Source: a virus
Reading direction: 5' to 3' (one strand)
Virus record (IMG/VR): IMGVR_UViG_3300048444_000202
Location: 1 to 29,979 of that record
Length of the DNA stretch: 29,979 nucleotides
Part shown: piece by piece, positions 1 through 29,979 of the stretch
Layout: each line of letters opens with the position of its first letter
Numbering within the stretch: the first letter of the stretch is position 1
Position numbers and translations under genes: made by a program
Notes under the pieces: generated by a model
Told to the model about the DNA's origin: nothing
Seen by the model: the letters and a program-made list of their open reading frames with translations, nothing else
The model's database searches: none

Positions 1-69
1 TAATGAAACGCCTTGTACCAATTAGATACAAAAGAGTTTAGCATCAAATTTATTTATTTTATACGGAAT
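1..69. other. host chromosomal flank
   Basis: This A/T-rich stretch lies beyond the 3' end of the tRNA-Leu fragment, so it should be host DNA downstream of the attachment site. I see no ORF, hairpin or other feature in it. Confidence 0.6.
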
Positions 70-127
70 TGGTGCCCGGGGCCGGACTTGAACCGGCACG
101 CTGTTACCAGCGAGGGATTTTAAATCC
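70..127 (-). tRNA. tRNA-Leu(UAA), 3' fragment only
   Basis: Read on the minus strand this is the 3' part of a class II tRNA. It has the anticodon stem-loop with TTTAAAA (anticodon UAA), a long variable arm with stem CGCTG/CAGCG around GTAA, a T arm with stem GCCGG/CCGGC around TTCAAGT, an acceptor strand CCCGGGC, then A and an encoded CCA. The 5' half (acceptor, D arm) is missing: upstream of the anticodon stem the sequence is unrelated phage DNA. The break at the anticodon stem-loop is a common crossover point for tyrosine integrases. It implies that an intact tRNA, rebuilt with a phage-carried 3' end, lies at the other prophage boundary outside this window. Confidence 0.85.
115..127. other. 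attachment site core (attL or attR), in tRNA anticodon stem-loop
   Basis: The sequence ggattttaaatcc is the last part shared with an ordinary tRNA-Leu before the sequence departs from the tRNA pattern. It is nearly symmetric, as expected for a tyrosine recombinase core with two inverted integrase sites around a 7-bp overlap. The exact crossover cannot be fixed without the second prophage end. Confidence 0.6.
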
Positions 128-168
128 TTAGGTAGGAGGTAAACGTCTGTTTTTCCTATGTTTTTTAC

Positions 169-239
169 TGTCCAAAACCCTTGATTTGGTCACTGTCCAT
201 GTCAAGTGGACACCGAAAATGGACACTAAAAATGGACAC
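169..239. repeat. TGGACAC repeats, likely integrase arm-type sites
   Basis: TGGACAC occurs three times as direct repeats starting at 207, 220 and 233, exactly 13 bp apart. Two inverted half-copies (TGTCCA) lie at 169-174 and 194-199, 25 bp apart. The array sits between the attachment core and the integrase stop codon, where arm-type sites for the N-terminal domain of a lambda-type integrase are expected. The function is inferred from spacing and position. Confidence 0.55.
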
Positions 240-240
240 T

Positions 241-1260
241 TTAGGCGGTCTCTGAGTAAGCCGATTGCTCCTCCAGAATCTTAGCACCTCCTTCGAGCGC
301 TTTTGGACATAAATGCACATATCTGAGCGTTGTCTGAAGGGATTTATGCCCCATCCAAGCCTGTACTTGCTTCAGCCCCATACCTCCCATTACAAGCCTG
401 CTGGCGCAAGTATGACGTAGCGCATGAGGAACAAATTGAGAGTCATTAGTAAGCCCCATCATCGGACGAATGCGGTCAGCCCATACGTCATTGAAACGGC
501 TTTGGCTGATACCCTTGAAGTCATGCTTAAAAAGCCACTCAAGAGACTCAGAACAGCGTTTTGACAATGGGATAATACGTTGACTGCCGTTCTTCTTAAC
601 GATGTCGTCATGGACGTATATGCGCTCTCCGTCATAATCAGAGCGTGATAGTGAAAGAGCTTCCGATACGCGCAGTCCAGTGTCAAGCAGTACGATTACA
701 AAGTGCTTGTAGTTGTCCATGCCTAGGTGCTCAAGAAGCTCTATAAGCTCCCTCTCCTCGTCTCTCGTGAGGAATCGGATACGCCCTTGGCCTTCCCTTA
801 CTTTACTCAACGCTTCTGGCTTAATGCGTATATAGCCGCGTTTATGAGCGAGATTGAACAACACATGGAGGGCAGACTTCTTACGGTTGATTGTGGACTC
901 ACTGTTACCGATCTTGCGGTAGTAATTCCAGCATTCCTGTAGGTCGTCGTCAGTAATCGAATCGACAGGTCGCTGCCACCATTCCATTTCCGTTAAGACT
1001 AGCTCGCAGTTACGCCTAGGCTTGCTAACTGGTTGATTCCATTTAGTGCCTTCACGTTTCAGCTCGGCCTCGTACACGTCCTTCATTGTAGGTGTAATGC
1101 TGGCGCGTTTCTTAGCCATACGTGACTTGTGCTGGATTTGTTTCTGCTCCTGTTCAAAAATCTCAGCAGCGTTGTAGTTAGGGAAAGTCTTGCGCTTCCG
1201 CTTACCGTCCACCCTAACGTCAGCCGTCCATGTTCCATCAGCATTCTGTCTGATAGCCAT
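241..1260 (-). CDS. int: tyrosine recombinase / phage integrase
   Basis: This 339-aa site-specific recombinase would integrate and excise the prophage at the adjacent tRNA-Leu. Residues 1-35 look like the small AP2-like arm-DNA-binding domain (GTWTADVRVDGKRKRKTF), about 55-150 are the SAM-like core-binding domain, and about 160-320 are catalytic. The catalytic set is complete: R197 in TGLRVSE, K222 or K223, H279 and R282 in HALRH, H305 in MGHKS, and the nucleophile Y314 in LRYVHL. The start has a good ribosome site (AAGGAGG, 5 bases before ATG). Only 37 bp separate it from the upstream regulator gene and that gap holds an intrinsic terminator, so expression probably needs terminator read-through. 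No frameshift or missing residue is visible, so it should be active. Confidence 0.95.
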   Translation of the reverse strand: MAIRQNADGTWTADVRVDGKRKRKTFPNYNAAEIFEQEQKQIQHKSRMAKKRASITPTMKDVYEAELKREGTKWNQPVSKPRRNCELVLTEMEWWQRPVDSITDDDLQECWNYYRKIGNSESTINRKKSALHVLFNLAHKRGYIRIKPEALSKVREGQGRIRFLTRDEERELIELLEHLGMDNYKHFVIVLLDTGLRVSEALSLSRSDYDGERIYVHDDIVKKNGSQRIIPLSKRCSESLEWLFKHDFKGISQSRFNDVWADRIRPMMGLTNDSQFVPHALRHTCASRLVMGGMGLKQVQAWMGHKSLQTTLRYVHLCPKALEGGAKILEEQSAYSETA

Positions 1261-1280
1261 AGAGCCTCCTTAGTGTTGTT

Positions 1281-1310
1281 AAAAAAAAGACCATGAATTA
1301 TTTCATGGCC
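1281..1310 (-). terminator. intrinsic terminator between regulator and integrase
   Basis: On the minus strand, GGCCATGAA pairs with TTCATGGTC (9 bp, one G-U) around an ATAA loop and is followed by eight T residues. The stop codon of the MarR-like gene (1298-1300) spans the loop and the stem edge. The structure separates that gene from int. Confidence 0.85.
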
Positions 1311-1630
1311 TGTTCAAGTGCAGCTTCTAATTCTTTACCGTTCTCGTTGAGAACTAGCAGTTTGCTACGGAAGTCCTTAGGGTCGTCAATCCAATGACAA
1401 AGGTTTAACCCTTCGCGTGTTGGAGTCATTTGCTTAGTAAGACCTCGACAATGACGACTTGCCGAACTTTGAGACAGGCCAGTACGTTGCCTAACCTGTC
1501 CGACCGTCAGTCCATCTTTATTCTGACAAACTTCAAGGAACACCAAGACCATCGGTAAAGGAAAGTCGGTGTAAACCTTTCGTAGCTCCTTGATTGCTAG
1601 GTTCAATCGTGAGTAGCTCTGGTGTTTCAT
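1298..1630 (-). CDS. MarR-like winged-helix DNA-binding regulator
   Basis: This 110-aa protein has a MarR-type layout: an N-terminal helix pair (1-35), a helix-turn-helix at about 41-63 (GLTVGQVRQRTGLSQSSASR), and a wing ending in DPKDFRSKLLVLNENGKEL (about 83-101), which matches the D-x-R-x-x-x-L-x-L-T-x-x-G family pattern. MarR proteins usually bind palindromic operators as dimers. It lacks much of the usual long C-terminal dimer helix, so it is short for the family. A sigma-70-like promoter with the phage-wide palindrome in its spacer lies about 75 bases upstream, suggesting autoregulation. It is the only clear DNA-binding regulator in the window and my candidate for the lysogeny repressor. 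Its actual operator and ligand are unknown. The ribosome site (GGGAGG) is somewhat far from the ATG. Confidence 0.75.
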   Translation of the reverse strand: MKHQSYSRLNLAIKELRKVYTDFPLPMVLVFLEVCQNKDGLTVGQVRQRTGLSQSSASRHCRGLTKQMTPTREGLNLCHWIDDPKDFRSKLLVLNENGKELEAALEQAMK

Positions 1631-1832
1631 TTGGGTCGTTTAACCTCCCGATAATACAGACGTTGAAGCCTCTGACTCCGACGCCTCCATGTTGAACATG
1701 ATGTGAATATACATCACTTGTGACTAAAAACCAAGAGTAATCCATTACGTTAAGCTTTGCTGGCAGATTTTCATACTCCTCGATACCAAACTGTTCTGCC
1801 AGAACATCTTCAAACAAAACGCTAATGTTCAT
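1533..1832 (-). CDS. hypothetical protein overlapping the regulator gene
   Basis: A 99-aa frame whose first 60 residues look protein-like (mixed hydrophobic and charged, a Trp, few rare codons). It has a weak ribosome site (GGAG, 11 bases before ATG). Its last 98 bases overlap the start of the MarR-like gene in another frame, and the promoter for that gene lies inside it. I do not recognise it. It may be a true early gene with a long overlap, a decayed gene, or a chance frame. Confidence 0.35.
   Translation of the reverse strand: MNISVLFEDVLAEQFGIEEYENLPAKLNVMDYSWFLVTSDVYSHHVQHGGVGVRGFNVCIIGRLNDPNETPELLTIEPSNQGATKGLHRLSFTDGLGVP
1706..1734 (-). promoter_or_regulatory. sigma-70-like promoter with embedded palindrome
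   Basis: On the minus strand: TTGGTT (1729-1734), 17-bp spacer, TATATT (1706-1711). The palindrome TCACAAGTGA fills 1714-1723 of the spacer, 2 bases before the -10. Transcription would start near 1698 and run into the MarR-like gene. Confidence 0.6.
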
Positions 1833-1862
1833 CTATTATTGTTCTCCAACAAAGTCCATTCG

Positions 1863-1985
1863 TTAAACACAATAGCCACGCTTCAGGGCGCGTGATTGCT
1901 TGCGAAGCTTCCGAAACTTCTTGCTGTCCTTGTTCAATTTATCAACAACGCAGCCTGATGAAATATAAAGGGATTTTTTGGTCAT
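1863..1985 (-). CDS. small basic hypothetical protein (40 aa)
   Basis: A 40-aa lysine/arginine-rich peptide beginning MTKKSLYISSGCVV and ending RALKRGYCV. It has a strong ribosome site (TTGGAGGA, 5 bases before ATG), which is the main reason to accept it. It follows an operator-like palindrome (2028-2037). T7-like early regions carry many such tiny host-interaction genes. I do not recognise the family. Confidence 0.6.
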   Translation of the reverse strand: MTKKSLYISSGCVVDKLNKDSKKFRKLRKQSRALKRGYCV

Positions 1986-2027
1986 GTCTATCCTCCAAAA
2001 ACCGTTTGACCGAATAATAACCATTTA

Positions 2028-2037
2028 TCACTTGTGG
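2028..2037 (-). promoter_or_regulatory. operator-like palindrome, imperfect
   Basis: The minus strand reads CCACAAGTGA, one mismatch from TCACAAGTGA, between the terminator at 2046-2063 and the 40-aa gene. A weak -10-like TATTAT lies downstream but I find no good -35, so this is called an operator site rather than a promoter. Confidence 0.5.
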
Positions 2038-2045
2038 GTATTGAA

Positions 2046-2063
2046 AGGGGCAAAAACGCCCCT
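2046..2063 (-). terminator. hairpin terminator after the 143-aa gene
   Basis: On the minus strand AGGGGC pairs with GCCCCT around a GTTTTT loop and is followed by TTCAATA, starting 12 bases beyond the stop of the gene at 2076-2507. The short T tract makes it a weak terminator. It splits the early region into two units. Confidence 0.55.
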
Positions 2064-2075
2064 ATATCTGTTCAC

Positions 2076-2507
2076 TTATAAGCTATGTTCAGCCTTCTTT
2101 TTATGGCTTCCTAATTCAGCCTGAACCATGACGATGCCCTTCAGGAACAACGCTAGGCTCTCTCCTTTGAAGTGAAGCTTCCCTTCAGCCTCTCTAATCG
2201 CAATCATTGAGACGTACTTCAAGCCAATCAGCATCCGCTTCTCTCCTTGACTCATTCCTCGCTCATCCATTTCAGTTAGGTCACGGAACGCTTGTGAGAA
2301 CAACTCGCTCAACTCCTCGCGCATTGCGTGATAGTCCTTCAGTGACTCGTCGTCTCGCAACAGACCTTGCGTGTCGGTCATAATAGTGACCATGATGTCG
2401 AAGTCTCGCGGCACACCTTCAAGCTGACGTGAAGTTTTAAGTAAGGCTCGCGCCACGTTGCGGTTAACAGTCTCATTGAATAGGATGTTGTTAGTCTCGT
2501 TGTTCAT
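2076..2507 (-). CDS. hypothetical early protein (143 aa)
   Basis: I do not recognise this protein. It is predicted to be mostly helical, with no signal peptide or membrane segment and a mixed-charge C-terminus ending in a lysine run. A good ribosome site (GAGGAG) precedes the ATG. It is the last gene of the early unit before the hairpin at 2046-2063. Its position suggests an early host-takeover or anti-defence role, but nothing in the sequence shows a specific function. Confidence 0.75.
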   Translation of the reverse strand: MNNETNNILFNETVNRNVARALLKTSRQLEGVPRDFDIMVTIMTDTQGLLRDDESLKDYHAMREELSELFSQAFRDLTEMDERGMSQGEKRMLIGLKYVSMIAIREAEGKLHFKGESLALFLKGIVMVQAELGSHKKKAEHSL

Positions 2508-2529
2508 TGTTATATATCTCCTCGTTTAA

Positions 2530-3024
2530 TTAAGCTGCGTCAGAATATGTACCGTAGAACTCACCGCTCTCGTAGAAGCCCCAATCGTTCGCTTCACATA
2601 GCTCGATGAAGTAATCCATGCTGTCCTGCCATTCCATGTCCTTGATGATGTCTTGCGTAGCTTCCTCTAAGACACACTGGATAGCCCATTTGATGTCTCC
2701 GTCCTCTCGCACCACCTTCTTGAAAGTCTCAAGCATTGAGCACTCCAAGTAGTACCCTGTCAGAGTCTCTGGCAAGTCCTTCAGCCTGAAGCCTCGGATA
2801 TGCTCTTGAGTAATCTCCTCACACTTCAGGTATGAGTAGGCATAAGGACTTAGGCTATAGTCAGTCAGGCTCAACCCGAACAGACTTAGGAACTCCCGAA
2901 CGGTGTCGATTGATTCATCTATCCAGTGATACTCACCGTTAGCTCTCCATTGCTCGTGAGCGTACTCCTTAGCAGAATCATCCAGCTCATTGATGGTGCA
3001 GATGTTCATTGTTACCTGTTTCAT
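2530..3024 (-). CDS. acidic early hypothetical protein (164 aa)
   Basis: A 164-aa acidic protein (by hand, about 36 D/E against 13 K/R). The N-terminal INELDDSAKEYAHEQWRAN resembles a motif recurring in phage and plasmid proteins of unknown function, often starting 'L-x-D-x-A-K-x-x-A' and followed by aromatic-rich acidic sequence. Some such proteins carry a toxin-antitoxin label in databases, which I do not regard as evidence. The gene starts 2 bases after the upstream stop, so the two are translationally linked. The acidity and the ArdA gene nearby suggest a DNA-mimic or anti-defence role, an inference only. Confidence 0.75.
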   Translation of the reverse strand: MKQVTMNICTINELDDSAKEYAHEQWRANGEYHWIDESIDTVREFLSLFGLSLTDYSLSPYAYSYLKCEEITQEHIRGFRLKDLPETLTGYYLECSMLETFKKVVREDGDIKWAIQCVLEEATQDIIKDMEWQDSMDYFIELCEANDWGFYESGEFYGTYSDAA

Positions 3025-3026
3025 GG

Positions 3027-3467
3027 TTAGGCTACCTCTTGCTTGGTTTGTCCGATTAGTGAGCCAGTGCCGTACACTTGGCCTTGATTGAAGATCGCAG
3101 AGTCAGTCTTGAAGACCTCATGGGTCTCACCGTTAACGACCGTCTGGAAGTAATCATGCGTGTATGGGTTATATGTGATACGGAAGTCTTCAGAGCCTTT
3201 CGGCTTGTTACGGAAGATTCCTACGACAACCGCATGGACGTACTTCTTGCCCTCTCTACGTACCTTGTCGCGTGTCTTCTCACCTACCCGATACTCGGCA
3301 TTAAGAAGCTGGAATCGAGCGTCTAGCGGAACGTGAGCCACCACCTTTCCGTAGTGCTCACCTTCCATTGCTTTAACCGAGAAACAGTTCTTGGTCAGGT
3401 TGCGGTAGATAGCTACACGCATCCCCTCAATGTTCATGCGCTGCGCTCTTGCGTGATAGTCCTTCAT
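3027..3467 (-). CDS. hypothetical early protein (146 aa)
   Basis: A 146-aa protein with central strands (VVAHVPLDARFQLL, KKYVHAVVVGIF) and a C-terminal part rich in G, T and Q. It looks like a small folded beta protein with no membrane segment. It resembles early proteins of unknown function in other phages, but I cannot name the family. The start codon overlaps the stop of the upstream gene (TAATG), which implies translational coupling. In contrast to its neighbours it is not acidic. Confidence 0.75.
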   Translation of the reverse strand: MKDYHARAQRMNIEGMRVAIYRNLTKNCFSVKAMEGEHYGKVVAHVPLDARFQLLNAEYRVGEKTRDKVRREGKKYVHAVVVGIFRNKPKGSEDFRITYNPYTHDYFQTVVNGETHEVFKTDSAIFNQGQVYGTGSLIGQTKQEVA

Positions 3468-4018
3468 TACGCCACCTCCAGTTCTTCTTTCAATTCAGCG
3501 TATAACTCATTGATAGCTTGGTGGTTGGCGCGATAGACCACGTTCAAGTCAAGCGCTAGGTAGCAGTCCAGAGTGGCTGTCTCTCCATATTTACGGATGT
3601 CTCCCACCGTCCAGTCTGTCTCACTCTCGATATACGCCTTGACCGCTTCAGCTTCAGCCGATGGCACGTCAATTTGCGTGTACTCCTCGGACACAAAGAA
3701 TGACGCTAGGATGTTCCCAATGGATGTCAGGTAGTACCCACCGACAGTCTCAATGTCCATGTAGCCAGTAGGATTCTCGATGATAGTCTCGCTGATACGG
3801 TCTAAGATGTCCTCGCTTAATGACTCACCATCCGCTAAGGCTTCCCATTCACGCAACACAAACTCGATAGCTTGATGCCAGTTGTCAGCGCGTAGTGCGT
3901 AGTCGTCTGCTAGTAGCTGGTCGTAGTTGCTTGTGTAGTCTGTATCATCCTCGAATAGGTACTCCTCATAGTTGGTTAGGATTGATACAGATTCCTTGAA
4001 TAGGTCTAGTTGTTTCAT
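3467..4018 (-). CDS. very acidic early protein, possible DNA mimic (183 aa)
   Basis: I chose the start at 4018 (MKQLDLFKES) because TGGAG lies 6 bases before it; an ATG 12 bases upstream has poorer support. By hand count the protein has about 41 D/E and only 10 K/R, a net charge near -30 in 183 residues. Acidic clusters such as FEDDTD and LKEELEV are spread along it. Strong uniform acidity, no cysteine motif and position next to ArdA suggest a DNA-mimic anti-defence protein. No family was recognised. The gene has its own operator-bearing promoter at 4078-4107 and couples to the next gene by TAATG overlap. Confidence 0.75.
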   Translation of the reverse strand: MKQLDLFKESVSILTNYEEYLFEDDTDYTSNYDQLLADDYALRADNWHQAIEFVLREWEALADGESLSEDILDRISETIIENPTGYMDIETVGGYYLTSIGNILASFFVSEEYTQIDVPSAEAEAVKAYIESETDWTVGDIRKYGETATLDCYLALDLNVVYRANHQAINELYAELKEELEVA

Positions 4019-4077
4019 GGTTAGCTCCATTCGTTAGTTAGTAGGTATATTCAGAGGCACTGACACCAATGCCCCTT

Positions 4078-4107
4078 GATATACTCACTTGTGAGACTAC
4101 TTAACAA
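4078..4107 (-). promoter_or_regulatory. sigma-70-like promoter with embedded palindrome
   Basis: On the minus strand: TTGTTA (4102-4107), 18-bp spacer, TATATC (4078-4083). The palindrome TCACAAGTGA (4085-4094; 12 bp, CTCACAAGTGAG, with flanks) ends one base before the -10. The -35 overlaps the ArdA stop codon. Transcription would begin near 4070 and feed the gene at 3467-4018 and those after it. Confidence 0.65.
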
Positions 4108-4610
4108 GCGTGAAAGTAATGGCCGCGAGAGGTCGAATGGTCTACCATTAGGTCTCGTGCTACACCTTCCCAATCAATGTGGCACTCAATCCAAGCTGGT
4201 AGTTCTTCAGGTAGGTAGCCGACCTCCTCGGTTAGCTCTTGAGCAAAGTCAGCGTCACTAGCGTATGAGCCGACATAGCGATCTTCCGCTTCCTCTGGCT
4301 CAAAGCCACACTCCATTGCCGCTAAGATGATGTCCTCGTCTAAGTGAGAGCTGCTGACTACCTCATTGAATTGCCATAGCTCCTCGCTTAGGCCGTACTC
4401 GTGGTAGAATCCGTCAGGTATCCCCTCGACATCACCAAGAATCCATTCCTCGCAAAGACGGTCGTACTTCTCGGAGAGTTCAGCAAGCCAGTCCTGTAGC
4501 TCCTCCATGTGTTCGTCTTTGGTCAGTCCTTCAATGTCGAACCAGCGGCCTTCCAGTACGCCCTCGTTGTATAGTCCTAGTTCCCAATAATGTACTCGCA
4601 TGGTTGTCAC
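4101..4610 (-). CDS. ardA: ArdA-family antirestriction protein
   Basis: This 169-aa acidic protein matches the ArdA plan. The N-terminal YNEGVLEGRWFDIE corresponds to the family's 'Y-N-x-G-x-L-x-G-x-W' motif. A central EEWILGDVEGIPDGFYHEYG follows. The later segment LTEEVGYLPEELPAWIECHI with WEGVARDL matches the conserved 'Y-I-D-x-E-A-x-A-R-D-L' end. ArdA dimers mimic bent B-form DNA and block type I restriction enzymes, typically right after DNA entry, which fits its place near the start of the early region. A ribosome site (AAAGGTG) precedes the ATG. An operator-like palindrome lies immediately upstream at 4624-4633. Confidence 0.85.
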   Translation of the reverse strand: MTTMRVHYWELGLYNEGVLEGRWFDIEGLTKDEHMEELQDWLAELSEKYDRLCEEWILGDVEGIPDGFYHEYGLSEELWQFNEVVSSSHLDEDIILAAMECGFEPEEAEDRYVGSYASDADFAQELTEEVGYLPEELPAWIECHIDWEGVARDLMVDHSTSRGHYFHAC

Positions 4611-4623
4611 CTTTAATTTATGT

Positions 4624-4633
4624 TCACTTGTGA
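4624..4633 (-). promoter_or_regulatory. operator-like palindrome upstream of ardA
   Basis: A perfect copy of TCACAAGTGA on the minus strand in the 27-base gap between ardA and the preceding gene. A -10-like CATAAA follows but no -35 is visible, and transcription would start almost at the ribosome site. It therefore looks like an operator or road-block rather than a sigma-70 promoter. Confidence 0.55.
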
Positions 4634-4637
4634 GTAA

Positions 4638-4826
4638 TTAAGATACACGAATGCTAAGCAGAATCTTATTAGCAGTAGTGTCGCAGCCGATAGACCGTAG
4701 GTAGTCCACATGACTCGCTAGGTCTTTCAGTTTGTCTTTACCAATTACAGCCCAATTCCAGATACCATCCCCTAGCAAAGTGTAGGTATGTTGTCCATTA
4801 GGACGTAGACGGATACGTGCTTTCAT
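4638..4826 (-). CDS. small early hypothetical protein (62 aa)
   Basis: The first early gene after the leader region: 62 aa, basic, soluble, starting MKARIRLRPNGQHTYTLLGD. A very good ribosome site (AAGGAGG, 8 bases before ATG) supports it. It is transcribed from the 5020-5047 promoter behind a boxA-containing leader. I do not recognise the family. The location matches T7 gene 0.3-type early host-takeover genes, but that is position only. Confidence 0.75.
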   Translation of the reverse strand: MKARIRLRPNGQHTYTLLGDGIWNWAVIGKDKLKDLASHVDYLRSIGCDTTANKILLSIRVS

Positions 4827-4920
4827 TAGTGTTGCCTCCTTCAGTTAATCTTAATTCAGGCCACTCTCTGAATGACCTGTAGTTAAGACCACTGAACAAT
4901 CAACCACAGACGTTTACCAA

Positions 4921-4933
4921 ATTGTTAAAGAGC
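4921..4933 (-). promoter_or_regulatory. rRNA-type boxA antitermination element (second)
   Basis: The minus strand reads GCTCTTTAACAAT, within GAACGCTCTTTAACAATTTGG. This matches the boxA of gammaproteobacterial rRNA leaders (TGCTCTTTAACAAT) over 13 bases, and also resembles lambda boxA (CGCTCTTACACA). It lies in the leader of the early transcript, 10 bases after a hairpin and about 95 bases before the first early gene. BoxA is bound by NusB-NusE (S10), which makes RNA polymerase resist termination. Confidence 0.75.
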
Positions 4934-4943
4934 GTTCACCTAT

Positions 4944-5009
4944 CCAGCTCCGTTGCTGGTGGCATAGAACCCTAAGGTTCTTCTTTCGGTCACTTGAAGC
5001 TCTCGCTTC
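4944..5009 (-). ncRNA. early leader RNA with three hairpins before boxA
   Basis: On the minus strand three short perfect hairpins follow each other: GAAGC-GAGA-GCTTC (4996-5009, GNRA-like loop), AGAACC-TTAG-GGTTCT (4966-4981) and CCAGC-AACGGA-GCTGG (4944-4959). The predicted start of transcription is near 5012, so the first hairpin is the 5' end of the RNA. They may stabilise the message, serve as RNase III sites, or act as the boxB part of an antitermination signal. Confidence 0.5.
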
Positions 5010-5019
5010 GATGGTTTCC

Positions 5020-5047
5020 ATTCTACTCACTTGTGAACATTTGTCAA
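5020..5047 (-). promoter_or_regulatory. main early promoter with embedded operator
   Basis: On the minus strand: a consensus -35 TTGACA (5042-5047), 16-bp spacer, TAGAAT (5020-5025). The palindrome TCACAAGTGA (5027-5036) ends one base before the -10. This is the best sigma-70 promoter I see and would drive the early genes. A protein bound to the palindrome would block polymerase directly. Confidence 0.75.
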
Positions 5048-5169
5048 CTGTTTTTTGCCTCGCTTCGTGTCGGTGTTGGTATCAGGCCGCGACCGTATCC
5101 GCTTTAACGATTATCAGGGTTTAACTCCTTTATGCTGTCTAGGCTCAGTCTAATAATCGCTTGGCTGTC

Positions 5170-5189
5170 AGTGACTTAATGCTGTCACT
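5170..5189 (-). other. hairpin after first boxA
   Basis: AGTGAC and GTCACT pair around an eight-base loop in the putative early leader RNA, about 20 bases after the first boxA. Confidence 0.35.
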
Positions 5190-5209
5190 ATGAGTCATTA
5201 AGAAACCAG

Positions 5210-5243
5210 TTGTTAAAGAACAAGTGAAGCGTTGATTTGCTTC
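5210..5243 (-). promoter_or_regulatory. hairpin plus rRNA-type boxA antitermination element (first)
   Basis: On the minus strand a hairpin GAAGC/GCTTC (5226-5243) is followed three bases later by TGTTCTTTAACAA (5210-5222), which is 12 of 13 identical to the rRNA boxA TGCTCTTTAACAA. The hairpin-then-boxA order is that of rRNA leaders, not of lambda nut sites. Its transcription must begin upstream, perhaps near the operator at 5283-5292. Confidence 0.65.
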
Positions 5244-5282
5244 GTTGTCGTTGGCTCTGTGCCGCTGACGTTTTCTACTGTC

Positions 5283-5292
5283 TCACAAGTGG
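5283..5292 (-). promoter_or_regulatory. operator-like palindrome upstream of first boxA
   Basis: The minus strand reads CCACTTGTGA, one mismatch from the palindrome and with the TT centre. TTGCAA lies 12 bases before it, but no good -10 is at the right distance, so a promoter here is uncertain. Confidence 0.45.
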
Positions 5293-5460
5293 TTATTGAT
5301 TGCAAGCGGTTAAAACAAAAAAATTCAGGTGAAGTAGCTAAGTGACTGTTTTTGATCGGATTTTAGTTTTCTGTCAGTTGTCTGTCAGGTTGGCCGTTCT
5401 TTATATGCGTGTAGTGTGATTGAGAAAACCGATTTATGCGGTAGGTTGTCATTGAGATAG

Positions 5461-5551
5461 TCGATTAGAAAACTACAGGGTCTTTCACCTGTATGAGTCA
5501 ACCAAACCGATTAAACCAGAAGAATCTAATCGACTTTATCAATCAATTAGA
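5461..5551. repeat. three copies of TCTAATCGA / TCGATTAGA
   Basis: TCGATTAGA lies at 5461-5469, its inverse TCTAATCGA at 5525-5533, and a one-mismatch TCAATTAGA at 5543-5551. The last two form an imperfect inverted repeat. The role is unknown; a protein-binding site in the genome-end region is possible. Confidence 0.35.
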
Positions 5552-6005
5552 CTCAAAGGGTTTCTTAATCCCTCCTAAGTCCTTATAAAACAGTGACTTA
5601 GCGATTCTGTCAGCTTCTTTTTGTGGTCTTCTTGGTCTTTCGGTTGTCATTCGGCAGTCAGGGAGGCCACGGGGGGAACTCCGCGTACCTCTATGTCGAT
5701 TTGGCCTCACAGATTTTTGTACCAAAACTTTTCGACCTCTGCAAGACCATCTGTCAGATTATCTGTCAGACCGTCTCAGCGATCTCCTACAGCCTTCTCT
5801 AGCACCTCCCTTCTGTCAGATACCTTAAAGATACTTAAAGGCTCTGAGAGCTTCTGAGAGGCTTATATCTAGGTACATAACTTAGTTAATTTACTCTAGC
5901 TGTTCATCTAGTACTTGACTTGGTGAGTGAGCGGTAGCGAGCGAACCCAAGTCATTGTCGAGTTGTTGACCGAAAACGTCACATTGAGCCAACTAATAGA
6001 TAAAC

Positions 6006-6048
6006 AAAAAAGCCCTAACGACAGCAGGAGGAAACTATACGTTAGGGC
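6006..6048 (-). terminator. intrinsic terminator after large terminase
   Basis: On the minus strand GCCCTAACG pairs with CGTTAGGGC across a 19-base loop and is followed by six T residues. It lies about 140 bases beyond the terminase stop, at the expected end of the late transcript, and separates late from early transcription. Confidence 0.75.
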
Positions 6049-6115
6049 AAACACAGGAGGTTAACAACAATGAACAAACAATGGAGGTAGACAGTCTTAT
6101 AGATAGTCTTAGAGA

Positions 6116-6147
6116 TTTTCTTTTTCTTTTTCTTTCCCTTTCCCCCC
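6116..6147 (+). repeat. 32-base pure pyrimidine tract
   Basis: An unbroken run of T and C just beyond the terminase stop codon, changing from T-rich to C-rich and ending in six C residues. Such tracts can form triplex or unusual DNA structures. Its role here is unknown. Confidence 0.5.
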
Positions 6148-6188
6148 ATATGTCAGGGAGTCATTAACCTGTTGTTTTATAAAGGTTT

Positions 6189-7859
6189 TTACCAGCTACA
6201 CCAAGTGGCCTGTTGACGGTCTCCAAGACCTCCTTGAGCATTCTCAATGAAGTCTCTAAGTTCCTGTTCTAACAGTTCTTCTTGGCGCTGCTTCTCCAGT
6301 AACTTAGCGTCTGCATCCATCTGTTCATTCCAGTACTGAACCATTATTGATAAACAGTCCAGCCTGTCATCGTGTCTCAGTGCTCCACGCTCATCTGTAA
6401 GACGAGCCATTTGATAGAACAGAGAGTACGATGGGTCTTTCTCAGTTGACTCAGCGTCATCAATGATAACTCGTGGGTCAACGATTAGACGGTGCTGCAT
6501 GAGTACTGGTTCGAGTGTGTCAATGATACGTTTCTCTTTCTGCTGTTGGTGTTTGACCTCACTTATCGTGCATGGATAAATACGGTTCAACCAAGGCTTC
6601 AACAGCTGCATGAACATACCGTCACCGAAGTTACCCTCAATGACAATCTCATGGACTCTGTGTGCCTTAGCGACATTCGCTAGGTGTCGTAGAGTTGCAT
6701 CTGAGTAACCGTCTCGGAGACCTCGTGACTCTGGAACAAAGATATATCCATTGAGCATATAACCCACACAGTAAGCAGTTTCGTCCTTACCACGCCCTGA
6801 GGGGTCGATAGCGAGGACTTTTCCTGTGTAAGGCTGTCTACCCTCTCCTATCCACATTGGACGGTAATAGCGATCTCCTGCGAGGCCGTGAAGGGGTAAA
6901 TCAGTGTGTTGTAGGTCTCGCTTAGAAGACCAAGCGAACTCTGTTGGAGCTTCTTTAGGATGTACCTCAGTGACAATCAGGTCACTAAGCTTCAATGGGT
7001 ATTTATCTGCGTCAGCCAAGCTCGTGTCCAACATGAACTGCAAGGCGAAGCCAGCTTTACCGTATGACAGGTAGCGCTCCTCCAAGTCAGCATCAGAGAA
7101 TCGTTTCGGGTCAGTGGTATGCCCTGTGGCACACTCTAAGTTCAAGATATAAGGCGCTAAACGGCCTTTGTAAGACGCTATTTCTTCTTCCGAAGGCATA
7201 CGTGCAGGCCACACTCTAATCTCGTAGCCACGCTCCTCTAGGTTGTTATATAGCGACATTTCAGTCTGAGGCGTACCCAAGTAGATGATTCGTGAAGTTG
7301 GGAGGGGCTTGAGAATCGCATCAAACTCTTTGACCAGCTCAGATAGTTTATCTCGTGCGTCCTGTGTTGCTGAGTTATTAAGAACCTCAATATCGTCAGC
7401 GATAATCATGTCTGCACGACTACCTGTAAGCTGTCCAGTAATACCGACCGACTTCACCGATGGTGAGTGGTCTGAAGTGGCAGGAGCGACATCGAAGGAC
7501 ATCATTGAGTTCCGTTGGTCGGCTCTAGGAGCTAAGTGTTGTAGGAACTCGACCTCGCTAATGAGTCGCTTGGTGAAGATTGAGAAGTTGTCAGCGCGGT
7601 CTTTACTTGCTGATACAACCATTATTTTCAGTTGTGGGTTTCGATATAAATTCCACACCACAAAAGCAGATGTAATCCAAGACTTGCCTACGCCTCGGAA
7701 AGCTTCAATCACACATCGTTTAGGCGCTTCTTGCAGATACTTGGCAATGTCATACTGAAGTGGTGTGGGGTCTGGAAGATTAAGGTGCTTCCAGATTAGA
7801 TAGAGAAAATATCGAAAGTCCGATTTGACCTTTTGTTCTAATTCTTGTTCGGTACTCAC
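6189..7859 (-). CDS. large terminase subunit (T7 gp19-like, DNA maturase B)
   Basis: This 556-aa motor and nuclease packages phage DNA into procapsids (T7 gp19: 586 aa). The ATPase part shows Walker A FRGVGKS (54-60), Walker B ADMIIADDIE (149-158) and the coupling motif IIYLGTPQTE (191-200). The RuvC-like nuclease part shows D352 in AIDPSG, E408 in VIEGNFGDG and the aspartates of RHDDRLD (497-501). The start is GTG, chosen because GAGGT lies 5 bases before it. A palindromic operator lies 19 bases upstream. It is the last late gene before the terminator. All motifs are intact. Confidence 0.95.
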   Translation of the reverse strand: MSTEQELEQKVKSDFRYFLYLIWKHLNLPDPTPLQYDIAKYLQEAPKRCVIEAFRGVGKSWITSAFVVWNLYRNPQLKIMVVSASKDRADNFSIFTKRLISEVEFLQHLAPRADQRNSMMSFDVAPATSDHSPSVKSVGITGQLTGSRADMIIADDIEVLNNSATQDARDKLSELVKEFDAILKPLPTSRIIYLGTPQTEMSLYNNLEERGYEIRVWPARMPSEEEIASYKGRLAPYILNLECATGHTTDPKRFSDADLEERYLSYGKAGFALQFMLDTSLADADKYPLKLSDLIVTEVHPKEAPTEFAWSSKRDLQHTDLPLHGLAGDRYYRPMWIGEGRQPYTGKVLAIDPSGRGKDETAYCVGYMLNGYIFVPESRGLRDGYSDATLRHLANVAKAHRVHEIVIEGNFGDGMFMQLLKPWLNRIYPCTISEVKHQQQKEKRIIDTLEPVLMQHRLIVDPRVIIDDAESTEKDPSYSLFYQMARLTDERGALRHDDRLDCLSIMVQYWNEQMDADAKLLEKQRQEELLEQELRDFIENAQGGLGDRQQATWCSW

Positions 7860-7877
7860 GTTGACCTCGATTTATAC

Positions 7878-7887
7878 TCACAAGTGA
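7878..7887 (-). promoter_or_regulatory. operator-like palindrome upstream of terminase
   Basis: The minus strand reads TCACTTGTGA inside CTCACTTGTGAG, 18 bases before the terminase GTG. TTGACA (7896-7901) and TATAAA (7871-7876) flank it, but the 19-base spacing is long and the start of transcription would fall in the terminase ribosome site. It is therefore more likely an operator, a road-block or a phage-polymerase promoter. Confidence 0.5.
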
Positions 7888-7911
7888 GACATCCCTGTCA
7901 ATAAAAATCCT

Positions 7912-8076
7912 TTAGATTACGTCAGTCTTCTCCACTACCTCTTTGACGACTTCGAGAGCCTTGTCATCAAAGTCAGTGTCAGTGCGTTTAACCAACACTT
8001 CTGCTGCTTCCAAAAGCAGTTTCTTAACAGCAGCGGTCTTGAACATTTTCAGTAAGAAGTTCATTACGAAAGGCAT
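7912..8076 (-). CDS. small hypothetical protein (54 aa)
   Basis: A 54-aa protein starting MPFVMNFLLKMFKTAAVKK, with an amphipathic N-terminal helix and an acidic/basic C-terminal helix ending VVEKTDVI. The ribosome site is clear (AGGAG, 7 bases before ATG). It sits between the two terminase subunits, where T7 has its spanin genes 18.5 and 18.7. The hydrophobic N-terminus might associate with membrane but is too short and charged for a sure membrane segment. No family was recognised. Confidence 0.6.
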   Translation of the reverse strand: MPFVMNFLLKMFKTAAVKKLLLEAAEVLVKRTDTDFDDKALEVVKEVVEKTDVI

Positions 8077-8093
8077 AGTTATTCTCCTATTGG

Positions 8094-8306
8094 TTAGTGT
8101 GGATGTGCTTCATCGAATGACGGTAAGGTATCTGCAAGCTTTCCTAGCGCATTGTCACGTTTCGGAATGCCTGTAATACCGTTGTCATTCAGGAATTGAC
8201 GAGCTACGTTGAGTTCTTGGCTTGTTGCTTCTCCAGACTCGATACGCTCAAGAAGCTCTGTGCCAAGTTTCTCGTGTAGCTCAGCGAAAAGGCGGTCTAA
8301 GTTCAT
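8094..8306 (-). CDS. small terminase subunit-like protein (T7 gp18 position)
   Basis: A 70-aa helical protein. The segment GEATSQELNVARQFLNDNGITG resembles small terminase (DNA maturase A) proteins of marine T7-like phages, which recognise the phage DNA and hand it to the large subunit. T7 gp18 is 89 aa, so this one is short. The ATG overlaps the stop of the HNH gene (ATGA), and the large subunit follows after one small gene, close to T7 order. The assignment rests on this motif and on position. Confidence 0.7.
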   Translation of the reverse strand: MNLDRLFAELHEKLGTELLERIESGEATSQELNVARQFLNDNGITGIPKRDNALGKLADTLPSFDEAHPH

Positions 8307-8536
8307 TTGTTACGTCCTCGGTTTTTACGCTTAGACTGCATTCTTAGGTTCTTGCGAGAGTTGTTAAGTGGGTTACGGTCTTTGTGGTCTACGTCCTTAC
8401 CGTCTCCCTTACGTGCCAAGCCTAGCTTGACCATCTTACGTCTCGCTTTGTTTCGAGCAGACCTGCGTTTCCGTTGCTCTGGTTTGCTGTGGTAACGCCT
8501 ATACTCCTCTTTATAATCACGATTTTTCTTCGGCAT
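8303..8536 (-). CDS. HNH endonuclease-like protein
   Basis: A 77-aa very basic protein. The C-terminal half GDGKDVDHKDRNPLNNSRKN followed by LRMQSKRKNRGR fits the HNH signature: D-H pair, N-P-L-N-N and the following N-L-R. The N-terminal half is an arginine/lysine-rich helix that could bind DNA. Small HNH proteins next to terminases in many phages act with the terminase in DNA cleavage for packaging; others are homing nucleases. Without a host intron or obvious insertion footprint, the packaging role seems more likely. It has ATGA coupling to the next gene. Confidence 0.7.
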   Translation of the reverse strand: MPKKNRDYKEEYRRYHSKPEQRKRRSARNKARRKMVKLGLARKGDGKDVDHKDRNPLNNSRKNLRMQSKRKNRGRNK

Positions 8537-8753
8537 ATGAACGCTCCAGCTCTCTTAGACGATTCTCAAAATCACGGTGGATGTAATCCTGAGCAGTCTT
8601 GTTACTGTTTAAGTCCTTGCGGAGGTGAAGAACTTCTGTCCTCAACTCCACAAGCTCGACTGTTGTTTGCATGACCTGTGAACCGAACCAGATAAGCAGA
8701 GCGCATATGATGGTCTGCATGATGTCGCTAAAGTTAATCTTCCGATGGTTCAT
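8517..8753 (-). CDS. one-membrane-segment coiled-coil protein, possible spanin or holin
   Basis: A 78-aa protein with a single hydrophobic segment (IMQTIICALLIWFGSQVM, about residues 11-28) followed by a long charged helix with coiled-coil character. That is the plan of an inner-membrane spanin (Rz) with an N-terminal anchor. It is short for Rz and I see no matching Rz1 lipoprotein, so a holin or a generic membrane protein are alternatives. It overlaps the genes on both sides by about 20 bases, so the group is one translational unit. Confidence 0.5.
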   Translation of the reverse strand: MNHRKINFSDIMQTIICALLIWFGSQVMQTTVELVELRTEVLHLRKDLNSNKTAQDYIHRDFENRLRELERSYAEEKS

Positions 8754-8934
8754 CCTTGCTTAACTCGCTGATTTTCTGGAACAGTTCATTCACAGGCAGA
8801 CCTTTACTAGGGTCTACTTCGATTTCTAGCATCCGACACAGATTCATAACGACTTCGCTCATGCTCTGCATCTGCTTACTCATCTTGTAGTTCTGATAAG
8901 CAAGGTCTCTCACTTCTTGCTCTAAGTTATCCAT
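8734..8934 (-). CDS. coiled-coil hypothetical protein (66 aa)
   Basis: A 66-aa acidic helical protein, rich in E, Q, M and L, beginning MDNLEQEVRDLAYQNYKMSK; no membrane segment. The ribosome site TAGGAGGG is strong. It lies in the lysis/packaging cassette, where T7 has the holin gene 17.5, but it lacks a hydrophobic segment and is not a holin. I do not recognise it. Confidence 0.65.
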   Translation of the reverse strand: MDNLEQEVRDLAYQNYKMSKQMQSMSEVVMNLCRMLEIEVDPSKGLPVNELFQKISELSKDEPSED

Positions 8935-8942
8935 TTACCCTC

Positions 8943-9146
8943 CTATACTGTCCGTGAGACGGTCGCTTGCTCGTCTGTGAATGTCATTGTGCTGCGGAAC
9001 TTCACGTTTGTCCCTTCAATGTCTGCTTGGTCGAAGTAAACGCCTTGAATCGTTACTTCAGGATTGGCTTCTAAGAATGCAGACACAGAAGCCGCTAAGT
9101 CAGTCATAAGCTGGTCTTGTGCTTGCGATAAGCTAGTTAAATCCAT
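8943..9146 (-). CDS. small hypothetical protein after tail fibre (67 aa)
   Basis: I chose the start at 9146 (MDLTSLSQAQDQLMTDLAAS) because AAGGAG lies 6 bases before it; an ATG 12 codons upstream lacks one. It has an N-terminal helix, then alternating hydrophobic strands ending in TMTFTDEQATVSRTV. Position directly after a large fibre gene raises the possibility of a fibre assembly chaperone, but no such family is recognised and it could be a minor structural protein. Confidence 0.6.
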   Translation of the reverse strand: MDLTSLSQAQDQLMTDLAASVSAFLEANPEVTIQGVYFDQADIEGTNVKFRSTMTFTDEQATVSRTV

Positions 9147-9170
9147 AGATTTCTCCTTTTGATTGTGAAA

Positions 9171-9191
9171 CGACCTCCACAAGGGAGGCCG
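9171..9191 (-). terminator. GC-rich hairpin after the tail fibre gene
   Basis: On the minus strand CGGCCTCC pairs with GGAGGTCG (8 bp, one G-U) around CTTGT, followed by only TTT. It starts 5 bases beyond the fibre stop. It may be a weak terminator or an mRNA-processing site protecting the end of the 7-kb fibre message. Confidence 0.45.
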
Positions 9192-9196
9192 CTAGA

Positions 9197-12100
9197 TTAT
9201 TGTTGTACGAATCCGACAGCTAACCATCGGACATTTCGAGTCTTAGGCGTCTCGTTCTCAAGAAGAACTGAGGTTGTACTAAATGTTCTGACGTAAGCGC
9301 CTTCATAATTGTTGTCAGATGAAGAAGAATCACGATTGGCAATTACTTGGAACACCTGAGTGAAGCGTTTAGGGAAGTAGTCATATTCTGTGCTATTGCT
9401 ACCTATCGAGGTCGAACCCCACTGGTAACAGAAGCCTGTTTCCTTATCTATCCAGTAGCCAGTTGATGCCTTACTGAACTCGTTCTTCTTGAATGCAGCC
9501 TTAACGACACCTGTGTACTTCGGCTTGATGCCTCCGCTAGTGCCTGTTCCAGAGGTTGTTCTGGTAACTTTGGCTCGGTATCGTATGTAGCTGCTGGTTG
9601 ACGGAATGGTGTCTGTGACTGTTATATCAGCACTGTAGTAGTAACCTCCGCGAGGAGGAACCATAACCCCAGGTTCGCCTGGAGCTAAGTAATCCTCAAC
9701 GTAAGATGGCTGATACCATCCAGTGACTGTAACAGTCTTAGCACTTCCTACATTCTGCCATGAGCCTCCAGAACCAATCTGACGTTGAATCTGAACGCTA
9801 TATATGGAAGAACTGTATTGGTAGTCAGGATACTGCTCACTGAGCGAGTCAGCGAATCGGAATCTGACTGATACGGTGTCGTCAGCTTTAAGAGTGCTTA
9901 GAGAGCCTGAGTAGACAGACGAGCCGCTTCCGACAGTAGTGTTATAGTCATCTTTAATCCAAGACTCGCTGTCAGCTAAATAATAAGGATAGATCGCCTT
10001 CTTAGCATCCTCAGCGATAGCTTGAGAGTCAACGGAGTTAGGAGCAAGGCCACCGCTAAAGTAACCACCACCATTCCCATCGACATAGAACAAGTCTTTC
10101 TGATTCGTCTTTCCTAACTCACCTTTGTAGAAGTGAATAGGACGCTCTGAATCAGGCTGAAGAAGGAAAGTGCGTTTGCTGCTGCCAGAGCCTTTAGACA
10201 CGTTCAGACCACCTGAAGCAATCAGGTTTGCCTGTACGACACCAGCAGATAACCACGAAGCTCGTACAGTACCCTCTAGCTCAGGAGGAGGTGTGTCAGC
10301 TTGCAAGTCAGAGAATTTTAGCACCTGACTTCCTGCCACATACAAGTCTTGTAAGCTAGTGTGTCCTGATGTACTTGTGATGTGGTTAATCCGCGCTGAG
10401 CTGAGTTCAGAGTACCCTGAAGGCAAATTCTCCAGCGTGGGGTTAATCAAGCTCCAGTTTGACCAACCACTGTTCAACGCAGCGTCTTGGTGTTGGACAA
10501 CATTCAGAGAGTATGAAGGGTTCGTTAAGTAGAGCTGTAGTTTGTAAGTACCATAAGTTCGATCAGATGATGGATAGATAATCCGAGCGTGTCTAATGGT
10601 TTCAGTACTGAAGCGAACTCCCTGAAGAACACTAAGGGCTAACTTGCCGTAAGCTCCAGTTGCCTGAAGAACGATTAGGTTGTGTCGTCCACTCTGCTTG
10701 TCGCTGATTGTAAACTTACCATGAGTTCGAGCTGAACCTTGAGCAATCGTGTACCAGCCGCTAGTTCCGATACTCGCGCTTACTTGGTTCTGCTCTGTCA
10801 GGTATGGCTTACTTGTTACATCATCCCAATGGACACTACTAGCGCTGGCTGCCCTGCCTTGGATGTCTATAGGCCATTCGCCACCAAAGTCTGTTGAATC
10901 AACCTGAAGGAGCAGTTGACGCGGTTGAGTTGCGCTCCATCCGATATGAATATCGTTAGTTCCTTGGTTAGCTCCACCGCCTCGTTGTACTTGAGGTACG
11001 TTAGACACATTGCCTAGTCCTACCTCAGAAGGAGTCGGTTTATGCTTGGTACTATAGACACGACCTCCACGGTCTTCGTAGATTGGAGCGTTAAAGTAGA
11101 AGCTAGGACGGTCAGTGTATATATGGAGATAGTTTGTATTAGCTGCACCAATATCAACATAACCGCTTGAACTTGAGATACGTAAAGTACCCCATTCGTT
11201 TACCGAACCACCTGAAATGTCATTCCAAGTATGAGTGTGACTGCTTGGAGTGAATGTACTAGGCTTGCCTGTAATCTCAGACCAAGAGTGGTTATGGCTA
11301 CTAGGAGTAAATGAGCTTGGCTTGTTGGAAATATCCCCCCATGACACACTGCCAGCTACAGATGCGTACTTAGCTTTAGACTGGAACGTGTACGTGCCAG
11401 AATTACTATGAGATCGCATACCCCAAATGTAACCTTCAGAGTCAACAGAGAAATGCACTGAGCGGGAACTGCTGACTTGAGCTGACAATACCGCAGTGTA
11501 AGTAGGGTTGTTTGTACTGCCTTGGTTCGTGACAGGGGTTACATATACGCCATTTGACTGTCCTCCTGCCTGTGTACCGTTAATGTCAAAGTTACCATTG
11601 AAGTTAATCTCAGTGTACGAGTGACTATGAGAACTAGGAGTGAACTTGCTAGGTTTACCTGTAATCTCATTCCAAGAGTGGCTGTGACTACTCGGAGTAA
11701 AACTGCTAGGCTTACCTGTAATCTCAGACCAAGAATGGCTGTGGCTACTTGGCGTAAAGCTAGTAGGTTTACCTGTTACTTCATTCCAAGTCGGCCAGCG
11801 AGTAGCTGTAGCTGGCTTGCTTTTAATCATTGACCACTCAGTGTTAACAACTAGAGAGTCATCTGAGCCAACTTCTTCCTTGACCTCGATAGTCAAAGAG
11901 CCACCGCTAGTGCCCCATTCACCACTCTTATTGGTTACAGTGACCCAATACTCATAATCCTGCCCTGAAGTTGGTAAGTTGGCAGTGAATGTTTCTTCCT
12001 CCCACAAGTTGCTGTGGTAGGTGAGGGGTATTGTGTCTTCGGTATACACACGCCCAGTGAAACTGCCAGTTCCGACAGTCTCTACAGTCGTGCTACCTAC

Positions 12101-15100
12101 TTTCTGTCGTTTCACAGCGAATGAGATGCTAGGCACAGTCGGACGTGTTGTACGTCCTTCGCCGAACCTAACACCTCCAGAAGCTCGTATAGTAACCTCA
12201 GTGTACTTACCGCCTGACTTGATTACAGGATTGTCAGGATTGCCTTGCTGAGCAGCGTAAAGGTTCAGACCAGTGTAAGGCATACCAGAGGCTGTACGAC
12301 TTCCTCCAGTCAACTGAGCGTCAGCTGAACGCATGACTAAACGATCTCGGAATGATGAATGCAAGTCCTTCCAGAGAATCTGTTCGTCCTGCTGCAAAGT
12401 GAAGTCACCTTCAATGGTAGTATTACCTAGCTGAGCGCGTTTCTCAGTGTTGTAGACAGACTCGATGTTGACAATCGAGTTAGCCTCAAGAGTTACCATT
12501 CTCGCCTTGTCTATATAGACGATTCCATCACGTATAGTGAATGGGAATATATCTACTCCAGCATCGTGAGTGAAACCTATCTGGTCAGCTTGGAACAATA
12601 GAGCAGTACCTAATGGGTCTGCTATAGCCCCAATACCAGCAACACGTCCGTCACTCTGGACTTTCAGTGAGTAGAAGGCTTCGTCTTCAGTTGCCCTAAC
12701 ACGTTCTTCAACAGCCTGAAGATCGGCAAAGTCCATCACGGAGAGGTCTGAGAGAACACAAGAACCATCACCTCCTGAGTAGTTACTAATAAACACCAGA
12801 CGGATGTACTTAGTTCCTTCTCGGAAGTTATCGTGTGCATCACCTATGCCTCCAATAAACCCTGTGACTTCCACAAGACCATCAGCAGCTGTGTACGTGC
12901 TTCCTGATAACGTGCAATACCTGTGAGTACCTGCGCCACCTGAGATAAAGTTGAAGTTCTCATCAAGGGTTACAACACCAACGTAGAAACGGTTCTTGTT
13001 CGGGTCAGTGGAGTCAGTGAGAACCTTGAAACGTGCTTCAACCTTATAGGTCTTATTAGGGTCAACACGCATCATAGGTCTTGTGTACCACCAACCGCCT
13101 TGAGAGAACACTACACCGTCAGGACTGTCTGACACATTACTAGAGGCTACAGGCGTTACCTCGCCAGTGTAGTCAGTGGATATGGCATTGGCGGTATTTA
13201 TACGCATACCTGTTCCTGTCGCATAACTGACTTGAGTTACTAGCTCTGCTTTATCAGAAGCATCCGCAGCTGCTTGTATCGCTACGTTCGCCTCTTGCAT
13301 GGCCTGTGTTGCAGATTGCTCAGCGTTGTTCTCTGCTTGAGCTGCTTGACTCGCTGAGTTTGCAGCGTTAGCCTCTGAAGTTGCTGCATTAGCCTCTGAG
13401 TTTGCAGCGTTAGACTCTGAAGTTGCAGCGTTAGACTCTGAAGTTGCAGCGTTAGAAGCTGAGCTTGAAGCTTGACTTTGCGCTGTCAGTGCAACATTAG
13501 CGTGTCCTTCTGCGTCTGTGCTTGCGTTAACAGCAGCAGTTGCTTCTTGTTCTGCAATGTTCTTAGCGGCAACCGCTTCGTCACGAGCTGTCTCAGCATC
13601 TGATTGAGCAGACTGTGCAGCGTCTCTTGCCTGTTCAGATTTAGTTTGAGCTACGAGTGAAGCGCTTGCGCTACCTTCCGCATCGGTTTTAGATTGTGCA
13701 GCTGCAACAGCAGATTGCTCAGCGTTACCAGCAGCATCCACAGCATCTGTCTTAGCAACCAATGCAGCACTAGCATAACCTTCAGCGTCTGTGCGTGCCT
13801 GAACAGCAGCCTGAGCATCTAGCCTCGCAGCATTAGCAGAATCAGCAGCATCACTTGCGGATTGAGCAGCGTTAGCTTCTGAGGTCGCAGCGTTTGACTC
13901 AGATGTTGCCGCGTTAGTTGCAGAGGTTTGTGCTTGTGTTCTAGCGGTTAAAGCAGATGTAGCGTTGCCCTCAGCGTCTGTCTTAGCTAATACCGCAGCG
14001 TCAGCAGCGTCCTGAGCATCACTGCTTGCAGTTAAAGCAGTTTGAGCGTGGCCTTGTGCGTTGGTCTCAGCAGTAACAGCTGATTGAGCAGATGACTGTG
14101 CATTACCAGCAGCATCTTCAGCCTGAGTCTTAGCTGTTAGTGCAGCCTGAGCAGAACCATCAGCTTCCGTTGCAGCTGTTGCAGCAGCTTGGGCATCAAG
14201 GCTTGCCGCACTAGCAGAGTCAGCAGCATCACTGGCTGATTGAGCAGCGTTTGTCTCAGCGGTTTCAGCCTTAGTTCTTGCAGTTAGAGCAGCTGTCGCT
14301 GAACCGTCAGCTTCAGTAGCAGCACTTGCAGCAGCCTGTGCGTCAAGGCTTGCAGCACTAGCAGAATCAGCGGCATCACTTGCAGCTGACTGTGCTTGGG
14401 TTTTAGCAGTCAACGCAGCTGTCGCTGAACCGTCAGCTTCTGTAGCAGCAGTGGCAGCAGCTTGTGCATCGAGTCTAGCGGCATCTGCCGAATCTGCTGC
14501 ATCACTTGCAGAGGTTTCAGCCTGAGTTCTTGCAGTTAGCGCTGCTGTAGCAGAGCCATCAGCTTCAGTCGCTGCCGTTGCAGCAGCTTGTGCAGAGTTC
14601 TCAGCTTCCGTCTTTGCAGTGAGTGCGGCCTGAGCTGAACCGTCAGCTTCAGTGGCAGCAGTAGCGGCAGCTTGTGCTGAAAGGCTTGCATTGGTGGCGT
14701 AGTTCTCAGCGTCAGTCTTAGCGGTCAACGCAGCTGTTGCAGCTCCCTCAGCGTCAGTCTTAGCGATTGTCGCTGCTTGCGCGTCAGTATTTGTTTGGGT
14801 CGCTGAGTTTTCCGCAGCGGTCTGAGCTGCTAGAGCTGCTTGAGCAGAGCCGTCTGCATCAGTCGCAGCAGATACAGCTGCCGTAGCATGGGTCTCAGCT
14901 TGGTCACGGAAGTTCTTAGCGTCAGTGCTTGCAGTTAATGCGGCCTGAGCTGAACCGTCAGCTTCTGTGGCAGCGGTAACAGCAGCTTGAGCATTAGTCT
15001 CTGCGATAACAGCTGAGTTAGCTGCTTCTGTGGCTTTCTGCGTGGCATTAGTCTCAGCTACGAGTGCAGCACTTGCAGCTCCCTCAGCATCAGTCTTGGC

Positions 15101-16207
15101 TAAAACAGCAGCATCAGCAGCAGCTACAGCCTCTCCTGAGGCATCTACAGCAGTATTTTTGCTAACAAGCGCAGCGGCAGCCTCGCCTTGAGCATTCTCA
15201 TAGGCTATTACAGCTGAGCCACTTGCTTCAGCGGCTAAACCTGCTTGAACTATTGCTTCATCCTTCGCAGCTACAGCAGCATCCTTCGCAGCTACAGCGT
15301 CAGTTACAGCTGAGGCCGTGTCAGCTACAGCTTGGTCTGCCGTTTCTTGGGCTTGGGTCGCATAAGTCTGTGCTTGTGTCGCTAAGTTATCTGCTCGGTC
15401 AGCTGCTTCAGTGGCGGTTGCGACTGCTTGGTCTGCACTAGCTTTTGCAGCTTCAGCGTTACTTGCAGCTAACTCAGCCTCATCACGAGCATTTTGCGCT
15501 AAACTTGTTGCTTCATTTAGAGCCGTGTAATCAAGCTCAATGGCCGCTGCCAGTTCAGCCTCAAACATTTCACGCCTAATCCATCCCTCTCTAAGGTCGA
15601 GGCGAGGCGCATCATTGCCTGTCAGACGTACTGGTTTGCTCCAAGTTGTCATACACTGACCAGTAGAGCCGTTCTTCCAACATTGAGTCATCCATAAGTG
15701 GTAAGTCACCTCAGGGTCTTCACTTACTGGTTCTTCAGGAATGTCAGGAAGCCAACCGAAAGGCTGAGGGTCAAAAGGTGTTGGAGTAGCTGGAGCTTCA
15801 GTAGCCCATTGGAATCGCTGCTCAGGGTAGTCGCCTTTGTCACCTTTTAGGTTGCTTACATCAGCACCAAGAAGTCCTAGATACAGATCGTCCTCAACCT
15901 CTTGTTGGTTGAAGAATACTTGTAGGTTCGATACGTCTAAGTCTTTCTCGGTGAGAACGCTTGCAGACTGGAAGTCAACTAAGCGTCTGTCTAGTGGGGT
16001 CTGTCTCTTAACACGGACAGTCGCGTCTTTAAGTAGTGGTTGTTGAAGTCGGATTGAGTTATCAGAAAGCCATGTAAAGTTAACTGGATAGTCGTCCACG
16101 TACACATATACATGAGCCTTCTCGATGTATGGGAAGGGAACAGCAAATGTGCTATCCCCTACTTTCGCTTCATAATCCACTACAGCATACAGTGGACGTT
16201 GTTCCAT
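9197..16207 (-). CDS. giant chimeric tail fibre (T7 gp17-type anchor, 2336 aa)
   Basis: Receptor-binding fibre, about four times the length of T7 gp17 (553 aa). Domains: (a) about 1-150, a T7 gp17-type anchor (YAVVDYEAKVGDSTFAVPFP...QTPLDRRLVDFQ) for attachment to the tail; (b) about 215-985, an Ala/Ser/Thr-rich heptad-repeat coiled coil; (c) about 990-1250, a region with AFYSLKVQSDGRVAGIGAIA, typical of the C-terminal part of lambda gpJ-type tip proteins (DUF1983-like); (d) about 1475-1690, five repeats of W-x-E-I-T-G-K-P-S-x-F-T-P-S-S-H-x-H (phage tail repeat, HxH metal-binding type); (e) a variable part; (f) about 2245-2336, a gp53-like receptor tip starting STGYWIDKETGFCYQWG. The ribosome site AAGGAG precedes the ATG, and the upstream stop is adjacent. 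Confidence 0.93.
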   Translation of the reverse strand: MEQRPLYAVVDYEAKVGDSTFAVPFPYIEKAHVYVYVDDYPVNFTWLSDNSIRLQQPLLKDATVRVKRQTPLDRRLVDFQSASVLTEKDLDVSNLQVFFNQQEVEDDLYLGLLGADVSNLKGDKGDYPEQRFQWATEAPATPTPFDPQPFGWLPDIPEEPVSEDPEVTYHLWMTQCWKNGSTGQCMTTWSKPVRLTGNDAPRLDLREGWIRREMFEAELAAAIELDYTALNEATSLAQNARDEAELAASNAEAAKASADQAVATATEAADRADNLATQAQTYATQAQETADQAVADTASAVTDAVAAKDAAVAAKDEAIVQAGLAAEASGSAVIAYENAQGEAAAALVSKNTAVDASGEAVAAADAAVLAKTDAEGAASAALVAETNATQKATEAANSAVIAETNAQAAVTAATEADGSAQAALTASTDAKNFRDQAETHATAAVSAATDADGSAQAALAAQTAAENSATQTNTDAQAATIAKTDAEGAATAALTAKTDAENYATNASLSAQAAATAATEADGSAQAALTAKTEAENSAQAAATAATEADGSATAALTARTQAETSASDAADSADAARLDAQAAATAATEADGSATAALTAKTQAQSAASDAADSASAASLDAQAAASAATEADGSATAALTARTKAETAETNAAQSASDAADSASAASLDAQAAATAATEADGSAQAALTAKTQAEDAAGNAQSSAQSAVTAETNAQGHAQTALTASSDAQDAADAAVLAKTDAEGNATSALTARTQAQTSATNAATSESNAATSEANAAQSASDAADSANAARLDAQAAVQARTDAEGYASAALVAKTDAVDAAGNAEQSAVAAAQSKTDAEGSASASLVAQTKSEQARDAAQSAQSDAETARDEAVAAKNIAEQEATAAVNASTDAEGHANVALTAQSQASSSASNAATSESNAATSESNAANSEANAATSEANAANSASQAAQAENNAEQSATQAMQEANVAIQAAADASDKAELVTQVSYATGTGMRINTANAISTDYTGEVTPVASSNVSDSPDGVVFSQGGWWYTRPMMRVDPNKTYKVEARFKVLTDSTDPNKNRFYVGVVTLDENFNFISGGAGTHRYCTLSGSTYTAADGLVEVTGFIGGIGDAHDNFREGTKYIRLVFISNYSGGDGSCVLSDLSVMDFADLQAVEERVRATEDEAFYSLKVQSDGRVAGIGAIADPLGTALLFQADQIGFTHDAGVDIFPFTIRDGIVYIDKARMVTLEANSIVNIESVYNTEKRAQLGNTTIEGDFTLQQDEQILWKDLHSSFRDRLVMRSADAQLTGGSRTASGMPYTGLNLYAAQQGNPDNPVIKSGGKYTEVTIRASGGVRFGEGRTTRPTVPSISFAVKRQKVGSTTVETVGTGSFTGRVYTEDTIPLTYHSNLWEEETFTANLPTSGQDYEYWVTVTNKSGEWGTSGGSLTIEVKEEVGSDDSLVVNTEWSMIKSKPATATRWPTWNEVTGKPTSFTPSSHSHSWSEITGKPSSFTPSSHSHSWNEITGKPSKFTPSSHSHSYTEINFNGNFDINGTQAGGQSNGVYVTPVTNQGSTNNPTYTAVLSAQVSSSRSVHFSVDSEGYIWGMRSHSNSGTYTFQSKAKYASVAGSVSWGDISNKPSSFTPSSHNHSWSEITGKPSTFTPSSHTHTWNDISGGSVNEWGTLRISSSSGYVDIGAANTNYLHIYTDRPSFYFNAPIYEDRGGRVYSTKHKPTPSEVGLGNVSNVPQVQRGGGANQGTNDIHIGWSATQPRQLLLQVDSTDFGGEWPIDIQGRAASASSVHWDDVTSKPYLTEQNQVSASIGTSGWYTIAQGSARTHGKFTISDKQSGRHNLIVLQATGAYGKLALSVLQGVRFSTETIRHARIIYPSSDRTYGTYKLQLYLTNPSYSLNVVQHQDAALNSGWSNWSLINPTLENLPSGYSELSSARINHITSTSGHTSLQDLYVAGSQVLKFSDLQADTPPPELEGTVRASWLSAGVVQANLIASGGLNVSKGSGSSKRTFLLQPDSERPIHFYKGELGKTNQKDLFYVDGNGGGYFSGGLAPNSVDSQAIAEDAKKAIYPYYLADSESWIKDDYNTTVGSGSSVYSGSLSTLKADDTVSVRFRFADSLSEQYPDYQYSSSIYSVQIQRQIGSGGSWQNVGSAKTVTVTGWYQPSYVEDYLAPGEPGVMVPPRGGYYYSADITVTDTIPSTSSYIRYRAKVTRTTSGTGTSGGIKPKYTGVVKAAFKKNEFSKASTGYWIDKETGFCYQWGSTSIGSNSTEYDYFPKRFTQVFQVIANRDSSSSDNNYEGAYVRTFSTTSVLLENETPKTRNVRWLAVGFVQQ
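13300..15530 (-). repeat. heptad-coding DNA repeats in the fibre stalk
   Basis: Degenerate repeats encode heptads with Ala at two regular positions. Units starting at TEADGS are 28, 42, 42 and 49 residues long, all multiples of seven, so length changes have kept the coiled-coil register. The clearest tandem part is five 21-bp units at 13359-13463 (consensus gttgcagcgttagactctgaa). Confidence 0.85.
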
Positions 16208-16543
16208 TTACACTCCTTCTAATTCATCTACTCTATCCTGTAGCTCCTGTACCTTCTGGAATACCTGAATCAGAGCGTCATCGAGGTCAACTTCACGGAG
16301 AATCGAGACATCAGTGAAGTCCACTTGCCGTACATCAATTTCCGTGTAGCGCTTAATGACTACTTCCTCACCGCCTTGGCACTCAAAACCAAGCGTCACA
16401 AGACCATTACTTACTGTGTAATCAGCCTCGTTCTGTTTAGTGCCGTTGATGTAAACTAAGATTTTGTCTTGGGAGCGGTAAGGAAAACTGAAGGTAAAGT
16501 CTGTTTGGTACTGAATTGCTACATATTTAGCTGTAGCGAGCAT
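16208..16543 (-). CDS. stand-alone gp17-type anchor domain protein, possible fibre adaptor
   Basis: A 111-aa protein resembling only the N-terminal anchor of T7 gp17: YQTDFTFSFPYRSQDKILVYINGTKQ, then YTEIDVRQVDFTDVSILREVDLD, and a C-terminal coiled coil (VQKVQEL-type). It parallels the first 120 residues of the fibre encoded next: FPY, then an R-x-V-D-F motif, then 'S-x-L-x-E-x-D-L-D'. Phages with two receptor-binding proteins often use such a short adaptor to join a second fibre to the tail. It lies between gp16 and the fibre gene with an SD (GGAGG) before its ATG. No second fibre gene is in the window. Confidence 0.8.
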   Translation of the reverse strand: MLATAKYVAIQYQTDFTFSFPYRSQDKILVYINGTKQNEADYTVSNGLVTLGFECQGGEEVVIKRYTEIDVRQVDFTDVSILREVDLDDALIQVFQKVQELQDRVDELEGV

Positions 16544-16545
16544 TC

Positions 16546-19500
16546 TTAATCCTCCGATTCTAAATCAGCTTCTTCTATGATTGCGTTAGTTCCCCACAAG
16601 AACAGAGCGCTGTTACCGTAAGGAAGCATTGCTCTTGTACGTTGTAGGTCTTCTTTATTGAACTCACCGTCTGATACGCCTTTGAGGAGTCGCCCGAAGT
16701 TCTCAACGTAGCCAGCAGCAGGAGAGCCAAAGACTTTCTCCTCGATAGGTCTATGACGACCACCTGTGAAATCTGCATTGACTGCGCCAAGTCCGATAGA
16801 CAGCATTTCAAACACTGAGCCGTGGGTAGGTGAGTACGAGAAGATACTTGAAGCAACTTGTGGACTTATGTTGGAGATTGCCTCCATACGTTCACTCCAA
16901 GTGCCGTTGAACAGCTTCTCGTAGTCAGCAGGATTATCCCAACCGATCTTGGAGAGATAATTCTTCTTATCGTGTTCACTCATGCCAGCCATCTTCGATT
17001 CTGTCTTGAGCCAGTAGACGACTGAAAGAGCAGCTGTGGATGTCAGCGCTCCAGTGAAAGCATCTCTTACACCTTGCTTAGTTCCGATTCGAGCTAAACC
17101 TGATAGAGCACGTTTAGTGTACGAGTTAAGAACCACGGTACGGAACTGTAGAAGAACACGAGCTGGAAGACTCTCTTGCCATTTACCCTGCTCACCTCGC
17201 GTTACTCGTGAAGAAACTCGGTCAGCATACTTCTTGAGTCCACGGCCTAACAAACGGATGTCTTCACGACTCCAAGTGCTCAGGTCTGGCACATTAACAG
17301 TCTTCTCATAACCGTCATGCTTCTTAGTGAGCTTAGGAGTCTTCTGCATGAGTTCAGTGAGGCGCTTAACTTCATCGTTACTCCAGCCAGTCTCAGCCTT
17401 GTTCAGGTGGAACTGCTTGCCTTTCTGTGCGGCCTTGAAAAGCTTGTTCACATTACCGTAGAAAGCAATCTCTTGAGTGATTCGCACGATGTCAGCCATG
17501 CCTGACCACTTAATTGTGAAGTTAGCTGACTTACGCGAGAGACTTTCAAGCGTTGATTCAGTTGCGCCTTCTACTCCCTCAAGTGCCATATTAGGAAGTA
17601 AGTTAGACCAAGTAGGGTCGTTAATGAACAAGTCTACTTCAGCGAAAGTTTCTCTGAGGTAGTCAAGGTCTTCCGTAGGGAAAACTTTCTTCATCACAGG
17701 CATAGAACGGAATGCAGCGCCTAGGCTTGATTTTTGTATAGCCAAGGCCAAGTCAGGTATGTTCGCAAGACCTGAGTTACCAAGTCCTATTGCTGTCATC
17801 CAATTATTAACTGCTGAAACCACTCGTTGAGCGCGTGGGTTGTGGCTATATGACGGACGACCGAAAATCACGTTCTCCATGTCGTCAATCAGCTCACGAC
17901 TCTTACGCACCTTTGCAGGCTCACCTCGCACACTCTTATCATTCAGCCATTGATTCTTCTTCTTTTCCCAATCATTGAGATTGCGTATTCCTAAACCACG
18001 AGCCAGACCTACACGTCCAGCTGAATTACGCACGTATGAGTGAGTGTTCTGAATCAGGTCGTGGTTCATTAGGTCAAGCATAGAGATTTCACGTCCATTG
18101 ACTTTATGTGTCACAAGACGGTCAAGACGTGCTCTGCGCTTCAAATGGCCTGTTTCTTTGTCCTTGAAACGTCCTAGAAGCTTCTCAAGCATTTCCTTAT
18201 CGAACTTGGCTGCTTGAGGATTAGCTTTCAGAAACGCTTCGTCAGTCTCCAAGGCTCGTAAGAACGTCTCAGGGTCATTCAGGAAGTCATCAATGGTATC
18301 AACAGCATCAGTACGCATTATCTTGTGATACATGGCACGAGCCATTAAGTCTGCTTCAGCTTCCTGTAGGAAGTTATTGTCACGTTCCGCTCCACGCAGA
18401 AATGACTTTTTGAGCAACTTAATGATTTCCTTTGAGCCACCTAGCTCTTTCTCAAGACTTTTAATACGCTCAGAACTGTATTGAAGGTGGATGTAGTTCT
18501 CGTCATGGTCAAAGCGCATTGCAGCTTCTACACCAGCTTCTCTCGACTGTCGATGTGCTCTGAAGTAAGTCTCATTGATTACTTCAAACAGCTCACGTTC
18601 AGCCTCACTAAGAATGGACTTATCACCAAGCTCAGCTGCTCGGATGATGTTACGACTTGCTTGCTCCATAGCTTGCTGCATAGATTCAGCATGGAATACT
18701 CGTGACATACCAGAGTATCCTTTCTCCTTCATCACCTTACGCAATGCTCCAAGAGCCATGTTGTCAAAGCGAGGTATCAGCGAGTCAGTCATTTGGTGAG
18801 CATATAGTTCTACTGTGCCACCTTGTCCTTGACGGTCTTTCATTGAGCCTAAAGCGTCCTCAAGGATTCTCGGCGAGTCACCTTTAAGTGCCTCGTTGTC
18901 TGACTTCATTACAGCAGCGTATCGGTCAAATCGCGGAGCAACAAAAGCAGTCTCGTAGTCGGACACTTGGTTAGGAATTGCTGTTGAGTCAATACGAGTG
19001 TCACCGTTACGAATCGCATTGAACTGTTGCTGTAGGCCGTTAAGATACTTTCGGTTGTTCTCACGGTTCATTCGGACAATCGGTGAGAGCTTGTCACCAA
19101 TGTATACAGGCAGAAGTCCAGCAGGAGCTAACGCCATGTCCAAGACAGCATCGTCTGTTTCGTATGTCGGGTTGAAAGCTAATTTAGCTCCAGCGATAGC
19201 AGCTTCAGAAGCAATAGTCTCGACTGCTAAAGCTGTGTAAGTGCCTTTAGCGATCTTGTAGCCTAGTCCAGAGAAACCTGTTCCTAGACTGATAGCAGCA
19301 CTTGTCGGGTCAAGAAGTGAGGCCATTACACTAGCGCCAATGTACTTCATGCCCTGTTGTTGGTAAGTCGCAATGTCTCGCTCTAACTTCGAGTACTTAT
19401 CGACTAAGTAATTGTATTCTTCAAGGCTTGCTGGATTAGCTTCGACAAGAGCGTCTTTCACGTACTTGCTGTGCTTATTGAAGTCTTCCTCCATGTCAGC

Positions 19501-19689
19501 CATTTTGAAGTTATCGTCTGTCTCGAAGGCTAAGCGCGAGTAGTCGAATACTTCATGCTCTCCGCGCAAATCCCAAGCCATCTTGAAGATGTTGGTATCA
19601 AGAGCATCTGCTTGTTGTTCTTGCAGACGCTCCTGTTCTCTTTTTTGGTCAAGCGCAGTAGAGACTGAAGGGTATATTGATGTAGCCAT
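16546..19689 (-). CDS. internal virion protein, T7 gp16-like (ejection channel)
   Basis: A 1047-aa protein in the gp16 position. T7 gp16 (1318 aa) is ejected with gp14 and gp15 to form the DNA channel across the cell envelope. The long helical protein contains hydrophobic stretches near 125-200 (ASVMASLLDPTSAAISLGTG) and later, as needed for membrane insertion. It is about 270 residues shorter than T7 gp16, and the N-terminus shows no lytic transglycosylase domain (no recognisable catalytic-Glu motif). It begins directly with a charged helical region. A ribosome site (GAGGAG) lies before the ATG; the gap from gp15 is 17 bases. Confidence 0.85.
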   Translation of the reverse strand: MATSIYPSVSTALDQKREQERLQEQQADALDTNIFKMAWDLRGEHEVFDYSRLAFETDDNFKMADMEEDFNKHSKYVKDALVEANPASLEEYNYLVDKYSKLERDIATYQQQGMKYIGASVMASLLDPTSAAISLGTGFSGLGYKIAKGTYTALAVETIASEAAIAGAKLAFNPTYETDDAVLDMALAPAGLLPVYIGDKLSPIVRMNRENNRKYLNGLQQQFNAIRNGDTRIDSTAIPNQVSDYETAFVAPRFDRYAAVMKSDNEALKGDSPRILEDALGSMKDRQGQGGTVELYAHQMTDSLIPRFDNMALGALRKVMKEKGYSGMSRVFHAESMQQAMEQASRNIIRAAELGDKSILSEAERELFEVINETYFRAHRQSREAGVEAAMRFDHDENYIHLQYSSERIKSLEKELGGSKEIIKLLKKSFLRGAERDNNFLQEAEADLMARAMYHKIMRTDAVDTIDDFLNDPETFLRALETDEAFLKANPQAAKFDKEMLEKLLGRFKDKETGHLKRRARLDRLVTHKVNGREISMLDLMNHDLIQNTHSYVRNSAGRVGLARGLGIRNLNDWEKKKNQWLNDKSVRGEPAKVRKSRELIDDMENVIFGRPSYSHNPRAQRVVSAVNNWMTAIGLGNSGLANIPDLALAIQKSSLGAAFRSMPVMKKVFPTEDLDYLRETFAEVDLFINDPTWSNLLPNMALEGVEGATESTLESLSRKSANFTIKWSGMADIVRITQEIAFYGNVNKLFKAAQKGKQFHLNKAETGWSNDEVKRLTELMQKTPKLTKKHDGYEKTVNVPDLSTWSREDIRLLGRGLKKYADRVSSRVTRGEQGKWQESLPARVLLQFRTVVLNSYTKRALSGLARIGTKQGVRDAFTGALTSTAALSVVYWLKTESKMAGMSEHDKKNYLSKIGWDNPADYEKLFNGTWSERMEAISNISPQVASSIFSYSPTHGSVFEMLSIGLGAVNADFTGGRHRPIEEKVFGSPAAGYVENFGRLLKGVSDGEFNKEDLQRTRAMLPYGNSALFLWGTNAIIEEADLESED

Positions 19690-19706
19690 TCAATCTCCTC
19701 TGTTTG

Positions 19707-21788
19707 TTAGTTGGTTTGGTTGTAGAACACTTGTGGTGAGACGTGGAGAGGCAGAGCGCTCTCTGGAATAGAGCCTCGTTGACCTTCTCGCGCTCGGTCA
19801 TTCTGACGCAGAAGCTCACTGTAATGACGGTCTGCATACTTCTCTCGAATGAAGTCTTGTATTTCCTGTAGCGTGTAAGCCATACGTTCACCTTCTTCAT
19901 TAGCCAATACAAGAGTCGAGAAGTGTGGATTCAGTCTTCCTCCTTGGCCTCCTACTGGATTGAAGGTGGAATACTCGACAGAAAAGTCCAGTTCATCTGA
20001 AATGTCGTCAATAAGGTCTTCTGTTGTCGTGCCTGAGTACTCACCTAGCATCTGGTTAGCAACTCCTAGGAAGTCGTTACCATTCACCATGATAATTCCG
20101 TCAACTTCAGTAGACATAGCCATTGCATTCTCGATAGATGCTTGCGCTGCCTCTCGTGGAGCAATATAGCCTTTGTAATCCTGAATGAATGTACGTGCTA
20201 AATGACGAATCTCAGGTGGGTAAGCTTCTTCGTCAAGCAACGAATTAAGTTCAGATGTGTATGACTGTTCAGGGAACATTGAGCCGAACTCTCGGTTGCG
20301 TCTTACCGTGTCAAAGGCAGACTCAAGAGCAGCCTGAACATTCATTTCACCAGTTGACTTCATTACAGCCATTCGGTTGAACATGAGTGTAGCTACGGCT
20401 TTCTGCTCACCTTGTAGGCCAAACTTAGTTGCGAATACAGCAGCAGAGCCGAATGGGTTGTTCTTACCGTCAACGGCTTCGATAGCCTGTAAGACAAACT
20501 CGTAGTTGTTGCTCTGGAAGTCGATGTCTTCAACTGACTGAGCAGTTAAACCTGACTGGAAGAAGTCAGCGATTCCCTGATTGAACACAGGAGGAGCTTT
20601 ACGAGAGCGTCTTAATACTTCAGGTACAGCGTTAGGGTTACGCTCCATTAAATCTAAGAACGCTAAGTTAACCTCACGGTCTACCTCATCACGGTTCAAC
20701 TCTATCGTGTGCTCGTTGTTGGTCATTTCTCCAGTAATCGTTTGTACGCCTTGTAGACGACCATAGAGAACGTCAATAGTCACGTTTCCATTTCTGAAGT
20801 CAGTTGTAGCTGCTTCAATGAAGTTCTGCTTATACTGACGTTTCTCAGCCTTATCCCAAGCGTTGAACACAACTGAATCACTGAATGTTCCCTCAGGAAA
20901 CTCAGAGACAATCTCGTTGACCTCAGCGATACTTCTAGCACCAGCCATTGCACGTCTAGCTTCCATTGTGTACTCAACACGGTTCTGTCGGCCTCGTGCA
21001 ACTAAAGGCTGCATTTCAGAGATAACCTTGTCTCGAAGTTCAGGGTCTTTCAGGTTCTCAACGGCGAACTGCGCCACTCGCTCTGCTGAGTCGTAGTTTC
21101 CTTGAGCTGCTGCTGAGTAAGCACTAGACATGAACGCAGCGTAAATCTGAGACTCAGGAATCATACGGTCTTTACCAGCTTGGTAAATCTCGTCAATGTC
21201 CTCGAAGTTCTCTCCTGCACTCAAGTCAGTCAAAGAGACGAACCTACGAAGCTCCTGTGCTTGTTCTACACCGTTACGTGCTGCGCCCAAGAGAATCGAG
21301 AGGTCTTCACTTTCGTTAATCTCTGCTAACTCAAGAAGCTCAGGGTCATTGATGTCTTCGAGATTGACCGACTGTAATTGGTCTCCGTACTTCTCGATGA
21401 ACTCCTCATCAGACAAGAAGACATCGTTAGGATTGGTTTGAGCGATCTGAGCTATGAACTCTGATTGCTGCTGTTGTGTAGCCTTGTATCGCTTGTTATA
21501 TAAGTGACGCTCAAGCCGTTGTGTAGTCGCTTCTTGCTCTCGTTGCTCACGTTCAGCTTCTGCCTCAGCTTTACGTTTTTGGCGCTCAGCTTCATACTCT
21601 TGACGTCTCTTTCTCTCGTCTAAGGCTTTGGTCACATAGCCTAGTCCGTTAATCGCTCCTTCAACAAGAGCGTTTCGTTTCTGCTTGACAGGACGGTATG
21701 CTGGAACAGTTTGACTTGTATTGTGAATCTGACGTTGTGTTCCGCTGATAAGCTGTCCTATCGAGCTTCTAAAGTCTCCTCTTGCCAT
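19707..21788 (-). CDS. internal virion protein, T7 gp15-like
   Basis: A 693-aa core protein (T7 gp15: 747 aa), almost entirely helical, with a long charged coiled coil at about 50-120 (KRRQEYEAERQKRKAEAEAE). T7 gp15 forms the middle of the internal core and the periplasmic tunnel during ejection. The start overlaps the gp14 stop (TAATG). The assignment comes mainly from its place between gp14 and gp16 and its size; the sequence itself is weakly diagnostic. Confidence 0.85.
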   Translation of the reverse strand: MARGDFRSSIGQLISGTQRQIHNTSQTVPAYRPVKQKRNALVEGAINGLGYVTKALDERKRRQEYEAERQKRKAEAEAEREQREQEATTQRLERHLYNKRYKATQQQQSEFIAQIAQTNPNDVFLSDEEFIEKYGDQLQSVNLEDINDPELLELAEINESEDLSILLGAARNGVEQAQELRRFVSLTDLSAGENFEDIDEIYQAGKDRMIPESQIYAAFMSSAYSAAAQGNYDSAERVAQFAVENLKDPELRDKVISEMQPLVARGRQNRVEYTMEARRAMAGARSIAEVNEIVSEFPEGTFSDSVVFNAWDKAEKRQYKQNFIEAATTDFRNGNVTIDVLYGRLQGVQTITGEMTNNEHTIELNRDEVDREVNLAFLDLMERNPNAVPEVLRRSRKAPPVFNQGIADFFQSGLTAQSVEDIDFQSNNYEFVLQAIEAVDGKNNPFGSAAVFATKFGLQGEQKAVATLMFNRMAVMKSTGEMNVQAALESAFDTVRRNREFGSMFPEQSYTSELNSLLDEEAYPPEIRHLARTFIQDYKGYIAPREAAQASIENAMAMSTEVDGIIMVNGNDFLGVANQMLGEYSGTTTEDLIDDISDELDFSVEYSTFNPVGGQGGRLNPHFSTLVLANEEGERMAYTLQEIQDFIREKYADRHYSELLRQNDRAREGQRGSIPESALPLHVSPQVFYNQTN

Positions 21789-22291
21789 TAGTCACCTCCT
21801 TCCCCGCTTCCTGAAAGTTCTTGAGCAGCCATTCCAGCAACGAACCCTGCACCAGCTCGCATGAAGATTCCGCTGATTGATTCAGGCTTGTAGTTCTCAG
21901 TGGAGTACAGACGTGCTTGATATGCGTTGCGGTTACTGCTCTCGTTGATTCTCCGTTTAGCGTCAGCATCATCACGCGCCACAGAGATTGCTTCAGACGC
22001 TTGGAGGTCGATGTCTTTCATACGAGCAGCCACACTTGCTCCACCTATGTTTGACGAAGTGGCTGAAGCCTGTGCAGCGCCTTTTAGCTGTAGAGCCTTT
22101 CGTCCAGTTTCAGACTGTCGCTCTACAGACCTTTTGTTTTGCAGAATTGTCTCAGTTCCTTCAGCTTTACTCTTTGCTGAGCGGTTGAGCGCGTCTGCTT
22201 TAGTTTGTTGATTAAATGCTTTAGCCTCTTGATTCCTTGAGTAAAGATCGCTGGCAACCTGCATTACTGCCATAGCAGCTAGAACCCACAT
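21788..22291 (-). CDS. internal virion protein, T7 gp14-like
   Basis: A 167-aa core protein (T7 gp14: 196 aa). It has a short hydrophobic N-terminus (MWVLAAMAVMQVASDLYSRN), a polar middle rich in A, S, K and E, and a glycine-rich hydrophobic C-terminal part (IFMRAGAGFVAGMAAQ). T7 gp14 inserts in the outer membrane as the first part of the ejection channel. Its start lies within the end of gp13 (13-base overlap) and its end couples to gp15 (TAATG). Confidence 0.8.
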   Translation of the reverse strand: MWVLAAMAVMQVASDLYSRNQEAKAFNQQTKADALNRSAKSKAEGTETILQNKRSVERQSETGRKALQLKGAAQASATSSNIGGASVAARMKDIDLQASEAISVARDDADAKRRINESSNRNAYQARLYSTENYKPESISGIFMRAGAGFVAGMAAQELSGSGEGGD

Positions 22292-22707
22292 AAATCTCTC
22301 CCCATTACATAGAACCCATTGGCTTTTATGTCAGTCACAGCGAAGCCGAGACGCTTCAGCCAACGGATAGTTTTAGAGTTGTCTTTGTGTATGTTGTTGT
22401 AGATGTAATCGCCAAACTCCGAGTACTCTTGCAGCATCTGGAAAGAGAGCTTCAGGAAGGTCTTCTTGTGTTTCTCGATTTCAGGCGTAGACAGCATCCA
22501 TCCGCAATCGTCTCCATAACCTGAAATGGCAATGGGCTTACCATCTGCCTCAGCGTAGTGAACAATGTCGCTATGGTTGATTGAGTAATGGATGACTGCC
22601 TCAATAGGCCAGTCTGGAAACACAAGCCCTACTTCCGTCTTATCCCATTCTTTCAGATTCTCAGCAAGGTAAGGCACGAAGTCGGCTGTAGGACTTGTCA
22701 ATTCCAT
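22279..22707 (-). CDS. gp13-like protein with GNAT-type fold
   Basis: I chose the start at 22707 (MELTSPTADFVPYLAENLKE) because AAGGAG lies 6 bases before it and the ATG overlaps the gp12 stop (TAATG). At 142 aa it matches T7 gp13 (138 aa), which is needed for virion maturation though not clearly present in the mature particle. The sequence resembles an acetyltransferase: central ADGKPIAISGYG, and IHKDNSKTIRWLKRLGFAV near the end matches the GNAT acceptor-binding segment (N-x-x-x-I-R-x-L-x-x-x-G-F). Confidence 0.8.
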   Translation of the reverse strand: MELTSPTADFVPYLAENLKEWDKTEVGLVFPDWPIEAVIHYSINHSDIVHYAEADGKPIAISGYGDDCGWMLSTPEIEKHKKTFLKLSFQMLQEYSEFGDYIYNNIHKDNSKTIRWLKRLGFAVTDIKANGFYVMGRDLCGF

Positions 22708-25472
22708 TAACTTCTCCTTGCTCTGTTGTGATATAAGCCTTCCCATTCACCTGACTGGATTCGGCAATCAAACGGTGAGTCATTGAATATCTCAACGACC
22801 ATGCCCTTTGCTCGTCCGAACAGAGGAACAGTAAGAGTACCGCTGTCAACAGGAATACGGCCTATACGTTGAGTCACTGAGCCAAGCACACGGCCTTCGT
22901 AGTGAGTAACACGTTCTTCACGAGCCTCTTGCTTGACCTTGACATCGAATGAGGTGGTCTCATCGAAGTTCAGCGTCAAACGTCTAAGTTGTAGTCTTCC
23001 TGTCTGTACTGTTCGGTTGTTACCGTCACGTAGGTAAATCTGAGTCAGGATTGTTCGCTGGACATAAGGATAACCAACAAACTTTCTGCCCTTGTAGACG
23101 ACCTCAGACATACCTTCAGGAGTGGTTGATTCAGTCGGTATCTCCTGTCGCTGGTCAAGGAACACAGGAACTCCTAGATTGTCGCGTAGACTGTCTTCAG
23201 AAAGGTTCATCACCTCGCAGTAATACTTACCGTCAAGATGTGTCACCATGTAAGCAACTGAACCTTCAATCTCAATATCAAGTACATCCTGCTTGAATGT
23301 CCAAGTGTTCCAAGCAGAGTGAACCTTTTCAGTTCCTTGGGTCTTGTGGCTATACTGGTAAACCTCGCTACCTTCACCTTCCAGAGTGTCAGGAAGAACT
23401 AGGAGAACGTCTTCAGAGCCACTAGGAGCAAGCTTACGGATTCTTCCACCCACATATTCAGGAACGTGAGCTGTGACATCCATAGCTTCGTGCTGTTCAT
23501 CCTGTACGTGAGACTCAAAGATACCGTTGAACTTCTCTCGGTTAACCACGAAGAACACTGAGTTACCGACATACTGAGGCTGAGCTGATAAGTCCACGTC
23601 ATAACTGGCAATAGGGTCAGCCCAAACAGTAGCTGCTGAGAATATGTCGCCTGATTTCAGCGAGTACTGCTGTCTACTTCCGTAAAGGATTAGCTCTTTC
23701 TGTGCAGATACCATGCCCTTAATCGGGTTCACGACTTGTGACAAGACGCTAATGTCAATCGGGTCAGAGTCTTTAATTGTCTGAGCGGTTGTCCTGAAGA
23801 AGTTCCAGTAGTTACCAGCTTCACTAAAAATGATGTTCTCATCACTTGCGAACACAAGCCGATTCTTGTGGAATGTCATTGCGTGGATGTATCGTAGTTG
23901 AGTCGGTACGTTGTTTTCAAAATCCCACTCTGATACAAACGAAGGAAACGGAGTAGCATCGTTGTCGCCTACCTCTCGTTCATCCCATTCAGCCTCTTTG
24001 AACACAAAATGTATTCCAAGTGGATTGTCAGGGCTAATATATGCTTCGCTCGCGTCACGAACCATTACGTGAGGCATACTGGTCGCATCAAGTATGTGCA
24101 TTTCATCAGGTGCTCTTGACTCCTCCCAATGACCTTGACCGCCTTCACCTGTCTGGATGAACTTAACCCAATAACCGTTACCTTCATCCTCAACTGAGCC
24201 TACAATTTTCACTAGGAAACCGTCTGGAGCTTTACTAGGTAAGTCAGAGAACAGCTGTGCTTTCTCGTGGACAGCGACAAAAGCCTGTCCATTTAAGTCA
24301 TCATCAGCACTGACTGAAAGCTCACTTCCATCACTCGTTTTGACCGTGAAGTATCCGTTGCCTAACTGAGCTTCAATAGGAGCTGAACTAGCGTTAACCT
24401 TACTCACAATCGAACTCATAATTGATTGAATGCTCAGGCCAGCCCTAGCTCTCTCAGCGGTTGCCTCAGGAGTGGTGTGACTGAATGACATACCGTTCAC
24501 ATGGAGACGATAAGTCACGTTATAGTCAGCCTGTCTGACATGGCAAAGAGCTGAAGTCTCCTCAGACAAGAGGTTAATCGCAGCAGATGTCTCTTTTCGT
24601 GATATTACCTCGTAGTCCGTTGGATACCATTGGTCAATGACAAGTCTCGTGTAGGCATAACTGAAGTCATAAAGAGGTATCGGGTCTAATGTTTCAGGAT
24701 AATCAACGTAAATGATGTTACTTGAGACATAGAACTTGTAGTCAGCGTAAGCAGGGTCTGACTCGTAGTGCTCTTTAACCTTCTGTGCGATCTCCGATGG
24801 AGAAGTGTTCTCAGTTTCCTCAAGAAAGTAAGTATTACCGTCAGAGAACTTGTAGGAAGCTAAAGGCTGTCTAGGAACACGTCTGTTGTACTTGTTGTAC
24901 GGGTCGTAAGGGTCACGATAAAAGTCTTCTTCATATAGACGTTCATAAGACGAAGCGTCAGGGTAGTTGAAGTGACCTATTGTTATCGCTTCTCGCTTAA
25001 AACCATCAGCTGTAGTGACAATGCCTGTGGTACGCATTACTGGCTGAGTCTTATTTAGTATGTACGTTGTATCAGCACTTGTTAGAGCCTGATAAGACAT
25101 ACGAGAGTTCTCAGCTTCACCTGACAGTTTCAGGTAGTTAACAGGACTGACATTGTTAGCGTTCGATTGGTTTACCACTGGATAACTGAAGCCAGTGTTA
25201 CGGTCGTACACGCTGATACCACTAGGTTTAATGGTCAGGATGTACTGCTCGTATCGGTCTCGTTTGATTTGGTGGATATACGCATCATTCAGCGAACCAT
25301 CCCCTACATCCAACTCTGACAAGTACACAGTGTTTGGACGCTTACGCATACCCTGTGTGATTGAGTTAAGGCAGTTCTCTTGGAACTCAACCTGAGTCGG
25401 AAGACGTTGACTAGGGGCTTGCTGAGAGACACCACCAATCAATGAAGGGAATGATTGTGAAATTAGCGTCAT
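22707..25472 (-). CDS. tail tubular protein B, T7 gp12-like (nozzle)
   Basis: A 921-aa protein in the gp12 position (T7 gp12: 794 aa), which forms the tail nozzle and holds the fibres. The N-terminus LISQSFPSLIGGVSQQAPSQ is a recognisable start for this family, followed by the 'R-x-P-x-T-x-V-x-L-N/Q' type region. About 130 residues longer than T7's, it may carry inserted surface domains; the region about 310-430 looks like such an insertion. The ATG overlaps the stop of gp11 (ATGA). Confidence 0.9.
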   Translation of the reverse strand: MTLISQSFPSLIGGVSQQAPSQRLPTQVEFQENCLNSITQGMRKRPNTVYLSELDVGDGSLNDAYIHQIKRDRYEQYILTIKPSGISVYDRNTGFSYPVVNQSNANNVSPVNYLKLSGEAENSRMSYQALTSADTTYILNKTQPVMRTTGIVTTADGFKREAITIGHFNYPDASSYERLYEEDFYRDPYDPYNKYNRRVPRQPLASYKFSDGNTYFLEETENTSPSEIAQKVKEHYESDPAYADYKFYVSSNIIYVDYPETLDPIPLYDFSYAYTRLVIDQWYPTDYEVISRKETSAAINLLSEETSALCHVRQADYNVTYRLHVNGMSFSHTTPEATAERARAGLSIQSIMSSIVSKVNASSAPIEAQLGNGYFTVKTSDGSELSVSADDDLNGQAFVAVHEKAQLFSDLPSKAPDGFLVKIVGSVEDEGNGYWVKFIQTGEGGQGHWEESRAPDEMHILDATSMPHVMVRDASEAYISPDNPLGIHFVFKEAEWDEREVGDNDATPFPSFVSEWDFENNVPTQLRYIHAMTFHKNRLVFASDENIIFSEAGNYWNFFRTTAQTIKDSDPIDISVLSQVVNPIKGMVSAQKELILYGSRQQYSLKSGDIFSAATVWADPIASYDVDLSAQPQYVGNSVFFVVNREKFNGIFESHVQDEQHEAMDVTAHVPEYVGGRIRKLAPSGSEDVLLVLPDTLEGEGSEVYQYSHKTQGTEKVHSAWNTWTFKQDVLDIEIEGSVAYMVTHLDGKYYCEVMNLSEDSLRDNLGVPVFLDQRQEIPTESTTPEGMSEVVYKGRKFVGYPYVQRTILTQIYLRDGNNRTVQTGRLQLRRLTLNFDETTSFDVKVKQEAREERVTHYEGRVLGSVTQRIGRIPVDSGTLTVPLFGRAKGMVVEIFNDSPFDCRIQSGEWEGLYHNRARRS

Positions 25473-26101
25473 CTAGCACCTCGATTTAAGTAAAGTTCAA
25501 TGTCATAACCGCCAGTGTGCTCAATGCGTCTGAAGGAAGTGCTTCGGTTCAGCGCTCGTGCAATGTCGGGGTTGTCAAAGATGTTGTAATGACCGTTCTC
25601 AAGCTCAGTCTCTTGTAGTTCATGCCAAGCCATTTCCTCGTCTCCCTTCTGGAAGCCGTGAAGACTTGTTGAGCCTACAGTTCGGTCTTGGAAGATTCGT
25701 CCAGCTCGGACAGTGATGTAATGACGAGCAACTTCAGGTAGCTCATCGAATGACAGACCAAGTACAAGGCTTCCTCGCACCTGTCCGTTAATCTGGTAAG
25801 TGTTGTTAGCTCTGTCATAGAGCTTTGAGCCACGGAAAACGATGTGCTCAAGACCAGTCTCAACTTTCAGACAGTTGGCTGGTAGTTGAATCTCACCGCG
25901 CTCGTCTGGAGTCAATGTGATTACTTCAGTGTTGAACCACCATCCTTTTGACTGGCATTTACGTGAAGACTGTCGCAAGGTTTGTCTTGCAATGTGAGCT
26001 TCACTCAAGCCTGACTCGATGGTATTGACTGGAGCTTCACCGATTGACTCAAGAAGCATATTGACTGCTTCAAGCTCTGTTGTAGGTGTCAATGGTGTCA
26101 T
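25469..26101 (-). CDS. tail tubular protein A, T7 gp11-like (adaptor)
   Basis: I chose the start at 26101 (MTPLTPTTELEAVNMLLESI), supported by CGGAGG 8 bases before. A longer frame would start with TTG inside the terminator hairpin and is unlikely. At 210 aa it matches T7 gp11 (196 aa), which links portal to nozzle. The family's opening (T-x-L-E-A-V-N-x-x-L-x-x-I-G-E-x-P-V) and the later GWWFN motif are clear. A terminator lies between the capsid gene and this gene, as in T7. Confidence 0.92.
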   Translation of the reverse strand: MTPLTPTTELEAVNMLLESIGEAPVNTIESGLSEAHIARQTLRQSSRKCQSKGWWFNTEVITLTPDERGEIQLPANCLKVETGLEHIVFRGSKLYDRANNTYQINGQVRGSLVLGLSFDELPEVARHYITVRAGRIFQDRTVGSTSLHGFQKGDEEMAWHELQETELENGHYNIFDNPDIARALNRSTSFRRIEHTGGYDIELYLNRGAR

Positions 26102-26115
26102 GCAACAGACCTCCG

Positions 26116-26153
26116 AAAAAAATAGCCCCAAGAGTCATTGCGACTCAAGGGGC
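26116..26153 (-). terminator. intrinsic terminator between capsid and gp11 (T7 Tphi equivalent)
   Basis: On the minus strand GCCCC-TT-GAGTC pairs with GACTC-TT-GGGGC (two U-U mismatches) around GCAAT, followed by TATTTTTTT. It has the same place as T7's late terminator Tphi, just after gene 10, which reduces expression of genes 11 onwards relative to capsid. Confidence 0.88.
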
Positions 26154-26164
26154 GGGGTTATTGA

Positions 26165-27202
26165 TTAAGCGCCTGCTTTGTAGATAGCCACAGCGCAGCA
26201 TGGACGTAGGATGTTGTGACCTACAGCCATCTTAGAGAGGATGTTGTGACCAAGGCGCAGAGGCTCTGGTACGTGTTGAGTGGTAATGTCCATCAACTTC
26301 AGAGTCGCAACAGCTGAAGGTGAGAACACCAAGCCTACCAAGTTGCTGTAGTTGCCACGGTACTTAGCTTGGTTGCCAGAACCGACAGAGGTATCAGCAA
26401 GAGGCTCAGGGTCGTTCAAGCCAGCTGACTCGTCAGTGTTAGGTAGGTTCATTGACTCGTAGATGTCCAAGCCAGCAACGCGAGGGATTACACCTTCGCC
26501 CATTGAACCCACACCGCCAACGTCTTTGTTCATCCAAGTGACCTTGGTTACATCATTTACGTTGACCAGCGCTTCGTACTGCTCAGGCGGTAATACAACT
26601 ACTGGCTTCTCACGGACGTTCGCTAAGCGGAACTGAGTACGTGCCTTGAAGATCGCGTCAACCAACTTAGCACCGTCATTCTCATCACCAGCAGCAGCTA
26701 AGGTAATGTTCGCGGTGTATTTCTCCTCAGGCAGAGGATTCAGGCCAGCCGCTTGAGCAGCGGTAGCGTCAGTAATTGCAGCAGCCTTAGCGACCATGCG
26801 GAAGATATTACGGTCAACCAAGTCAGCAAGAGATTGACCAGACTCGGTAGAGTACTGAGAGCGTACCTCGTAGTGACGCATTGCATCATCAATGTCGGCA
26901 ATGAACACGGTTGAGATTGCCACATCGTCAATCGTCACGATTCGCTCTGAGTGACCGATTTTGTTCGTGTCGATTAACTGACCTGGAGTGTGGTATTTAG
27001 CCGTGTTTTGACCGATTAGAGGGAACGCTACAGACTTACCGTTCTTAATGGTTCGGCTACGTGTTAAACCCAAAGCAATGTTTGCTTCATGGAAAGTGGT
27101 CAGAACTTCGCCTGAATACAGCTTTTGAAAGAGAGCGCGAGAATCGCCCTGCTTATTCATCTGACCTAAGCGTGATACAGTTTTATCAGTTGGAAATGCC
27201 AT
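26165..27202 (-). CDS. major capsid protein (T7 gp10-like)
   Basis: A 345-aa HK97-fold capsid protein, the same length as T7 gp10A. It has the family's opening (AFPTDKTVSRLGQMNKQGDS), a spine-helix and E-loop region and P-domain sequence VREKPVVVLPPEQYEALVN. There is no sign of a 10B-type frameshift product: the stop is followed within 10 bases by the terminator hairpin. The ribosome site AAGGT lies 7 bases before ATG. An operator-like palindrome lies about 40 bases upstream, where T7 has promoter phi10. Confidence 0.95.
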   Translation of the reverse strand: MAFPTDKTVSRLGQMNKQGDSRALFQKLYSGEVLTTFHEANIALGLTRSRTIKNGKSVAFPLIGQNTAKYHTPGQLIDTNKIGHSERIVTIDDVAISTVFIADIDDAMRHYEVRSQYSTESGQSLADLVDRNIFRMVAKAAAITDATAAQAAGLNPLPEEKYTANITLAAAGDENDGAKLVDAIFKARTQFRLANVREKPVVVLPPEQYEALVNVNDVTKVTWMNKDVGGVGSMGEGVIPRVAGLDIYESMNLPNTDESAGLNDPEPLADTSVGSGNQAKYRGNYSNLVGLVFSPSAVATLKLMDITTQHVPEPLRLGHNILSKMAVGHNILRPCCAVAIYKAGA

Positions 27203-27239
27203 GTATTTGACCTTTTTTGTTGTTATTAGTGGTTAATGA

Positions 27240-27249
27240 TTACAAGTGA
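27240..27249 (-). promoter_or_regulatory. operator-like palindrome upstream of capsid gene
   Basis: The minus strand reads TCACTTGTAA, one mismatch from the palindrome, in AATACTCACTTGTAATC. It lies in the 51-base gap between scaffold and capsid genes at the T7 phi10 position. No sigma-70 boxes fit. It shares CTCACT with the T7 promoter core, so it may be part of a phage-polymerase promoter rather than an operator. Confidence 0.4.
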
Positions 27250-27253
27250 GTAT

Positions 27254-27976
27254 TTATAGGAATTTAGAGCGCTCTAATACTTCATTTCGGTATGCTTCAC
27301 CGATTCGGTCTTGACGCTTGTATCGAGGGTCTTTCATTGCCTCAATCATTTCGTCTTGAGAGTTGAAGTACTTACTAGCAGCAGGCTTGCCACCAGTAAT
27401 TAAAGAGCCTTCGTTGATGTTTGAGTCAGATTGTTGCTGCATGGAGGCGAACTTCTGCATAAGCTCGACCGCAGCTATTGCTTGCTCTGGAGTGCCTTCA
27501 GTCAGAGCCACGTTGAGCAATTCTTGTTGAGTCTCATTGAGTTGTCCTTCGACTGACTCACGAAGTTTCTCATAAGACTCTTTACCGCCAGCAGCGGCAT
27601 AAATCTTCTCGGTTGTGAGCTGGTCTTCTAGCTCTCGAACACGGCGCTCAAGCTCTGAGTCTTCACCTTCAGGTTCTTCTTCAGTCTCCTCAGATTGTTC
27701 CTCAGTCTCGGCTTCTTGTTCTTCAGAGCCTTCTTCAGCTTCACTGGATTCTTTCTCTTGCTGAGCCTTCCAAGCGGCTAACAAGTCGTCCATAGAGACT
27801 CCTTCAGGAAGCTCTACAGAATCGCTTTGCTCTTGCTCCTGTTCTTCTTCAGGATTGTCATTCAGGGAAGCTAGAGCATCGTTTTCTAATTCAGATTCAG
27901 GCTGCACCGAGTTATCGTGTGCGTCGATCATTGCTTGGTCATACTCAGGTGTGCCTGCTTTAGGTTTCGTTGACAT
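27254..27976 (-). CDS. capsid assembly scaffolding protein (T7 gp9-like)
   Basis: A 240-aa acidic scaffold (T7 gp9: 307 aa). The first half is extremely acidic with E/Q runs (about 40-115), followed by helical segments. The C-terminal YKRQDRIGEAYRNEVLERSK is basic and probably contacts the capsid shell, as in other scaffolds. It has a ribosome site AAAGGAGGG before the ATG. It lies between portal and capsid genes as in T7. Confidence 0.9.
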   Translation of the reverse strand: MSTKPKAGTPEYDQAMIDAHDNSVQPESELENDALASLNDNPEEEQEQEQSDSVELPEGVSMDDLLAAWKAQQEKESSEAEEGSEEQEAETEEQSEETEEEPEGEDSELERRVRELEDQLTTEKIYAAAGGKESYEKLRESVEGQLNETQQELLNVALTEGTPEQAIAAVELMQKFASMQQQSDSNINEGSLITGGKPAASKYFNSQDEMIEAMKDPRYKRQDRIGEAYRNEVLERSKFL

Positions 27977-27996
27977 TAACCCTCCTTTAAGAAAGT

Positions 27997-28023
27997 CCAG
28001 ACGTAGCTAGGCCAGAGGTCTGG
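27997..28023 (-). other. intergenic hairpin between portal and scaffold genes
   Basis: On the minus strand CCAGAC pairs with GTCTGG across a 15-base loop, in the 53-base gap before the scaffold's ribosome site. It lacks a long T tract, so it could be an RNase III site or a small attenuator. T7 processes many intergenic hairpins in this way. Confidence 0.3.
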
Positions 28024-28029
28024 AGCATA

Positions 28030-29514
28030 TTATTTACGCATCATTTGAGGAGCAGCTTGCATTGCAGCGTTCATCGTTGCGTTCTGGTTCTGCTCTTGTT
28101 GACGTTCTTCTTCGGTCTTGATGAGACCCTTGGTGTCGAGGTTGGTAGCTGTGGCTAGACGCTTCATGTATTCCTCTACATTCAGGTACTGAGGAATCAC
28201 GTCTTGACCCATCGGCTGTAAGAAGTTAAGGAACATCTGGAGCTTCTGTAGCTCACTTGAGCGCCCCATTGCTTCTACACCAGTCAAGATTCGAGGCTTG
28301 ATGCCTTCAGGAAGCTTCTCGATTTTCTTCTCGTCCTGAAGACGAGCAACAACTGTACTCACAAGTGGGAGTTGTAGTTCCAAAGCTAGAAGCGAATACA
28401 CACCGCCAAGTGTGGCTTCGAGTTCGTTAGTTAGCGTTCGGATTTCTTCAGCTGTAACTCGTTCAGCGTCTCGCTGCACTGAGCTTGTCATCAAGAATGA
28501 CTGAGCTAACGCTTGTTCAAGGATGGAGATTCGTTCAGTTGTCATTCGCAAGTCAGCGAACTTATCTAACTGCAACGCTTGAACATCATCACGATTACCA
28601 GCAATGAAGTCACCGTTAGGCGCTTCACGTAGCTGTTTAATCTTCACTGCGCTGTTAGGCTTCACTAGGAACAAGATACGAGCAGCCGCAGCAGATGCTT
28701 CAGTCAATGATTTAGTCAGTGATTCAAGGCCGTGTAGGTCTCCCATGTGTTCTTCCACATAAGAGCGTCCGTAGTCCTCACCATCGTTTGCAATCATCCG
28801 CAAGGCAATCCAAGGGAGTGCTTCAGGCTTGTAGGTAGACTGAGAGCCTTCTACGACATTACTGCCGATTTCCTGTTGTAGCTTATAGCGCTTACCAGCT
28901 TTTCGGATGATTGTGTAGACATTGACTGTGTTGTCGTCAGCGATAGTGTCTGCCTCAGGGTCTTGTGTGACTAGGGCAGCTTGTTCTTCAGTCAGGTTGT
29001 CTTTATCGACAGCCTCTTTAATGATGATTAGCTCAACCTTACCTTCGTGGTCACGTTTCACAACGTACTTATCAAGGCGGTACAATTTCAGAGCGTCTTT
29101 ACCCACGTACAGTAGAGTGTTACCACCTACGAGTAACTGCTTCAGACCTTCGTAGAGCTTAGTTCGAGCTGCCTTCTGTTCGAGTCGGCTAGACACCATA
29201 GACTCGATTGACATTAAGGCTTCTTCGATTTCACCCTTGGTAGCGTCTGGTAAGTTCACACCAATCTCAGACTCGTCTACTGACATCTTGAAGAACGGTG
29301 TGTTCGGTGGAAACATTGCAAGTAACAGTTTCGCAGCAAGGCTTTTTACAGCTCGTGCGCCTGTTCCTTGGTACGGTACGTGATAGTCACCCTTCTCATG
29401 TCCTTCATCAGGGAATAGAGAGGGAATTGTTAATGCAGCTGCTGCCCTTGCTCGACTTAGATAGTGATCGCGGTCACTCTCAAGTTTTTGGTACAAGGAC
29501 TTAGCTGTCGCCAT
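28030..29514 (-). CDS. portal / head-tail connector protein (T7 gp8-like)
   Basis: A 494-aa portal (T7 gp8: 536 aa), the dodecameric gate through which DNA enters and leaves the head. The start motif MATAKSLYQKLESDRDHYLS and the segment LFPDEGHEKGDYHVPYQGTG with ARAVKSLAAKLLLAMFPPNT match the family well. The C-terminal part is helical and ends in a glutamine/asparagine-rich tail. The start overlaps the previous gene by 14 bases, with GGAGG 5 bases before the ATG. Confidence 0.95.
   Translation of the reverse strand: MATAKSLYQKLESDRDHYLSRARAAAALTIPSLFPDEGHEKGDYHVPYQGTGARAVKSLAAKLLLAMFPPNTPFFKMSVDESEIGVNLPDATKGEIEEALMSIESMVSSRLEQKAARTKLYEGLKQLLVGGNTLLYVGKDALKLYRLDKYVVKRDHEGKVELIIIKEAVDKDNLTEEQAALVTQDPEADTIADDNTVNVYTIIRKAGKRYKLQQEIGSNVVEGSQSTYKPEALPWIALRMIANDGEDYGRSYVEEHMGDLHGLESLTKSLTEASAAAARILFLVKPNSAVKIKQLREAPNGDFIAGNRDDVQALQLDKFADLRMTTERISILEQALAQSFLMTSSVQRDAERVTAEEIRTLTNELEATLGGVYSLLALELQLPLVSTVVARLQDEKKIEKLPEGIKPRILTGVEAMGRSSELQKLQMFLNFLQPMGQDVIPQYLNVEEYMKRLATATNLDTKGLIKTEEERQQEQNQNATMNAAMQAAPQMMRK
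28359..28368 (-). promoter_or_regulatory. palindrome copy inside portal gene
   Basis: The minus strand reads CCACTTGTGA, one mismatch from the palindrome, within the portal reading frame. No promoter boxes surround it. It may be chance or a transcription road-block site. Confidence 0.2.
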
Positions 29515-29707
29515 TTATACCTCCAACATTCAACCCTGTGCCTCCGTTGACGCGCAGAGCCAAGTCTTTTCGTGTCCGTGATTTGTTCTTACGGACTGAC
29601 TGTTGTTTCTTAGTCTTTTGGACTTCTGCTTTCTGCTTCTGTGGTGGAGCTGCGGGAGGTGGAGCTGGTGGTGGCGGAGTTTCAACTTTAGGTGTCTTCG
29701 GACACAT
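29501..29707 (-). CDS. small tail/host-specificity protein (T7 gp7.3-like)
   Basis: A 68-aa protein with a proline-rich N-terminal part (TPPPPAPPPAAPP), a basic middle (KQKAEVQKTKKQQSVRKNK) and a C-terminal RKDLALRVNGGTGLNVGG. The end resembles the C-terminus of T7 gp7.3 (RGKKSLS...GGGINI), a tail protein needed for infection, and it occupies the same place before the portal. The start overlaps the upstream gene's stop (TAATG), so both are translationally coupled. Confidence 0.75.
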   Translation of the reverse strand: MCPKTPKVETPPPPAPPPAAPPQKQKAEVQKTKKQQSVRKNKSRTRKDLALRVNGGTGLNVGGINGDS

Positions 29708-29873
29708 TAGTCATCGGCCTCCTCTTGTTGTAAATCTTCAAGAAACTTAATGACCTCTCTCTGCCCTATCTTTAACTGAATTTCTTTATCAGAATCGTGT
29801 CTATCTACTTCAGTATTGAAAGACTTATGGATAAGGTCTAATAGTTGTCTTTTAGATATGTAGAAATTCTCAT
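29707..29873 (-). pseudogene. hypothetical phage gene, 5' end removed by IS insertion
   Basis: The last 55 codons of an acidic helical protein (FYISKRQLLDLIHKSFNTEV ... FLEDLQQEEADD). No start codon exists in frame before the IS edge at 29874. Its stop overlaps the gp7.3 start, so it belonged to the same operon. The family is not recognised; T7-like phages carry small genes (such as 6.7) here. Confidence 0.7.
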
Positions 29874-29979
29874 TGAATCGCCACTAGTTCACTAGACACT
29901 CAGTAGCCGTTTTTTCAAAACGTTTTTCATACTCTACCGGCGATAACTGATCATTGGAACTGTGCCGGCGTTTTGAGTT
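29874..29979 (-). mobile_element. IS3-family insertion sequence, one end only
   Basis: The end begins TGAATCGCCACTAGTTCACT, matching the TGAACCGCCCCGG-type inverted repeat of the IS3 group, and a transposase C-terminus runs away from it. The element continues past the window, so its length, other end and target duplication cannot be seen. It is oriented with its transposase on the same strand as the phage genes. Confidence 0.8.
29884..29979 (-). CDS. IS3-family transposase (OrfB), C-terminal end
   Basis: The final 31 residues plus stop (NSKRRHSSNDQLSPVEYEKRF...CLVN) carry the classical IS3-family DDE transposase end: 'N-x-x-R-x-H-S-x-x-x-x-L-S-P-x-x-Y/F-E'. The catalytic residues lie outside the window. 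Translated from the complement of 29884-29979; no frame break. Confidence 0.85.
   Translation of the reverse strand, partial: NSKRRHSSNDQLSPVEYEKRFEKTATECLVN

Follow-up and report, generated by a model that had tools for sequence, protein, structure and literature searches.

The window, meaning the whole 29,979 nt stretch of viral DNA analysed here, belongs to a temperate T7-like prophage, and it contains a real set of the palindrome TCACWWGTGA (W is A or T), whose strong signal is the placement of the copies rather than the number found with up to one mismatch. The palindromes are best explained, with a probability of about 0.8 as judged from sequence, as operators of the prophage's own lysogeny repressor, for which the MarR-like protein encoded at 1298..1630 (minus strand) is the candidate. 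The initial annotation had proposed such an operator set, and this is supported by the sites themselves, their enrichment in intergenic DNA, promoter geometry, the independent sets in related phages, the predicted MarR fold and the correlation of motif with regulator clade.

Regulator and palindromes in the window

The winged-helix MarR-like gene lies beside a tyrosine integrase gene (241..1260, minus strand). Its product matches PF12802 with an E-value of 5.4e-6 (26.9 bits, at a cut-off of 27) and phrog_9665 with an E-value of 4e-19, and its AlphaFold2 model (pLDDT of 94.2) has MepR and other MarR proteins as its best PDB matches by Foldseek. The 3' part of a tRNA-Leu gene (70..127, minus strand; anticodon TAA by eye) forms an attachment half at the prophage end, where ARAGORN found no complete tRNA. 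Further genes on the minus strand include an ArdA-like antirestriction gene (4101..4610), with a candidate operator on each side, and a T7-type large terminase gene (6189..7859). The contig stops short of the phage RNA polymerase gene.

Exact copies of TCACWWGTGA start at 1714, 4085, 4624, 5027 and 7878. These five copies compare with an expected 0.22 ± 0.46, and none of 100 shuffles reaches five. Allowing one mismatch adds copies at 2028, 5283, 23842, 27240 and 28359, and the resulting ten are not in excess by number (5.96 ± 2.76 expected; 12 of 100 shuffles reach ten). Comparison with shuffled sequence thus upholds the exact copies but not the one-mismatch count. The nine copies first reported, five exact and four with one mismatch, were all recovered in place, and the copy at 23842 is a tenth.

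Noncoding DNA makes up 8.5% of the window and holds all five exact copies (p = 4.6e-6), eight of the ten found at one mismatch or fewer (p = 1.1e-7) and 12 of the 53 found at two or fewer (p = 0.0015). As had been claimed, eight of the nine reported copies are noncoding, the other being that at 28359; the copy at 1714 touches a doubtful ORF (1533-1832), and counting this ORF as coding leaves 7/10 noncoding (p = 1.8e-6). In agreement, the top motif found de novo in the 16 intergenic gaps of the window is CTCAC-N2-GTGAG, matched by 0/40 shuffles. The core is symmetric, its centre switches between AA and TT, and its flanks are variable. The description 'phage-wide' needs qualifying: seven of the eight intergenic copies fall within the first 8 kb, the one late intergenic copy (27240) carries a mismatch, and the copy at 28359 is inside the portal gene.

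Promoter geometry of individual sites

All sites lie on the minus strand unless noted, and promoter scores are out of 12. The exact copy at 5027..5036 lies within the strongest early sigma70-like promoter (TTGACA-16-TAGAAT, 5047-5020), whose score of 11/12 is the best such match in 1-8200. The exact copy at 7878..7887, in the 52-b gap ahead of the large terminase gene, is associated with TTGACA-19-TATAAA (10/12). Upstream of the MarR-like gene, the exact copy at 1714..1723 overlaps the predicted promoter, with its first base 93 b from the ATG and a -10-like TATATT 2 b downstream (8/12). The two exact copies around ardA follow stop codons: that at 4085..4094 is 6 b past the ArdA stop, ahead of the 3467-4030 gene, with a -10-like TATATC 1 b downstream (8/12), and that at 4624..4633 is 4 b past the stop of ORF 4638-4826, ahead of ardA, with a -10-like CATAAA 1 b downstream and a score (6/12) that does not rise above the random mean (6.5).

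Among the one-mismatch copies, 2028..2037 (CCAC-AA-GTGA in gene direction) is upstream of ORF 1863-2024 (8/12), 5283..5292 (CCAC-TT-GTGA in gene direction) is in the end region upstream of the early genes (7/12), and the candidate at 27240..27249 is 4 b past the scaffold stop and ahead of the major capsid gene (8/12). The copies inside genes, at 28359..28368 in the portal gene and at 23842..23851 (plus strand) in ORF 22707-25472, a tail gene by position, are probably due to chance, because the one-mismatch count is not in excess. Overall, the palindrome ends 1-2 b before a -10-like hexamer not only at 1714, 4085 and 5027, as initially described, but also at 7878 and 4624, and four of these five sites score at least 8. 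Across the eight noncoding copies, six score at least 8, compared with 14% of random noncoding positions.

Palindrome sets in related phages

A MarR-like gene beside the integrase, in the same gene order, occurs in RHEph01, RHEph21, TRX32-1, HTVC019P, CRP-804, Pasto, I20, LUZ100 and a Limnohabitans phage. In TRX32-1, recorded as induced from a lysogen, and in the Limnohabitans phage, this gene carries the annotation 'hypothetical' and was identified here. A motif search of intergenic gaps gave seven of these nine phages a palindrome set of their own: the sets of Pasto, I20, RHEph01, TRX32-1, RHEph21, LUZ100 and the Limnohabitans phage beat 40/40 shuffles, as does that of the window. The same discovery gave no convincing set in HTVC019P and CRP-804, where 7/40 and 1/40 shuffles were as good.

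Three places recur among the sites: early promoters, the region ahead of the regulator gene, and both flanks of the gene for the phage RNA polymerase, including a position just past its end. In particular, the distance from the regulator ATG to the upstream copy is 79-96 b in 7/8 records of the clade of locus L013, a range that includes the 93 b of the window, and 64 b in RHEph01, RHEph21 and TRX32-1; no copy was seen upstream of the Pasto regulator gene. A site just ahead of terL is shared by I20, RHEph01, TRX32-1, RHEph21 and LUZ100. Similar near-palindromes past the RNA polymerase stop are present in two loci with no regulator found (L022 and L025), which speaks against the operator reading. 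The palindrome spacer is wider in Pasto (6) and I20 (4), and I20 has a weak, 4-mismatch copy ahead of its capsid gene. I20 encodes two MarR-like proteins, and its motif could belong to either.

In RHEph01 (12 intergenic copies) and TRX32-1 (13), the sites extend to the capsid, internal virion protein and terminase genes, and about half (7/12 and 7/13) start 3-8 b past a stop codon. The asymmetric copies of the Rhizobium type point with transcription in 26 cases and against it in none, a count that pools related phages. Promoter scores are low: none of the 12 RHEph01 copies exceeds 8, and 8/10 LUZ100 copies score 5-7, leaving out an eleventh within the DNA polymerase gene; only the LUZ100 copies at 378 and 579, located within P1 and P2, two mapped host promoters, reach 10.

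Palindrome sequence and regulator clade

Among relatives, the palindrome sequence appears largely to follow the clade of the MarR-like regulator, with one failed prediction. ATYCAC-NN-GTGAAT is strongly enriched in 8 of 44 records, which are exactly the distinct members of one clade once near-identical rows (L093, L056 and L057) are left out. TTGCC-NAN-TGGMAA, defined on L013 and L052, was found again in 6/8 other rows of their clade; the counts for this L013 motif include a few sites scored twice at adjacent positions (7168/7169, 11648/11649 and 11728/11729). The failed pairing is that of L095: its regulator falls in a group with the I20 regulators, yet it has 0 copies of the I20 motif. Further, the motif expected from their clade is missing in L042 and L053, and Pasto, which is outside the clade of the L009 motif, also gives a score for it. 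Motifs for pelagiphages, Roseobacter phages and L042/L053 were seeded on the site past the RNA polymerase gene and serve as leads only.

The window regulator stands alone on a long branch of the regulator tree, and peptide-pattern scans with this regulator and with the window integrase returned no relatives. Plasmid regions with relatives of the regulator were set aside. The window motif has four gap copies in the window and, among the 44 records, single copies in L019 and L090. The initial assignment of the MarR-like protein as ligand is indirectly favoured by the clade correlation in relatives and by the copy near its own gene; for the window, the pairing of regulator and palindrome is a prediction.

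Proposed regulation and alternative explanations

From these data we infer binding, dimer use, repression and a lysogenic state. A MarR-like homodimer would bind TCAC-WW-GTGA; in a lysogen, it would occupy the sigma70-type early promoters at 5027 and 4085, and probably that at 7878, covering the promoter spacer up to the -10, and host RNA polymerase would therefore be unable to start the early transcript that leads to the phage RNA polymerase. Through the copy at 1714, the repressor would tune its own gene. Further copies are predicted in the stretch of prophage that the contig lacks, both ahead of the phage RNA polymerase gene and shortly past its stop. Within the window, classical repression is the likeliest mode, because most copies look promoter-linked.

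It is possible, if doubtful, that the repressor, in the manner of L5-type repressors, also binds off-promoter sites and stops elongating polymerase along the whole prophage. Such roadblocks would suit the late-gene spread and post-stop placement in RHEph01 and TRX32-1, the uniform orientation of the Rhizobium-type copies and the low promoter scores in RHEph01 and LUZ100, and three window copies (4085, 4624 and 27240) themselves start 4-6 b past a stop codon; L5-clade sites are likewise mostly off-promoter and point along the direction of transcription, and the more their repressors differ, the more their motifs do (PMC6550527). The window departs from this pattern in its early clustering, its frequent promoter overlap, and its symmetric core with a flipping centre. 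On the virion side of terL, moreover, the phage's own motif is absent over ~10 kb in L037 and L052 and matches, at two mismatches or fewer, once in L019 and three times in L049, while outside its early and RNA polymerase region Pasto shows just two matches, both weak and coding; the 26:0 orientation count is also weakened by its pooling of related phages.

That the palindrome is a promoter of the phage's own T7-type RNA polymerase, or part of one, is unlikely. Motif discovery in the lytic phage gh-1 does yield its phage promoter, which also has CCTCACT, and the window offers no convincing separate phage-promoter motif; its other repeated string, TTGTTCAGTGGTCT, occurs in four gaps with a log p of -13.0 against -9.9 in shuffles. 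RHEph01, LUZ100 and the Limnohabitans phage, however, each carry a phage-promoter motif apart from the palindrome and in different places. Rather than forming an asymmetric motif ahead of middle and late genes, as T7-type promoters do, the window copies are symmetric with varying flanks, concentrated ahead of early genes and absent ahead of most late ones, and the sole Limnohabitans-like promoter candidate (27224-27237) adjoins the 27240 copy without overlapping it, its pattern having been derived from that place. Host factors often bind short palindromes near early promoters of phages; sites of a host regulator are nevertheless quite improbable, given that the motif tracks the phage regulator clade, that LUZ100 (Pseudomonas) and Rhizobium phages share ATCCAC-NN-G across different hosts, and that Rhizobium phages differ among themselves (I20 versus RHEph01). 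Least plausible, to the point of near dismissal, are RNA hairpins acting as processing or termination signals. Several copies do lie a few bases past stop codons or before terminator-like stems, and the Pasto and I20 spacers could loop, but a hairpin cannot be closed by a 2-base loop such as the spacer of the window, RHEph01 and TRX32-1 would provide, and the usual asymmetric form, ATCCAC-NN-GTGAAT, sets C against A in the transcript.

Relation to known systems

Operators of the lambda OR/OL type place a palindrome between the -35 and -10 of early promoters. The window resembles them in this geometry and in having a copy upstream of the repressor gene, and differs in its single scattered sites, MarR fold and downstream single-subunit phage RNA polymerase. 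Among the traits of a MarR-type repressor and operator set, the window has a predicted MarR fold beside the integrase, intergenic palindrome enrichment and a copy upstream of the regulator. With the temperate Autographiviridae Pasto, HTVC019P and LUZ100, the window shares gene order, a MarR-like gene adjoining that of a tyrosine integrase, a tRNA-Leu at the integrase or close by, and T7-type virion genes.

The suggested analogy to L5 stoperators suits some relatives better than the window. RHEph01 and LUZ100 sites are spread genome-wide and mostly off-promoter, with a comparable spread seen in TRX32-1; as in Cluster A phages, the Rhizobium phages and LUZ100 have many off-promoter copies in one orientation, some copies in promoters, and a motif that tracks the repressor. 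They differ from Cluster A in their palindromic sites, MarR-like protein, T7-like background and copy number (~10-13 versus up to 30), whereas the window, with mostly promoter-linked copies, lacks the genome-wide spread.

As for the initial statement that no stoperator-like system was known in a T7-like phage, earlier work on temperate T7-like phages had hypothesised MarR binding sites on both sides of the promoter that precedes the RNA polymerase gene (section 12 of PMC10134795, citing Boeckman 2022). Beyond that hypothesis, the present analysis describes palindromes repeated in the sequence itself, how they differ from clade to clade and where they recur, although Boeckman 2022 may overlap for Pasto. 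No operator sequences for the proposed repressor are named in the literature examined, a scope that excludes Boeckman 2022, and the main text of the LUZ100 paper does not contain 'operator', 'palindrom' or 'inverted repeat'.

For the way in which a T7-like phage stays dormant, a MarR-like repressor was proposed earlier, and for the window and a further seven phages the palindromes provide concrete candidate targets on the DNA, several candidate repressor-operator pairs of apparently differing specificity, and places to seek an operator, namely a few bases past the phage RNA polymerase stop and upstream of the MarR-like gene. We tentatively suggest, as an idea short of probable, that a stoperator-like form of immunity exists in temperate T7-like phages as a system of their own, in which MarR-like repressors bind phage-specific palindromes oriented with transcription, often past stop codons genome-wide, one site being almost regularly present directly past the RNA polymerase gene. 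Lysogeny would then silence both start and elongation by the host, and perhaps the phage, polymerase; operator and repressor would change together as in L5 phages, having evolved independently, and the TCACWWGTGA set would be one version. Should the late sites that lack a promoter act on elongation, stoperators would have two separate origins. The similar layout in relatives, with a palindrome that differs by repressor type, would allow the switch to dormancy in these temperate viruses to be read from sequence, and immunity groups among them could become predictable, which is relevant where T7-like phages are taken as strictly lytic.

Searches beyond the window

Across 143 loci, in which L001-L004 are pieces of the window, no other locus has more than two copies of TCACWWGTGA; when the two centre bases are left free, L087, L029 and L093 have three. 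These loci give no evidence of the window's set outside the window; the relatives carry palindrome sets of their own. Further, CTCACAAGTGAGTA matches 44 viral-contig stretches, with one match in each.

Two search designs were rejected for too little power: whole-region palindrome searches without gene masking, where coding repeats did equally well or better (virion side of L085), and searches seeded on palindromes ahead of terL, where coding repeats again equalled or outdid them (L087). Limiting the search to noncoding DNA or intergenic gaps gave better power, although a search of gaps does not pick out operators alone and also yields phage promoters (gh-1, L022 and L048) and terminator-like stems (L052 and L054). 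Among partial loci with at least four gaps, the best of four shuffles was beaten by more than 1.5 log units in 12/31 loci with a regulator and in 4/35 without one.

Palindromes in the window and their promoters

All nine copies of the palindrome TCACWWGTGA reported in the initial annotation are found at their positions, together with a tenth copy with at most one mismatch at 23842. The palindrome set is real, and the pattern is broader among temperate T7-like phages than first reported. The five exact copies (1714, 4085, 4624, 5027 and 7878) compare with 0.22 expected, and none of 100 shuffled sequences reaches five; in contrast, the ten copies with at most one mismatch are unremarkable by number alone, as 12 of 100 shuffles reach or exceed ten. 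Their intergenic placement holds at both thresholds: the window is 8.5% noncoding, where all five exact copies (p 4.6e-6) and eight of the ten with at most one mismatch (p 1.1e-7) are located, or seven of ten when the ORF at 1533-1832 is counted as a gene (p 1.8e-6). The copies at 23842 and 28359, both coding, are best taken as chance copies. Three copies (4085, 4624 and 27240) begin 4-6 bases past a stop codon.

The copies at 1714, 4085 and 5027 do have the classical repressor geometry ascribed to them, in which, in the direction of the gene, a -10-like hexamer follows the palindrome at a distance of one or two bases, and those at 4624 and 7878 are arranged likewise. Their sigma70-like promoter scores (maximum 12) are 8 at 1714, 8 at 4085, 6 at 4624, 11 at 5027 and 10 at 7878 (with a 19-base spacer); the copies at 2028 and 27240 both score 8 in another register, and the copy at 5283 scores 7. 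Overall, six of eight noncoding copies score at least 8, versus 14% of draws at random noncoding positions (2% of draws reach 10). Within the window's first 8.2 kb, no sigma70-like match is better than TTGACA-16-TAGAAT, whose spacer is occupied by the copy at 5027. We predict from the sequence that these palindromes are the operators of a repressor, with a probability of about 0.8.

The MarR-like candidate repressor

The proposed ligand, the MarR-like protein at 1298-1630 (minus strand), matches phrog_9665 (E 4e-19), while its MarR_2 match is slightly under the cut-off. Its AlphaFold2 model, built on an alignment with 29 homologues from the fetched loci, has a pLDDT of 94.2, and the solved structures listed for it are MarR-family proteins, with MepR the best (E 2e-4) and a MepR-DNA complex (TMq 0.73) among them. 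By tblastn, 28 phage records encode a distant relative of this regulator (25-34% identity), which 24 of them annotate as a (MarR-type) transcriptional regulator. The most likely reading is that temperate T7-like phages carry a phage-specific operator set that would be read by a MarR-like repressor.

MarR-like relatives are also present on large plasmids of Alteromonas, Vibrio and Niveispirillum (loci L146, 19989-20297; L147, 19884-20261; L148, 19875-20324; L149, 19818-20258), with no gene annotated there in three of the four; the best has an E-value of 2e-13, lower than every phage match, from a different collection. Rhizobium phage I20 encodes two MarR-like proteins (18392-18742 and 21621-21968), either of which could read the I20 palindrome. 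The T7-like, integrase-bearing Desulfovibrio phage ProddE has, by its record's annotation, a CI-like repressor at 4867-5637 between its integrase and RNA polymerase genes, a different solution in the same place.

Palindromes largely follow the clade of the candidate repressor

Recurrent near-palindromes were sought in the intergenic gaps of each record, using our own gene caller, and compared with 40 dinucleotide shuffles. Eight of ten regulator-bearing records, the window included, were better than all 40, with the motifs CTCAC-N2-GTGAG in the window, GTCAC-N6-GTGAC in Pasto, CACAT-N4-ATGTG in I20, ATCCA-N4-TGGAT/TGAAT in RHEph01, TRX32-1 and RHEph21, CTATC-N8-CATAG (CTATCCAC-NN-GCGCATAG) in LUZ100 and TCTCG-N4-CGAGA in a Limnohabitans phage. 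HTVC019P and CRP-804 had no convincing set in their gaps (7 and 1 of 40 shuffles equally good, respectively), and the lytic control phiKMV had nothing there (11 of 40). The lytic control gh-1 was matched by 0 of 40 shuffles, but its motif is the gh-1 phage promoter, and therefore the gap method alone is no proof of an operator; a separate phage-promoter motif, at other places than the palindrome, is present in RHEph01, LUZ100 and the Limnohabitans phage. Further, loci that carry the regulator, several related Rhizobium phages among them, have CACNNGTG at 0.65 per kb in gaps versus 0.25 in coding DNA; the densities for loci lacking the regulator are 0.27 and 0.23 per kb. By gap enrichment among 64 triplet palindromes, CACNNGTG ranks third with the regulator, behind two AT-rich ones, and 22nd without.

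Nine motifs were scanned across the gaps of 44 records and the result was compared with a tree of 45 regulators; the palindromes largely change clade by clade. Strong enrichment of the RHEph motif ATYCAC-NN-GTGAAT is seen in eight of the 44 records, and these are precisely the distinct members of a single starred clade; outside it, HTVC021P has two copies, LUZ100 one and the remaining 34 records none. TTGCC-NAN-TGGMAA was defined on loci L013 and L052, whose clade (support 93/83, not starred) has eight further rows. Six of these (L019, L032, L036, L037, L049 and L015) are enriched in the motif, the gaps of L042 and L053 lack it, and there is a weak excess beyond the clade in L009, L030 and L090. 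In L009, L085 and their sister L012 the marker is a third motif, GTTWCC-N4-AGTAAC, which also has six copies in Pasto, whose own motif is similar, and three each in CRP-804, L032, L035 and L052. One pairing prediction failed: the L095 regulator groups with those of I20, yet the L095 gaps contain no I20 motif. The window's own motif is near-private, with single copies in the gaps of L019 and L090, just as the window's regulator has a long branch of the tree to itself.

Recurrent positions of the sites

A site precedes the regulator's ATG by 93 bases in the window, by 79-96 bases in seven of eight L013-clade members (starts from our own caller; the L049 copy is weak) and by 64 bases in RHEph01, RHEph21 and TRX32-1, as AACCACGGGTGTAT at 3184, 1040 and 40937, respectively; none was seen upstream of the Pasto regulator. 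Early promoters are another recurrent place: in LUZ100, mapped host promoters P1 and P2 contain the copies at 378 and 579 and have their -10 inside a repeated GCGCATAAGATGCGC. Sites also lie upstream of the RNA polymerase gene in RHEph01 (two), TRX32-1 (two), Pasto (three), I20, LUZ100, L019, L032, L037 and L052, with a weaker copy in the Limnohabitans phage; in RHEph21, no copy reaches the threshold.

The RNA polymerase stop codon is visible in 22 regulator-bearing records, and in 13 of them the motif is also supported by other sites. A copy begins 3-5 bases past this stop (15 bases in Pasto) in 12 of the 13, namely RHEph01, TRX32-1, LUZ100, I20, Pasto, the Limnohabitans phage, L009, L019, L032, L035, L049 and L052, where the motif applied to L019, L032 and L049 was defined on other phages; the thirteenth, RHEph21, has a degenerate copy only. 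Among the other nine, a near-palindrome follows the stop in L042/L053, HTVC019P/021P and CRP-804/403, where the motif was seeded from that site itself (leads only); no clear near-palindrome is seen there in L034, L048 and L094. L022 and L025 have similar near-palindromes there, though no regulator was found even at a weak threshold, which counts against the specificity of this site. In the pelagiphage loci L145 (7325) and L157 (7248), CTATGCAC-NN-GTGSATAG-like palindromes directly past the stop come close to the LUZ100 site, and the regulators of these phages cluster, with low support, with that of LUZ100.

Probable repression at promoters and possible block of elongation

Scattered sites had suggested an analogy to the stoperators of mycobacteriophage L5, where a bound repressor blocks elongation. 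As described in excerpts of one study (PMC6550527), L5-clade sites are aligned with transcription, a minority are in promoters, one is upstream of the repressor gene, and the distance between motifs follows the distance between repressors. The sites of RHEph01, TRX32-1 and LUZ100 are a close parallel, and a bound repressor might block elongation there too. In RHEph01 and TRX32-1, 12 and 13 of 14 copies, respectively, are intergenic and extend as far as the genes for capsid, internal virion protein and terminase. Of these intergenic copies, seven in each phage start 3-8 bases past a stop codon, and asymmetric copies are oriented with transcription 26 to 0 (across eight related records, and so not 26 independent events). 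Moreover, no RHEph01 copy of 12 exceeds a promoter score of 8. Among ten LUZ100 copies (leaving out 13197, within the DNA polymerase gene), a promoter-like score (10 of 12) is confined to the two that lie in mapped host promoters, and the remaining eight score 5-7.

In contrast, L037 and L052 lack their own motif over about 10 kb on the virion side of the large terminase gene, L019 has one copy there and L049 three, and the intergenic copies of Pasto are limited to its early and RNA polymerase regions, which argues against a stoperator parallel that is general across temperate T7-like phages. The window's set had been described as apparently phage-wide; seven of its eight intergenic copies are confined to 8 kb, and most appear promoter-linked. 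Classical repression is therefore preferred for the window, where stoperator-like blocking is a live but rather unlikely rival.

The LUZ100 paper proposes lysogeny control via MarR and cites Boeckman 2022 for binding sites on either side of the promoter that precedes the RNA polymerase gene. The terms 'operator', 'palindrom' and 'inverted repeat' do not occur in the main text of the LUZ100 paper (PMC10134795). We found no literature joining Autographiviridae, lysogeny, MarR and operator; Boeckman 2022, outside this scope, may overlap for Pasto.

Gene content and ends of the window

The window is a 29979-base IMG/VR record. Its minus strand encodes, in order, portal, scaffold, capsid, tail, internal virion proteins, small and large terminase, an end region, early genes including ArdA, the MarR-like protein and the integrase, where the names given to some of the tail and internal virion genes come from position only; RNA polymerase and replication genes are absent from this contig. 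The order early genes, MarR-like gene, integrase, RNA polymerase, replication, virion and terminase is common to HTVC019P, RHEph01, RHEph21, TRX32-1 (by its record, induced from a lysogen), CRP-804, Pasto, I20, LUZ100 and the Limnohabitans phage. At the left end, after the integrase, is the 3' part of a tRNA-Leu gene. The right end (29870-29979) resembles IS3-family transposase DNA; in the 8 matches listed of 16 records, it is 73-78% identical to copies on plasmids of Salinivibrio, Shewanella and Vibrio, among others. The prophage may be interrupted here, or the contig broken at an insertion. The early gene at 3027-3467 strongly matches the Pfam family 'Mycobacterium phage L5 gene 82 protein' (PF25735, E 7e-28). 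In the tail region, a 2336-codon ORF (9197-16207) contains recurrent GCTG/CAGC palindromes (13353-15546), four of which are GCTGAACCGTCAGC.

Follow-up and report, generated by a model that had tools for sequence, protein, structure and literature searches.

A giant tail fibre of a T7-like phage carries in one chain modules that some relatives encode in two adjacent genes

The common picture of a T7-like phage has six short fibres, each the product of a single gene. A partial viral contig of 29,979 bases (IMG/VR record IMGVR_UViG_3300048444_000202; the whole stretch was analysed and is called the window below) carries a long tail-fibre gene (P0001; 9197..16207, minus strand) encoding 2336 aa. 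The initial annotation described it as a chimera in which a T7 anchor, a long coil, a gpJ-like domain, HxH repeats and a gp53-like tip are joined, and took this as an exchange between tail types that could provide new hosts. The gene is an intact ORF with an ATG start, immediately preceded by a Shine-Dalgarno-like AAGGAG, and it runs uninterrupted over 23% of the window, as the earlier estimate of nearly a quarter implied. Its product was the longest among the T7-anchor ORFs examined, the runners-up having 1814 and 1189 aa. No close relative of the whole fibre could be identified in viral or genome contigs by single-protein search, and an NCBIfam scan returned no fibre family. Directly 3' of the stop codon lies a G+C-rich hairpin (GGCCTCC..GGAGGTC, ~9172-9189) that appears terminator-like by eye. 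A possible fibre chaperone of 66 aa (8734..8934, minus strand) was weakly matched by phrog_1002 'tail fiber chaperone' (E=0.0013), and a small HNH_3 protein (E=5e-7) is encoded at 8303-8536, with the small terminase gene on one side and the fibre gene on the other.

The genomic context is that of a T7-like phage. All genes of the structural block are on the minus strand: portal, scaffold-like protein, Gp10A-like capsid, tail tube A-like protein, nozzle, gp13-like protein and T7_gp14, continued by two internal virion proteins and a 111-aa anchor gene; then come the fibre gene, small genes and the terminase. The terminase contains the T7 terminase nuclease domain of Pfam and is closest (65%) to a locus in the Marinobacter similis genome. 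A tyrosine integrase gene (PF00589, E=4e-23) is paired with a MarR-like regulator gene at 241-1630, the latter scoring 26.9 bits against MarR_2, just below the cut-off of 27. The same pair has been described in the T7-like phage LUZ100 (PMC10134795), and the nearest matches of the integrase are its counterparts in Desulfovibrio phage ProddE, LUZ100 and Bordetella phage BB8. On the basis of the structural block and the LUZ100-type pair, the window belongs to a short-tailed, T7-like phage that is probably temperate. On the contig the integrase comes after the terminase, which fits a circularly permuted T7-like genome.

The modules proposed for the fibre were confirmed. The anchor (residues 7-106; 15890..16189, minus strand) matched PF03906 in a Pfam scan (E=2e-16; 60.5 bits, cut-off 25.2) and was 45% identical to the anchor of gp014c of Caulobacter phage S2B; together with the position of the gene in a T7-like structural operon, this bears out the podovirus anchor of the initial annotation. 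It is followed by an Ala-rich coiled coil of ~770 aa (residues ~215-985; 13253..15565, minus strand), in which hydrophobic periodicity peaked at 3.50 residues with a power of 19.7, compared with 0.4 at 3.67, and in which motifs of the D-A-x-G type occur from residue 338 to 898 with every spacing over these 560 residues a multiple of 7. Sequence periodicity of this kind marks the region as a real coiled coil. As a fully extended helix it would span up to ~114 nm (0.1485 nm per residue), and an L-shaped tail fibre in the PDB was a weak match for residues 619-832 (E=0.002). Toward the C-terminus, HxH repeats of the FTPSSHSHSWSEITGKP type (residues 1473-1666; 11210..11791, minus strand) contain five HxH motifs, at residues 1489, 1508, 1527, 1638 and 1657. 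They are homologous to the repeats of locus L084 (E=2e-30), of Mycobacterium phage jiawei (E=1e-26) and of L013, L015 and L016. The chain ends in a Gp53-like tip (residues 2257-2332 of 2336; 9212..9439, minus strand) that scored 28.7 bits against PF21882 in the Pfam scan (cut-off 24.9; E=2e-6), and thus the proposed gp53-type end also holds.

A long repetitive coil in a metagenome-type virus record might suggest that the gene was falsely joined or expanded during assembly. However, the longest exact DNA repeat within the gene is 34 nt, which makes an artefact of the coil unlikely; the coil repeats are merely 60-85% alike, and the reading frame and heptad register are unbroken throughout. In addition, an independent 1814-aa fibre (L178:3357-8798) consists of an anchor, very long coil-like repeats and a gpJ shaft, without HxH repeats. 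We consider an assembly artefact very improbable.

The gpJ-type segment required a closer look. The motif AFYSLKVQSDGRVAGIG lies at residues ~1177-1193, within a shaft domain at residues ~1176-1250 (12458..12682, minus strand) that PF09327 matched when the segment was isolated: residues 1159-1282 scanned alone gave a modest 27.0 bits (cut-off 22, E=4e-6). PF09327 was missed when the whole fibre was scanned (E<=0.1), possibly because the coil is biased. With a profile built from other phages, the window being left out, tiles over the gpJ-type region outscored 2000 shuffles. Among proteins with gpJ hub domains, the nearest pairwise match came from Halomonas phage H4907, whose gpJ (38% identity over 60 aa) is adjoined by two tail-tip assembly genes. 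BLAST of the window fibre against lambda gpJ returned no pairwise match, and the source is therefore the gpJ family and not lambda. A PDB search with the segment returned no match, and an AlphaFold model of residues 988-1298 from 9 sequences had a mean pLDDT of 45, too low to be of use. The link between the middle of the fibre and gpJ-type proteins, which profile searches might have failed to find, thus stood; all modules of the proposed chimera are accounted for by PF03906, the heptad register, PF09327, the five HxH motifs and PF21882.

The part of gpJ that is present matters for its meaning. The domain order of gpJ has been described as hub, FNIII, alpha-helical shaft, straight fibre and receptor-binding domain (PMC11101478). 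In lambda gpJ the hub is N-terminal to PF09327, and the second Ig domain (716-818) is followed by PF09327 (845-972) and by the receptor-binding PF12421 (1001-1132); the PF09327 region is the helical shaft plus straight fibre. The window fibre shares this shaft domain with lambda gpJ, the central fibre of another tail type, but lacks Pfam matches both to the hub domains PF13550/PF24801, which lambda and H4907 have, and to PF12421, which lambda has. Thus, the tie between the middle and gpJ-type proteins holds, but in a more limited form than first proposed: only a shaft piece is there. Since PF09327 is neither hub nor receptor-binding end, the gpJ segment alone says nothing about new hosts, and its reading as a tail-tip or host-range module could not be maintained. 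From its position after the coil, the segment would rather be a helix-to-beta shaft adaptor than a host-range element.

We also examined how often such a combination occurs. T7-anchor ORFs were gathered from three scans of viral contigs, one genome scan and named phages; it should be noted that the last scan was selected on the gpJ domain, that L019 and L022 are close variants and that the loci share ancestry. In a whole-record family search, PF09327 was found in the frame of the anchor in 9 of 26 records, in 8 of them above the cut-off. With our own profile, anchor and gpJ shaft were found together in 21 of 107 other anchor ORFs, including those of Caulobacter phage S2B and Mycobacterium phage jiawei. 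The mixture is therefore neither unique nor a one-off exchange. Among loci gathered by anchor or terminase, a separate HxH gene (at least three HxH motifs, at most 5 kb downstream) accompanied 7 of 10 gpJ-positive but 3 of 76 gpJ-negative loci (Fisher p=2e-6, a value that overstates independence, since the loci share descent and were in part selected by query). In the widened set, such a gene was present in 12 of the 21 gpJ-positive loci and no HxH partner was detected in the other 9, S2B among them. HxH repeats were found inside none of the 21 gpJ-positive anchor ORFs, and both halves occur in one chain only in the window. In four loci (jiawei, L168, L179 and L181) PF21882 matched the end of the downstream HxH gene (E=1e-14 to 2e-17), and the order of modules in the split loci with a Gp53-like tip is that of the single chain of the window. 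The only isolate with the full split set is jiawei.

These results lead us to favor, with some reserve, the reading that the window fibre is one giant chain of an integrase-carrying T7-like phage that matches two adjacent genes of its relatives joined. The relatives' counterparts would be a proximal protein with anchor and gpJ shaft and a distal protein with HxH repeats and tip. That the window joins in one chain and in the same order what the relatives split is a Rosetta-stone pattern, and it suggests a fibre made of two pieces in the split phages. Three copies of the chain might form a trimer whose N-terminal anchor would dock on the tail, following T7 logic. The 770-residue coil would keep the binding end far from the capsid, by ~114 nm on the estimate above, and the gpJ-type segment could convert a three-helix coil into a shaft of the beta-prism type. 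In the HxH repeats, histidines might bind metal along the axis and so stiffen the distal needle, and contact with the host surface would fall to the Gp53-like end, perhaps joined by the domains at residues 1045-1170 and 1809-1962.

Residues 1045-1170 (12698..13075, minus strand) are 36-37% identical to receptor-binding proteins of Bacillus phages FADO/PJN02 (E=8e-11); they had no Pfam match and are probably a carbohydrate-binding-like beta sandwich. Residues 1809-1962 (10322..10783, minus strand) share 35% identity with the tail fibre of the T5-like Vibrio phage KIT04 (E=1e-11), and residues 1719-1775 found their best matches in jumbo phages. Since the two middle domains match best in unrelated phages, module exchange has also shaped the fibre gene. 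It could even be that the whole chain is a free mosaic of unrelated modules, all common in tail fibres, and that its likeness to two genes is coincidental. In L084, L085 and L114 a T7 anchor is followed by HxH repeats and gpJ is absent, L084 having a coil and ten HxH motifs. No fusion junction was found between the gpJ and HxH parts: residues 1290-1460 did not resemble the C-terminal ends of split proximal proteins, with higher scores for shuffles, and hence no fusion point could be placed. A free mosaic is nevertheless doubtful in our opinion, because in T7-like loci the gpJ shaft is associated with a separate HxH gene and four loci also share the tip family, in the order of the window.

Another possibility is that the HxH protein of the split phages is an independent second receptor-binding protein and that the window merged two such proteins. 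T7-like phages with dual receptor-binding systems are well known, and KP32, K1-5 and G7C resemble the window in combining T7-like or podovirus anchors with a receptor-binding protein from a second gene (PMC6872550). They differ in that branching occurs through a T4gp10-like domain; neither of the two anchor proteins of the window had a Pfam or PHROG match to this domain. The podovirus R22Y offers a further parallel, as its gp12 is an HxH fibre whose domain description includes no anchor (PMC11705849). On the other hand, none of the downstream HxH proteins scanned against Pfam contained a T7 anchor. They therefore need another attachment point, most obviously the proximal fibre, and we regard two independent proteins as rather unlikely. 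Between the anchor-gpJ gene and the HxH gene of L008, L015 and L034 (jiawei) there are two small genes, of ~100 and 255-281 aa, possibly coding for connector or joint proteins.

Comparison with known systems showed that the window fibre is an extreme form of the modular T7-type tail fibre. It shares with T7 gp17 the PF03906 anchor, the place after the internal virion proteins and the T7-like operon, whereas gp17 has 553 aa (PDB sequence) as compared with 2336 aa and, to our knowledge, lacks a gpJ shaft, HxH repeats and a Gp53-like tip. S2B gp014c (604 aa) likewise combines a T7 anchor and PF09327 in a single chain, but is without the long Ala coil, the HxH repeats and the Gp53-like tip; its gpJ part is similar to a tail protein from Caulobacter phage Sansa, a phage with a tape-measure gene. 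Phage jiawei has the anchor, gpJ shaft, HxH repeats and Gp53-like tip in the same order, but in two genes (540 and 561 aa, ~1.3 kb apart, the second being JDBV08_00490) and without the long coil. HxH motifs also occur in the T4 long tail fibre gp37, where they bind iron, and in gp12 of the Alteromonas podovirus R22Y, for which iron binding was predicted (PMC11705849); unlike in the window, a T7 anchor or gpJ shaft has not been described for either. We found no description of a two-piece fibre in T7-like phages in the literature and no open-access paper naming PF09327 and PF03906 together. Two papers on DUF1983 in podoviruses place it either in a separate protein of a short-tailed phage or in the fibre ME3 gp104, with no mention of a T7 anchor.

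Taken as a class, the loci indicate a recurrent kind of T7-like phage with the shaft of a siphovirus central fibre, in most cases with a second fibre gene adjoining. The fused gene of the window is a reason to ask whether the split genes make one fibre, and its main value is as a pointer. If they do, many downstream genes annotated as 'hypothetical' or 'tail fiber' in T7-like phages would encode the true receptor-binding half, and a two-piece fibre would bear directly on host prediction.

Finally, a stand-alone T7 anchor gene of 111 aa (16208..16543, minus strand; PF03906, E=3e-9) abuts the fibre gene, whose ribosome-binding site lies within its last codons. The protein matches structures of the T7 gp17 N-terminus (E=0.0018) and ends in a short heptad-like helix. 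At 33% identity to the fibre's own anchor, a recent duplicate could be ruled out, and sequence comparison identifies it as a divergent paralogue. No other stand-alone anchor as short was seen among the T7-anchor ORFs examined, and a single-protein search of viral contigs returned no close relatives. The protein could serve as an adaptor, take up fibre sites alongside the fibre, or be a remnant; Klebsiella phage 2044-307w has been described as having a truncated first receptor-binding protein (PMC6872550). Quite tentatively, a T7-like group might build a jointed two-protein fibre, with T7 anchor, coil and gpJ-type shaft in the proximal piece and HxH repeats and a receptor-binding tip in the distal one; the window phage would be a natural fusion of the two, and its 111-aa anchor would either share the fibre sites on the tail or act there as an adaptor. 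Tandem anchors were also observed elsewhere: L045:330-3707, from Devosia sp. 66-22, encodes a tandem of two complete T7-anchor fibres (650 and ~458 aa), and L018 has a similar tandem pair that is cut by the contig end.
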